The notes below the pieces were generated by a model. The model was not told the DNA's origin, did not search any database, and saw nothing but the letters and a program-made list of their open reading frames with translations. Of a DNA stretch of 64,000 nt, positions 1-64,000 are shown piece after piece (the first letter of the stretch is position 1; the number at the start of each line of letters is the position of its first letter). Source of the DNA: Dromaius novaehollandiae (taxonomy: Eukaryota > Chordata > Aves > Casuariiformes > Dromaiidae). The DNA is taken from contig NW_026991372.1 of the NCBI RefSeq assembly GCF_036370855.1, forward strand, positions 124,001 through 188,000. Direction: 5' to 3'. Both the position numbers and the translations under genes were made by a program.

Positions 1-1201
1 CTCTTCCCTGCGAGTGCGGAGGGGCGATTCTGGGAGCCGGGAGCTATTTCATCTTTTTATCTTTGCTCGCCGGGGAATGTGAATTATATGCTTTTAGCTC
101 TTCAGACCTCTTGATCTCATGCTGGTAGAGAAAGGTCTGAAATTAAGCCAGTTTTCCCTGTTAAGGCTTCGCTGCCCCCTGAAGAAACGGAGTGCCTCGT
201 GTCAGCCAGCAGAAACTGTGGTTATCGCTAGGTGAAGTTGCACGCTGAAGAGAAAAACAAACACCCCATTTGCAGTCTTTGTCCGACCTTCACCAGAAGG
301 AAAGTTTATTCGGAAAGGCTGCAGATAGGGAAAAGAAACCCGCTGGGTTTCCAAGCAGCGAGGGAGCCTCGGGGAGATCGGCAGCACCGTGGCGATGCTG
401 CCTTCGCCCAGGGCCGGCAGAGGTGGGAAAGGGGAGTCACCGGTGCCCGGACCCGGCCAGGCCAAGCTGCCGTCCTGGAGCCAGACCAAGCTGCCTGCAG
501 TCCCTCCCGCCCCCCAGGCGCCTGCCGGGCTGTGCCGCCGGGCCGGGCACGGTGAGAGCATCCCGCGCTGCCGCCCGTCCCGGCGCCGGGCTCCCCGGGG
601 CATCGCCCTCCGTCTGCACGGAAGAGCTTCTCCGCACACATGCCTCTTCTCGATCTCCGGCTTGTGGCCTTGCATCAGCTGCCTTGAAATGCAGATATTC
701 AGATGTGCCACTGCCGCGGTCTGCAGCGGTCTCTGCCGCTGACCTCTGCCTGTTGCTGTTCTCCATCCGCTGCTTTTTATGTCTTCCCTAAATTTTCCCA
801 GCTGTGGTTCAGTACCTCCTTCGGGGAGCGTCACGGCATTAGGCTGAGCGCAGATCCCAGTGGGGCCTTGCAGGAAGCAGCTTCGTTGGTTTTTTTGCAG
901 GAATTAAGGCCGGGAGAGCCTGCCGGACCATCCACGCGGACTGCGGTGGTGCAGGCGATGGTTTTCCCACGTTGGCTCCCAGATTGCAATGACTCCTGAG
1001 AGCTTAACGTTACCGAGCTCTGAATCCGCTGCATAGGAGTTGCCTTGATTTGTATATAGCTATCCCGGTTTTATCGCACTCTTGTGCAGAGCAAAGTCGG
1101 GGAAGGCGATATCGGCACTCACCGGCCCCCGAAGGGCTCCTGGGTCCCGCAGGTGGAATCCCTTAATGTCCCGCCCGTCTGAGACGTGCGCTGCGTTGCA
1201 G
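1..1201 (+). other. DOCK intron (upstream of first visible exon)
   Basis: The preceding DOCK exon, which should end with the HDLVVYK-type segment, is not found here. GC-rich, no recognised repeat or exon. Confidence 0.6.
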
Positions 1202-1391
1202 GGCGACAGCCGGAGACTGGAGGACGCCAGCGCGTACCTGAACCTGCCGTCCACGCGGAGCGCGTCGGAGCTGAGGATCCTCCCGGGCTCCTCGTTCCGA
1301 GTGAGCGGAGGCGCCGCGGGCATCAGCGTGTCCACCCGGGACAGCTTCCAAATCTCCACTCTCGTCTGCTCTACAAAGCTGACGCAGAACG
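1202..1391 (+). CDS. DOCK2-like: DOCK exon 1 of window: end of DHR-1
   Basis: Acceptor ttgcag, donor ggtgag. Encodes [20 protein letters not shown] through [18 protein letters not shown], the end of the C2-like DHR-1 lipid-binding domain. Phase 0 in, phase 1 out (63 codons plus one base). Confidence 0.92.
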
Positions 1392-4300
1392 GTGAGTCCC
1401 GGCTTGCAGCGGGCCGGGCACGGGGCGGCGGTGCCGGCTGTGCTCTGCGGTGCCCGAGGCGCCGGCCCCATCGCGGTCCCCTGGCTGCTTTGCGACGGGC
1501 GCCTTTTATTCAGACACCGACAAGTAATTTGTGTTGCTAAATATATATTCCTCCTACCTGTAACTTCAAGCTATCTTAGCAGAAGCACCAAAAACGCAAA
1601 GAAATATGAGAGGTACCTGTTGGCTCTGTCTTGGGAAGTAGCCGTAGAAATGGCGATACGGGGTGTCCTGGTTATCGTGCCGGAAATCTGAGCCCCGCTG
1701 GAGCAGGCGGGGGTTGTTGCTCCGGCTCCGGCTGGGCTGGCGCGTGGTTGCATCTGGCCAGGGCTGTCGCCAATGGGGAGATGGGATGAGCCGGATCCAG
1801 GATGGGATGAGCTGTTCCCCCCGGCTCTGCTCCCTGTTTTCACCCCAGACCCCTTTCTCGTGTGATGGGGCCAGGCTGCAGCTCCCGGCAGATCCTGGCG
1901 CTGCTGGTCCGTGCGCTGGGAGCGCTCCCGCGGCCGGTGCACAGCCGGCACGGTGCAGGCACGGTGCGGCCGGCGGGCTCGGAGGAGACGGGGCAGGCTC
2001 AGCTCCGCGCGCGAGCGGTGCCGTTCCTCCTCGGGGCGGGGGACGGGACCTGGCCTGCTCTCGTTCCTGAATAACAAGGAATAAACGCCACCGCCGCGCA
2101 TCTGCCGCGGCTCCTTCCCCACCTCCCGCTGGGGGAACAACTTGCCACCAGCCCCGTTTGCATATTGCTGCATTTATAGCTCAAGGCTATCACTCACAGC
2201 GTTCCTCTTTTTTTTTTTCCTCCTTTTTTTAAAGTTGTCTCTTGGCTTGTCTGTCTCCAGACCCTCCGCCTTAGCAGACTGGTTTCCCGGGGCAGGGGAG
2301 GAGGACGGACAGTGGCAGGCTGCAGGCATGGGCAGGCGCTCGCACCTCCGCCGCGAGGGCTGAGCCCCGCCAGCAGCTCCGGGCAGTCAGCAGCTCCCGG
2401 GCCGCCCTGAGCCTTTGCAGATGGTGATTAATCTGCTGCTGCCGCGAGGGAGCCGAGCCACGGCCTCCGGTCTGGGGTTTGGGCAGCAGGCGTGAACTGC
2501 TGAGCGTTGCTGTCTAACACGTCTGACCTTCCCTGGGCCCTTCGGAAATCACGGAGGGAACTGGGACTCCGTGTTCTTGAAAACAGCGTCTCGAGTTACG
2601 TAGCTCAGGCTTTGAGCCCTGGAGATCCTTTGCTCAGCTCCTCGCGAGCCAGCCAAGGGAGCGCCTGCCGTCCAAATGCAGACGCGTCAGCGCTTGTAGG
2701 CAGGATTTTGCCTTGTAGGAAAAGTTTTGGGACGCGGCAGAACATGGAGGTGCAGACAACCTTGGAAAGCGCTTGGCAGTTATGCAGACCGCTTCACGCG
2801 CGCGTCCCGAGTGAGCAGGGGAAGCTCCGCCGATGCGGCGGTGCGGTCGGGTGTCGGCCCTGCCGAAGGCCTGGGGAGAGCCGCGTGTCCGGGTGCCCCG
2901 AGCCCGTCCGCTTAGGGCACGCTGCGGGTGCAGATCCGAGGCGGTGAGCAGCGGCCTGGGCGTTCGCCAGGTTTAGCTGCCCCGCTCCGCGCAGCAGAGC
3001 TCCGGCCGCGGTCGCGGTTTCGGTGTGCGAGTGGGCACTTCTGCCGACAGTTCAGCAGAGCAGCAGCCTGTCCTGCGTCGTGGATGACAGGGAAGCGTGG
3101 AAATAACGCTGTGGGCTGGTGGACAGGTAACGTGCTGCACAGCAATACCGACGGCAGCGGGTTCGGCAGGGGCGTGCCCAGGCAGGCGGCAGCGGTACCC
3201 GGCTGGAGGGGAAGGCCATGCGCAGTGGTCCTGATTTTTTTTTTCCATATAGCAGCGCCTTCCCTGTGAGGCCAAAGGTTTGACATACTTAGCCCTGTTT
3301 TTGCTCAATCCTAACGACACGGTTGGGGAAGCGGCAGACTGCAGCTCTGATGGGGGCTGTGGGCACTCGGGGTGGCAGCCCTGCAGCCGGGGCGATGCAG
3401 CACGCAGTGTCCCATCGCGGCCGTGCTGACGGCACTTGGGCCGTCACGGACCGGTACAGGTGGGGTTTGGGGTCAGCGAGGGGCGGCTGGCGGCCGGGGC
3501 CGGCGGTGCCCGCTGCCGTGCAAGGGCTCCCGGGGACGCCGCGGTTCCCGCGCTGGCTGCGGCGCGACCTGGATGCTGGCGGTTCACACCAGCACGATGC
3601 TCCAGGCTCAGAGACACAAGCAAGTCGCACAAAACTGCATCAGTATTTTAAATCCCTGCAGCCGGCAGGCTCGATGGCCCGTGTCTAGATGTTTGCTTCC
3701 AGGCTATTTTCTGCATCGTTGTTTTCCCGTGGCCACAGACCCACGGAAGGAGACCACAGACCAGCAGTTAACTGAGCTCGCTGTTCAGCGTCTCCACGTT
3801 TCCCACGTAGCGCTTTCGCGGCATAAGTGCGGTTGCTCAGGCCGTTTCTGTCAACCTCGGGCGTTTGCTCGGCGTGGAGGAGGAGGAGGAAGGCCGGCTG
3901 CCCTCGTGCCCTGCCGCCGGGGCCTCGGTCCGTTCCCCGCGCCGGGGGGCCGTGCCGGGCTGCTCCCTCCCGGCAGCGACGCTCCGACGTCCCGGCAGCG
4001 CCGGGGTGCCAGGCACGAGCAGTGCCGAGCGGTGCCGCGAGGGACGTGCGCGATGCTCTCGCGGTTCTGTGCGGCAGCCGGGGCCGCTCTGGGAAGGGCG
4101 GTGCCGGGAGGGGGGTCCCAGCGTTTGCAGCGTGGGGGGGGGGGCAACCAGGCCGGCCCCCCCCCGCCCCGCGTGGAGCGTTTCCCACTGGGGTCGTTTC
4201 CTGCCGGATTAGGGCCGGCTGCCCTGGGCAGCGAGGACGGGAGCGGTAGAGCGTGTCTGCTGGCGTAGCTGGAGCTGCGCAATGGCTTCTAAGTCCGGTG

Positions 4301-7300
4301 GCAAACAAAGTCTGTGCTGATCCGTCCCCTTCGTCCCCCGCAGTCGATCTGCTGGGGCTGCTGAAGTGGCGCTCGAAGCCCAGCCTGCTCTCGGGAAACC
4401 TCCAGAAGCTGATGAACGTGGACGGCGGGGAAGTCATCAAGGTACAGCGAGCGGCTGCCGGCACCTTCGCCCTCCGCGTTCTCCCTTCGCGTCCCCCGGC
4501 CGCGTCCCCACGCCTGGGGCTTCCTCGGTCCCTCAGCGGCCGAGGGACGTCACCGCCCCGGAGGGAGGGTTGGCAGCGTCGCGATGGAGGTGTTGCACGG
4601 GCAGCGTCGCCGTGATGGTCACGCGCAGGGGAACTCTGAGCTCCCTCTTAGGGCGGATCAAGCTGGAGAATTGTCCCCTGGAACAGGGCTGGGAGCCTCA
4701 GGCTGGGAAAATAATACAGAAACCAGTTCTGCCCCAAGACAGAGCTTTCCCTCTGTCGGAGGTGGATCCAGGATGATGCTGGAGTCAACGCTCAAGCCCT
4801 CACAACCCTTTCTTCTCCTCCAGTTCCTCCAGGACACTTTGGACGCCTTGTTCTCCATCATGATGGAGAATGCAGACACGGACGTCTACGACACACTCGT
4901 CTTTGACGCCCTGGTGAGTAGGTCCCTGTCTCGCCTGCCTTCAGGCGCCTTCAGCCCTCTCTGGGCCAGGCTGAGGGAAGCCCAGCATTTCGCTCTGATC
5001 CAGCAGACAGATTACCAGAAGTGCCTGAAAGGGCATAAGACTGAGGGGGTTTTTGAGGTGGGATCTGCTGGATCTGATCAGGCGTGCAAGGCCCGGAGCC
5101 ACCCAGCCACGTCCAGGCTGCTCCACGGTCTCGCGGGCTGAGTGGAGCCCGGATGCCCTGGGCCTGGGGAAGGGCCACGGAGGTGGTCGGACTCTGCAGG
5201 TGGGGAGAGCAGTAGCTGCAATTTGAGCAAGGCTCAAAGGCGTTTCCTCTAGAACAAGCAGTAAAAGCAGCGTCAAGAGACAAGAGTGATCCTAGCAAAC
5301 AGCCTGGGGGGGGTCAGGTCGGAGCGACTGCTGTGCTCCCACCCGAGTCAGTGGCACCAGTGACAGCGGGAGCTCGGTGCAAACTGGCTGTGAGGCATCT
5401 TAGAGGTGCAGAAGCATCCAGCAAGCCCCGAATCTGAGATCTGCTCCATCTCGGTGGAGCGGACGGGCCCGCGGGAGGCTGGGGCACCCTCGGCAGCTCC
5501 GAGGAGGGACGTCAGCGCTGCTCCGGCTGTGCTCCGCGGTTCTGCTGACCCGGCGCCCGTCTCCCCCCAGGTTTTCATCGTGGGCCTCGTCGCCGACAGG
5601 AAGTTCCAGCACTTCAACGCGGTGCTGGAGGCTTATATCCAGCAGCACTTCAGTGCCACGCTGGCCTACAAGTGCGTGGGGGCCGCCGGGGACGGTCCCC
5701 CCCCGGGCAGGGCGCGGGGCTGGTGGCGGAGCGGGGAGGGACCCCGGCTGGCCCTGCCGCCGGCCGGGAGGGGGGACGTGGGAGCCGCCGTGGCTTTGCA
5801 GCAGCCCTGGGGCCCCGTCGCGTGGGAGGGAGGCGGGTCGGAAGCGGGACCCCCTCGGACCCCCTCGGACCCCTGCGGACCCCCTCACCGGTGCTGCCCC
5901 GCAGGAAGCTGCTCTCGGTGCTGACGCAGTACGTGGACAGAGTGAGCCAGGGCGAGCCCTGCGAGCCGCTCGTGCGCACCTTCAAGGCCCTCGAGTACGT
6001 CTTCAAATTCATCGTCCGCTCCAGGCGCCTCTTTGCCCAGTAAGTCCCAGCAGCCGCTTCCCCCTCTCCCAGTGCCCCCGGTGCTGGTGCCCATCCGGGC
6101 AGGTGCCGGTGCCCACGGCGCTCCCCAGCCTGGCGGTGCCGGGGCCCCGCGTGCCGCAGGCTCCGGTGCCGGGTCCGGGACGCCTCGCTGTCCCGCTGCA
6201 GCCGCCGGCCCTTCCTCGGAGCCGCTGCACGTGCGGGCTTCAGGCAGCACCGGGCTCTGTGCGCTCTCCGTCGCGGAGTCGTGCGGAGCAAGGCCGGGAG
6301 GGACCGGGGGGGGGGGGGGGGTCGTGTAGCAAACCCGTGCCCCGAGGCAGGACTGGCGCCGCTTAAGCTGTTGCAGGCAGGTTTTAATGTGCTCTTAAAA
6401 CCCTCCAGCAGCGGGGACAGCACAACCGCCCCAGGCAGCCCCGCGCCGCTCAGCTCGCATCGCGGGCGGGGGGTTTTCTAGCACCTGCTCCACGCGTTCC
6501 TCATCGCTCTTGGGGCTGGCGCTCCCTGTCCTGCTCCCACGGGAGACGGCAGCGCTTTTATTCCTTTCTTTGCTGCTTTTCGTGCGTCGGCCACCACTGC
6601 CGTGTCCCAGCGGCCAGGGACAGGACCTTCCCGGGGCGTCCCGGCCCCGGCAGGGCCGTCGCTCCTCCCGCCGCGCCGGCAGCCCCTTCCCTGCAGCCAG
6701 GCTGGGAACGGCCCTGTCCTGGCCGTGCTGCTCCCGGCCGAGGCTCGGCTGCGATCCGCTCCCCATCTTTCCTGAGGAGCCCTTGCTGCCCAGGCACGAG
6801 CTGCCCTGAAGCTTTCTCCTTGATTTTTCCTTTGAGAGGAAAACTTTGTGCTTATCCTTAGTGAATCGCAGCTTGCTTATTACCGAGCAGCTTTCCAATT
6901 TGTTGAGATTGTTATGAATTCTGGTCCGTCGCCCGGCTCCGCGCGGTCCCCCCGTTCCGACGTTATCTCCGTCTCTCCGGATAGCCTTCCGACGCGCGTG
7001 CCCGGCTCTGCCGTGGCCGAGCCCTGGCCGCCGCGTGCGGTGCGAGTGCCGGCAGGTCTGCTGGCCTGGCGACTGCCGCCGCTCTGCGCCGGGACCAGGC
7101 TGATGCCTCCGTAACGGAGACGGCAGGTCTGGCGTCAGGGGTTTGCGTGAAGCACCTCCTCTCCGCAATCCAAGCGACGCACGCGGCCCCTCCGACCGCC
7201 CCATGAGCTGCTCCGTTGCACTCCAGCCTGTCGCTGTGCCCTTGAATCATTTATAGCACAAACGACGTGTTCGCCGTCTCCGGGGTGTTCCCCGCACGCA

Positions 7301-10300
7301 GCGGGACCGAGGCGGTGGGCGCCTGCGGACCGGAGCGGGACTTGGGCTGCGCGAGCCCTTTCCTGCCCCGCACACCCGTTGGGCGGCTCGTGCCCCGCCG
7401 TGGAGGCTCGTCCCGCTTCGCGGCCCCGCTCGGCGTGAGCCTCCGCCGCCTTCTGCCGCGGCAGCCCTGGAGGGGGTCCCCCGGGAGCAGCCCGCGGCGG
7501 TCTCGGGGCAAACGGGACCTTCCTGCCCCTGTTCGGGAGGCGAAACGCGTTGAAGACAGTTCCCCAAGCTCGTCGCCCTCCAGGAGAGACCCTGGACCCT
7601 CCGAGGGCCGGAGGGAGACGGCAGGCGCGTCCCCCTGGGGCAGGCCGCCCCGGTGCCTCCCGAGCCATCCCAGGCTCGGTGCTTCCCTGGAGAAGCCACG
7701 CGGTTAAGTCCTACGGAAAGGCGTGGGACAGCAGGAGCGAAGCACACGGGCGCTTGATTCCCACCCGGATCCGCCGGGAGCACGGCGAGACGAATAACCC
7801 CCCGGGAAGGTCCGCGCTGACGCCGTGCGTCCTGGCCGGAGAGGGACGGCTGGGAGAAGTTTCCAGACGAAGTGAAAAACTGCTGGAAACACGACTGATG
7901 GGAGTCACCAGAAGAACCAAGCTGTGTTCCTGTTTCGTTCCCGGCGCGAGGCGCTGAGAGCTGAAGCGGTCCCAAAGAGGGGCAGGGAAGCGCCTCCCTT
8001 GCTAGGGGCAGCCGGAAGAGGACGGAGCAGCGCAGATCGGCTTGGGAGATCGGCACGGTTGGCTCGGGACCGGGGCAGAGCTGCTCGGGACCGTGCCGCT
8101 GGGGCGCACGACCAGGCGCGTGGCCGTTTTCCGGGGCGCGTTTAACGGGGCAGAGCAGAAGCAAGCCTTGCTGCAAGCCCCGTCCCTGCTCAGGCTTTCT
8201 GTTCGTTATCGCTCATCAGCGACTCCCGGCATCTCTTCAGGACTAGGCAGTTACTGCCGGGGCTCCGGGGATGCTCCATCACCGAGCTGAGGTTCCCACC
8301 TCTTCCTTATATAGGAAAATGTAGAACAAATTCGCCACCTTGTAAAACTTTCGGCAAAGAAAATTAATTATATGGAGCATTTGCAAACAGCCTTATGAAT
8401 TAGTTTGCATTAAAATAAAGACATCCCTGAAGACATTTAGTATTTTTATTCATCTTTTCTTTATCTCAGTGATCTTAACAGTGGAATAACATGAACTCTT
8501 CAGATCTTCTGAATGCTTAAAATGGTACTAAATCCTGTACACGGTCTATAATTTAAAGAAATTAGGTTGTAATTAAAATAAGTTGCTGCGGACTGCTGTA
8601 TCTATCTGATTATGTATGCTGCAGACGGAGTCGGATGAGCAGCTCGAGTACCTCCGAGGAGGCTCCCTGGTTCCCGCGCGGATAACCGGAGCGGCAGCCC
8701 GCCGGCGTCGGCAGGCCGGGCGCAACCGGAGGGCACGACGTTGCATCTGGCCTCTGCGGCACCGCAGGGAGAGGTTTGCTCCCCGGTGTTGATCCATCCT
8801 TCTTCTCCTAGGCCAGGAAGCGTCGTTGGCTGGAGCCCGGTAGGCTGGGAAGGGGCTGAATCCACAGCGCTGGCATCAGCAATGCTGTTCTTGAGCCTCC
8901 TGGAGTAACCGGCCAGCTGCTCCGCTGCCAAGATCGTGTTGTTTTTAGCCTGTTTCTCACGTGACGCCCTGGCGCGTTGCCTGGAGGAGGCAGCAACCGG
9001 CTGAGCCGCGCTCACCCTCTCCGGCCTTCGGGATGCTGGAGACCTCTCGCATCCCGCATCCCCGCATCTTCAGGCTGGGCTTTGGTAGCCCATTCCTGGT
9101 ATTTGCGTCTCTCCGTCATCTTCCTCCGAGCTCCCCAGTTCTGCTGTCTTTGCTGGGGAGGGCTGCCAGCGCCGCGCGCCGCTCGGGAGCCCCGTGGCTT
9201 GGTGCAGTGGTGTGACGACAGGGACTCTTGTTTTCTATTCCTTTTCTGTTAATTCCTAGTATTTGTTCTGCTTTTTGACTGCCACCGAGGGAAGTTTCCC
9301 TGCAGTGGTTTGCCGTAGCCCTGAGACATTGCCCTGCGCGTCGGCTCCAGCCTCCTGCCCATGCGGAAAGCTGGAGTCGCTCTTCCCGCGGCATCCGCTT
9401 CGTCTCGCGGGGCCCCGTGCCGCCGTCCCGCGGGTCCCTCTGCAGCGCCTCGCGGCCGGCCCCGCTCCCGCTTCCCTGGGTAACCGGCACCGTCACAAGC
9501 TCCATCACCTCCGTGCTCGTCCTCTTTTCCGGGCCTTTGTGCATTGGGCCATCCCGGTCAGCACAGGCGCTGAGGGACTTTGTCGGCTTCCTCCTCCGCG
9601 GGAACGGATCGCTTGTCCTGCCCTCTGCTCCCCTCTCTTCACCAGTCCCTTACCCATCTAGGAGCCCTCCCTTTAGCCCATCGTCTCTGAGTTTCCTGAT
9701 GAGTTTCTCTAGTGGGGGACTTGGCTGATGTCTGCCTGGGTCTCCGAAAGGCTTATCACGACTGACCGTCCCCATCCATGTTTTTGCTGGAGACTTCTTC
9801 AAAAGAGCACCAGGAGGTTTGCAAGGCAGGATTTCCCTTTCCAAAAGCCACACTGACTCATCCTTATCATGCTTTTTTACCATCATCCATACTAATTTGC
9901 TTAGTGTGGTGGTAGTCAGATAATTTCCCTGCCTAGCTTAATTGACAGCGCTTGAGAGATTTCCTGCGACGCTCCTCGAGCTCGGTTGCGTGTCGGGATC
10001 CAGGTGCTGCAGGGGTGAGAAAGGGTCTGCAAACCGGAGGGGCACCAGGCTTAAAGACAGGCTCTGTCTGTAGGTTTTCTGGATGAAATCCTCCAAACCA
10101 ACAGGTCAGTAATGAATTAAAGACCCTATTGACCCATGTCTGCTGCAGTAACGCAAATCAGCAGTAATCTTGGCTTAGCTGAGATGCACGCTCTGATTGC
10201 TTTATAGTGCTGTGGTTTAAGTCATTACTTAAAAGCTCAGACATCAGTGTTGATAATACACTCTTTTTAATGATTTTAATATTTATATGGTATTTACGTA

Positions 10301-13300
10301 AGCCGTCTTTAATATGAAATTACAGAATTTTGTAGGCAAGAGTTTAAGACTGAGGTGAGCTCAAAAATTCATGCTATTTAGTTATGGATAGTTGTATTAC
10401 GAAACGGACTAGGTGAAAAATCTGACAAATCGCTAAAGAACAGTGATTATTGCCTGGTATCACTGTTGGGCGGATAAGGGCTGTGCGTGGACCTTCGTTT
10501 TGTTATGCTTATTTGGACACACACAGGCTCCTTTGAGTGTCGCTTAACCCCAGACTTCCCGGCCTTATGTCTGGTTTTGTGCGAAGCGTCAGCCACGTCG
10601 GGGAGCTGCCGGGCCGCTGCCGGCGGAGGGAACCTGCTCCCGCGCGGACAGAGCCCGAGGACGGTGCCAGGAGCGCTGGGGGACACGGTCCGAGGAGCAA
10701 GGCTGGGGAACGGGGTTTTCTGGGCGGGCCTTACATTTTTTTAATAACTTTTTATCTACTGGATGAGAGGAAGGGAAGTACCTTGAGTGAATCTAAACTA
10801 TCTTTTTACTTGAAAGCTGGTGAAGAGATATAAACGAGCAATTACTCGGATAATACATGGGTTTGTTTCAGCCCAACTGCGACACCTCAGGCAAATGAGC
10901 AGGGTTGTTCCCCCGTCAGATCTGTGTTTTGTGCGTTCCCCGGGTTCATTTACCAGAGAGGAAGGACGAAGCTGAAAGCAGAACAATCCTACTGTAGCTT
11001 TATAAAACAAAGAAGCAAAACCTTTACAAAAGCTAGATCCAGTAAAAATAGCGGGTAAGCAGAAAATAACAAATCTCGTTTGTTCTCCTGCGATATGCAC
11101 AGCGGAGAAACAAAACACGTTCTGCTTGTCACGACGGAGGCTGGTGCTCCCGGTGGAGAGCAGATCAGGCTGGAAGATGCGTCTGTCCCCACAGCCAAGG
11201 GATAGGTTGCTTTTTTATTGCTAATTTCCTCCATTCTGCACCTGCAAATCATTCACCACTAAGGTTCCCTTTTGCATACACTGTATCAATGGAGTGAATA
11301 AATTAGCTCAAATGTGACCCATTTTTCACAATGAGTTATTATGGTGAGTCTTATTCTTATAATTCTGCATGCGATTAGCTGTTTTGAACGTTTCTTGCAG
11401 TATTGCAAGTCTCACGGCTAAAATTTCCCAAATACATTGCTGGGTTCTGTGGCTGATCACGCAATGCCGCGTTCGGCTTGGGGCGCTCGGTGGGTTTCCA
11501 GCCAGGGTGGGAAGACAGTGGCCTCCTCTGATGTGACCTGCGTCATATAAAGTAGTATAAAAGAGGTTTATATACATATATGTATATATGAATATGTATA
11601 TGTAGTGTATATGGATACTATAAAAGAGCAGATAGTCTTTAGTACTGCTAATGCGACCTGTCCTAAGCAGCGCTTCTGGCCCGTCCCCGTGGCCGGGCGG
11701 CGGCTGCCCGGGAGCCTTGCTGCCGCGCTGAGCGGGGCGAACGGCGGCGAGGAGCCGCGACGGCCCGCGCACGAGCCCGGCGCTGAGCTGGAGCCCGGGC
11801 GAGCGGCGCCGGAGGCCGGCGGTGACGCTCCGTCCTTCGCAGGCTCTACGAGGGGAAGGAGACGGCCGAGTTCCAGCAGTCGCTGCAGCGCTTCTTCCTC
11901 TCCCTCAACCAGCTGATGCGGTCCCCGCAGGAGGGGCCCACGCTGCTCGCCCAGGTACGGCGGGCTGGGGGGCCGGGGGGGCCGGGGGTCCTGGGTCGGG
12001 GCCGGGCACGCGGCGGCACAGGCGGGTGGATGGACGGATGCACGTCGTGCCCTGCTGACGTCCCCCTGCGCGGCCGCGGCGGTGCGGTGCCGGTGTTGCC
12101 GCATGCAGACCCCCGTGCGGGGTGGCGGGGGGGGTCCCCAGGCTCTGCGCACCGGCTGTCCCCCTGTGCGGCCGCGGCGGTGCGGTGCCGGTGTTGCCGC
12201 ATGCAGACCCCCGTGCGGGGTGGCGGGGGGGGTCCCCAGGCTCTGCGCACCGGCTGTCCCCCTGCGCGGCCGCGGCGGTGCGGTGCCGGTGTTGCCGCAT
12301 GCAGACCCCCGTGCGGGGTGGCGGGGGGGGTCCCCAGGCTCTGCGCACCGGCTGTCCCCCTGCGCGGCCGCGGCGGTGCGGTGCCGGTGTTGCCGCATGC
12401 AGACCCCCGTGCGGGGTGGCGGGGGGGTCCCCAGGCTCTGCGCACCGGCTGTCCCCCTGCGCGGCCGCGGCGGTGCGGTGCCGGTGTTGCCGCTGCGGCG
12501 GTGCCAAAGCCCCCCAGCTGCCCTCGCAGTTAGTGCCGCAGGGCAGCGCCTTATCCGAGGGCGAGAACCAAGAAGAAAACGCGACTGACTCATTTGCGCT
12601 CCGTGGAGCTCGTTAGAGAGGGGACGGGAGTCGGTTTCTTGGCCGTGGGTCTGGCTCTGGCATCGCGCCGGCGGCGCGGCCGGGCCGCGCTCGGGACAGA
12701 CCAGCACGGGGGTCCCGCGCGGCGGCCAGCAGCTCCGGGGAGCCCCTCGCCGACGCGTCCTGTGGATGCGGAAGGTTTCCTTGGGCGCAAGGGAAGGGCA
12801 GACACGTGCGTGGAAGAGAAACCCGTCCGCAGCTGCAGAGAGGCAGACCCCGCGTCTGCACCGCCAGCGCAGCTATGCGAATAGCAGGTGTTAAGTGTAG
12901 GCTAGACCTTAGGAGTCAAGCGTACGGATCGCAGCTTTGAACGCGAGTGGAGCGCCTGGCTGTGGGCACCTGCGTTAATTACTGCTCAGCACGAGCAGCC
13001 GCTGCCGGGAGACGGTTTCGCGGACGAAGCCCCGCCGTGCAGGTGTTTCGCCCCAGAGCTCGGCGTCGCCCGTCGCGCTGCTCTTCTCGGAGATCTTCCG
13101 GGAGCTGCGGCGATGCTCGTGTTTGCTGTGCCCGTGTGCTCTGGGCTCGGTGATTTCCCTGCCTTTTAGTCACAGAAACCAGAGTCCTTTGCTGTTGAGC
13201 GTCTTACGGGAGAGCTTTTTCCCTCTTTGCACAAGAGACTGCTGTTTCTGTGTCACATTTACTCCATGGCTTTCTTAGGTAGTGTCTTATAAATTAACAT

Positions 13301-16300
13301 AATTACAAAAGTAGTTTGCAGATCAGTAACGACAGCTATTCTTCCCGTGAGGAGGAGGGCTGTCCCGCCTTGTCCGCTTGTTCCGTGTGGAACGTATTCC
13401 ACACTTGTCCGCTTGTTCCATCAATTACTGGTTGTAATTCTGATTTCTGGCTCAATGCTGTTGCTCTGGAAACTCCGTGCTTTGGTAACCCGACTGTCTG
13501 CAGTTTTACCAGGCTGGTGCAAATCCACCCGGGTGAATTCGTGTGTCACTCAAGACCTTGATTCAGGCCTGAAGAAGAGGCATTTTGCAGATGCATCCAA
13601 GCTGGAGACTAGCTCCCAGGGGCAGCGGAGCAAGATCTGCTCGTGCATCACCAGGAAAGACGCTGCTGCAGCTGACCTTCTGCCGAGACCTGGGATAGCA
13701 GGGATAAGAGCAGAAAATAGCCCCGAGGTGCACACGGTGCGGCAGGACCTGCCAGCTGTCCATCAAAAGTGTCAGAGAGGAGACAGGCAGCTCTCAAGAG
13801 TGAATAAAGCAGAATTTTGGGGACACGTCGTCCTAGGTGTCTCGGCAAGGGCAGACGAGTGCGTGCTTCACCCCGAGGTGCTCCAAGGCTGGGACCTTGC
13901 AGGGGATGACGTTCCTTTTAAAAGACGAGACCGTAGTTTTTGTAGGTAACCCAGTACGTCAGTGCTGACGGGAATCCAGACCAATCTGTGTCACAGGGCC
14001 GTTGCTGGCTATCGCTCTCAGGAAGACGTTTTTTCTGTATTGCAGCACTATTACGGTTCTTTCAGTGTGCCCGAGGCATTGTGAGTGTGCGCAATAACCT
14101 GACTTCTTCTAAAAGCAGACTGAAAAATCGGACGTGGTGGTGTTCCATCCTGTACAATTGTACTGCTGTAGCTTCCGGACAGCATCCTGTAATTCCGTGA
14201 TACAGACTTGGTGGGGTGCCGCCTAGCTCGCGTGACCTGTTGGAAGCATGATATTATTTTCAGAAATTTGCTTATTCTACTCCTGCTAGGTTTCTAAAAT
14301 CTGACTAATCTTTCTGCTGATAAAGATTTAATTCTGCAGTGAGATATGAGCTCCTCACTGGGAGCTTTTTCGATGAAAACAGCCTTTTTTTGGTTGCTAT
14401 TACTTTGGTTGAGAGAGTAGGGGAGACTCGTGCCCTTTTGGCAAATCCATGTTGTTTTCTTTAAGGAAAACGTGCCCCTTAGAACTCATACCAGCTTCTT
14501 ACTTAAGATATTGCCAGCGTTTCAAGCAGGTCTGGATGCTGTGGTCACGCTTTCCCCAAAGTCCTGCCCAGGCTCAGCCCGGCCTGCGCTGCACATCTGT
14601 GCTGTGTTGTTTTGTAGTGGCAGGACACAGTCCTTCCCGAAGGCTTTCCGTCTGCTCGTGTCGCTTCCGAGCAGTCCGGAGGTGTGCACGCTTTGACTCG
14701 CATCCCGTCGCTGCCTGTGGACTCTGCGATGGCTCCTTGGAGGGTGGCAGGGGAAGGGGAGCTCGTTTAATCAGAGCTGGGCGACATCGCTGCTGTTCGT
14801 ATGGCGACGTCCCCCCAGGTCGCTTGCAGTCCTTGGTTGCCAACTTAGAAGTTCTCAATTTTGTAAATGTAGCCTGTGTTTAATATTTCTGAAGGCATGG
14901 CTTTGCACTCAGCTGCCTCGCAATATGTAGTGTTTACTTGCACCGAGCGTGGTGTGTCGCCCAGGTCCCTTCCTTGCAGTAATTCCTCCTCCTCCTCGCT
15001 AACTGCTAACTGTTGTTGTGTGAGCTGCAAACATTATCAGTAATGAGGTTTCTCCCAAGGTCGTTGACAAAAATGTTTCGCTGGGTGATAGAATGCCCAG
15101 AGGAAATTATCCAGCACAGACGTGAAAATCAGAAAGTGGTTTTAAAAGCAAAAAGCACCTTAACTTTGAATGCCTGATGATGGGCTCGGAGCTGACTAAC
15201 GCACCACGGATGAGACCTGAGACTCTCACGGACAGTGCTATGGCAACACCAGCTCAGTGCTCAGCACTGACCAGAAAGAGCTCACTAAAAGTTGGGAATT
15301 ATTAGGAAAGGAATCAAGAAGAAAAGAGGAAATATCCTTTGCGGCAATATAAATCCACGGTGCATCTGCGTCTCAGTGTCACGTGCAGCCCGACATCCTC
15401 CTCTGAGAGCACAGAGTCGGTCTGGAGCAGCCCCAGCGAAGGAGGACCAAATGTCCGGGGCAGCTTCCACGCGGGTCACCTGTCTGTGCCAGACCCCTTC
15501 CCGCAGGAGCAGAGATGCCCAGGGAGACAGGACGGAGCTGCAGGTTCATGCGTGGCTGGAGAAGGGAGCGGGGGGTTGTTCGTGGTCTCGTCGGCTCAGG
15601 CAGGAGGGAGCAGCTGATGAAGCCGGTGGGAGTCTGACTCAGAACGGACCAAAGAAGGTGATTCTTCACGTAGCGTGCGATGCGTCTGCAGAGCTCCTCG
15701 CGGTGCCTGTGACTCTGCCGGTTTGGGGACAGCCGTGCAGATCTGTGCAAGAAAAATCCACCCGAGGTTATTTAAATACAAAGACATTTCTGGCTCAAGA
15801 GGCCCTGACCGCAGCTCGCTGGAGGCTCAAGAGCGGTCCTGGGAAGCGGCACTCCATGCTTGCTAACCCAGCGGGATCCCACGCGCCTCCTCCCTCCGCC
15901 TTGGCCCACGTGCCCAGCCTCGCGCTCCCACCTCTTGCTCCTCTGCCAAGCCTGGCCCAAGGCTTACACGCTGCTGTCTATTTGGTGGGCTCCTTGGCTC
16001 GTTGCCTGACCTCGGACCTTCCCTCTCCGCAGTTCTCGTGCGGTGTCCCACACTGGTTCCTGCTGGGCCCCAGTGACTGGGTCTGACTGTCCAGCCTTGG
16101 TGGTGTACCCTTAGCACACTGAGCAGACACTCTAAGGGGAAAACGTGTTTTTTTCTTATTCTTGCCTGTGGACTTTGCAGCTGCTCTACAGGTCTTGCAG
16201 ACCCGCTACAACTCCTGGGATGACCAGCTCCCACCCAGAAGCTGAAGGCGATACCCAGAAGATGCGTTAGTGACTGGTGCATTGCAGTGTCACCTCATTC

Positions 16301-19300
16301 TGCCTGGTCTTTTTGTTAAAGCTGCAATTCTCCGATCAGACCACGGCAGAGCTGATAACAGCTTGTTAGCTGGAACGGCCTTGAAAAGGCCGCCTGTTTC
16401 GTGGAGAAAGCCAGCCCGTTGTCGGAGAGCTGCACGCTGTGGGGCTTTGTAGTGTGTGACTGCCCTGCGCGGTGGAAGGAGGCCGAGTCTCTTGCACCAG
16501 CGTGGTGTCAGGTCCGCTCCCCGAGCTAAAATCAGGACGGGGCCAGGGATGGACCTGTGGCGTGGTCCTAGGCCGGAGCGTGGGACAGCTCTTCAGCCAA
16601 ACGCCCCCGGCTTCCCTAACCAACACTGCGATTCGGGGGTGCCTGCGACGTGGAAGGAGGTGGAGGGCTGCCCGCTCCCTGCCCGCGGCTGCCCGGCTGC
16701 CCTCCAGCCGGGAGAGAGGAGTGCTTTTGCCTGCAAGTGCTCCCTCACAGCAGCAGAGCCCTTGAGAAGAGCTTCGCTCGTCCCCCTGCTCCCCTGCTGC
16801 AGCCCGGGTTTTCCCGGCACCTCAGGAAGCTGAACGCTGAGGCGGGACCGAGCTGCCAGCTGTGATGGCCTAGGGCTCGCTGGTGCTGGGCAGAGCAGCT
16901 TCCCGGCGTGGGTCTTTGCTCTGACTCTTCCCTCGGTGGCCCTCAAAGCGTGGGGTTTCTGTGCCAAACTGACCCGTGCCATGCAAGCACGGAGATCGCG
17001 GTGACGTGCGCCTAGACGCAGGTGTCTGTGCTGCTGCTGCTGGGTCTCGCTGCCCGACCCGGGTCTCTGCAGCCGTCTGGCTTCACCGTTCCCGGCCCCA
17101 CCAGCCCCCGGCGAGCGCCCAGCGATCACCCAGCCCTGCAAGGCTTTCCGTATGGCAAAACACCATCAGTGGCGCAGAAAAGACAGTTGGGTTGAACAAA
17201 TATTTCTGTTCTATACTTTGAAAGAAGTCAGACTTTTTTTTGTAGCTCATGGTCAAGCTGACATACTTCCGCTATGAAAATCAGTAGAAGGGAGTTAATC
17301 CTCAGTGGCAGAAGGACTATATTTTCAGATCTGCAAGACTAGGCGATTTACCTCAGCAGTTAAAATAAAAAGCAGAACCAACTGCTTGAAGAAATCCTTC
17401 CTGAGCCGTAGATGCTGATGTTTAAGGAGTCTTGTAACACTGGAGAAGTTCTTGAGGAATGTAAAAAAATTCCAGTATGATCTCATCTTTTAAAGGATGA
17501 CTAAGATGACCTTACTAACTGCAGACCAAATAAGCTGTCCATTGATCCTGGCTCAGCCATGGAAAGGATGCAATCAGTAAAGAATTAAAGGATGGCAGTA
17601 TAATTAATGTTAATCACTCCAGCTTTACTAAGCATGGAGTTTAATAAAAAAATCAAATTTAGCTGCTGCTTTTTTCTGAAGTTTTGGTGGTGACTGAGGA
17701 AGATGGCTGGCGTAACACACAGGACTTTAAAAACCGTCTGATTGGATACAATATTCTGATTTAAAATTAGCAGTGTATAAGTTTAAGAAGATTAAAAAGT
17801 AGTTATTTTATTAATATATAGCTTTTTAGTTATGAAAGAAGTAGTTATGAGTGGAGACCCATCGTGCTGGGATGAGCACTTCCTTTGGGTCCCGGGGAGT
17901 TAGCTCTCGGCTCGGCAGTTCCCGAGCGTCTGTGGACGGTTTGGATGATGCGGTCGGTGCTGGCAGACGCAGCGGGACGCGCCGAGCGCGGCACCACCGC
18001 CGGCAGCTCCCGAGGAGGAGGAGGATCCCTCCGCCCCGTCACCCGCTCGCGGGGAGGTGGGTGCCCAAGAAGTGGCGTGAGAGCAGGGCAGACGGTCCCG
18101 TCCTTCCCCCGAATGCTCCCCGACCCCCGGCAAAACTGGCCCAGGGACTTCCCAAGCCTGCGGTGGTAATCCTTATATTTGATGTTCTTGGGTGGATTTT
18201 TCTGGTGTTAATTTGTCCCGGTGCTTTTTAAAGCTGTGTAAACTTGTAATATCCCCAGCTTTCTGAAGCCCTTACTGTAACTCAGAGAGAAGCTATGGGC
18301 TCGATGCGGAGATCAGGTAAAAATTGTTGGACCTGAATTACGCAGAGATCAAACTTGTATAAACCCGCAGGAACTGAACCTAACTAAAGCAGAGCTGCCA
18401 AAGATGCAGAACTGTGTCAGATGCCACCTCTGACCTTCGGGTGCCCAAATCCCTGGGCTTCTGTGGAAGTCCCGTCTCCACTTTCAGGATGCTCCAAAGA
18501 CCAGGGAAGCCTGAAAGACCAGATATCCAGACCAAGCCAGGGACAAGCAGAGCTGCGTGTGCTACCCAGATCAAGCCATAACCATAACAAAGTAGATTCG
18601 GACGCAGAATGATCTGCGGCTTGAGGGGGGCCGGTGTGTTTGCTGTCCCACAACACGAGCTGGACGTCCCCAGCCTTCGCGCCGGGGCGCTGGTGCCGCG
18701 GGGCCTCCTCCCCTCCCCTCCGGCCCCGGCAGCGGTGGGTCCCCGCCAGGGCCGCCAGCAGCCTGGGGAGGTTTTGCAGGCGGCAGCGGGTGCTCGGACA
18801 TCCGCGCTGTGGGAATGCCTGCGGTCTGGGGGGAAAGCCGGAAACCGCTGTTCTCGCCTGCGGTGATGCAGGGATAGCGTCGTGGGGGGTCTGGGTGCTC
18901 GGCTGGATGCTGCTGGCCCACGGGGGAGGGTGGTCCTGGCCGAGGGGCCTTTCCGGTGGCCGAGCGGGACGTGACCCTCGCCGCGCCGGGCGCGGGGCCG
19001 GGCTGAGCCGGGGAGGCGGCAGCCGCAGCCGGGGGCGATGCACGGAGCCGGCGGGGACCGTCCTGCCGGAGGGAGCGGGCAGCCAGGCGGGAGCCGGCAG
19101 CGCCCGGCCCGTGGGGTTAGCGCGGCTCTGCGTTCCCAGGGAGCAGCCCTGAAATACCTGCCCTCCATCCTCGAAGACGTGTTCGGCATCCTCGACTCGT
19201 CCGTGCTGGGGTAAGTCCTCTCCTCCGCCGTCCCGCGCCGGGCTGGGACCTGGCGTGCCTGCGGGAGCCCCTGCTCCGCGGCCCCGGGATGGGACCGGAC

Positions 19301-22300
19301 GAGCGGGACGGCGGCCAGAGCACGCAGCCGCTCCCCCGGGTCTGGGCAGGCTCTGGCAGCCCGCGGAGGGTAAAACGCGGCAGAAAAGGGTCCTTGCTCT
19401 AAAGTCGCCGGATTGAGCCCCTGAGCGCGCAGCAGTAGCAGCTCTACGGGGGAGAAGCCGCCGCTGTCACCCATTAGGGCTTGCAGAAGCGCTGGCGTTT
19501 CCCGTTTCACACCTGCCTCCGGCGGGGGCTGCGGGGCGGCAGAGCCCTGGGCTCGCGGCCGAGGCCGGTGGACGCGGAGGGGCCGGGACCGCGGGGGGGG
19601 GACGGGAGCGCGGGGTCTGCAGCAGCCCAGCACGGCCCCAGGACCTGGGGGAGGTGGAGACGCAGCACGTGCGCCCGGCTGGGAGGCTCTGCAAAGCGGT
19701 TCCCGTCCCGGGCTGGGTTTCGTCTCAGGTGGAGCCTCCCACCCGCAGCACCGGGGTCAGCTCGTTTGGACGAGCTCAGCGTTTCAGCCCTCTGCAAGGG
19801 CTGCTGCCCGGAAAAATGGGACTGGTTTTCCTGACACGCGGAAAGTTCCCCCTTACCTCCTCCTTAATGCAAAGATAAGGTTTTTGTTCAGTGTTTTCGG
19901 CAGCCTGCACTTCAGGCAGAGGCTGAGCCTGCAAAATATCAGTCCCAAATGTGCCCTTTTCAGGAATTTATGACAATGCAAAAATTCAGGGGGGCTTTCA
20001 CAGGGGACGTCACCATCAGCCAGCCGCTGCAGGAAGGGGCAACGCCATCCGCCCCGGCGGCCTCCCAGCACGTGCTGCCGGCTCTGGGCAGCCTCCCTCC
20101 TGCCAGCCCTGCCCTGGCCCAAGCGCAGCCAGCACCCTGCCCCCCCCCCCCCCCCCGTGTGGTTCTCCCTCCGGGTGGGAAGGGACTGCAAGCGATAGGG
20201 ACCGCAGGGCGTCTGCGGCTCGTGGGAGCCCTGAACCCTCTTCCGTCCGGATTGCAGGGGCTTGCTGCGGGACTTCGTCGGGAACCTGCCCCCCCAGCGC
20301 CTGCTGAAGCAGAAGCTGCAGTCCCTGACCGACATCGTCAACAGCAAGGTCTTCCAGGCCTACGGTAAGACGGGGCGCCCGGGGGGTAAGACGGGGCGCC
20401 CGGCGGAGCCGCAGCCCGGCCCGGCCCGGCGCTTTCCCGCGGGAGCATCCCGCCGGGAGCGGTGCGGATGCAGACGCTGCAGGGGCTCCCGCAGCCCTTC
20501 TGCCGCCTCGCTGCTGCCCGGATAACGCCCGTGCTGCTGGGAGCCGGACCTGCGGCAAGGCGATGCCGCAGCGCGTGCCGGGAGTCGCGCGTTGCTGGGC
20601 TTTCACCAGGGCGCAGCTGCCGCTGTTTTAACCAGCTCCTCTTGCTGCGCTGAACACCGTCAGGCTGCGGGAGGAAAGACGGGCAGATGAAATCACGTGC
20701 AGGGGGCATGGAAATGTTTCAGGGAAGGTGTTCGGAGCAGCGCTGTGCTGTCAGAGTGGGAGGACGTGCTGAGCAGGATTCCCCAGGCCCCTCCCGAGGC
20801 TGATGCTGTTTGATATCTTCAGCAGTTAATTTAGATTATGAAAAAAAGAGTAGGCTTGTTAAATTTTTGCCCACCGAGGCAGAAGGGACTGCAAACACGC
20901 CGGAGGACAGGCTCAGAATTTAAAGCAGTCTTAGGGCAGATGCTGTGCAGCAGCAGTCGAGCGAGCGCGTTCAGGCCGGGGCGCAGCGAGGCCGCAGTGC
21001 CGCAGGGGAGGGCTCGGGGCCGCGGCGCAGAGCGTGGCCAGGGACAGCGGCGGGGGGGACCTGGCACACCCAGGAGCCCTGCACCCCGCTTGGTGCCAGC
21101 GGGACTGCGGTGTGCGGCCCTGGATGCCGCAGGGAACTCGTAAACTGGAGAGAGCTGGAAGAAAGCAGTGAGAAAATCAGGGGTTGGAAGGCGGGAGGTG
21201 AAAGAAGTGACTGAGGGACTTGGGGCGGGGAAGGGTGCCGGGGGGAGGCAGGACGTCCAAACGGCACCTCCGAAGGGGGGGGAGCGGGTGGGCTGTCTTT
21301 GGGAACTGGACCAGGAGTTACGGGCTTAAACTGCAGCCGCGGAGGTTCGGGCGCCAGGGGACAAGGCCACCCCCCTGCCGAGGCCCCGCATCCCGCGAGG
21401 ATGCTCCCGGCGGGGAGCACACGCCGGGGCCTCCCGCGAGGAAGGCCTGCGCCTTCTGCCCTGTGCATCCTCTCGCTTCCCCTTGGTGATGCGCCGGCAG
21501 CTGCTCGCCGGAGCAGAGCGCGTCCCCCCGAAGAGCTGGTGCGCGGGTGGCCGGGGCGCTGCGGCGGGAGCTGGGACGCAGCTTTGGGCTGCCGCGGGCT
21601 CACGCAGCGCACGGCTGGAGCGGTGCCCTGGGTGGACACGGGCTCCTGAGGAAGGGCAGGCTGGGAGGCGAGGAGGAGGAGGAGGAGGAGCTGCCCTGAT
21701 GCGAGGAAGCAGGGGGATGCGGGGAGCTCTGCCTGGGGACAGCGAGGGGCCGGCTGCGAGCCCGTGGTCAGGATCGGGGGCGGAGCAGCATGGGCGAAGT
21801 GGCGGTGGGCATCGGGGCGGTGGGCTGCAGACCGCTGCTCAGGAAGAAGCGGCAGACGAGGCCTTCGGACAGCTGGACGAAGCCTCACGTTTGCAGGGTC
21901 TGGTCCTCATGGGGCACGGAGACCGCTGCAGTGTCTGCTGGAGGGACAGCAGAGACGGGCACAGGCCACCCGGGAGGTTCCTGGGCAGCATCGACGGCAG
22001 CTTGCAGACAGCTGTAAGGGTGATCAGACACTGGAACACGTGGCCCAGAGAGGCTGTGGCGTCTCCATCCACGGAGATATCCAAACCCTGACTGGACACG
22101 GTTCTGGGCCGCCTGATATCTGGGTGACCCTGCTCTGAGGCGTCTCCAGAGGCGCCTTCCAACCCCAACTATTCTGTGATAAAATCCCAGTGTCCTACAC
22201 GTCACATAAACACTCCAGTCTCTGAGCTGTTCTCTGCAAGGTCGCGCAACCGTCCCAAAGGTGGTTTGGGAAGATGTGACCTGTGCTTCCCTTTGGAAAG

Positions 22301-25300
22301 CAATTCCTTAGGCTTGCCAGCCTGGGAGAGGCTTTCTCGCTGCAGATTTCGGACCGACACGGGCAGGTCCTTGCAGCTTTCTGCCTGGTGGCTAAGCCCC
22401 AGATGGGACGGGACAGCAGACATCCTCCGTCCTCTGCTTCCCCGCTGTCGTAGGCAGCTCCCACTCGTGCTGCTGGCTGCCACGAGAGGCGTTTGGTTGC
22501 CAGTGTCCCCAGTGCTGCAAGTCCGAGATCAGCAGCCTGGGGTGACCAGGCTTTCGGGAAAGGTCGGGTGAGGTCCTGTTCCGTGGACTGATCAGACCAA
22601 CCTCTGTCCTTCACAGCGATGACTGAATTTCAGTTTTATAGGGCAAGCGCAGTGTGCAGTACTCGTGAGTCCTGTCCTTGTCCCATGCGCGCTCCCCCCT
22701 TCAGCCTCCCGGGCATCCTGGCAGCGCCCTGCAGCCGGGCAGCGGGGAAGGGGCTCTGCCCCCCACGGAGCCAGAGGAGACGCGAAGCAGGGCTCTGCCA
22801 CTGGCTTTCCTTGTTGGCTGTCGGCTGCCCGTGGAGGAGCGAGGGATCCCCCCGGGAGGGCAGGGCACGGGCGTCAGCGCGAGGATGACTGCGGGCAGCC
22901 GGGGAGCAGCCCGTAGCTGGGGTGCTGGGTGGGTGCTGCAGGGCTGCGCCTGGCAGCGTTGCTGCTACCGTTACTGTGTCGTCTGCACATGCTGCTGGCA
23001 TTTTGTTTCAGTGGAGAGAGTAAGTAGCTGTGTAATAGAGTGTGTGATAAATTCTCTGCTTTGGAACTTTTCCATTAAGATTTAATGTTTTTCTAAAAAA
23101 AACCCTGCTCCAGTGGAGGAGGAAGTTGTAAACTTCGTGTCTGTGAGAGGCAGGAGTGCAGCACAGGCCATCGCACCCGCTGTCCCGTTAGCGCCCTTTC
23201 TGCCCGGTCCTTGCCACGCTGGGGCGGTGCCGGTACTGCCCGTGCAGCCCCGTCCTCTCCGTCCGCCCCGACAGAGTGCCGGGAGACGCTGCTGCAGACG
23301 GCCGTGCCCATCCTCCGGGAGCTGATCGAGAAGGGAGAGGAGGAAGACGCCTGCATTGAGCTGCTCAGCAACGTCCTGGAGGTGCTGTACAGGGCCCAGA
23401 AGGTAAAGCCCGTCTTCTCGGCTGGCTCCTATTCCCTTGCCAGCAGTGGCCTTGGAAATCGTCTCACTAAATACATTTGAGTAGGGCTAAGCACGAAACT
23501 CGCTGGTCAGGGAAACCTGGAAACGCAGCAGTGGGAGGGATACGCCAAATTACCGAGTCGGGTCACAGCCACGATGCGCTTCGGACTGACCGTGCTTCAC
23601 CCTAAGCTGAACGGGGTTGTTGGTGCCCACTGGTCCCAGCAGGAACCTGCCCAAACTCACGTTAGAAACCTCCTGATTTCCAGCCTTATTTAGTCTATGG
23701 CCAGTTCTCATCAATCCGCATAAGTTGGGGGAAGAGGCCTCGAAGCTAAGGAACAGTGTTGACCAGAGAGCAAGTGCGTGTAACCGTGGTGGTGCGTCAC
23801 GGTCTCCTCGCTCTGCAGACCTGGGAGAAGGGAGAGGACGGGGCGGAAAGTGCCTGAGGGCACCAGGGAAGCGTTACCTTCTCGAATTAAAAACCAGAGC
23901 CACCAAACGTGAGCCAGAGCCCCGCGAGACGGCAGTCGGGGTGAGCATCCCACCGCCGAGCTGCCGTCGGCCTGGGCAGTCCCGGCACGGCGGGAGCCCG
24001 TGGGGAAGCAGAGGCACGGGGGTCCCGAGCCCCGGTGGGAAGCCCCCCTCTAGCCACGTCCGCGACCCGCCGGCGGTGAGACCCTTCCCTGCACGTTTGC
24101 CGAAGGAGCCTCCCAGCTGCTGTGGCTTACAAAATCGAGGAAACAGAGTTAAAGCTGTTCATCTGTTGTTATTTGAGTTATGGCAATCCACAGGTCCCGC
24201 TGAAACGTGGGGCTCAGTGGGCCAGACGTCCAGTTAGACGCAGTCGCTGCTGTGGGTAGCTTTCCACAAAAACGTGCAAGGCAGCCTGTGCAAGAGAGGA
24301 AAAACGTCGCGCTGAAATCCCGGTGCCGATGTGTCATCCCTACCTTGCAGCCTGCAGCACAGTGCTTTGCCCCCAGCCCCCCAGAAGAGCCGCATCTCCC
24401 CTCTGGAGAGCAGAGGGTGCCGGGCACCACTGCGAACACGCGTTGGCGGGAGGAAACGCACGTGGTGAACGCTGCCTTGTCCCTGAGAGCCTCTGGTGCA
24501 AATGTGCCGTCTTTGCTGGATTTTAGCCGACTTTACGGCGTTGTCTTTGCTGTGTGTTCCAGCGGGCGGAGGAGCAGAGCGGGCCGCGCGGCGGAGGCGG
24601 AGGCGAGGGACGGCACAAGGAGCGCGGTGACTCAGAGCTGGTGAGTGCCTCCTCGGTGGGGAAGGTGAAGGAGGAGTCGGGCCCCCCCGTGCATTTCAGC
24701 GAGGACCGGCTGCGTCTCAGCACGGCTGCAAACCCCTTCGCTGTCGCTTGGGCTGCAGCGCGTGGAGACCTGGGCTGCTGGCGAGGATGGAGAGGCTCTA
24801 GGGAGGCGGTGGGGTGGCAGGGCTGGGAAGTGCCCTCGCGGGGGGGGTCCGTGCGTGCAGGCTGTGTGGCTTTAAGCTGCGTTATGAGCCACTTTACATC
24901 CCGTGCCCACACAGCGAGAGGGAGGATGTCTGTGCAGACCTCCGCTCCAGCACCCCCTGAGTCCTCGGTGTTTCGTCTCGCGCTTACCAGTGGTCTTTGA
25001 CCATTTCTGCTCCCTTGCTTGGGCGAAGGGGCGAGGGAAGCAGCCGGAGGGTGCAGAGTGGCCTACAGAGTTTCTCTGGTCCCCTGCCGAAGGACGCTGC
25101 TCTCCCCACGTGCGGACGGCAGCGTTCCCGGCGCCCGGGCTGGCCTTTGCAGCGGGAACCCAGCGCACGTCCCGCGGCGGGCGACGTCCTCGCCGGCTGG
25201 GCCAGCGGCCCCGTTTGGGGCACGGCCGCCGAGGTGCTGGGGCGCGCGGTGCTTGTCGGGCACGCGAATCGGCTGCACCCGGGCGAGATCCGGGGAAGAA

Positions 25301-28300
25301 AGAATACTTTGCTTTCATCAGCGCTCAGGAAGGCTGACACAGGGCTGTGCCACACTGGGAACAGCTTACGGAAAGGTGGAATACAACAGGCGATTACCAA
25401 CAGCCACCTGAGGCTTTGGCTTACGTTTGCGGCTTTGCGTGTAGGTTCCTGCCCCCGTCATCATCAGCTCTTTGGGCTGAGGGCAGGATTAGCAGGCGCA
25501 GCCTCCTCCAGGACGCTCCAGACCGAGCCGGGAGGCTGGTGGAAGTAGGGCCCAGGCGCGTGGGGCTTCCCCAGGCACGTTCTCACCTCCAGCGTCTGGC
25601 TCGGGGACTTCCCCGGCAGCGGTGCGGTCCTCGCTTTCCGTAGCCGCGGGCTGAGGTTACACTGCACGCGACTGCGTGGAAAGCAACGGGCCCGAGCACA
25701 GCTCCTTGCACGGCTGCCCGGTGATGCCCTGCCCCGCCGGCTGGGATCACCTCTCGCGTTTGGTACGGCACAGACACGCTGCCGCAGAGCGTGGGAAGCT
25801 GGGTCGTGTCTTCGCCTCCCATCCTCAAAGCTGCCTTGATTTACAGTCCTGTCGTACGCTGTAATTAGGTTATGGCTCTGACTCTAGGTGTTAAACTTTT
25901 TCCTGTTCGTAGAGAGACCATTGGTGCGCTTTACGGCGTAGAGATGGGAAATGGTAAATGCACAGACATATCGCCAGAACTATAACTCATTCTTGTTGCT
26001 ATCAATAACCTCCGCACCCCCTCTCACGTGGCAGACGTGTACAAATGCTAACACTGGAGAGCGGATGCTCTTTTCTCCCCTGCTCAGCTTGTTCGCTGGT
26101 CCACCGGCTTGTGAAAATGTCCTTCCCGGGCGATCGCCCCTGCCAGAAATGGGGAATTTAAAAATTGTCGCTTCCAGGCACGGTTTACTTCAAAAAACTC
26201 CCTCCTTGCTCGCAGTCCCGAAAAGACGAGCAGCCATAGATTCCGGGCACGCGCTGCCCGCGGAGCCACGGTGGCGTTTGGGCAGAGGAAAGACGAGCAC
26301 AAAGTCACCGCTGTCTCTGCCAATCTCCTCACCCTCTTCCGCAGCAGGCAGCCCGCGCCCAAGGACACCTCGTTCCTGCGAGGCGCGCGGAAGCAGCGCT
26401 GAGCAAACTTAGCAGTGCCGTTGTGCCCCTCAGACAGCTATAGCTGAGACGTGCATTTAATTTGGTGGCTGCTGTCATGGCAGCTGTCCCGCCTTGACAT
26501 GTCTCGTTACTGAAGCAGCAAATCAGCTCTAGAAAAGTAGACCTTCTGCAGACGGCAGAATAAACAGCATAATGTGGCGCTTCCCTGGCAGCCAGCCTGC
26601 GCTGCTTTGTTCCAGGCATATCTGAGATCTGAATAGCAATCGGGGATTTTCTACAGAAAATCTCATCACTGCGGTTTGTGACTGGGGGAAAGAAATGTTT
26701 TCAGAGACAGCAAGGTCTAAAGCTGGCAGAGCGAAGATGACCATGCACTTGACTGGGAGGTCTGGGAGTAGAAGCCCGGGGGCAATGAACTTGTTTTAAG
26801 GCAGAGATGAAGCTGCACGTTGCAGCATGTCGCGGTCCGTGATCCTCATTCAGGCGGAATGGGACTTCAGTGCACTCGGGTAGGAAGGGACGAGACGGCC
26901 GTGGTCGCTCGTGGGTTTCACTGCCGCAGCGTCGCTGCCCGGGGGCTGATGCACGTCTCGTGCAGGGCGAGGGCTGCAGCTGGGCAGCTGTGAAAAAAAT
27001 GTTTGTGTGCTGGGCATGTAAAAGACTTACCGGCCAGTGGAAGCTTGGTGAAGGCGTGGATGGCTCCTCTGTACGTGGAGAGACAATTTTCTGTGCAAAC
27101 CTGGGGTTAGGACTTCTGTGCTCTGGGGTCTCAGTGGTCCTGAAATCCTTAAATCGAAGCACGTTCCTACAGCTGCGGGGTTTGCAGGTCCAGGCAGTCC
27201 AGGAGACTGATGAACAGAGACGATTCAGTGGGAGCTAGTGGATGGATGGAGGAGTGGAAAGAAGCATCTGATATAGGAGAGGCGGTTTATGTATTGGCGA
27301 GCGGTTGTCTGAAGCCTTGGTTGAAGAGGCCTCGAGTCTCTCTTTTCCCCAGAACCAGTCTGTATTCTGCGATCGCTTTCTGGGACTGCCTGGGCAGTCC
27401 TAACTGCATAGGTGTCATAACAGCACAGCGTTATGGAAACCAAATTAACAAGGCTTGGGTGGGAGAGGCCGTGTGGGCTCAATTTCCATGTCACTGGGAA
27501 GCCCAGGGAGCAGAAGGGAGAGCTTGGAAATTATGGTTGGGATGCCTCGTTTGGCCTTAACCCTTTAACCTAAAATAGCCCCCAAGGCGAGGACGGTCGG
27601 GGTGCTCGTGGGCAAGGATGCTGCCCTTCCCTTCGCAGATGCTGGAGCACAGTCTGCGTGAACGCGCTCTCAGCGAGGGGCGATCTAATAAGCGGCTTTG
27701 GGTTACTGGTTGCTCCTGGGCAACAGCTGTGGGTCAGCGCCGAAGCGGCCGTCCCCAGCTGCGTGGCTGCGTTTGCCGGGAAGGCGCAGGAGGGACTGTT
27801 TGTTTGCAGAAAACGGTGCAGAAGTCCCAAGCCCCGTATTTACGTCAGGGACTGCATCAGCTTGTCCCAGGTCCAGCGGGTAGTCCCGATCGTGCAGAGA
27901 TACTGCCACTATCTCTGCACGATACCCCTGTGTGAAGGGATCAAACGCACTGTAGCTGCTGGGCTGGAACTAAGACTTCTAGCTCACTATTTCCTGTAAA
28001 TCACGAATCCTTTGAGTCAGCTCATGATTTCCCGTCTGCTGAGCTGCCCTGGGCCCGTCTCCGAGCAGCGTGCGCCCTTCGGGCTGCTGGCCCCGTCCCA
28101 GAGCTGCTTGGTACCAAGGCCGAGGGTCCTGCACGCAGGGCTCGTCTGACGGCCGCCGTCTCCCGCGGCTCCAGCTGCAGAGGCGTTTCCCGGCTCGGAG
28201 CCAGGGATCCCTCTGGAGCTTGTGCACGGGAGTCCTGCAGCCGGCGGCTCTCCAGGCACCCACGAAGCAGAGTGCCGCCTCCGGGCAGGCGCTGGCTGTC

Positions 28301-31300
28301 ACTGCCGGGGCCGGACTAGGGCTGCTGGCCTCTCCTTGGGGGACGCCGTGGCTGACACGTCTCGGCCCCTCCTGAGAGGCAGAGAGCTGCTCTGGCATCC
28401 CAGCAGAGCAGTGCCGAGACGTCGGCACTTACACCTGCTTGGGAAGGCGTTTCATCCCGACATCCTGAAGACCATGCAGCTGGAGGGTTAGCCCAGCTTT
28501 CCAGCTGCGTGAGTCCCTCACGTCCCTGGGGATTTTTCTTGTATTATGCTCAAAATTAAGGGGAGGCTGGAGAGACCTGTCTGCGCTAGCCAAGGCAGGA
28601 TGTTATCTGGGGGACGGTGTCGTAAAGCTTCTCTGCTCAAGTTTGTGTTGCTGTTGGTCAGCGAGATATTGTGAAGACACCTACAGCAGTGGGCATCCTG
28701 GACTGCGGGCAAGGACTGGCAGGAGCGTTGGGTCTGTTCCCAGGGAGAGGCAGCTTTGCCCAAGGACCACAAACTGCCCATTGATTTTAGGAGGGGCAGG
28801 ACGCCGCGAGGGACACGGATGGGGCCCTGGGGAAGCCGGGGCCCTCCCAAGCCCCATGCTCAGAGTAACCAGAAGCCGTCTGCAGCCCCCTCGCCCGCTA
28901 CGCTTCTTCACCAGCTGCAGTAATTCCCGCGGTGCTGGTGGTGCCGGTCTCGGAGCTGGTGGCCCAGGAGGGAGGGAGCGTCACCAGCCCCTGCCCAGCT
29001 CACCGGCTCCGGCAGGGCGAGGGGGGCTGAGCTCCCCGGCAGCGGCAGCGGCTGCGGTTTGGGACCGTGCAGCAGCTCTCGCGCTGCCTGGGGCAAGTCC
29101 CGCGCGCAGCGTCAGGCCGCGGCGGCCGTGCGGTCCCCGCGGTGCTGGCCGTGCGCGGTTGCCTGCGGCGGCCCCCCTCCCCGCGCCGTGCAGCGCGGGT
29201 GCCCGGCTACGGGCTGTAACGCGCCGTGCCTTTCAGGTGCGGGTGAAGCAGCACATCCAGCTGATCCTGGACCGGCTGCTGCACACCGTCAACCGGAGGG
29301 TGATTGTCCTGGAGCGGGAGAACAGCCTGAGGGTGAGTACCACCACGCGCTCCTCGGCGCCGGGGCCGCTCTGCCGCCCGCGGGGGCTCTTGGGGGAGGC
29401 GGGGGGGCGGAAGGCCGCGCTGGTTTAGGTGTCTGGGAGGAGGTGACAAACGTTGCTCCTCGGCTGGCGTTCGTCCCCGGCAGCAGCTGCCGCGGGATGC
29501 GTTTCCGGGTGTTTGACACAGCAGGACACAACAAAGGCGGACACGGGGGGGTGGGAACATGCCAGGAGCGTGTCCTGGGAGGGGACGTCGCCTTGGGATG
29601 CGGCAGGGCACCCGTGATGCAGAAAGCACAGGCTGGAGGTAGCTGAAGGGGTTTGGGCTGTATTCTCCAGAAGATGAGAGCCTGGACCCGATGAACCTTC
29701 ACGATTTTGCGGGCCGAGAACGCGTGGGAGGGGCGCGTGGGGCGTCCGTCTCCTGTGGGAGAGCTGGGGGGGGCAAAGCAGCGCTCGGCCCACGCCTCGC
29801 CCCGGGCAGCGGGGCCAGATGTGGCGGTTTAGCGTGGCGGGGGAGCGGAGCCGGGGGAGCGTGCGAACGCGAGGGCCGACGGGGCGGCGGGGAACGGGCC
29901 GGGGAGGCGGCTGCGGGCGCGGGACGGGGTGCGGAGCGGGGCGCTGAGCCGTGCCCGGGCGGCTCCTCCATTTGCTGCCTTGTGCTTCGTTCCCCTTGAG
30001 GAAGACCTAGCTGAACCGCAGCGCTAGGGCGGGGGCAGGACAAGAGCTCTTGCTCTCGCTGGCACTGGCGTTGCCCCGGCCGCGTCTGCTGGAGGCTCCC
30101 CAGCACGAGGCCGCGAGGTCCAGCCCACCCCGGCTCCTTGGTACCCCGTGCCCAGGCACCGGCGCTGCCTGTCCCTGCCCGGGACCCCTCCCCGTACCTC
30201 CTCACCGGCGGGGAGCCGCGGGGCTTCTCCCCAGGCTACGTGCCCCCCCGGGGCCCGGGAGGCCTCGCCGGTGCCCCCCCCCCCCACCGCAGTGCAGCCG
30301 CCCCCGGCGTTTTTGCAATCCGAGCGCGGGGGGGGCTGCTCCCCGCCCGGGGCCGCGCCGGCGGCGGTCCGTCTGGGGGGCTTTGCTGGCCGAGCCGGTC
30401 CCCCGCCGCCGGCCGTGCCGCGGCTCCGCGCGGGGCGTCATGCCGCTCAGCCACCCCATGGCACCGGCCCCCCGGCAGAGCGCGATTCGGGCGGGAGGTG
30501 CTGCCGCGCTTGGATGCGGCGTCACCGCGTTTTCACCGTGTTCTCGGGCTGCGTGAGTCAGCGCTAGGGGAAAAAGAGCAAAACTGAGCGACTGGGAGCG
30601 ATGCACCGGGGGGGGGGGGGGGGGGGGATGCGGGCGTTGAGGCCCAGCCTGCTGCACAGCGCAAAGAGCAGGGTGACCCCCGCCTCGCTGCTCGCGCGGC
30701 CCCACGGCCTGGCCCCCCCCGGGCTGCAGCGCTGCTCTCCCGCAGCTCTCCCCGCGAGCGCGTTTCCATGCCGCCACAACGCTCCGTTTCACCCTGGGGC
30801 TCACGGCGCCTCGTTCCAGCCGCGCTCGGCAGCCGCGGCCCCCGGCACAGCTTGGTCCGGGACCCCACCAAGCCGCGTCTCGCAGAGGCTGCGTCCGAGC
30901 TGCTGCATCTTCCTCCCGGGGCGTGTTCGGTGCACGCTGCAGCCGCGGCCGGGCGAGCAGGGCAGGCGCAGGAGGAGCAGCCGCGCGCGCTGCAGCTCCT
31001 GCGGCAGTCCCAGGCGTGCAATGAGCTGTGCAGTGCTCAGCGGCGCTGGCGGGTCACAGCCTCCCGCCCTCACTCGTCCCTGCCGGGCAGAGCAGCGTGC
31101 TGGAGGCAGCAGCGAGCAGTTTTTGGGGACAGGTCCCCCCGTCTCACAGCCCGGGTCCTGCAGAGACGGGTTTTGCAGGCTGCGGCGGCCAGGGGACCGG
31201 AGCAGCACAGCAGAGCCCTGCACCGAGCCCGGGCCCCCCCCCAGCCCCCCCAGCCCCTGCAGAACAGAACCAGGCAGCCGAGAGGGTGTAACAAAAATAG

Positions 31301-34300
31301 CATCACCCTGGGATTTATTGATTTCTCATTAAATACAGCAGCTCCCCTCGCCTCTTATTTACACGGGGGCTCTCATACGTTAAACGGAACAGTAAAAATA
31401 TAAAAGCTGGTGCTACCCGAACCCTAAGGCGGGAGGGAGGGAGAGAAGGGAGACGGCGTCGCTGTCGGTGCCGGCGGGTCCTCGCGGCGTGTCCCCCCTC
31501 GGGGCAGCGGTGACCCTCACAGGAACCAGAAACACTTGCGCCGGGACTTTTTCGAGTCCAGTTTTGCGGGCAGCTTGGACGCCGGTGCCGGCTCCTGCCC
31601 GCCCGCGGGGCAGCCGGGGCTGGCCGCGCTCTCCATGCCGCTCAGCACCCGCTGGAAGCGGCCCTCCTGCTGCCGGAAGTCGTGCTCCACGCTGCGGCGC
31701 GGGAGCGAGGGGCACAGCATCAGCCCAAGTGCCCGGCGGAGCCCCGGGCCGGCCAGCCGCCCCCCCAGCCGCCCCCCCCCCCGGGCACCACCGCGCAGGG
31801 GCAGCGCCTGGCACACGCGCTGGCACCGTCCGGGCACCCCGAGCGGAGGCAGCATCCCGGCTCCGGCGATGCCCATCAGTGCCCCGTGCACCAGCCCCGG
31901 GAGGGTTCTGCAGCCCTGGGGGGCAGGGACGGTGCGGGGGGGGGGGGACAGCAGGACCCAGCACGCACCGGGCCCCCGGGAGGGCTCTGCAGGCCTGGGG
32001 GGGCAGGGACGGTGCAGGGGGGGGGACAGCAGGACCCAGCACGCACCGGGCCCCCGGGAGGGCTCTGCAGCCCTGGACCCAGCGCCTCGTCCTGCTCCCG
32101 CAGCCAGGTGCAGCTGCAGCACCGGAGGGTGCTACGAGTGTGCAAGGCCTCTGCGCCGCCTCTTCGCAGACGCTGGGGACCCGTGGGGACAGGCATACAG
32201 CAAGGGCCGTGTCACCACGTCCCGGGAGGCTGCTCCTGTCCCCGCAGGACCCCACTGCTCGGTGCCGGCAGCCGCGTGCCGCAGCGCTTGCTCGCATGGA
32301 AGCGCTGGATCCGCTCGCACCAGCCACATCCCATCGGCTCAGCAAGGCGCTCCGCACGCCCCGGCTCACACACGTGGCACGGACACCTGGCACACGGGGA
32401 CTGGCCACCCGCGCAAGCCCCGCTGGCGTCCCCCCTCCCCGGTAGCCCTCACCCGCTGTGAGGACACGTCTCCTCCCCGCGCGCGTCTGGCCGAGCAGCG
32501 AGCTGCCGCGGGCGGCCGGCAGAGCAGGGGGTGGCCGGCCACTGCCCACCGCGCTGCGGGGCTGGGGCGCGAGGAGGAGAGGGAGGCTCTGGGGAAAGGC
32601 GCTGCAGGGAGCGAGGTGCTGCGCGGAGCAAAGCACTGCACGGAGCAAGGTGCTGCACGGAGCAAGGTGCTGCACAGAGCAAGGCGCTGCACAGAGTGCC
32701 TTTCTCCCTGCGTCCTGCCCTGTGCAGTGCTTTGCCAAATGCAAAGCCTCGCATCAGTCGCTGCCGAGAGGGCACTAACAAGAAGCAGCTCTGTGAGCAG
32801 GGTCCGGGAATCACGCTCCCTGTGCAAGGACCCCTGCTCCCGCAGGGCCGCTGGCAGCCAGGGACCCCCGCGGCCCCGGGCCGGTGCTGCCGTGCCGTGC
32901 GTGGCCGGGTCCGTGCGCAGCCCCCCCGCAGCCCACGGGAGCCTCCCATCACGCGGACGGCAGCTAACCCCGGCGGGCGGCCACGGCGGGCGCCTGGCAG
33001 TTGCACGGAGCCACCTCCCCCAGAGGTGACATCTCTCCGCAGCCGAGGCTCCGCGCGGAGACAGACCCGTCAGTCCCAATTAGCGCTGAAGTCCCCCACA
33101 AGCCGGAGGGGGAGGTTGCTCTTAGCTCTGGTGTGGATGAGCGGAGCTCAGGAGATGCAGGCCCACCACGGCCCTTGCGCGGAGGAGCGGGCGTGCGGCG
33201 CGGCGCAGCGCGGGCGCCCACGAGGCTGATGCGCGGCAGCGACGGAGAAGGGCCACCGCGTGCCCCCGGGCAGCACGTGCACCGCGCACAGCTGCTCACA
33301 GCAGCACAGCCGAACCGCTCGCACGCACGTGCGCACACCGCCGAGCGCTGCTCAGCATCAGCAGGGCCCGGAGGAGCACCCCGGGGGGGGGGCCGAGCCG
33401 CCCCTACCTGTAGATGATGCAGGCGCAGTCGCGGCAGGTCCCGCAGTTGGCGATGTCCTGCCCCGTCCGGTACGAGCGGCGCCTGCAACGGAGGGGCAGC
33501 GCGGTGAGCCGGGGCCACGCCGCCGCGTCGCCCCTGTAATCACTCCCCGCTACGCGCCCTTCGTCAGGGCTCTTCTCAGCCCTGGGAAACCAGGTCTTTT
33601 AATGCACCAAATTATATAGTGCAATTGGGGTTACACTGTTAGCACATGAAATAGATTGCGCTACCTTTCATAGCTGTATAAAATATAGAGCACACACTTA
33701 TGGCACATGCATCGACACAGGTGTGTGTATATACATGTGTAACTGTGCAGAGCAGGCTGCTGCGCCAGGACGGGGTCTAACAGAGCCCTTGGCAGCCAGG
33801 ACGGTGCCTCGTGCCGGGGCACCACCCCTGTGGGGCTCGGAGCTCCGCGGCACGCTGCACCGCTGAGCAGGGGCGGAGGGGCTCAGTGCTGGCGGCGGTG
33901 CCTGGAGCACTGCGTGGGGCTGGGACACCGCCCCACCCCAAACGGGGCCACAGCCCGCAGGCAGCTGGCCCCCGCTGCAGGGCCAGGGGAGCTGGCAGCT
34001 CCCCCTCCTTGCAGCTGCTCCGAGCAGGGCCCTGCAGCTCCCGTCGCACGGGCACGGGCTGGGACGCGGCACGGGGCGGTTTTGCGTGCGCTTCATGGAC
34101 ACGGGGGAAGCAGGACACGGGGCGCGCAGGGTGCTGGGGCGAGCAGCTCAGCCCCTCTGGGGCGAGGCTGGTGGCCCCTGTGTGAAATGAGTTTGGAGGG
34201 TCTCAGCTCCAGGCTACCAGAGACCAACCTCCAACACCGGTACCGTTTGGCACCTCCAGCCGGGAGGCTGAGGACAACCGGCCCGGGGGATGCCCGGGTG

Positions 34301-37300
34301 GATGCGTCGGCCGCCAGGGCTGCCCACCGCCACAGTTGTGCCCCCCTTCCTGGTGCCCGCCGCAGGGAAAGCCTGCTCTTGCTGTAGCGCAGTCCCTGGG
34401 CCACCCCCAGCCTCGGCACGGGGTTTAGGTGCAGGCGATGCCCGCCAGCTCGCTGGCTGCTGCCCCCCCCCCCCCCCCCCCCGGTGCCGCCGATGGAGCA
34501 GAGACGCCCTGGAGCCTGGGGCAGGCGTCCCCCCGCCCCCAGCCCGCCCGCGGCCGCCGCTCACCCGTCCCGCTGCGCCTCCTTCTTCTCCAGGTCCTGG
34601 ATGACGTCCAGCAGCACGCGGATGGTCTGTTGGCTGGTCTCCAGCACCCCTTCCAGGGACTGCAGCTGGGAGCGCAGGTCCCCCCGGGCGCCGGGCCCCC
34701 GCGGCCCCACGGCCCCCTCGCCCTGCGGCGCCCGGCCGCGCTGGTCCCCCGCCGACGGGGCCGCCTGCCCCTCGGCCGCGGCCACCAGCTGCAGCAGGTC
34801 CTGCACGTGGCGCAGCGTCGCCGACTGCGCGGCGGAGAGGCAGGGCTGCGCGTGCCGGGGGTCCTGCGGTGCCCACCCGCCCGGCTGCGCCCCGCTGCAG
34901 GCGTCGCAGCGCCCGGCCGCTGGCTCCGGTGGCTCCTCGCGGGGGCCCGGGCGGTCGGGGGCAGCTGGTGTCTTCTCCGGCCCCAGCAGCGGGGCGCCGG
35001 GGCTGGGGGCTGGCGGGGCGCAGCCGGGCCCCCCCCGCGGCGAGCCGCAGCGCGGGTGCGGGGGGTCTCTTTGGGAGGAGCCCTGAGCCGGCCGGCGGAG
35101 CCCCCGGGGGTCGGCGGTGGGGATGGGCTGCTGGCGCCGCGGGTCCCGCCGGGGCAGGCTCTGCTCCGAGTCGCTGCGGCCCAGGCGGGGCGGCTCGGCG
35201 GGCAGCCGGGCGCAGGGCACCGAGGCCGGGCGCGGGGGGCCCCCGCGGAGCCGGGCGGGGGGCCGTGGGCAGCGTGTGGCACCGGGGGAGGCGGTGCAGC
35301 CGGCAGCGGGGCACCCAACGGCGCCGGGCGGCGGGGCGCAGGGGTCCCTGGGCGGCGGGGCGCAGGGATGCCCGGGCAGCGGGGCACAGGGATGCCCGGG
35401 CTGGGGAGCGCAGGGGTGCCCGGGCGGCGCCGGGTCCCGGCCGTGCACGGTGGGGCCGCCGGGCACCCGCAGGGGCTCAGCGCGGCCGGCTCCGGCGGGG
35501 CCCCCCGGGCACGGGCCACCTTCGAGCGGCGCCTGCTCCCGGGGCGCGTCGTGGCCGCGGGGGTCCGGGAAGGGCTTCTGGAGGCTGGGGGAGGTCTGGC
35601 TGGCGGCGCTGGTGCAGGCCTTGCCGGGCAGGGGCAGGGGCAGGGGCCGGGGCAGGGGCCGGAGCAGCGGCTGCGCCTGGGGCCGGCTGCGCCGCGCGGC
35701 CGAGGCCCCGGGAGCCGCCGGCTCGGGGGGGTCCCCGGGGGGCGGCGAGGCACGTGCGGTGTCGGGGCGGGCGGCGGGCGGGGGCGGCGGGGGGGGTCCC
35801 GGCGCGCCGCCCTCCACCGGGTCCTGGAAGCGCACCTGCTGCGGGCGCTGCCGGCGGCGGCGGCGGCTCTCGACGTCGGGCGAGTCGCGGCGGAGCAGCG
35901 CCGAGCGCACGGGCGGGGCGCCCCGGCCGCCGGCGGCCGCGCCGGGCTCCCGGCCGGGCATGGCTCGGCGGCGGCGGCGGCGGCGGAGCGCGGCGGGGCG
36001 GAGGCGCCCGGCGGCCCGGCGCATCCCCGCGCTAGCGCCGGCCCCGCGGGCGCCCCGGCGAGCGGCCGCCCGCGCCCCGCGCCGCCGCCGCGGAGAGCCG
36101 GGGGGGGCGGGAGGCGGCCGGGAGCGCTGCCGCCGCCGCCGCCGCCGCGCCGCCCCCCGCGCCGCCCCGGGCGCCGCCGGCCATGGCCCCCGCCGCGCTC
36201 AGCGCCGCCCGCCCCGGCCCGTGGCGCCGCCGGGGCCGCGGGGCCGGGGCGAGGCGGGGGCAGCCGGCGCCTCCCGCCCGGCGACGGGCTCGTTCCCAGC
36301 GCCGCCGCCGCCGCCGCGCTGCCTCCGCCGGGCCGCCGCGTCCCGGCCCCGGGCTGCGAGGGGACGGGCTCCGGGCTCCGGGGCTTCGGGCTCCGGCGCT
36401 GCCGCCTCGGCACAGAAAGAGAAGGAGAGAAGAAACCCGTCAGCGCGAACGCGGCACGAGTCCGCGGCGCAAATCAGGCAGAAGCAGCGGTTAAAAATAG
36501 CTGTGCTTCGCCGGGGCCGCTGCCTCGTGCGCCCGCAAAGCCCGCGGCCAGGGCTGCGAGGCCACGGCGCCGGGGCAGCGCGACGGGCACGGGGCGGGCA
36601 GGCGCTGCGCGGGCCCGGGATGCACGCGGGGCACGGGGCAGGGCCGTCCATGGGGCACCGCCGTGTGTGGGGCAGGGCTGCGGTGGGCGTGGGGCACTGC
36701 CATGCGTGGGGCACCCGCCGTGTGTGGGGCAGGGCTGCGATGGGCGTGGGGCACTGCCATGCGTGGGGCACCCGCCGTGTGTGGGGCAGGGCTGCGATGG
36801 GCGTGGGGCACCGCCATGCGTGGGGCACCCGCCGTGTGTGGGGCAGGGCTGCGATGGGCGTGGGGCACCGCCATGCGTGGGGCACCCGCCGTGTGTGGGG
36901 CAGGGCTGCGGTGGGCGTGGGGCACTGCCATGCGTGGGGCACCCGCCGTGTGTGGGGCAGGGCTGCGGTGGGCGTGGGGCACTGCCATGCGTGGGGCACC
37001 CGCCGTGTGTGGGGCAGGGCTGCGGTGGGTGTGGGGCACCGCCATGCGTGGGGCACCCGCCGTGTGTGGGGCAGGGCTGCGATGGGCGTGGGGCACCGCC
37101 ATGCGTGGGGCACCCGCCGTGTGTGGGGCAGGGCTGCGGTGGGCGTGGGGCACTGCCATGCGTGGGGCACCCGCCGTGTGTGGGGCAGGGCTGCGGTGGG
37201 CGTGGGGCACTGCCATGCGTGGGGCACCTGCCGTGTGTGGGGCAGGGCTGCGATGGGTGTGGGGCACCGCCATGCGTGGGGCACCCGCTGTGCGTGGGGC

Positions 37301-40300
37301 AGGGCTGCGATGGGCGTGGGGCACTGCCATGCGTGGGGCACCCACCGTGTGTGGGGCAGGGCTGCGATGGGCATGGGGCACCGCCATGCTTGGGGCAGGG
37401 CCGGCTGGGCTCCGGGCGCGCGGGACCCACTCCGTGAGCAGGGAACACGACCGCGGCGGCTGGGACACTCGGCCCTGCGGGCAGGGAGCGCGGTGCCGGG
37501 GAGGACCCGACATGCGTGGGGCAGGCTCCCCCGCGAGCCGGGAGCTCCCCCCTCCCCGGGCGAGACGTGCGGGTTGCGGGTCCGTCCCCGGCCCCCGGTG
37601 CCCCTGCGGTGCGGCGAGGCCGAGCTTCCCGGGCCCCTCGCGAGCACAGACAGCAGCCGGCCGGGCGCAGCGGGGCTGCCGGGATGGTCACCCCCGGGGG
37701 TAGCCCGCGTGCCGCCCCCTCTCCCGGAGGTTTCCCTACAGAGAGCACTAATCGGCTTCAGCGCCCAAAAGCCGACGAGGCGCTGCCAGCCAGGGGGGCC
37801 GCGGCCAAGGCAGCCCCTGCCTCCTGCGCCGCTAGCGAGCTCAGACAAGCCACGAGGGCAAGAGAAAGTCTATGAATTAAACATGCACCAACTGCACTCG
37901 GAGAGGAGTTCGGAGGATGCCAAACCCCCAAAGTCAGGACCCTCCCGCTCATCCTCCTGCACGTGCATCACGGCACGGCACGACTTAGCACCGCGCTCGG
38001 ACGCTGCTCCCACCGAGCGCCCGCATCCCTTAGCGCCGATACCGAATCCTGCCGAGCCCCCCCGGCACAGCTCCCTCGCTCGCGCCCTGCCGCGAGCTGC
38101 CCCTGCACGGGCAGGGGACTTGGCAGCCCCTTCTCCTGACTTCGCTTCGCAGCTCGGCTCCCGGCCACGGTCCCGCCTCGTCCTTCCGGGAAACCCTCCA
38201 ACACGGCCAACGCAGAGGCACAGACCGGCGCGAGCTCGCTGCCGCGGTCCGGCAGGCACCTACCAGGCCCTTTCCTCCTCCCCGCCCCGGGGCAAGTTGC
38301 TGCAAGAAAGGGCTCTGGAAGCCCCGTGCGCCTGTGGGGCCGCACGTCCCCGGAGCCCTGGGCACGGAGAGCACCGGGGCCACCGGACGGCGGGGGGACT
38401 TGCCCCGCCGGGGCGCAGTGCCCTGCCAGCCCGCGCGGGTCACGGGCGACAACAGCGAGATGGACACGGACTTGATTAATACCGGATGAAGGATGGCACC
38501 GCGCACCAGTCACGCCAGTCAGCACTGGCTCCAGAAAACATGGGTCGTCAAACCAATTTGCTGCCTGTTTTGATAAGATTCCAGGTTTGGTCACTGAAGG
38601 TAAAAGCCGTGATGGAGCAGACTTAGATTTCTGTAAGGCATTTGACATTTTGACGAAGAAAGCAGAATAATACGAAAGCAGTGTGGCACACATTAAATGG
38701 ATTAAAAACTGGCTAAGCAGCATGTCTCAAAACATCATCATCCAGCGATCATCGCCAATTAGCCGTGCTTCCGCTCAGGTCCTGCGGAGGGGCCGTCCAG
38801 CCCCGTGCCGGCGCTGTCTGTCACCGACCTCAAAGAGAAAAGTCAGCACTGATAAAATCGGCAGATGATACAAAGCCTGAGAGAAGGACAAAGAGTGAAA
38901 GAGACAACGTAAAATCATGCAAGAAACGTGTGTGCCAGAGGGGTTTCTGCCACGGGAAGCAGTTCTCCAGAAGCGGTGGGGAGTCCTGGGCAGACCTCGC
39001 CAACGCGGCATACAAGGTCCAACAAAACACAGTGGCTGAAAACTGGAGGCAGGCACATTCGGAGGACGAGTGACTTGCTAGAAAGTGAGGCTCTATTAGC
39101 CATGAGAGCAACTTGGAAAGGATTCACACGGGAGCAGATCTCCCGTCCTGGCAATTTTTTAAAGGCTGGATGTTTTTCTCCTCCAGCTCATACGGGAGTT
39201 GCAAGCGCATGAATGCAGCGAGACAGCAGGTCACATCGGATGATTTATAGATAAAACCAGATGACGCCAACGTAATGTAATAGACGACACGAGTACTTCG
39301 GCAAGGGGCTCTCTGGTTTAGCTGGATGCTCTGCAGCTGGGGATGGACGTTCTCGTCAGCTGAACGCAACCCGGGTGCCGAGGAGGCATCGGGGGCCGCT
39401 TCCCCAGCATCCAGTCACCGGCATCGCTGCGCTCCAGGTGCCGCTTCCCACCTAGACCTAAGGTTTTCTTCACCCCGCCCCAAACGTCCGATCTCTCTCA
39501 CAATGACCGGACTCGTGACCAGCGCCGAGGCTCTGGTGAACCAGCCCCGCTGCCCTGCTCAGTGGTGCCTGCGTACCGGTCCGAGCCCTCTGGATCCACG
39601 GACCTGCCCCATTGCGGGTGGTGGCTTCCAGAACGTGGCCCTGCAGAACGAGCCTGCGCTGCGCCGGCGTGCTGACAGCTCCTGCCCGCAGCTCGCGAAC
39701 GGCAGGGAGAGCCGGCAGCCCTATGAGTTCGGGTCACTCTTTTTGGCCCGTTTTGACTAATAGGTCGGTGAATCTTGCCGGAGAGAGGCAGTATAACCTC
39801 TGTTTTTGTGTCTCGAGACCTGTCTCTCACGGGCCGCAGGGCTGATCTCTGAGGAACGAAGCCCTGCTTCCCACCTAGCTGCCTGGGAAGCTACCTGCAT
39901 CCACCAAAACTACCGGAGAGCAGAGAGAAAGCCCCCAGCTTTCCTCCTCCTCTGCTGGGGCAGCAAGGTCAGCTCGAGCTCTTCCTCCCAGCTCGAAGAG
40001 TGTCACTGCCCGCTGGGAAAGACCCGCCCCAGCACCGACGGTCACCAGCGCGCTGCTGGGCAGAGCTCAGCTGTGGCCGTCAACGGCAGGACTGAACGCG
40101 CCAAGGCGGGGTCCCACCCGTCCCCCACACCTACGAACGACTCTACCTGTCCCTCCGGCCACCTTGGACGTTTTCTTCACCCATCCTCCACCTCATTCTC
40201 CTGTAATCTCTGTGGAAGAGGGGAAACCAGAGCAGACACATAAATCTTCTTCTCAAGACATAGGAAGCCAGGAGATTAGATTTATGAGAGAGGAAGTCAT

Positions 40301-43300
40301 ATTCTCGTGGAACTGTGCAGGAGAGAATAGCTAATTATCCAGCTCTGCTCAGTGGTACCACAGCCTCTCTTGGGACGAAACCTTTGCTTTTCCTGGTCTC
40401 CGAAAATGAAAGAGGTGTCACTAATGACCGAGAGGGAGGCACCAGATGATGAGGCATTTGCTCACAGCTGATGACAGAGCAGAAGCCAGGTCCACCACAC
40501 ACCAGTCAGTAGGAGAACTTAATCCCCTTTTGGCTCTGAGAAGACTCGACGCGTTTGTAGTTAGAACTGAGCCTCTGCGTGCGTCGAGGATGCAGGACTG
40601 AACTGAATGCCCTCCGTCCATCACTCCCGCCCACTCCTGCAGGCTGGTGCTCCCGTAATCCAGCTCCCAGCTGAGGAAGCTCCACCGTAAAGCCAGCTCA
40701 TGCCTTACCCTTGCGGCTTCTCTTGGAGGCTCTTCCAGAGCCCAACCGTTCTGAGGCTTATAAACCTTCTAATTTCCTGCAGGCACTTAATCATAGACAG
40801 TTTATATCCGTTTGTTTTTGTGCCAATATAGTGCTTCCACTTGAATAGCTTTTCTCCCTTCTTAGTATTTAGCCCTCATACAGGGAGCAAACACAACCTG
40901 GCTCAGCCTACGCTTTGCATCAATAAGCAAGTCCGGGTCTTCTCTCTCCTTCTGAGGCCAGCTCCTCATTTCTCGGATCCTCCTCGTCGCCGGTCTCCAT
41001 GCCTGCACCAAACTCCTCTCTCCTGAGAGTGCGCAAGGCAAGGTCTTAGGTTCTGCTCACACACTTCTGTGGCTCCACTGGAAACACCTGGACGGATCCG
41101 TCTGGGCACAGCACGTGTAATTCCCCCTGCGGCTGGGAGAGTGTCCCTAAAGGACACATCCGTGACACCATCAAGCACACTCAAGGCGAGCATCAGCTGG
41201 GCGCCCCAGAGGATTGCACCGATAGAAAGGTCTCTCTTCTGTGTCAGCAGGTGCCCTGTGGAAGTGGCAGCTCGTACGAGCCAAGGGATCCACACGCATC
41301 TTTATTTAGGTCACTGGCTGAAGAGCGCTGCAGAAAATTAGTCACTCTTCCAGCCACGGAGCCTGGAGACAGGCTCTCCTCACCGGGCGGGAGCAGGGAG
41401 CCTTTGTCACCCGCTCAGTCCTGGCCCGAGCCGTCCCTGCAGCCCCGGCTCCCCCGGGCACACCACGGGCCCCCTCTTCCCGAGGCGACCCTCGCCTCGT
41501 CCACCACCGCTAACGCCCAAACGATGGGTCCCGACAATTCGGGAAGCAGCGATAACGTTCCCCGGCATGCAGAGGTCGTCACCGCTCGCTATTACGCTGC
41601 TCTTCTCGTTCAGCCTCAGACGTGCTGGTGGCGTCAGATGGGGAGTTTACGTGGCCCGGAGCCGCGGCAACGCACAGAGCCTCTGAACAGAGCCCGCAGA
41701 GGCCCAATTATTCTGCTGTCTCCCACGGATGCTAATACGGCTGTCGCGACAGTAGTGTCTGTTCTCACCGGCTTTCACACCCTTTCCCACATCTCCCAGT
41801 GCAGAGGAGCACCAACATCCCCATTTTAAGCGGGACGCGAAGAGGCAGAGGGACCCAGCCGGGGCACAGGGGCAGGCTGCGGCAGACGGCCGGTGCCTGG
41901 GGGGACGGGTCTGCCCCCGTCCCCGGGCTCTTCCTCACCACCTCAGCGCCAGCGCGGGTGAGGGTCGCTTGTGGCCACGGCGCCGTGCCATGCCCGTCGG
42001 CAGCCTCTCAGCTGCCACAACAGGGACCACCTCGGCGGCAACAAGATGCCCCGTCGGCAGCCGCTCCCTTCCCAGGAAAGCGCTGCGGGCAGTGCCGAGC
42101 CCTCTGCAGCCGGGGACACGTCGTGCTGGCCGTGCCGGGGGGGGGATGCCCAGCGCGGCAGCAGCAGAGCCCAGCAGAGCCCAGCAGAGCCCAGCACAGC
42201 ACTTCTGCAGCCCCGCGCTGCCCTGGGGAGGAGCGTTTCACCCGCCGGAGACGGGCACCCAACTGCATCCGGAGGCAGAGCGCCCCGGCCAGCAGCCCGC
42301 CGGGCTGGGGACCCCGGCAGAGGGACTGGACGTGCTCCTGCACGTGCCAGCAATGTTGTTAGAGAGCCCCAAGCTGCGCACAGGGCACGTTTCCGGGAAA
42401 GGCGAGAAAGGCTTCGTCTCCTGGCAGCTCAGACTACGGCGGCACCCGGCCCGCGACCGCGCCAGCCCGCACGACCGCAGCGCAGGCAGGAACCGCCGTG
42501 CCCTAAGCGCGGCCAGGCTGAACGCGGCCCCCGACGGCCCCGCGCCCCCCGGCACCGCCGGAGGTGACCGGCCCCCCCGGCAGCGCGGACACGCAGGGCG
42601 CCGTGCCGGAATACGGATCCCTGCCTCTCCGGGGACTGCGCTGCCGGCCAGCAGAGCCCCCCCATCTCCGGGTGCCTCGGTCAACGCTCGCTGCCGGGCG
42701 AGAGCGGGAATGAGCCAGTGCCCGTCTGTGCCGCGTAGCTCAGTTTCCCCAGCCAGAACGGAACAGGCAAAATCCTTGCAAACGCTCACGAGATTCACCG
42801 TCCAAAAGCACCAGCCACGACTGAAGCAGCTTTGTTACTACAGATGGGAATAAACCCACTAATTATTTGTGGCCTCTGAACGCTACCGTACCATTAAACA
42901 ATTACAATAATTGTGATTCACAAAGAAGATAACCTCAGACTAAAGGAGCTTCTGTATTTAAATCCACCCCGCTCCTCCAAGCGCATGGAAGGATGTCAGA
43001 CGCTCCCCACCCCATCGGAAGGATGCCGCGGACAGACCCGGGTTACCCGCTGCGGCCAGCTCCTGCCTGTGGTCACCCCCAGCGCCGGGAGCAACGTGGG
43101 CTGCATCCCTTCGGCGCGAGCGGCCCTGCCCGCGGCCTGCCGCCAGCCCGGGGCGCGGCGCAGAAGTGACGCTCCCGGGATCGGGGCAGCCGCGAGCGCG
43201 GCCCCCGCCGATGGACGCGTCTCCGGCGAGGGACGGCAGAGAGGCAGCGGGTTGTGCCGGGCGGCGCGGGCAGCTCCGGGACCGCGACTGCCTCCCTTGG

Positions 43301-46300
43301 TGCGGGTGCTCGCCGCGGGGTGCCGGTGCGGGGTCCCCCCCCATGCCCTTGGTGCGGGTGCTCGCCGCGGGGTGCCGGTGCGGGGTCCCCCCCATGCCCT
43401 TGGTGCGGGTGCTCGCCGCGGGGTGCCGGTGCGGGGTCCCCCCCATGCCCTTGGTGCGGGTGCTCGCCGCGGGGTGCCGGTGCGGGGTCCCCCCCATGCC
43501 CTTGGTGCGGGGTGCCGCCGGGTGCCCCGGAGCAGAGCGGGCGGTGCGGGGTGCTGGGAGCGGGGTCCCGCGGCCCTGCACCTTCCCCGCCGCCCGGGCG
43601 GCTCCCGTGCTCCGGGACGGGGCGGGAGAGGGCAGCGCCGGGGAGCCGGGGATGCACCGCGCCGGGCACCGCGCCGCTGCCCGGGACGCAACGGGCTCGG
43701 CCGCGCGGCGGGACGGTCCCTGCCCTGCCCTGCCCGGCCCCGGCCCCGCGCACGCTGCGGGCTGCTGCGCCCGCCCCGGGGTCCCCGCCGCGCTGCGCCC
43801 CGGCCCGGTCCCGCTCCCGGTCCCGGTCCCGCCCGGCGCCTCCCCCCGCGCGGTCCCGGCGGGCGCTGCAGGGCCGCTCCCCCCGCGCCGGTACCTGGTG
43901 CGGCGCCGCGGCGGCGGCGGGAGCTCCGCGGCGGGGAGCAGCGCGCAGGGCACGGCCGGGCGGAGCCGCGCGCGCTCCCCGGGACCGGGGCGGAGCCGGG
44001 GCGGGGCCGGGGGGGGAGCCCGGGGGGCGGGGCCGGCGCCCATCCCCGTCCCCGCAGGGCTGCCGGGCGGGGCGAGGGGGCCGCTCCGGCCCGCGGCCTC
44101 CGGGCTGGTCCCCGCGGCCGCGCTGCCCGGTGGGACCCGTCCGCGCCTGCCGCATCCGAGTGCGCGGCGGCGCCCGGCCGCGCGGCTCCTCCGCGGTGCG
44201 ATTTACATGTAAACGCGGTCTGCCCTGCACGGGGGGAGCAGGCGGCCGGGAGCCCACCTGCCCCGGACGGCTGCTCGGATGCCTGGGCAGATCCCGGCAG
44301 CTCCCGGGGCAGACGGGCTCGCGGGGCCGCGGCCTCCGGCGGGGTCTGTCCTGCTCCCCGCGGCCCCCAGCCGCGCACCGGGGCGGTGCGGGAGTGCGGG
44401 CGGCCTCCGCCCCGGCACGCGCGTGAGAAACGGCCCCAAACCGCCGGCGAGGGCACGCGGTGCCACGGACGAGCCCCGCTGCAGCGTGACCCCTGCTCCG
44501 CCGCCGGCTCCCGCCGGGACCTGGGCTCCCCGGGTTGCGCACCCGCTGCACGCGTGCGCGTGGCCGAGCCGCTCGCTGTGAGGACAGGGAAGGGCTTGTC
44601 CTGCAGCCGTGCTCGGGGCAGGCTGGGCCAGGCCACAGCGATGCAAGGGGGGGGCTCTGGGGTGCAGACCCCTAGCAGGGCACGGGGGGCTCTGGGCTGC
44701 TTTGTGCACAGCCGGAGCACAACAGCCTCCCCTGCAAACCGCCCCAGCCAGGGCTCCGTCCCTCCCGCCTGGCACCAGCCGGCCCCGGGGCGTCGTGGCG
44801 TGAGGCGTCCCGCTGGGCCTGGTGCTGCCGCTGGACGAGGCTGAGCCGCCGGAGCTCGGGAGGAGCTGGAAACCGGGCAGCGTCCCGGCCCCAAGCCGCG
44901 GAGCTCCGACCGGGGAGCTCTGACCGGGGCGTTCTGACCGGGGTGCTGTGACCGCGGAGCTCCGACCGGGGAGCTCTGACCGGGGAGCTCTGACCGGGGA
45001 GCTCTGACCGGGGCGCTCAGGCTGCAGGCGCTGGCCGCAGCTCCGCAGGGTTTCCCCAAGTTTCGTCCCCAGACCAAAGCTTAACAGTGAATTTCCAAAG
45101 TGCTTTAAAGGCTGCTGTAGACTCAGATGATATGTTAGAAGTAGGTTAGAAGCAGCGCAGCTGAGCACAGCTGGGGCGCAGGCGGCAGCGTGTCCCGCTC
45201 CTGGACCGGAGCACCGTCGTGCTGCTCCCCCCACGGCAGAGCTGCGCTGCTCCCGGACGGGCCCGGCGCTGACGGGCTCCGTGCAGGACCTCTGCGAAAG
45301 GCGATCCAGACACACCGGCCCTCAGGAAGATGCTGCGTGCATTTGCAAAATGCACCGAGCAGCGCAACACGACGCTGCGCCCCAAATCCGCTGCAAGCAG
45401 CAGCTGCTGCCGCGCAGCTGTGGCCACTGCGGTCCCAGCCCTGCCTGCTGCCGCGCGGGCTCGGGCTCGGGCATGACTTCGCAGGCAATGAGGCCGCGTG
45501 CTCCTTTCTGGGGCACTGGACCGGCCGGGGAGGCGGTGGGGAGCAGGGCCCGACACGGCCGTGTCCCGCGGTGCCCACGCGGGCCCCAGCGCTGCCCTCA
45601 GCCCTCTCTCCCCAGAGCCACTACGTGGCCTGCATGACGGCCATCCTCAGCCAGATGGACACCCACCACTACAGCTCCTACCTCGGGGCCTTCCCCTCCC
45701 GGCCCGACCTCATGGTGAGTGCCGGCGGCGCGGGGTCGGCACCGCGCGCCCCAGCGGGACACACACGCCTGGGCGCTGCCCCGGCTCTGGCCGCATCCCG
45801 CTTGGCAGAGATGAGGCTCTTGCTGCAGGGAGCCAGGGCTGCTCCCGGCCTCAGCGCACAGCCCGGCATTGCCCTGGTGCGCAGCCTGGCATCACCCAGA
45901 TGTGCAGCCTGGCATCACCCAGATGTGCAGCCTGGCATCACCCAGATGTGTAGCCCAGCATCGCCCAGATGTGCAGCCTGGCATCACCCAGATGTGCAGC
46001 CTGGCATCGCCCCGGTGTGCAGCTGGGCATCACCCAGATGTGCAGCCCGGCATCGCCCCGGTGTGCAGCCCAGCATTCCCCCAGCACACACCCCGCACCA
46101 CCCCGGTGTGCCGCCTGGCATCACCCAGATGTGCAGCCTGGCATCACCCAGATGTGTAGCCTGGCATCACCCAGATGTGCAGCCTAGCATCGCCCCAGTG
46201 TGCAGCTGGGCATCACCCAGATGTGCAGCCTGGCATCTCCCAGATGTGCAGCCCGGCATCGCCCCAGTGTGCTGCCTGGCATCACCCAGATCTGCAGCCC

Positions 46301-49300
46301 AGCACCGCCCCAGCACGCAGCCCAGCATCACCCAGATGTGCAGCCTGGCATCAGCCAGATGTGCAGCCCAGCATCACCCAGATGTGCAGCCTGGCATTGC
46401 TCCCGCTGGCCGAGCCCGGTCCTGAGCCCGCTTCCCTCCCGGCAGGACTTCCTCATGGAGACCTTCATCCTCTTCAAGGACCTGATAGGCAAGACGGTGT
46501 ATCCCTCCGACTGGATGGTGATGAACATGGTGCAGAACCGGTGAGGAGCGGCGGCGGGGGGCGGCGGCGGCCGGGGAGGGCGGGAGGAGCGGGGACCGCC
46601 AGCGCCCGCACGGGGCTGTGGCCGGGCAGAGGCTCTTGGCCCTGCCATAACCCCCCCGGGCCCCCAGCGGCCCCGCACCCCCCCCCCCCCCCGGTGCTTC
46701 AGCCCTGCCCCACGGCGCCTGTCGCCCCCAGGGAGTTCCTGCACGCCATCAACCACTTTGCGGCCACCCTGACGGAGACGTTCCTGCAGCACAGCAGCTT
46801 CGAGCTGCAGGTGAGCCGCGCACCGCCCACGCCCCACGGCGAGCGGGGCCGGGGCTGCCCTGCCCCACGGCGAGCAGGGCTGAGGCCCCCAGGCCCCCAG
46901 CCCAGTCCGGGCTCTCCACGGCCCCGGCTCCCCGGCCCCCGGCCCCACACTCCCATCCGGTGCTTCCGTTGCAGCTCTGGAACAACTACTTCCACCTGGC
47001 CGTGGCTTTCCTCACGCAGGACTCCCTGCAGCTGGAGAACTTCTCCCAGGCCAAGCGCACCAGCATCCTGGCCAAGTGAGGCACCGCGTCTCCCCGCGCG
47101 GCCCCGGGCTGCCCCGCGGCTGAGTGCTGCGGCGTCTCGGGGCTCCTCGTGGGGCCGGGGGTCCCGGGAGGCACCCGGCTGTGCCGGGCGGGAGGAGCAG
47201 CGCTAACCAGCGCCGTCCCGGCAGGTACGGGGACATGCGAGCCACCATCGGAGCCGCCATCCGGGACATGTGGTACAAGCTCGGTGAGCCGCAGTGCAGC
47301 CAGCAGCGGTGTGTGCTGCATTTCCACGGGGCCGGCGTGCCTGCCGCGTCCTCGGCACCGTCCCTGCGGAGACGGGCGCCGCGGAGCGGGGTGGCACCGA
47401 GCCGGGCCGTGCGGGTGGCCTTGCCGGCCTGCTGGTGTGCAAGCGGGCAGGCGTGCGAGGCTGCGGGGCACGCAGGTGTGAGCAGTGCATGAGGCTGCGG
47501 GCGTGAAAGGCTGCAGATGTGCAAGCTGTTGAGCCTGCGGGGCATGCGTGCAGCTCCGCAGACGCGCGAGCCCGGGGGACGTGCAAGCCTGCAGGTGTGA
47601 GAGCCCGCGGGCGCTCCAGCGGGTCCATGAGCTCGTGCTCCCTGCCGCCAGCCTCCCTTCTCCGGGGGCTGCCTGCGCCTGCAGCCCTTCGTTTCCGATC
47701 CTCCGGCCCTGCGCTGGGCAGGCAGGGAGGGAACAGGGAGCAGCAGCTCCGGCTGCCGTTCCGCCTCCCGGCAGAGGTCGGGGAGCTGCAGGGAGCGAGT
47801 GCACCCAGCGCCGGCATGCGTCCTCGCCCCGGGCTGCGGGCGCTCAGCTCGGCCCTGCCCTCCCCAGGCCACCACAAGATCGAGTTCATCCCGGCCATGG
47901 TGGGCCCCATCCTGGAGATGACGCTGGTGCCGGAGCTGGAGCTGCGGAAATCCACCATCCCCATCTTCTTCGACATGATGCTCTGCGAGTACCAGCTGAC
48001 TGAGGGCTTCAGCCGGGTGAGCAGCCCGCGGCCGGGGCCGGGGATCCCGCGGGAGCTGGAGCCTCACCGGGCTGGACCGTCCCTTTCGGCAGGGACGGAG
48101 GTGCTGCTCAGCCTCGCCTCTCTCCCGGGGCGCTGGGATGTGGGGCTGCAGCGGGGAGGGACGAGGGACAGGGGATGAGGCCACCAGGGACAGGGGACGA
48201 GGCCACCAGGGACAGGGGACGAGGCCGCCTGCCGGGACGGCGGATGGGGATGAGGCCTCCAGCCGGGAGGTAGCAGACCCGAGGCCTGGGGCGATGCAGA
48301 GGGCTTCCCAGAGGCCGGAGGGGACGGGAGAGGTTCGGCCCCGCTCCGCCGGTCCCCGCACCGTGCGGAAGCCAGGACACAGCGGAGGGGACGTGCACGT
48401 ACCGTCCTCCCCTCCCCTTTCTGCAGTTTGAGGACGAGATCCTACGCAAGCTGGACAGCGAGGTGGAGGGCGGCCGGGGCGACGAACAGTACAAGCAGCT
48501 TTTCGAGAGCATGTGAGCACGTGGTGCCGGCCCTGCTCCCCCCCGCCCGGGGCACAAGCCTTTCCCGCGCGCGCTCCCGCCCCGGCCGGGTCCCGGCATC
48601 CTGCTCCTCCTGGCGCCGAGCGGACCCAGAGCCCCCCTCCCCGGGGAGCAGGATCCAAGGGGGGGGGCAGCTGCTACCCGGAGCGTCGTGTGCCCCAGGC
48701 ACCGTCGCTGCTCCCTCCAGCCTGGCCCTGCTGTGCCCCGGGCAATGCCCCCACCCCAGGCAATGCCCTGCCCCAGGCAATGCCCCTGCTGTGCCCCAGG
48801 CAATGCCCTGCCCCAGGCTTTGCCCCCACCCCGTGCCCATGGCAGCTCCGTGCACGGGGTGGCTGGAGCAGGGGGGTCTCTCCCCCGTCCCCGACGCGCC
48901 CGTCAGGGAGCAGAGCAGGACTTGCTCCACGCCGCTGCAGACCAGCCGTTGCCTTTCTCCTCGCCGGCCCCCGGCAGCTCCGGGCAGCTCGTGGCGGGGC
49001 CGAGCTGCGGCGGGGGTGGGAGCAGAGCGGGGCCGAGCGTGCTGCGAGACCCCCCCCTCCCTCCTCCCCAGCCTGCTCAGCTGCTGCCGGGAGCACCCCG
49101 AGCTGGCCGAGCCCGGGGAGAACTTCGTCGCGTTGGTGACGGGGCTCCTGGAGCGGCTCCTCGACTACCGGGCTGTTATGAACGACGAGAACAAAACCTA
49201 CAGCATGAGCTGCACCGTCAACCTCCTGGTGGGTCCCACCCCCTGCCCCAGGCCCCGGTCCCTGCGGCCTGTCCAGCCCGTGTCCCCTCAGATGTCCCCA

Positions 49301-52300
49301 GGCCCCCGGTGCAGCAGACAGGGCACCATGTGCACACGGGGTGCCGAAGCTGGTGTCACCCGGATGCAACCTGCGGTCACCCGGCCCAGTGGCCGCTAGG
49401 GCTGGCAGGGCCCGTTCCCAGCCCGGGCTCGCTCATGGAGCAGGTGCCTCGGCTCCCTGTGCCGCTGCTGCCCTGGAGCTCGCCGGTCCCCTCGGTGCCA
49501 CCCCGAGCATTGCCCTCCACCACGATGTCCCGTGTCCCAGGGCATCCCCAGTGCTCACAGTGTCCCAGGGCTTCCCTGAGCCCCCCAATGTCCCATGTCC
49601 CAGGGCATCCCCAGTGCTCACGGTGTCCCAGGGCTTCCCTGAGCCCCCCAATGTCCCATGTCCCAGGGCATCCCCAGTGCTCACGGTGTCCCAGGGCTTC
49701 CCTGAGCCCCCCAGTGTCCCGTGTCCCAGGGCATCCCCAGTGCTCACGGTGTCCCAGGGCATCCCTGAGCCCCCCAGTGTCCCATGTCCCAGGGCATCCC
49801 CAGTGCTCACGGTGTCCCAGGGCTTCCCTGAGCCCCCCAATGTCCCATGTCCCAGGGCATCCCCAGTGCTCACGGTGTCCCAGGGCTTCCCTGAGCCCCC
49901 CAATGTCCCATGTCCCAGGGCATCCCCAGTGCTCACGGTGTCCCAGGGCTTCCCTGAGCCCCCCAATGTCCCGTGTCCCAGGGCATCCCCAGTGCTCACG
50001 GTGTCCCAGGGCTTCCCTGAGCCCCCCAATGTCCCGTGTCCCAGGGCATCCCCAGTGCTCACGGTGTCCCAGGGCTTCCCTGAGCCCCCCAGTGTCCCAT
50101 GTCCCAGGGCATCCCCAGTGCTCACGGTGTCCCAGGGCTTCCCTGAGCCCCCCAGTGTCCCGTGTCCCAGGGCATCCCCAGTGCTCACAGTGTCCCAGGG
50201 CTTCCCTGAGCCCCCCAGTGTCCCGTGTCCCAGGGCATCCCCAGTGCTCACAGTGTCCCAGGGCTTCCCTGAGCCCCCCAATGTCCCGTGTCCCAGGGCA
50301 TCCCCAGTGCTCACGGTGTCCCAGGGCTTCCCTGAGCCCCCCAATGTCCCGTGTCCCAGGGCATCCCCAGTGCTCACGGTGTCCCAGGGCATCCCTGAGC
50401 CCCCCAGTGTCCCGTGTCCCAGGGCATCCCCAGTGCTCACGGTGTCCCAGGGCATCCCTGAGCCCCCCAATGTCCCATGTCCCAGGGCATCCCCAGTGCT
50501 CACGGTGTCCCAGGGCATCCCTGAGCCCCCCAATGTCCCATGTCCCAGGGCATCCCCAGTGCTCACGGTGTCCCAGGGCTTCCCTGAGCCCCCCAGTGTC
50601 CCGTGTCCCAGGGCATCCCCAGTGCTCATGGTGTCCCAGGGCTTCCCTGAGCCCCCCAGTGTCCTGTGTCCCAGGGCATCCCCAGGCCCTGGTGCCAAAG
50701 GCCCCAGCCCGCTCCAGCTCGCAGGGGGGGCACGGTGCTGCTCCCGGTCCACGGTGCCTCCTGCGGGACCCGCTGCCGAGGGCGACTGAGGCCCTGGCTG
50801 GGACGGGGCCTGGCAGCGCCATGGGTCCAGGCACGGGGGCCACGCACGCACCCCCGGGCCCCCCCGACGCCCCTCTGCTCCCCGCAGAACTTCTACAAGG
50901 AGATCGACCGCCAGGCCATGTACATCAGGTGCGCGCCGCCCCGGGGAGGGGGGCCTGGGGGGCCGCCCGCCCCACACCCCGCTGCAGCCCGGGCCCCGCG
51001 CGGCGCTGCCGGCTCCGGTGCCAGCCCACCGCCCCGCACGCGCTGCCCCCGCCCCAGGTACCTCTACAAGCTCAAGGACCTGCACATCAGCTACGAGAAC
51101 TACACGGAGGGCGCCTACACGCTGCTGCTGCACGCGCGGCTGCTCAAGGTGGGCCCCGCGCGCTGCGTGCCGGGTGCCGGTGCCGGGTGCCAGTGCCGGG
51201 TGCCGCCCCGCAGCTGGGCGTGACGGGCTCCCGCCGCCTCCGCACAGTGGTCGGACGAGCCGAACACGGCGCCCATGCAGGGCTCGCACAGCCCCAGCCT
51301 GCACAGCCAGCGCCAGCTCAAGGAGGCCCTCTACAACCAGATCATCAGCTACTTCGACCAGGGCAAGGTGAGCACGGCGCACGGAGCAGGGTGCACGGAG
51401 CAGGGTGCATGGAGCGGGGTGCACATGGAGCAGGGTGCATGGAGCAGGATGCACATGGAGCGGGTGAGCATCGCCCACAGAGCAGGGTGCACGCAGAGCA
51501 TGTAGAGCAGGTGAGCATTGCTCATGGAGCAGGGCGCACGGAGCAGGTGAGCACAGTGCATGGAGCAGGGCACACGGAGCAGGGTGCACACGGAGCATGT
51601 GGAGCAGGTGAGCATCGCCCACGGAGCAGGGTGCCCACGGAGCAGGGTGCATGCGGAGCAGGTGAGCATCGCCCACAGAGCAGGGTGCACACGGAGCAGG
51701 TGAGCATCACCCACGGAACAGGGTGCCCACGGAGCAGGGTGCATGCGGAGCAGGTGAGCATCGCCCACAGAGCAGGGTGCACACGGAGCATGTGGAGCAG
51801 GTGAGCATCACCCACGGAACAGGGTGCCCACGGAGCAGGGTGCATGCGGAGCAGGTGAGCATCGCCCACAGAGCAGGGTGCACACGGAGCATGTGGAGCA
51901 GGTGAGCATCACCCACGGAACAGGGTGCCCACGGAGCAGGTGAGTGTTGCCCATGGAGCAGGGCGCACGGAGCAGGGTGCACGTGGAGCAGGTGAGTACA
52001 GCCCCCAGAGCAGGGTGCACATGGTGTCCCCCCTGCAGGAGCCAGTTTCACCCAGGAGCACCCCGTGCCCCCCCCCCCAGCTCACGCTGCAGCCAGCGGT
52101 GGGTGCCGGGCCCTCACCCCGCCCTGTTTTGCAGATGTGGGAGGAGGCCATCCACATCTGCAAGGAGCTGGCGGAGCAGTATGAGAGCGAGATCTTCGAC
52201 TACGAAATGCTGAGCGACATCCTGGTGAGCGCCGGGGCCGGGGGCCACGCAGGGCTGGGGCATGGTGCCGGAAGAGCGGGAGCAGGGGCAGTGCTGGCCC

Positions 52301-55300
52301 CCTCCGCCCGCGCCGCGAGCGTTTGCGTCGCCCCCGCAGCAGCGAGAAGCCCGGTTCTACGAGAAGATCCTCAAGGTGCTGCGGCCCAGCCCGGACTACT
52401 TCGCCGTGGGCTACTACGGGCAAGGCTTCCCCACCTTCCTGCGGGTAAGCGGCGCCCGGCGGCGGCTCCGGGCTGGCGAGCGAGCTCCCTCCGGGCACCT
52501 GGTTGAGCCCAGGAGCGGTGGCTGCAGCACGGCCGCCTCGGGGGGCTGCACTGAGGGGCACATGTGCAGCCGGGGGCGTCCGGGGCTCGCCCCCCTCCTG
52601 CTCGCAGGGCTCCGCAGCTGCAGAAGGGAAACGCCAGCTTTGCTCTAGCAAAAGGCTGCGGTCCCTGTTGCAAAAGCTTGGCAGCACGGTTGCAAGAGAA
52701 AAGTATCACGTGGAAAGCTATAGTTCTCCATAATGCACAGTGGCAGGGCCCCTGCCCCACGTCCTTGGTGCGCGGCGGTGTTGCTTCCCTGCACGTGGTG
52801 CCACGGTGTCCGTGCTCCATCCGCAGGGCGCAGCTGCGTCCGCGCCGTTTCCCACCCGGGGTGCGGGGACGTGCCGTGGCTGTGCTGTGTCACAGCTGGT
52901 GCAGGTCTCACATCTGGTGCAGGGATACGGCAGCGCTAACGCTGCGCTATTTGGGCACCTGCTGGGGCTCTCGCGGGAGGCCTCTGCCCCGTGCGCGGCC
53001 CTGCCAGCGGTGCAGGCGTGGGGCGAGCTGGGCAGGCGCTGCTTTTGCTGTTCCCGTGCTAGGGAACCGGCCCAGTAATTTTTTGGACACGGGCTCCGTG
53101 GGGCGGAGGCTCGGCCTCGGCAGCACGTGCACCCTCGAGGCACCAGCGCTCCCGTGCAGCGCGGTGGGACCGACCACGGCCTTCCTCCCCGCAGAACAAG
53201 GTCTTCATCTACCGGGGCAAGGAGTACGAGCGCCGGGAGGACTTCGAGATGCGGCTGCTGAGCCCCTTCCCCAACGCCGAGAAGCTGCAGAGCACCTCGC
53301 CGCCGGGGCCGGACATCACCGCCTCGCCGGGGCAGTGTATCCTCCGTGCAGCCGGGCTGCTCGTCCCCCCGCCCCCCCTCCCCGTCCCCTTCCCCCCATC
53401 CCCGCAGCCCCACGCGTGCCCGCGGCTCCTTCACTCCCGCAGACATCCAGTGCTTCACCGTGCAGCCCGTGGAGGAGGCCAAGGCCTGGCTCAAGGACCG
53501 GAGCATCCCGGAGCAGATCACCAAGTGAGCGTCCCGCGGGCACCGCGCTCGGGGCAGCGGCGGCCGCATCCTGCGGGGATGCTCAGCCCTCCCCTCCGCT
53601 CCCTCCCGGCAGCTTCTACAAAGCCAACCACATCCAGAGCTTCAGCTACTCGCGGCCCTTCAAGAAAGGCCCCAAGGACCCCGACAACGAGTTCGCCGTG
53701 AGCGTCGCACCGGCGGCCGGGAGCCCCGGACCGGGGAGCCACGGGAGCCCCAGCGGGGAGCGGTCACCGGGGGGGATGCAGAAGGGATGGGGGGACCCAG
53801 CCCCGTGCCGGGGGGCAGCCAGGGAGCCCCATGCTGGGGGGGTAGCTGGGGGGCAGCCGGGGAGCCCCATGCTGGGGGGTAGCTGGGGGGCAGCCGGGGG
53901 GCAGGTGATGCACGTCCCAGGCGGGGGGACAGGCAGGAGGTGCAGCGGGGACGCGGTGCAGGGGGGACACGGCGCAGGTGACCACCACCCTCCCCGCAGA
54001 CCATGTGGATCGAGCGGACCACCTTCACCACGGCTTACCCGCTGCCGGGCATCCTGCGCTGGTTCGTGGTCACCGCCACAGCCACGGTGAGCAGGGAGCA
54101 GCCGCCCCGTGCCGTCCCGGCGCAGCCCGCAGCCCGCACCCCGGGGATGCAGCACGTGTTTCCCTCCTGCATCCCGCTGCCCCAGGGCTGCCACGCGGGT
54201 CCCCCCAGGGCAGGGGGAGCACTGCCGGGTGCTGACCCCCCTCCCTGCCTCCCGCTTGGGCGCAGACCATCATCAGCCCGCTGGAAAACGCCATCGAGAC
54301 CATGACGAAAACCAACGAGAAGATCCTGAGCGAGATCAACCGGCACCAGGGAGACCCTAGCCTGCCCGTCAACCCGCTCTCCATGCTGCTCAGCGGCATC
54401 GTGGACCCCGCCGTCATGGGCGGCTTCGCCAAGTACGAGACGGTGAGGACGCGGGGGCCGGCCGGGCGCGGGCGCATCCCCGGGCCGAGTGCGTGGGGCT
54501 GAGCCGCCTCCGGGCGCAGGCCTTCTTCCAGGAGTCCTACCTGCAGGAGCACCCCGAGGACCAGGGAAACGTCGAGAGGCTGAAGGACCTGATCGCCTGG
54601 CAGGTAGGGCCGGGGGGCTCCCGGGGCCGCGGCGCCCGCCGGCCCCCGCGGGACCGTGCCGCTGCCCGCAGACCCCGCTGCTGGCCGAGGGCCTCCGCAT
54701 CCACGGGCGCAAGGTGACGGAGGACCTGCGGCCCTTCCACGAGCGCATGGAGCAGTGCTTCGCGCAGCTGCGCGCCAAGGTGGAGAGCCAGTACGGCGTG
54801 CGGGAGATGGTGAGCGCTGCGGCCGGCACCGGGCATCGCGGGGGGGGACGGGGGGGGGGGGGGGGACGGGCTGGCCCGGGGGCCGCAGGGTCCCCGCGGG
54901 GGGGGCGGCTCGGGGAGGGCTCCCGGCTCCCCCTGCTCTCAGGTCTCCCTGGAGGACCGGCGAGGCGGACGACCCCGGTCCATGATCTGGGGACCGGACC
55001 GGGACCGGCTGAGCCGCGCCGGAGACAGGCAAGTGCTGCGGGGGGGGGGGCAGCCCGGGGCCGCCCCGTCGCGCTCCTCGCCCCCCCGCCAGCCCCCCGC
55101 TGATGCACCGCGGTGGCACCCGCAGCGCGGAGGCAGCCCCGAGCCCCAGGCCCCCCCCGCGCGTCCCCGAGGGCGAGGAGCGCCGCAGGGAGAACCGCTC
55201 CAGCGCCTTCTTCGCGTACCGGCGGTCGGATCAGCGCCCGTCCGTCTCAGAGCCCCTGGAGCCCAAGGTGATGCCTCCGCCCGCCCCGGCGCCCCCGCTC

Positions 55301-56475
55301 CGCCCCGGGCCCAGCTCGGGCTGCCCCCGAGCCGCAGACCCTGCAGCCCCCGGGGCCGCCCGGCTCGGGGCTCCCGGCTCGGGGCAGCAAGCGCTCCGGG
55401 CGGCGGGCGCTGCACAGCCGCAGCCCCGTGCCCGTCCCCGTCCCCGTGCCCGTGCCCGTGCCCGTGCCGCTGACCTGCCTCCGCGCCCCAGGACGAGAAG
55501 CGGAGACTCTCCCGCAACATGAGCGAGAGCAACCTCAGCGGCTTCGAGGGGAAGCAGCCGCCGGCGAGCAGGGAGGCCGCCGGCCCGCAGCCCAGCGCCG
55601 CAGGTACCGCCGCGCTGCCCCGCGCCTTCCCGGCCCGGCCGCGGCCGCCTTCCCCTTCCCCGGCACCCAGCCCGGGCCGCAGGGCCGTGCCCCCCCCGTG
55701 CCCCCGCTCCCGCCCGGCCGGAGCATCCCGTCTCCCAGGGGCAGGGAGCTCCCGTAGGAGGCAATTTCAGTGCCGCGAGACCACTCCTTCAGCGTGACAG
55801 CGCGTAAACAAGACAATTAGCACTGGGCTAATTGCCATGCGGGCACAGCACCACCCCCCCGCGCTGGGACGGTGGCAGGGGCTGCTGCTCGCTGCCCCCG
55901 GCCCGGGGAGCAGGGCCCCGCCCGCGCCCGCACCCGCACCCGCAGCCGCGCTGGACGGCGGCAGAGCCCCTGCCCGCTGCGCCGAGGGGCACCAGCCCCC
56001 CGCACCGGCTCTGGGGCGCAGCGGGCCGTGCCGCGGGCCGGCACTCGGGCAGGAGGCAGCGGCACAGGCGGCCCCGCACACCCCCGGGGGCCCGGCCGCC
56101 GCCGCGGGACACGGCGCTGCCCTCGCGGCCCCGCTCGCGCCGTGGGGCGCCGGGCTGGACGCCCCGCCACGCCGCGCCCCTCCGCGCAGGGCCGTCCCCG
56201 CCTCCCACCGGCTTCGGCGGCCGCGTGAAGAGCGCCAGCAAGGCCCCGCCGCTGCCGCGGAAGATCAGCCCCACGGTGTACGAGGCCTTCCTGGAGCAGA
56301 GCGACACGGCAAGCGGAGGGGAGGTGCCCCCGGCCCCCGGCCCCCGGCGCCCCCCGCTCGCAGTAACCGCCCTTTCCGCCCGCAGGCGCCCGCGCTGCCG
56401 ACGCCGGATGGAAGCAAGGGGCTGAAGTCGCCCCCCCCTCCGCCACCCAAGTCCAAGCGGGTGTCCCAGCTCTGA
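1202..56475 (+). CDS. DOCK2-like: DOCK-A family Rac guanine-nucleotide exchange factor, DOCK2-like (3' 35 exons, gene runs off left edge)
   Basis: Joining the 35 exons listed separately gives 3759 nt with consistent phases, about 1252 residues plus stop. That matches the C-terminal two thirds of DOCK1/2/5 (about 1830-1870 aa in human). The order is: end of DHR-1 (C2), helical middle, DHR-2 catalytic domain (about exons 19-31), Ser/Pro/basic tail. Family landmarks seen are [77 protein letters not shown] and [11 protein letters not shown]. By eye the closest relative is DOCK2 ([17 protein letters not shown], the DRKFQHFN exon, tail [13 protein letters not shown]). Many substitutions and a poly-Pro/PxLPxK tail argue against orthodox DOCK2. 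Family knowledge: DOCK-A proteins bind ELMO and load Rac with GTP at the membrane. The 5' exons (SH3, most of DHR-1) are outside the window. The ohnolog assignment is inference. Confidence 0.93.
1392..4343 (+). other. DOCK intron 1 of window
   Basis: About 3 kb, GC-rich with poly-pyrimidine runs near 2200-2235 and G-runs near 4130-4170. No exon-like conserved segment seen. Confidence 0.6.
4344..4441 (+). CDS. DOCK2-like: DOCK exon 2 of window: start of helical region
   Basis: Acceptor cccgcag, donor aag/gtacag. Completes Val, then [15 protein letters not shown] through NVDGGEVIK; close to the DOCK2 and DOCK5 exon of the same length class. Phase 1 in, 0 out. Confidence 0.93.
4824..4913 (+). 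CDS. DOCK2-like: DOCK exon 3 of window: helical region
   Basis: Acceptor ctccag, donor ctg/gtgagt. Encodes [20 protein letters not shown] ending LVFDAL, one of the most conserved DOCK-A segments. Thirty codons, phase 0/0. Confidence 0.94.
5571..5671 (+). CDS. DOCK2-like: DOCK exon 4 of window: helical region
   Basis: Acceptor ccccag, donor aa/gtgcgt. Encodes [20 protein letters not shown] then [22 protein letters not shown] and EAYIQQHF are shared with DOCK2 rather than DOCK5. Phase 0 in, 2 out. Confidence 0.94.
5905..6039 (+). CDS. DOCK2-like: DOCK exon 5 of window: helical region
   Basis: Acceptor ccgcag, donor ca/gtaagt. Encodes [17 protein letters not shown] then [19 protein letters not shown]. 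The GE-CEP and [14 protein letters not shown] strings point to DOCK2 as nearest relative. Confidence 0.94.
6040..11842 (+). other. DOCK intron 5 of window
   Basis: 5.8 kb. GC-rich flanks enclose AT-rich, CpG-poor blocks at about 8290-8620 and 10080-10460 and a TA-rich microsatellite at 11560-11625. No exon seen. Confidence 0.6.
11843..11954 (+). CDS. DOCK2-like: DOCK exon 6 of window: helical region
   Basis: Acceptor ttcgcag, donor cag/gtacgg. Encodes [20 protein letters not shown] then [17 protein letters not shown]. It follows a 5.8 kb intron, one of the largest of the gene. Phase 2 in, 0 out. Confidence 0.92.
12060..12500. repeat. 98-bp CpG-rich minisatellite, about 4.5 copies
   Basis: TGCGGTGCCGGTGTTGCCGC recurs at 12083, 12181, 12279, 12377 and 12474. 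Each unit contains GCGGCCGC and a run of seven or eight G. Confidence 0.95.
17400..17800 (+). mobile_element. Old CR1 LINE internal fragment
   Basis: TTTTAAAGGATGACTAAGATGACC, then AACTGCAGACCAAATAAG and AAAGAATTAAAGGATGGCAG TATAATTAATG resemble a reverse-transcriptase-region segment of ancient sauropsid CR1. No intact frame. Confidence 0.6.
19140..19210 (+). CDS. DOCK2-like: DOCK exon 7 of window: helical region
   Basis: Acceptor ttcccag, donor gg/gtaagt. Encodes [31 protein letters not shown] is a family signature. Only 71 bp, flanked by introns of 7.2 kb and 1.0 kb. Confidence 0.9.
20258..20364 (+). CDS. DOCK2-like: DOCK exon 8 of window: helical region
   Basis: Acceptor attgcag, donor tacg/gtaaga. 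Encodes [20 protein letters not shown] then [15 protein letters not shown]; aligned by the PP..L.KQK..S...IV pattern of DOCK2. Phase 2 in, 1 out. Confidence 0.9.
20365..23274 (+). other. DOCK intron 8 of window
   Basis: 2.9 kb, containing a CR1 3' end (about 21880-22181). The short introns 7 (19211-20257) and 3 (4914-5570) likewise show nothing besides C-runs. Confidence 0.6.
21880..22181 (+). mobile_element. CR1 LINE 3' fragment
   Basis: Contains CTGGAACACGTGGCCCAGAG AGGCTGTGG, TGGACACGGTTCTGGGC and CCTTCCAACCCCAACTATTC TGTGAT, the bird CR1 3' end. 5'-truncated and diverged. Confidence 0.88.
23275..23402 (+). CDS. DOCK2-like: DOCK exon 9 of window: helical region
   Basis: Acceptor cgacag, donor aag/gtaaag. 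Encodes (E)[20 protein letters not shown] then [18 protein letters not shown], matching the family ECR..LLP....L..LLS.ILEVL pattern. Phase 1 in, 0 out. Confidence 0.9.
23403..29236 (+). other. DOCK intron 9 of window
   Basis: 5.8 kb. Mixed composition; an inverted repeat lies at 27889-27923. No coding segment recognised. Confidence 0.55.
27889..27923. repeat. Perfect 14-bp inverted repeat with 7-nt loop
   Basis: ATCGTGCAGAGATA (27889-27902), loop CTGCCAC, TATCTCTGCACGAT (27910-27923). Pairing does not extend beyond 14 bp. Confidence 0.85.
29237..29332 (+). CDS. DOCK2-like: DOCK exon 10 of window: helical region
   Basis: Acceptor tttcag, donor agg/gtgagt. Encodes [20 protein letters not shown] then [24 protein letters not shown] is the family pattern. 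The intron after it hosts the antisense INSYN2-like gene. Confidence 0.9.
29333..31313 (+). other. DOCK intron 10, part left of the INSYN2-like gene
   Basis: Very GC-rich, CpG-dense, with a G-run at about 30609-30628 and C-runs. No exon recognised on either strand. Confidence 0.5.
31314..31319 (-). terminator. INSYN2-like poly(A) signal AATAAA
   Basis: TTTATT on the plus strand reads AATAAA on the minus strand, about 200 bp past the INSYN2-like stop, in an AT-rich patch. Confidence 0.65.
31517..31691 (-). CDS. INSYN2-like: INSYN2-like coding exon 3 and stop
   Basis: Acceptor gccgcag. Encodes [20 protein letters not shown], a short linker, then [20 protein letters not shown] and TGA (31519-31517). 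The K-K-x-x-CFWFL ending is a family hallmark. Confidence 0.92.
31517..35961 (-). CDS. INSYN2-like: Inhibitory synaptic factor 2 family protein (FAM196), complete, nested antisense in DOCK intron 10
   Basis: Three exons, 35961-34565, 33482-33408 and 31691-31517, join in phase to 548 codons plus stop (INSYN2 proteins are about 480-530 aa). Conserved blocks seen: [16 protein letters not shown] near the N-terminus, [11 protein letters not shown], a C-terminal coiled coil ([34 protein letters not shown]), the Cys-rich [14 protein letters not shown], and the C-terminus [34 protein letters not shown]. Human INSYN2A lies in a DOCK1 intron and INSYN2B in a DOCK2 intron in the same antisense arrangement. 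Family role: scaffold at gephyrin-type inhibitory synapses. ATG 35961 is chosen because it begins a compact N-terminus before the conserved block; an in-frame ATG at 36024 would add 21 Arg-rich residues. A versus B cannot be decided here; it may be a third paralogue. Confidence 0.87.
31899..32075. repeat. 78-79 bp tandem repeat, about 2.3 copies
   Basis: GGGAGGGYTCTGCAG recurs at 31899, 31978 and 32056 inside the second INSYN2-like intron. Confidence 0.85.
32610..32705. repeat. 17-18 bp tandem repeat (GAGCAAGGTGCTGCAC)
   Basis: Five to six imperfect copies in the second INSYN2-like intron (31692-33407), which otherwise shows no exon. Confidence 0.8.
33408..33482 (-). CDS. INSYN2-like: INSYN2-like coding exon 2
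   Basis: Acceptor ttgcag, donor cag/gtaggg, 75 bp. Encodes [24 protein letters not shown]; the five-cysteine patch matches the family RYRT..H..NC..C..CACIIYS. Confidence 0.9.
33483..34564 (-). other. INSYN2-like intron 1
   Basis: 1.08 kb. A TA-rich patch at 33595-33745 and a C-run at about 34463-34482. Nothing else recognised. Confidence 0.6.
34565..35961 (-). CDS. INSYN2-like: INSYN2-like coding exon 1
   Basis: Runs from the ATG to donor gg/gtgagc. It carries the QVRF and SQTSP blocks and the coiled coil. The middle is a low-complexity Pro/Arg/Gly region with a coding tandem repeat around 35318-35430 (GHPCAPxP units). A pyrimidine-rich acceptor candidate upstream (AG at 36400-36399) suggests a separate 5' noncoding exon. 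Confidence 0.86.
35850..36500 (-). promoter_or_regulatory. CpG island over the INSYN2-like start and 5' acceptor
   Basis: Extremely CpG- and GGC/CCG-dense. On the minus strand a long pyrimidine tract (36434 down to 36410) precedes GAG and CAG acceptor options near 36405 and 36399, so this may be the 5' edge of the coding exon rather than the transcription start. Confidence 0.55.
36657..37400. repeat. 57-bp minisatellite, about 13 copies
   Basis: Tandem copies start with TGTGTGGGGCAGGGCTGCG at 36664, 36721, 36778 and on, period 57 with a few G/A and C/T variants. Because 57 is a multiple of 3, several frames on both strands stay open (GQGC-GRGA type peptides), which creates large false ORFs. 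Confidence 0.95.
38520..39290 (+). mobile_element. Old CR1 LINE fragment with degraded reverse transcriptase
   Basis: The nucleotide sequence still reads LDFCKAFD and HIKWIKNWL, typical of LINE reverse transcriptase, with frameshifts and stops between them. CAATTTTTTAAAGGCTGGAT GTTTTTCT near 39155 matches the 3' part of turtle/crocodile-type CR1. Confidence 0.75.
39300..43290 (+). other. DOCK intron 10, part right of the INSYN2-like gene
   Basis: Apart from the CR1 fragment at 40740-41050, no exon or repeat is recognised. GC rises from about 41800 toward the CpG island. Confidence 0.55.
40740..41050 (-). mobile_element. Old CR1/L3-like LINE fragment
   Basis: Reads as reverse complement of a CR1 3' part: CTTGAATAGCTTTTCTCCCT TCTTAGTATTTA and CTCAGCCTACGCTTTGCATC. 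Confidence 0.6.
43300..43515. repeat. 51-bp minisatellite, about 4 copies
   Basis: Units of CTTGGTGCGGGTGCTCGCCG followed by a GGGTCCCCCC segment, on the left shoulder of the intronic CpG island. Confidence 0.92.
43500..44560 (-). promoter_or_regulatory. CpG island inside DOCK intron 10, candidate promoter of INSYN2-like
   Basis: Dense CpG, GC boxes and CCCGGT repeats. On the minus strand a consensus donor CACCAG/GTACCG sits at 43895/43894. With the acceptor near 36399 this would give a noncoding first exon and a 7.5 kb first intron. Inference only; it could also serve an internal DOCK promoter. Confidence 0.4.
44890..45022. repeat. 14-bp tandem repeat GGAGCTCTGACCGG
   Basis: About nine copies with C/T and G/T variants, ending 600 bp before DOCK exon 11. 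Confidence 0.9.
45616..45714 (+). CDS. DOCK2-like: DOCK exon 11 of window: helical region
   Basis: Acceptor ccccag, donor atg/gtgagt. Encodes [20 protein letters not shown] then [25 protein letters not shown] matches DOCK2. First exon of the compact 3' half. Confidence 0.94.
45875..46410. repeat. 23-bp minisatellite in DOCK intron 11
   Basis: More than 20 degenerate copies of CATCACCCAGATGTGCAGCC TGG fill most of the 731-bp intron. Confidence 0.93.
46446..46540 (+). CDS. DOCK2-like: DOCK exon 12 of window: helical region
   Basis: Acceptor cggcag, donor cg/gtgagg. Encodes [20 protein letters not shown] then [11 protein letters not shown], nearly invariant in DOCK-A. Confidence 0.95.
46732..46810 (+). 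CDS. DOCK2-like: DOCK exon 13 of window: helical region
   Basis: Acceptor ccccag, donor cag/gtgagc. Encodes (R)[26 protein letters not shown]; family pattern R.FL.AIN.FA......F......FE.Q. Confidence 0.94.
46975..47075 (+). CDS. DOCK2-like: DOCK exon 14 of window: helical region
   Basis: Acceptor ttgcag, donor aa/gtgagg. Encodes [33 protein letters not shown], nearly identical to DOCK2 and DOCK5. Confidence 0.95.
47225..47283 (+). CDS. DOCK2-like: DOCK exon 15 of window: helical region
   Basis: Acceptor cggcag, donor ctcg/gtgagc. Encodes (K)[19 protein letters not shown]; family pattern KYGDMR..IG..IRDMWY.L. Confidence 0.95.
47868..48016 (+). CDS. DOCK2-like: DOCK exon 16 of window: helical region
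   Basis: Acceptor ccccag, donor cgg/gtgagc. Encodes (G)[20 protein letters not shown] then [30 protein letters not shown] is the DOCK2 form; DOCK5 has FDMMQCEF. Confidence 0.95.
48427..48512 (+). CDS. DOCK2-like: DOCK exon 17 of window: helical region
   Basis: Acceptor ctgcag, donor at/gtgagc. Encodes [39 protein letters not shown] is a DOCK-A hallmark. Confidence 0.95.
49072..49228 (+). CDS. DOCK2-like: DOCK exon 18 of window: helical region leading into DHR-2
   Basis: Acceptor ccccag, donor ctg/gtgggt. Encodes [20 protein letters not shown] then [24 protein letters not shown]; family LLDYR....DE....MSCTVN.L. The next intron carries the 63-bp minisatellite. Confidence 0.94.
49527..50690. 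repeat. 63-bp minisatellite in DOCK intron 18, about 18 copies
   Basis: Unit CATCCCCAGTGCTCACGGTG then TCCCAGGGCTTCCCTGAGCC and CCCCAATGTCCCATGTCCCA GGG. Copies differ at a few sites (CA/CG after TCCC, CTTCC/CATCC). The multiple-of-3 period produces ORFs of 480 to over 1000 codons with no biological support. Confidence 0.96.
50888..50928 (+). CDS. DOCK2-like: DOCK exon 19 of window: start of DHR-2
   Basis: Acceptor ccgcag, donor ag/gtgcgc. A 41-bp exon encoding [13 protein letters not shown](R), the start of DHR-2 lobe A (DOCK5 has NFYKEKKREDIYIR). Confidence 0.92.
51058..51148 (+). CDS. DOCK2-like: DOCK exon 20 of window: DHR-2 lobe A
   Basis: Acceptor ccccag, donor aag/gtgggc. Encodes [30 protein letters not shown]; family YLYKL.DLH....NYTEAAYTLLLH. 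The usual second Ala of the EAAY motif is Gly here. Confidence 0.95.
51248..51367 (+). CDS. DOCK2-like: DOCK exon 21 of window: DHR-2 lobe A
   Basis: Acceptor gcacag, donor aag/gtgagc. Encodes [20 protein letters not shown] then [19 protein letters not shown]; family WSD......QLKE.LY..II.YFD.GK. The intron after it repeats its own donor-like motif. Confidence 0.94.
51377..52020. repeat. Tandem array of donor-like units in DOCK intron 21
   Basis: Degenerate units of about 35-55 bp built from GGAGCAGGTGAGCATCGCCC and ACGGAGCAGGGTGC. About a dozen contain CAG/GTGAGC or CAG/GTGAGT. Confidence 0.92.
52135..52224 (+). CDS. DOCK2-like: DOCK exon 22 of window: DHR-2 lobe A
   Basis: Acceptor ttgcag, donor ctg/gtgagc. 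Encodes [51 protein letters not shown] matches DOCK2 almost residue for residue. Confidence 0.95.
52340..52444 (+). CDS. DOCK2-like: DOCK exon 23 of window: DHR-2
   Basis: Acceptor ccgcag, donor cgg/gtaagc. Encodes [36 protein letters not shown] 3-base shift of the acceptor (CAG-CAG) is possible. Confidence 0.95.
53195..53336 (+). CDS. DOCK2-like: DOCK exon 24 of window: DHR-2 lobe B
   Basis: Acceptor ccgcag, donor cagt/gtatcc. Encodes [20 protein letters not shown] then [23 protein letters not shown]; the beta-sheet lobe B of DHR-2. Confidence 0.95.
53443..53524 (+). CDS. DOCK2-like: DOCK exon 25 of window: DHR-2 lobe B
   Basis: Acceptor ccgcag, donor aa/gtgagc. Encodes (Y)[35 protein letters not shown] is the DOCK2 form. 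Confidence 0.94.
53613..53697 (+). CDS. DOCK2-like: DOCK exon 26 of window: DHR-2
   Basis: Acceptor cggcag, donor gcc/gtgagc. Encodes (N)[28 protein letters not shown]; family F.YSRP..KG..DPDNEFA. Confidence 0.94.
54000..54086 (+). CDS. DOCK2-like: DOCK exon 27 of window: DHR-2
   Basis: Acceptor ccgcag, donor acg/gtgagc. Encodes [29 protein letters not shown]. The Glu of the usual WFEV is Val here (WFVV). Confidence 0.94.
54266..54442 (+). CDS. DOCK2-like: DOCK exon 28 of window: DHR-2 lobe C, catalytic core
   Basis: Acceptor gcgcag, donor acg/gtgagg. Encodes [20 protein letters not shown] then [23 protein letters not shown]. It holds the ISP triplet (54272-54280), whose mutation inactivates DOCK1, and the Val (codon 54413-54415) that in known DOCK structures acts as nucleotide sensor. 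Both are intact. Confidence 0.95.
54520..54603 (+). CDS. DOCK2-like: DOCK exon 29 of window: DHR-2 lobe C
   Basis: Acceptor gcgcag, donor cag/gtaggg. Encodes [31 protein letters not shown]...YL.EHPEDQ and LKDLIAWQ are family signatures. Confidence 0.95.
54672..54809 (+). CDS. DOCK2-like: DOCK exon 30 of window: end of DHR-2
   Basis: Acceptor cccgcag, donor atg/gtgagc. Encodes [20 protein letters not shown] then [43 protein letters not shown] resembles DOCK1; YGVREM resembles DOCK2. Confidence 0.94.
54943..55028 (+). CDS. DOCK2-like: DOCK exon 31 of window: start of C-terminal tail, ends at a GC donor
   Basis: Acceptor tctcag; the donor is AG/GCAAGT, the standard GC-AG consensus. Encodes [20 protein letters not shown] then [18 protein letters not shown] is shared with DOCK1 and DOCK2. 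Phase 2 out fits the conserved frame of the next exon. Confidence 0.88.
55126..55267 (+). CDS. DOCK2-like: DOCK exon 32 of window: C-terminal tail
   Basis: Acceptor ccgcag, donor aag/gtgatg. Encodes (S)[20 protein letters not shown] then [32 protein letters not shown] corresponds to RSSVVFA of DOCK2, which fixes the frame. Confidence 0.85.
55492..55603 (+). CDS. DOCK2-like: DOCK exon 33 of window: C-terminal tail
   Basis: Acceptor ccccag, donor gcag/gtaccg. Encodes [20 protein letters not shown] then [27 protein letters not shown] is a DOCK2 tail motif. Confidence 0.88.
56190..56323 (+). CDS. DOCK2-like: DOCK exon 34 of window: tail with PxLPxK motif
   Basis: Acceptor gcgcag. Encodes (G)[20 protein letters not shown] then [25 protein letters not shown] at 56246-56263 fits the CRK SH3 consensus PxLPxK. 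The donor is ambiguous: GT at 56324 (gag/gtgccc) or GC at 56309 (acg/gcaagc). Both are phase 0 and differ by five codons (ASGGE). Confidence 0.82.
56386..56475 (+). CDS. DOCK2-like: DOCK exon 35 of window: last coding exon and stop
   Basis: Acceptor cccgcag. Encodes [15 protein letters not shown] then [14 protein letters not shown] and TGA at 56473-56475. The Pro-run plus Lys ending resembles the DOCK1 and DOCK5 C-termini (PPPPPPK) and is absent from mammalian DOCK2. Confidence 0.88.
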   Translation, partial: APALPTPDGSKGLKSPPPPPPKSKRVSQL

Positions 56476-56851
56476 CGCGGCGCCCACCCGCAGCCGCGGC
56501 ACCCGCTCGGGGCCAGCCCTGCCCGCGAGGACGGGAACGCCCGCCGCCCCTGCTCCCCGCTGCCCCCGACGGCCCCCCGCTCCCCTCCTTCCCGGCCGGA
56601 CCAGCCCCCGCACCTCTCGGCATCGGGAGCGTCCCATGGGCCGAGGCCACCGGCCCCCCCGCACCCCCAGGCGCGCCCCGCCGGCACCACGGCCTCCCCC
56701 CACGCTGCACCCAGCGCTCGGCCCCTCCGGAGGTGCACCACCCCCACGGGGAAGGGGACCCTTCCCTCCCCCCCGAGCCAGCTGCGCCGGGCTCCCGCGA
56801 CACCCCAGCGGCTCCCCGTGCCCGGCCCCCCTGCACGTGCCCGCCAATAAA
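56476..56851 (+). terminator. DOCK 3' UTR and AATAAA poly(A) signal
   Basis: A short GC-rich 3' UTR follows the stop; AATAAA lies at 56846-56851 in a locally AT-richer stretch. The convergent BNIP3-like stop codon is about 550 bp further right. Confidence 0.8.
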
Positions 56852-57403
56852 GGCCTAACTCAGCTGCCGCTCCGACACCCCGTGTGCCCCGGCGCTGCCC
56901 CACGCGCGTGCACGGCTCCCCGGGGCTCCCCGAGCAGCACGGCGCCGCGCTCCGGAGCGGGGCCCCGCTCCCGCCCTGCCTGGAAGCCCCTCGCGGGGAC
57001 GCCGCGGGCAGCCCGGTGCCGCCGGGGAGCCGCTCCCCCCAGGCCGGGCAGCGCCGGGCTCGCGGTGACTGTCAGCGCAGAGCTGCTCATTTACCGCGTG
57101 GTTGCAGGCTCGGGAGCCGCATTTACAGTCTGCTGTATTGAACAGGAGGACCCTGGACCCACAGCTGAGATGGGGAGAGCAGGGGCTGCTGCAGCAGGGA
57201 GCCGCCGTCGGGGTTTCCGGCTACAGGGGAGGGGAGGGATCGGCTCCCTAGGCCAGAGCCAGGGAGGGGACGAAGGGAGACGGTGCCCGGTGCTCGAACA
57301 CCAAGTCTGCGAGCGGACGGGCTGCGCTGGTGCCCGGGCTCCCTCCGCACGCCGAGCGGAGGAGCGGGGTGGTGGAGCCGCCGGTCTCGCTGCGCCCAGC
57401 TCT
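56852..57403. other. Convergent intergenic spacer, DOCK / BNIP3-like
   Basis: The 3' UTR of the BNIP3-like gene must lie here on the minus strand. No minus-strand AATAAA or ATTAAA is visible, so its poly(A) site may be noncanonical or overlap the DOCK 3' UTR. Confidence 0.5.
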
Positions 57404-57452
57404 TCACAGCGGGTTTGCCGAGGAGGCTGCCAGCCGCTTCCCGATGTAGATT
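57404..57452 (-). CDS. BNIP3-like: BNIP3-like exon 6: end of the membrane anchor and stop
   Basis: Acceptor aatccag. Encodes (G)IYIGKRLAASSANPL and TGA (57406-57404). IYIGKRL equals the BNIP3L sequence. The small exon is easily missed because it lies beyond a repeat-filled intron. Confidence 0.92.
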
Positions 57453-58928
57453 CTGGATTGGGGAGAGAGACCGTGAGGCGCCTGGGAGGAGGACAGCTAG
57501 CTCGGGCTCAGCGAGCCGGCAGCCAGAGGTAGAGGGCAGCAGGCAGAAAGGAGACACGTGGCTGCAAGGAGGAGTGGTAGGAGACTGAAGGTGAACAGTG
57601 CAATTGCAGGAGAGCTGCTGCACACCCCGACTTCCCAGGGGAACGGTCCCCCGGGCCAGGACTCCACACCCCGACTTCCCAGGGGAACGGTCCCCCGGGT
57701 CAGGACTCCACACCCCGACTTCCCAGGGGAACGGTCCCCCGGGTCAGGACTCCACACCCCGACTTCCCAGGGGAACGGTCCCCCGGGTCAGGACTCCACA
57801 CCCCGACTTCCCAGGGGAACGGTCCCCCGGGTCAGGACAGCCAGAGGCTCCCGCACACCTCAGAGAGCGCAGACACCCAGCAGACCCGAGGGGTCAGTTC
57901 CGGCCACGGCCGCTCCGCAGCACAAACGCGACCCATCGGGAACTCACCCCAGGCCCAGGGTCAGCAGGTGGCTGAGCAGCAGCGAGGGGATGAAGAGCAG
58001 CAGCACCTCCGAACTGAAGAGCCTCTTCTTCCTCCCCACGGAGCCTCCCTGGAGGCTCCACAGGGCCGGCGGGGGGGAGCACACGCAGGCGAGGTCCCTA
58101 GGAAAGGCGCTGTCAGGGGGGCACCAGGGAGAGGGGCAGAACAAAGCGGGAGGACGAGGGACGGCAGCGCGGGGGCACTGGGGCAGACACGGGGGCAGCA
58201 GGAGCTGCCGATGGGGGCACGAGCCTTACTTGGGAGACAGACGCTGGCGGCGGCGGGCGCAGGCCCAGGCGAGGGATGCCGGCAAGTGCCGCTCCCGGCG
58301 CTCGGCCTCCTCCGGCGCGTCCCGCTGGAACGAGAGCGGGCGGGAGGCCGGTCAGGCCGGGGCCCCGGCCCCGCGGGATGCTGGCGGGGCGGCGGGGGGG
58401 GCCGGGTCCCTTACCTGCGCGGGGTGGGCGCAGCCGGGCTGGGGCCGGCTGCAGGCAGGGGGCGGCTCTCGGTCCCCGGGGCACCCGCCGACGTCCTCCC
58501 GGGCTGGGGAGCTCGGCACGAGCAGGGGGCTGCGAGCACAGACGCCGTCAGCCACCGGCGCGTCCCCCCCGCCGCCCGCCCGGGCAGGACCCGGTGCCGG
58601 TCCCCCGCCCCCGCCGGGCTCACCTGTCCGCGCTCTCCGTCTCCAGCTGGGCCTCCAGCAGCATCCGCTCCACGTCGGCGTGGCGGGAGGAGAACCGCGA
58701 CACCGCGGGGTCGGGGCGCCCCGGGCCGCAGCGCAGCTCCACCCAGGAGCCTGTCGGGGGCCGTCAGCCCGGACCGGACCGGTACCGGTACCGCCGCGCC
58801 CCCCCGGCCCGGGACCCCCCCGGCCCAGGAGCCCCCCCTCCCCCCCCGGCGCGCCCCGCCCGGGCCCCCGGCCCCCTCCCCGCCCGCCCGCCCGCCGCGC
58901 ACGCACCGTCGTCGCCAGCGGACGCCAT
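57404..58928 (-). CDS. BNIP3-like: BNIP3/NIX-family mitophagy receptor, complete six-exon gene
   Basis: Exons 58928-58907, 58750-58624, 58529-58415, 58324-58230, 58097-57948 and 57452-57404 join in phase to 185 codons plus stop, with six exons like BNIP3 and BNIP3L (194 and 219 aa). The N-terminal GSWVELR contains the WVEL LC3-interacting motif (58745-58734). HADVERMLLEAQLETES matches the family GDMEKILLDAQHESG. The C-terminus KKRLFSSEVLLLFIPSLLLSHLLTLGLG then IYIGKRLAASSANPL is the outer-mitochondrial-membrane anchor, with the Ser-His pair and GxxxG kept. The middle (equivalent of WIWDWSSRPENIPPKEF) is divergent. Family role: dimeric receptor that ties mitochondria to LC3/GABARAP. It is neither clear BNIP3 nor BNIP3L; a third paralogue (fish have a gene called bnip4) is plausible. 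Confidence 0.9.
57612..57838. repeat. 44-bp minisatellite in the last BNIP3-like intron, about 5 copies
   Basis: CACACCCCGACTTCCCAGGG followed by GAACGGTCCCCCGGGTCAGG ACTC, nearly identical copies. It occupies about half of the 495-bp intron 57453-57947. Confidence 0.95.
57948..58097 (-). CDS. BNIP3-like: BNIP3-like exon 5: transmembrane segment
   Basis: Acceptor tcctag, donor gg/gtgagt. Encodes (K)DLACVCSPPPALWSL..GRKKRLFSSEV then LLLFIPSLLLSHLLTLGL. Confidence 0.94.
58230..58324 (-). CDS. BNIP3-like: BNIP3-like exon 4: divergent BH3-region equivalent
   Basis: Acceptor ttccag, donor aa/gtaagg. Encodes RDAPEEAERRERHLPASLAW ACARRRQRLSP. Only one tryptophan of the family's WIWDW cluster remains. 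Confidence 0.85.
58415..58529 (-). CDS. BNIP3-like: BNIP3-like exon 3: Ser/Pro-rich linker
   Basis: Acceptor tcgcag, donor cag/gtaagg. Encodes (S)PLLVPSSPAREDVGG..HPAQ. Poorly conserved, as in the family's PEST-like segment. Confidence 0.85.
58624..58750 (-). CDS. BNIP3-like: BNIP3-like exon 2: LIR motif
   Basis: Acceptor cgacag, donor ag/gtgagc. Encodes (G)SWVELRCGPGRPDPAVSRFS then SRHADVERMLLEAQLETESAD. Confidence 0.92.
58907..58928 (-). CDS. BNIP3-like: BNIP3-like exon 1 (coding part)
   Basis: ATG then ASAGDD, donor g/gtgcgt. Seven codons plus one base. Confidence 0.85.
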
Positions 58929-59415
58929 GGCCCCCGGTCGCCGCGCGCTCAGCCCGGCCCCCGCCCGCCCGTCACGTGACGCCCGCGAGCCCCCATGTAA
59001 ATAAAACCACCGGCACCGGCGCCCCGGCCCTTAAAACGGCAACGCCCCGGCTTCTGGGGCCCGCACAGCGCCGCCCGCCCCCGGAGCACCCGCGAGGCGC
59101 GGGGCGGACACCCGCGCGGTTGGCCGGCGGCGGCGGCTCAGGAGACGCGGGCGCCGCCCAGCAGCTGGCACGTCCCGGGCGGCAGCGGGCCCGGCCGCGT
59201 TGCCCCTTTAAGCAGCGCCTACGTGCCCGTCAAGGCGCGGGCGGCGGCAGAGCGCGTGCAGCAGAGCACGCAGCCGGGCTGGCCCCGCGCGACCCGGGGG
59301 GGCGGAGCCCCGCGAGGCCCCGCCCCTCGGTGTGCCCCGCCCCCTCGGTGAGGCCCCGCCCCCCCCGCGCCCGGTGCCCGGTGCCGCAGACCCGACTCGG
59401 CGCCCAGCTCTGCCG
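58929..59415 (-). promoter_or_regulatory. BNIP3-like promoter region / AUP1 downstream spacer
   Basis: A 487-bp CpG-rich spacer between the BNIP3-like ATG and the AUP1 poly(A) signal, both on the minus strand. Holds the CLEAR palindrome, GC boxes and a TAAATAAAA stretch near 58996. No exon seen. Confidence 0.55.
58971..58980. promoter_or_regulatory. CLEAR/E-box palindrome GTCACGTGAC upstream of BNIP3-like
   Basis: Perfect 10-bp palindrome equal to the CLEAR consensus bound by TFEB/TFE3, 43 bp upstream of the BNIP3-like ATG (58928). The core also fits USF/MYC and, as ACGTG, a hypoxia element. A second ACGTG core is at 59221-59225. Function is inferred from position. Confidence 0.6.
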
Positions 59416-59421
59416 TTTATT
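59416..59421 (-). terminator. AUP1 poly(A) signal AATAAA
   Basis: TTTATT on the plus strand, read AATAAA on the minus strand, about 120 bp after the AUP1 stop and just inside the BNIP3-like promoter spacer. Confidence 0.8.
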
Positions 59422-59541
59422 TCCGCCGCGACAGCGCAGCCCGCGGGCCCGGCCGGGCAGCGCCCGCCCCCCGCGCCCCCCGCCGCTGCCGCGTGGCTCC
59501 GGTCCCAGCGCCGGTCCCGGTCCCAGTCCCGGTGCGGCCAG

Positions 59542-59590
59542 TCAGGGGCTGCCGCCGGCCCGCGCCGCGCCGTGCTTCTCGGCGAACCTC
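59542..59590 (-). CDS. AUP1: AUP1 last coding exon and stop
   Basis: Acceptor cccgcag. Encodes RFAEKHGAARAGGSP after a split Arg codon, then TGA (59544-59542). It sits 3.9 kb from the previous exon. Confidence 0.88.
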
Positions 59591-62500
59591 CTGCGGGAAC
59601 AGAGCGGGGTCAGGCGGCCCCGGGCCCCGCCGGGCGCCCCCCGCCCCGGGCAGCCCCAGCCCGCAGCGCCCCGGGGGAGCCCCCGCAGAAGCCCCCGGCA
59701 GAGGGGTGAGCACCACCCCCTCCGCAGGGACCTGCCCCGGCTTTGGGCCGGGGACGGAGCTCAGCGCCCCCCGACCGCTGCCACACAGCCCCGGGCGCTG
59801 CCCGCAGCCCCCCCAGTCCAGACGGGCTGCACCAGGGCAAAACCGGTGTACCGGTGACACCCCAGAGAGCGGGCAGCGGGCTGGAGAACCTGCCTGTCCC
59901 CAGGGCTGCAGCACGGGGGAAGCCGCTGGGATCGTGACAGCTCTGGGACACCAGGCCTGGCTGCGCGCACCCTCAGAAAACACCGAGGCTAAGCCTGAGC
60001 AGCCCACGGCAGGACGACGGGATACCCCGAGCGCAGGACGGCGCGACCCAGCAGGACGCTGCCGCGAGCTCTACCTGGTGCTGCGGGCAGTGAGCGGCAG
60101 CAGAGCCAGCTTGAAAAAATGAGGAGCTGCAGGTGCAGCCTCGACACGCAGCCACCCACCCGGCACAGCCGCAGCGGGATCGACAGGGCACCCCGAGGTC
60201 AGAGCGGTCGCAGAGAGGAGAAGGGAAATTTTCTCAGCGGAGGTCACCAAGCGGAAACAGAGCATGCGAGCTTCTCTCAAAAGCCAAAGGTTGGTCAGAA
60301 AAGAGAGAACCAGCAAAGGGCTGGATCACGGCTAAGTGCACTGCAACAGCGCTGCAGCCCACAGCGGCTGAGGGCCGGACGCTGGCCGCAGGCGGGTCAG
60401 CGCGGGTAGGATGATCATAACTTTCTCAGCTGCTCTTACGACTGCTGCAGGGTCGCAGCTGGAGGCTCTGCACCAGCAACCGCCTTGGGACGCTCCCCAG
60501 ACCACACATCTGCTAGAACCAGACCCTATTTTCATTTCAAACTTGTCTAGAGCTTACGAGAACTTAGGTGAACCTGGCAGGCAGAGTACATTGTCCTCAA
60601 GAAAGCCACAAGGCTAAATAAAGCCACTGTTGCAGACAAGCCCAACGGAGCGTTAAAACATGTCACCGGAGCAGGACGTGGGCTGTGTCAGACAAGGCTG
60701 CGAGAGTCAGCTGGAAGGCAGCAGCAGCAGCGTTGGGTGCAGAAGAGGTAGCTGCCTGGCTTTCGGGAATCACATTTTCTGGTCAAGGCTTCCTGACACG
60801 ATCACTCCCCCGAGCCCCCCGCCAGCAGAGCCCCAGGCAGCCGCTGCTCAGGAAGTCCAAGCACGGTATCTGCCGGCTTCCAAAATGTTCCACGTGAACA
60901 GGCCAGAATGCACGTGGGAAGGGTATGGAGAGCCGTTAAGAAGCTGGAAATGTCCCCAAGTGTGGGACCCACGAGAGCCTAGCCTTACGCCCAAGTTCGG
61001 ATGAGAGATGTATGCAGAACCCTCAAGGGCCCAGGGACAGAAAAGCACGGAGGCACGCGAGAGGGGCTCAGGACCAGCGACTCCACCCGGGAAAACAGGG
61101 AGAGGGCACGCTGCAGGACTGTCACACTCCCTGACCACCCCCCTACGCTGGCAGACGTCCAGAGGCCGTCCTCTCAAACGCGTGCTGCTGCTGAGCACTA
61201 GGCAGCAGGGGAATGAACAGTGCCCCAAAAGCAGAGTTCTCCACCGGTGACGGCCAAGCCCCACTGCGAACCCCTAGTGCCTTTAGCCGCACGAGCAGCG
61301 GACTGCATGGAAAAGCACGAGGCAAGCCTCGAGCAGCGAACCTCCTCTGAGCCTGGAGTGACAGAACGACAGGGGTTGCTGCCGTCACCCAGAACTTCAG
61401 ACAGACACACACATGTTCTCCAGTCTAGGACAGCAAGAAGTCCCTTCTTTGTGACAAAGGAAGAGCAGGAATAAAGTCCCCTTTTCCAAATTCTGTTGAG
61501 GCCTCCCTTCTTGTAGAAGTACAGAGACCACTACTCTCTAGCAACAGCCAGAAGACCCTCAGAAAAGGGGCACAGAAGATCAATGTACAGAGGAGCAACA
61601 CAAAATCGGGGGTAGCCACAGGAGATTTCCACCACCTTCTCTCTGCTGTTGAGCAGATCGTGCCCAGCACAAGCCCTCAGCCACCTCTGTGTCATGAGAC
61701 AACTCTAAAAACAGTCTAACCTTCTCTATGCCATAGGACTGCTCTGAGATGTAATTCCTCTAAACTGAAATGATCTTTCAGAAGAACAGACCTGTTTAAA
61801 TTCTTGGTGACTAAGAGCCACCTGCAGTCACCTTTAGGAACAGGCACTTAGGACGTGCCTAACTTCAACTTCCAGCCATGGAAATTTCCTAGACTTTCGA
61901 TAGTAGAGAAGAACTGGTGAAATGCTAAACACCCACAGGATTTCAAAGGTTCAACAGACCCCTGAGTCCCCACGACCTTCTCCCGATACTCCTGGAGTGC
62001 TCTGGACAAAGCCCAGCGCTACGCCTGATCTTGGCAACAGATGGGTTCTCCCTGGGCAAAAAGTAGTGGCTCTTCTGGGCACATGGGTCTGGCCAAAGAG
62101 ACTGCTGGAGGGCAGAATTCCTTGCCTTCTCCCAGGGCCTGCGACAAACCTGCCTGGAAAGGGACACAGCACAGCGCGGTCGCCGGCCGAGTTCAGTCAG
62201 ATAAGCTGAACCTGCCCACTGCAGCCAGAGGGAGATCAAAGCGTTTATGAGGATCTGAGCAGAGTTTTGCAGAAGGGCACGTCACTCCTCGCGACCCGCC
62301 TCTGCCATGAGCAGTGTGAAGCTGGCAAGGCTACGCCATGCACACCCCCACGTGTACGGGCCCTAGGAGACCAGCCCGCAGCCTGCCAGCGAACGTATTC
62401 GCACGTTTATTACCGGCTGGAGTGCCTGTCTTGTCCTGCAGCAAGCAGGCCTGCTGGCAGCTTGGGCTGAAGCAAAGGCCCTGTTATCTCTACCATCTTC

Positions 62501-63905
62501 TAAAGCACTTTCCAAGGAGCGAGTCAGGCTCACCTGGAAGACACTCGGGCACTGAGAAACCGTCATTCCTGCTAGCAGCTTATTCCACTGATTAATCAAT
62601 ATCCTATTCAGAAACACCTATTTCCTGTGTAAAGTCTGTCTGCCTGCAATTTCCAACTCTTAGTTATTATTCTGCTTTTCTCTGACAGATGAAAGAGCCT
62701 TTCTGTACCTCGTTCCTTCACCCATAAAGACAATTATATACAGCAAACCATCTCATTTATAGCAAGTTTAACAGACTTCACTTGCCCACAGATTTATATT
62801 GTGGTTCCTCTCCAAACTTACTCTGGATTTTCAGAATATTTTCCAAGTAAAACCCAGATACCAGAACTGGACACTCTTTCCAACATTTGCCTCATCAAAG
62901 CCATACACAGACGTCAAGCTCACTCCCTGCTCTCTGTTAGCATTCTCCACTCATAGAGGAAGATTAATTACACTGCCACTGCAGCCAAACATCAAGCTTC
63001 TTTTTCAAAAGGAACGTTCCATTGCATCAACACTAACTTAAAAGAAATCTATCTATAGTCCCCCAATGACTTTTATCAGTCAAATCTGTAACACCAAAGA
63101 ACAAAATCATGTTTTCTGATAAGCCCTATGGCCCCAAAGCTGCATTTCTGACAAATAGCTTCTATCCTACCTAGTCCCCAAAACTAGAAGCTTAGTGACA
63201 AAACGGGAGACAGAGCGTTTCCCAGGAATGACAAGGGGCTGCACGCTTGGGAGAAATGAAGAGGCGGCAAATATTTGTTGCCTCTTCTTCCAACCACAAC
63301 TCGCTGTTTCAGCCCCACTGTCTCGTACCAAAAGAGGAGGATGGGAGGAAACTAGGCAAAGCGAGGGCTGAGCCTCGCTTGGGGCATACCCTGATGCTGG
63401 GGGCAGGGTCTTGGGGCTCAGGCTGAGGCGCAGGTGGACTCTCACCTCCTGGCATAGTCGTAGAGTGCTCGTTTCCGCTCTTGCAAGGACAGATGCCGCT
63501 CCACAGGGGACTTTGCAAATTGCTTGGTAGCTGGCTGGAAAGGAAAAGACAAAAAAATAGTCAGAAGACAGTCAAACAAAGTCAGGAGACCTCTGTATTG
63601 GCCCTGAAAGCACCCAGCAAGCCAATTCAGTCTCCACTTGAAAATTTTCAGTTCCCCTGACATCATGGCTAGCCCTGAACACAGGCCGTGCTCTGGCTGC
63701 AAGCCACCAGAGCAGGGGAGACACCACGACCACCAAGGTACCTTGGAAGAAGGCACAGCTATGGAGCCCTGGATGCCAGAAGCAGCTGCGGCCTGGGAGG
63801 TAGACGGGGCGGGCAGGTCAGTAGCAGCCTCCTTACTTTCAGGGAAGAAGGGCACTCTCCCCTCCAGCAGGTTGGCAATGGTGGTATCCACACAACTGGT
63901 CTGGG
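59542..63905 (-). CDS. AUP1: AUP1 (lipid-droplet/ER ubiquitin-system protein), C-terminal part, runs off right edge
   Basis: Three terminal exons join in phase: 63905-63742, 63534-63446 and 59590-59542 (about 100 codons of roughly 410). They encode the end of the CUE domain (TSCVDTTIANLLEG; human AUP1 has TGCVDLTITNLLEG), a Ser/Ala/Pro linker, then FAKSPVERHLSLQERKRALY DYARRRFAEKHG. The latter is the G2BR helix that binds UBE2G2 (human SLQERKQALYEYARRRF). Known role: monotopic ER/lipid-droplet membrane protein that recruits UBE2G2 for ER-associated degradation and promotes droplet clustering. The acyltransferase-like domain and the first part of CUE lie outside the window. The ending AARAGGSP is lineage-specific. 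Confidence 0.92.
59591..63445 (-). other. AUP1 last intron
   Basis: 3.9 kb, less GC-rich than the rest of the window. Contains the CR1/L3 fragment. No additional exon recognised on either strand. Confidence 0.55.
62590..62970 (-). mobile_element. Old CR1/L3-like LINE fragment in AUP1 last intron
   Basis: Pattern CCAGAACTGGACACTCTTTC CAACATTTGCC, then CTCCCTGCTCTCTGTTAGC matches reverse-oriented CR1/L3 remnants. Confidence 0.6.
63446..63534 (-). CDS. AUP1: AUP1 exon: G2BR (UBE2G2-binding) helix
   Basis: Acceptor ttccag, donor ag/gtgaga. Encodes PATKQFAKSPVERHLSLQER KRALYDYAR; the SLQERK.ALY.YARRRF block is diagnostic of AUP1. Confidence 0.95.
63742..63905 (-). CDS. AUP1: AUP1 exon: end of CUE domain and linker
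   Basis: Acceptor cctacag, donor aag/gtacct. Encodes QTSCVDTTIANLLEGRVPFF PESKEAATDLP then a Ser/Ala linker ending AVPSSK. Phase 1 in, 0 out. Confidence 0.92.
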
Positions 63906-64000
63906 CTGTAGGACACAGAGGGTCTGTTAAAGACGGAGCTGCTGCCGTCAGGACACCCGCATCCTTGCTGCCAACATGCTCCACGGTGCAGCAGAGACCA

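Follow-up and report, generated by a model that had tools for sequence, protein, structure and literature searches.

The 64-kb stretch of DNA analysed here (the window) very probably carries a fourth DOCK-A gene that is functional and represented here by its 3' two thirds. It would be a sister ohnologue of DOCK2, within a block of the fourth paralogon that has survived. This gene, which we call DOCK-X, is linked to members of the INSYN2 (FAM196) and BNIP3 families. A fourth DOCK-A copy, sister to DOCK2, had been proposed from a sequence-only reading of the window. The proposal is now supported by the ohnologue-level distance of DOCK-X from the human genes, by a tree split, by an antisense INSYN2 gene and by an adjacent BNIP3-family gene.

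The DOCK-X gene model

The exons of DOCK-X were first located by search with provisional human DOCK1 and DOCK2 sequences. Splice sites were set by a script that required GT/GC-AG, kept the frame and maximised similarity to this DOCK2 sequence, and exons 32-35 were set by eye from the sequence (Table 1). The 35 exons join into one frame of 1252 amino acids with no internal stop and no frameshift. Donors are GT in 33 of the 34 introns and GC in the remaining one (55029), and all 34 acceptors are AG; this canonical pattern is partly given by construction, since the script accepted nothing but GT/GC-AG. GC content is 94% at third codon positions and 65.7% in the window as a whole. All 35 in-phase DOCK-A exons of the sequence-only reading were rebuilt over the same span, from 1202-1391 to 56386-56475, and a string search and its output showed that the DOCK2-type strings and the PPPPPPK tail described there are present in the translation.

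The model begins at the position that matches residue 554 of DOCK2, and the counterpart of residues 1-553 lies beyond the window start. Hence, the SH3 domain and most of DHR-1 fall outside the window. Three features go beyond the earlier description: DOCK-X is cut by the window start, and there are two more genes, one inside it and one just behind it. In exon 34 there are two in-frame donors, 56308 (GC) and 56323 (GT), and isoforms made from them would differ by five residues. Judged by the U12 consensus, intron 24 is probably a minor-class (U12) intron.

Table 1. Features of the window (positions counted from its first base).
Feature	Position	Strand	Details
DOCK-X gene, 3' part	1202..56475	+	35 coding exons; Pfam and PDB matches
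DOCK-X exons 1-5	1202-1391, 4344-4441, 4824-4913, 5571-5671, 5905-6039	+	
DOCK-X exons 6-10	11843-11954, 19140-19210, 20258-20364, 23275-23402, 29237-29332	+	
DOCK-X exons 11-15	45616-45714, 46446-46540, 46732-46810, 46975-47075, 47225-47283	+	
DOCK-X exons 16-20	47868-48016, 48427-48512, 49072-49228, 50888-50928, 51058-51148	+	
DOCK-X exons 21-25	51248-51367, 52135-52224, 52340-52444, 53195-53336, 53443-53524	+	
DOCK-X exons 26-30	53613-53697, 54000-54086, 54266-54442, 54520-54603, 54672-54809	+	
DOCK-X exons 31-35	54943-55028, 55126-55267, 55492-55603, 56190-56323 (alternative end 56308), 56386-56475	+	
DOCK-X stop TGA	56473-56475	+	
Exon 1, end of DHR-1/C2 domain	1202..1391	+	DOCK-C2 profile 141-186 of 187, E 7e-4, under curated cut-off
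Armadillo/TPR exons	4344..49228	+	Pfam TPR_DOCK, protein residues 76-599, E 7e-227
Catalytic DHR-2 exons, lobes A, B, C	49072..54809	+	Protein residues 648-1058
Nucleotide-sensor valine codon	54413..54415	+	DOCK-X residue 982, aligned with DOCK2 Val1539
Proline-rich tail	54943..56475	+	PPLPRK, PPPPPPK and a stretch like the DOCK2 tail
DOCK-X intron 10	29333..45615	+	16,283 bases; hosts antisense INSYN2 gene
DOCK-X intron 24	53337..53442	+	Donor GTATCC; TCCTTCAC ahead of acceptor
INSYN2-X (FAM196) gene	31517..35961	-	Coding exons 35961-34565 (alternative ATG 36024), 33482-33408, 31691-31517
BNIP3-X gene	57404..58928	-	58928-58907, 58750-58624, 58529-58415, 58324-58230, 58097-57948, 57452-57404
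Minisatellites in DOCK-X introns	49525-50685, 36651-37397, 45859-46397, 51370-52020, 12060-12493		Units of 63, 57, 23, 14-101 and 98 bases, respectively

Domains and predicted function of DOCK-X

A Pfam scan of the joined protein served as an independent check on the model. The lobes of the DHR-2 region all score over their curated cut-offs (A 2e-18, B 4e-16, C 4e-22), and exon 1 matches the end of the DOCK1 DHR1 chain 3l4c in PDB (E 1e-10). The top PDB match of the first 640 amino acids is human DOCK5, at full length (2e-221), with the DOCK2 chain 6tgb at 5e-130; this lower score is due to the many unresolved X residues of 6tgb in this part. For the last 612 amino acids, DOCK2 comes out on top (2e-204), ahead of DOCK5 (6e-190). 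Exon by exon, the armadillo part is the least similar to DOCK2, with 20/37, 12/23, 15/36, 18/43 and 14/32 identities in exons 6-10. Exons 4 (28/33) and 12 (26/31) are the most similar.

We take Val1539 of DOCK2, as numbered here, to be the nucleotide sensor; DOCK-X retains this valine, at residue 982. The available text of PMC10152721 describes the sensor valine as invariant in DOCK proteins and as Val1951 in DOCK9. Lobe C of DHR-2 would push this conserved valine into the nucleotide site of the GTPase. The PPLPRK of the tail conforms to PxLPxK, the pattern of CRK-SH3 ligands. DOCK5 also has PPPPPPK, as seen in a PDB alignment. Binding of the DOCK1 proline-rich tail by CRK is documented (available text of PMC10152721 and PMC5043372), and a tail of this DOCK1/DOCK5 kind would recruit CRK-type adaptors. 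According to the available text of PMC11267001, DOCK-A proteins bind ELMO and activate Rac. DOCK-X most likely would act like DOCK1, DOCK2 and DOCK5, activating Rac via DHR-2 while bound to ELMO. Its Rac and ELMO specificity, its binding of CRK and its expression are predictions made from the sequence.

Relationship of DOCK-X to the DOCK-A genes

DOCK-X was compared over 1077 aligned residues with human DOCK1, DOCK2 and DOCK5, and with DOCK4 as outgroup. The letters of DOCK1 and DOCK4 are provisional, those of DOCK5 come from PDB alignments, and 764 DOCK2 letters were checked against such alignments. Identity of DOCK-X is 64.7% to DOCK2, 63.2% to DOCK1, 59.5% to DOCK5 and 40.2% to DOCK4, which places it nearer to DOCK1/2/5 than to this DOCK-B member. 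Among the human DOCK-A proteins themselves, the corresponding values are 65.2% (DOCK1-DOCK2), 68.3% (DOCK1-DOCK5) and 59.0% (DOCK2-DOCK5). DOCK-X is separated from human DOCK1, DOCK2 and DOCK5 by an ohnologue-level distance, human sequences being those compared.

The maximum-likelihood tree pairs DOCK-X with DOCK2 (SH-aLRT 92.5, UFBoot 90) and DOCK1 with DOCK5 (93.9/96). This split is favoured by 33 informative sites, against 8 and 8 for the alternative splits. In an AU test of 15 rooted topologies, the 10 lacking the split were rejected (p < 1e-11); of the five that contain it, the best reached p 0.96, three more were retained (p 0.05, 0.07 and 0.13) and one was rejected (p 0.03). Of the 33 sites behind the split, the provisional DOCK4 outgroup sides with DOCK1/DOCK5 at 7 and with DOCK2/DOCK-X at 5, so that the root is weakly informed. 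A sister relationship of DOCK-X and DOCK2 is therefore firmly indicated in the unrooted tree; once rooted with DOCK4, it is only moderately supported, because the AU test also retains three further placements of the root on this split. The path from DOCK-X to DOCK2 (0.667) is no shorter than that from DOCK1 to DOCK5 (0.574), and hence the split between DOCK-X and DOCK2 looks 2R-old. Sites changed in DOCK2 alone number 61 and those changed in DOCK-X alone 66.

DOCK2 (human, PDB 6tgb) is thus the closest relative in the tree, with the same order of domains from the C2 end to DHR-2 and, in its tail, a stretch in common with DOCK-X. However, it is only 64.7% identical, in keeping with the many changes relative to DOCK2 remarked on in the sequence-only reading, and the PPLPRK/PPPPPPK tail and the BNIP3-family neighbour are features of DOCK-X. 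DOCK5 (human, PDB 7dpa/9lx0) and DOCK1 have the Rac exchange-factor architecture and a proline-rich tail as in DOCK-X, but stand on the opposite side of the well-supported split.

Nested and neighbouring genes

INSYN2A and INSYN2B lie antisense within introns of human DOCK1 and DOCK2. From these hosts, a nested INSYN2 gene was anticipated in DOCK-X before the ORF scan, and then found. Ten ORFs, nine of them on the minus strand at 31-45 kb, were scanned with Pfam, and one gave a FAM196 match of 2.9e-14. INSYN2-X is a complete gene of three coding exons, antisense in intron 10 of DOCK-X, encoding 548 or 569 amino acids. Its 548-residue form matches Pfam PF15265 (8.1e-53, 181 bits, cut-off 27) over profile positions 312-489 of 489, that is, to the C-terminal end, the N-terminal part (profile before 312) being unmatched. 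Like INSYN2A, INSYN2-X ends in WFL, and its antisense nesting is like that of human INSYN2A and INSYN2B. It has 99/292 identities with provisional letters of INSYN2A, and its middle differs, being alanine/proline-rich and of low complexity. In the first coding exon, a 24-base tandem repeat of 4.4 copies (35324-35429) encodes GHPCAP-type repeats. FAM196A is placed beside DOCK1 in the GnRH3 cluster in the available text of PMC6135963. INSYN2-X may represent a third INSYN2 member, distinct from INSYN2B.

BNIP3-X is convergent with DOCK-X and lies 0.9 kb past its stop. Its first sign in six-frame scans 3' of this stop was a minus-strand match to BNIP3 of 1.2e-6, accompanied by a further fragment scoring 0.056, and the three plus frames of the same region gave no Pfam match. 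The gene is complete, with six coding exons, 185 amino acids, SWVEL and a full transmembrane end, and the model matches Pfam PF06553 over profile positions 6-181 of 184 (2.6e-22, 79.8 bits, cut-off 26). WVEL and the transmembrane end LLLSHLLxxGLGIYIGxRL are common to BNIP3-X, BNIP3 and BNIP3L, but the central DWSSRPENIPPKEF stretch is not conserved in BNIP3-X. In human, BNIP3 lies in the DOCK1 region and BNIP3L in the DOCK5 region. A further named BNIP3-family gene is zebrafish bnip4 (available text of PMC4201762). BNIP3-X would be a third member of the family, neither BNIP3 nor BNIP3L.

Our reading of INSYN2-X and BNIP3-X as extra members draws on the DOCK result and on the arrangement of the genes, and the nested INSYN2 gene and BNIP3 neighbour in turn strengthen the fourth-copy reading. 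The human copies would have lost different members: DOCK5 is not known to be accompanied by an INSYN2 gene, nor DOCK2 by a BNIP3 gene. Three linked genes from these families, with different members lost per human copy, would fit a surviving fourth paralogon. In this scenario, the genome duplications of vertebrates would have produced DOCK-X and DOCK2 as sister ohnologues, and the surviving block of the fourth paralogon would also retain a third INSYN2 and a third BNIP3-family gene.

Alternative explanations

It is unlikely that DOCK-X is the ordinary DOCK2 of this species, together with INSYN2B, evolving fast on a GC-rich chromosome. DOCK2 is indeed its nearest relative and hosts an INSYN2 gene too. 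Moreover, fast evolution of bird genes in sequencing-refractory regions is reported in the available text of PMC8449477, and the comparison had human DOCK1, DOCK2 and DOCK5 as the sole DOCK-A references in the tree and INSYN2A alone for INSYN2-X. However, the distance between DOCK-X and DOCK2 is not below that between DOCK1 and DOCK5, and the 33 shared split sites compare poorly with the changes private to each protein, when bird and mammal orthologues should be expected to share relatively more. The gene downstream is also a BNIP3 gene and not the FOXI1 of the human gene order.

Descent from the other side of the split, by which DOCK-X would be DOCK1, DOCK5 or a recent copy of one of them peculiar to this lineage, is exceedingly improbable. 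The six of the 15 topologies that pair DOCK-X with either gene were rejected (AU p < 1e-11, with provisional DOCK1 and DOCK4 letters), and identity is only 59.5-63.2%. These results outweigh the PPPPPPK tail common to DOCK-X and DOCK5, the lead of DOCK5 among PDB matches to the first 640 amino acids, a part in which some of the DOCK2 chain is unresolved, and the position of BNIP3L in the human DOCK5 region. We also consider it very unlikely that the fourth copy is a decaying pseudogene: 1252 codons are free of stop or frameshift, usable sites are found at 34/34 introns and the catalytic lobes are strongly conserved, although the armadillo part is divergent in exons 6-10 and the 5' half lies beyond the window.

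Proposed loss in mammals and significance

If DOCK-X is the fourth DOCK-A gene, we infer that it was lost in mammals, because the human DOCK family has 11 members (available text of PMC8063744). Among the matches listed in a search of titles and abstract openings of the open-licence literature, there was no description of a fourth DOCK-A gene, and a term search of the main texts of PMC12954441 and PMC8449477, as far as available, gave no mention of DOCK, BNIP, FAM196 or INSYN2. Avian dot chromosomes were surveyed in 2026 for ohnologues with human orthologues only (available text of PMC12954441), a restriction that would put the DOCK-X block in the blind spot of that survey. The prospects are evenly balanced that the three-gene block (DOCK-X, nested INSYN2-X and convergent BNIP3-X) has stayed intact in this lineage, is absent from mammals, undescribed and missed by human-based avian ohnologue catalogues. 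If so, DOCK-X would be the missing one of the four DOCK-A genes predicted by two rounds of genome duplication, and there would be, outside mammals, a further Rac exchange factor as sister of DOCK2, the regulator of leukocytes. Linked ohnologues absent from mammals could then hide in GC-rich chromosomes, and functional studies of DOCK2, INSYN2 and BNIP3 in such species would have to allow for a further copy.

Repeats and other content of the window

Six-frame Pfam scans of 19.3-29.2 and 36.2-45.6 kb gave nothing beyond one DOCK exon, and no transposon proteins were found by Pfam on either strand of 8.5-18.3 kb. In 29.2-36.2 kb, chosen ORFs were scanned; two weak sub-cut-off Pfam matches in the ORF scan were taken as chance. 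No RNA families or tRNA were found in the window. Composition suggests that the window comes from a bird or another sauropsid, perhaps from an avian microchromosome. Bird markers are weak: five patterns for CR1-repeat ends gave no match with fewer than three mismatches and three matches with three. As for exon 'stuttering', no exon-derived repeat exceeded the 42.1-bit threshold (available text of PMC12954441). Tandem repeats make up 9.5% of the window; 17 of the 34 DOCK-X introns contain them, as do 0.2% of the bases in exons. Avian dot chromosomes are described as having intron repeats and intact exons, with chromosome medians of 7-93% (available text of PMC12954441), so that the median tandem-repeat cover of the DOCK-X introns, about 0.5%, lies under the dot-chromosome range.
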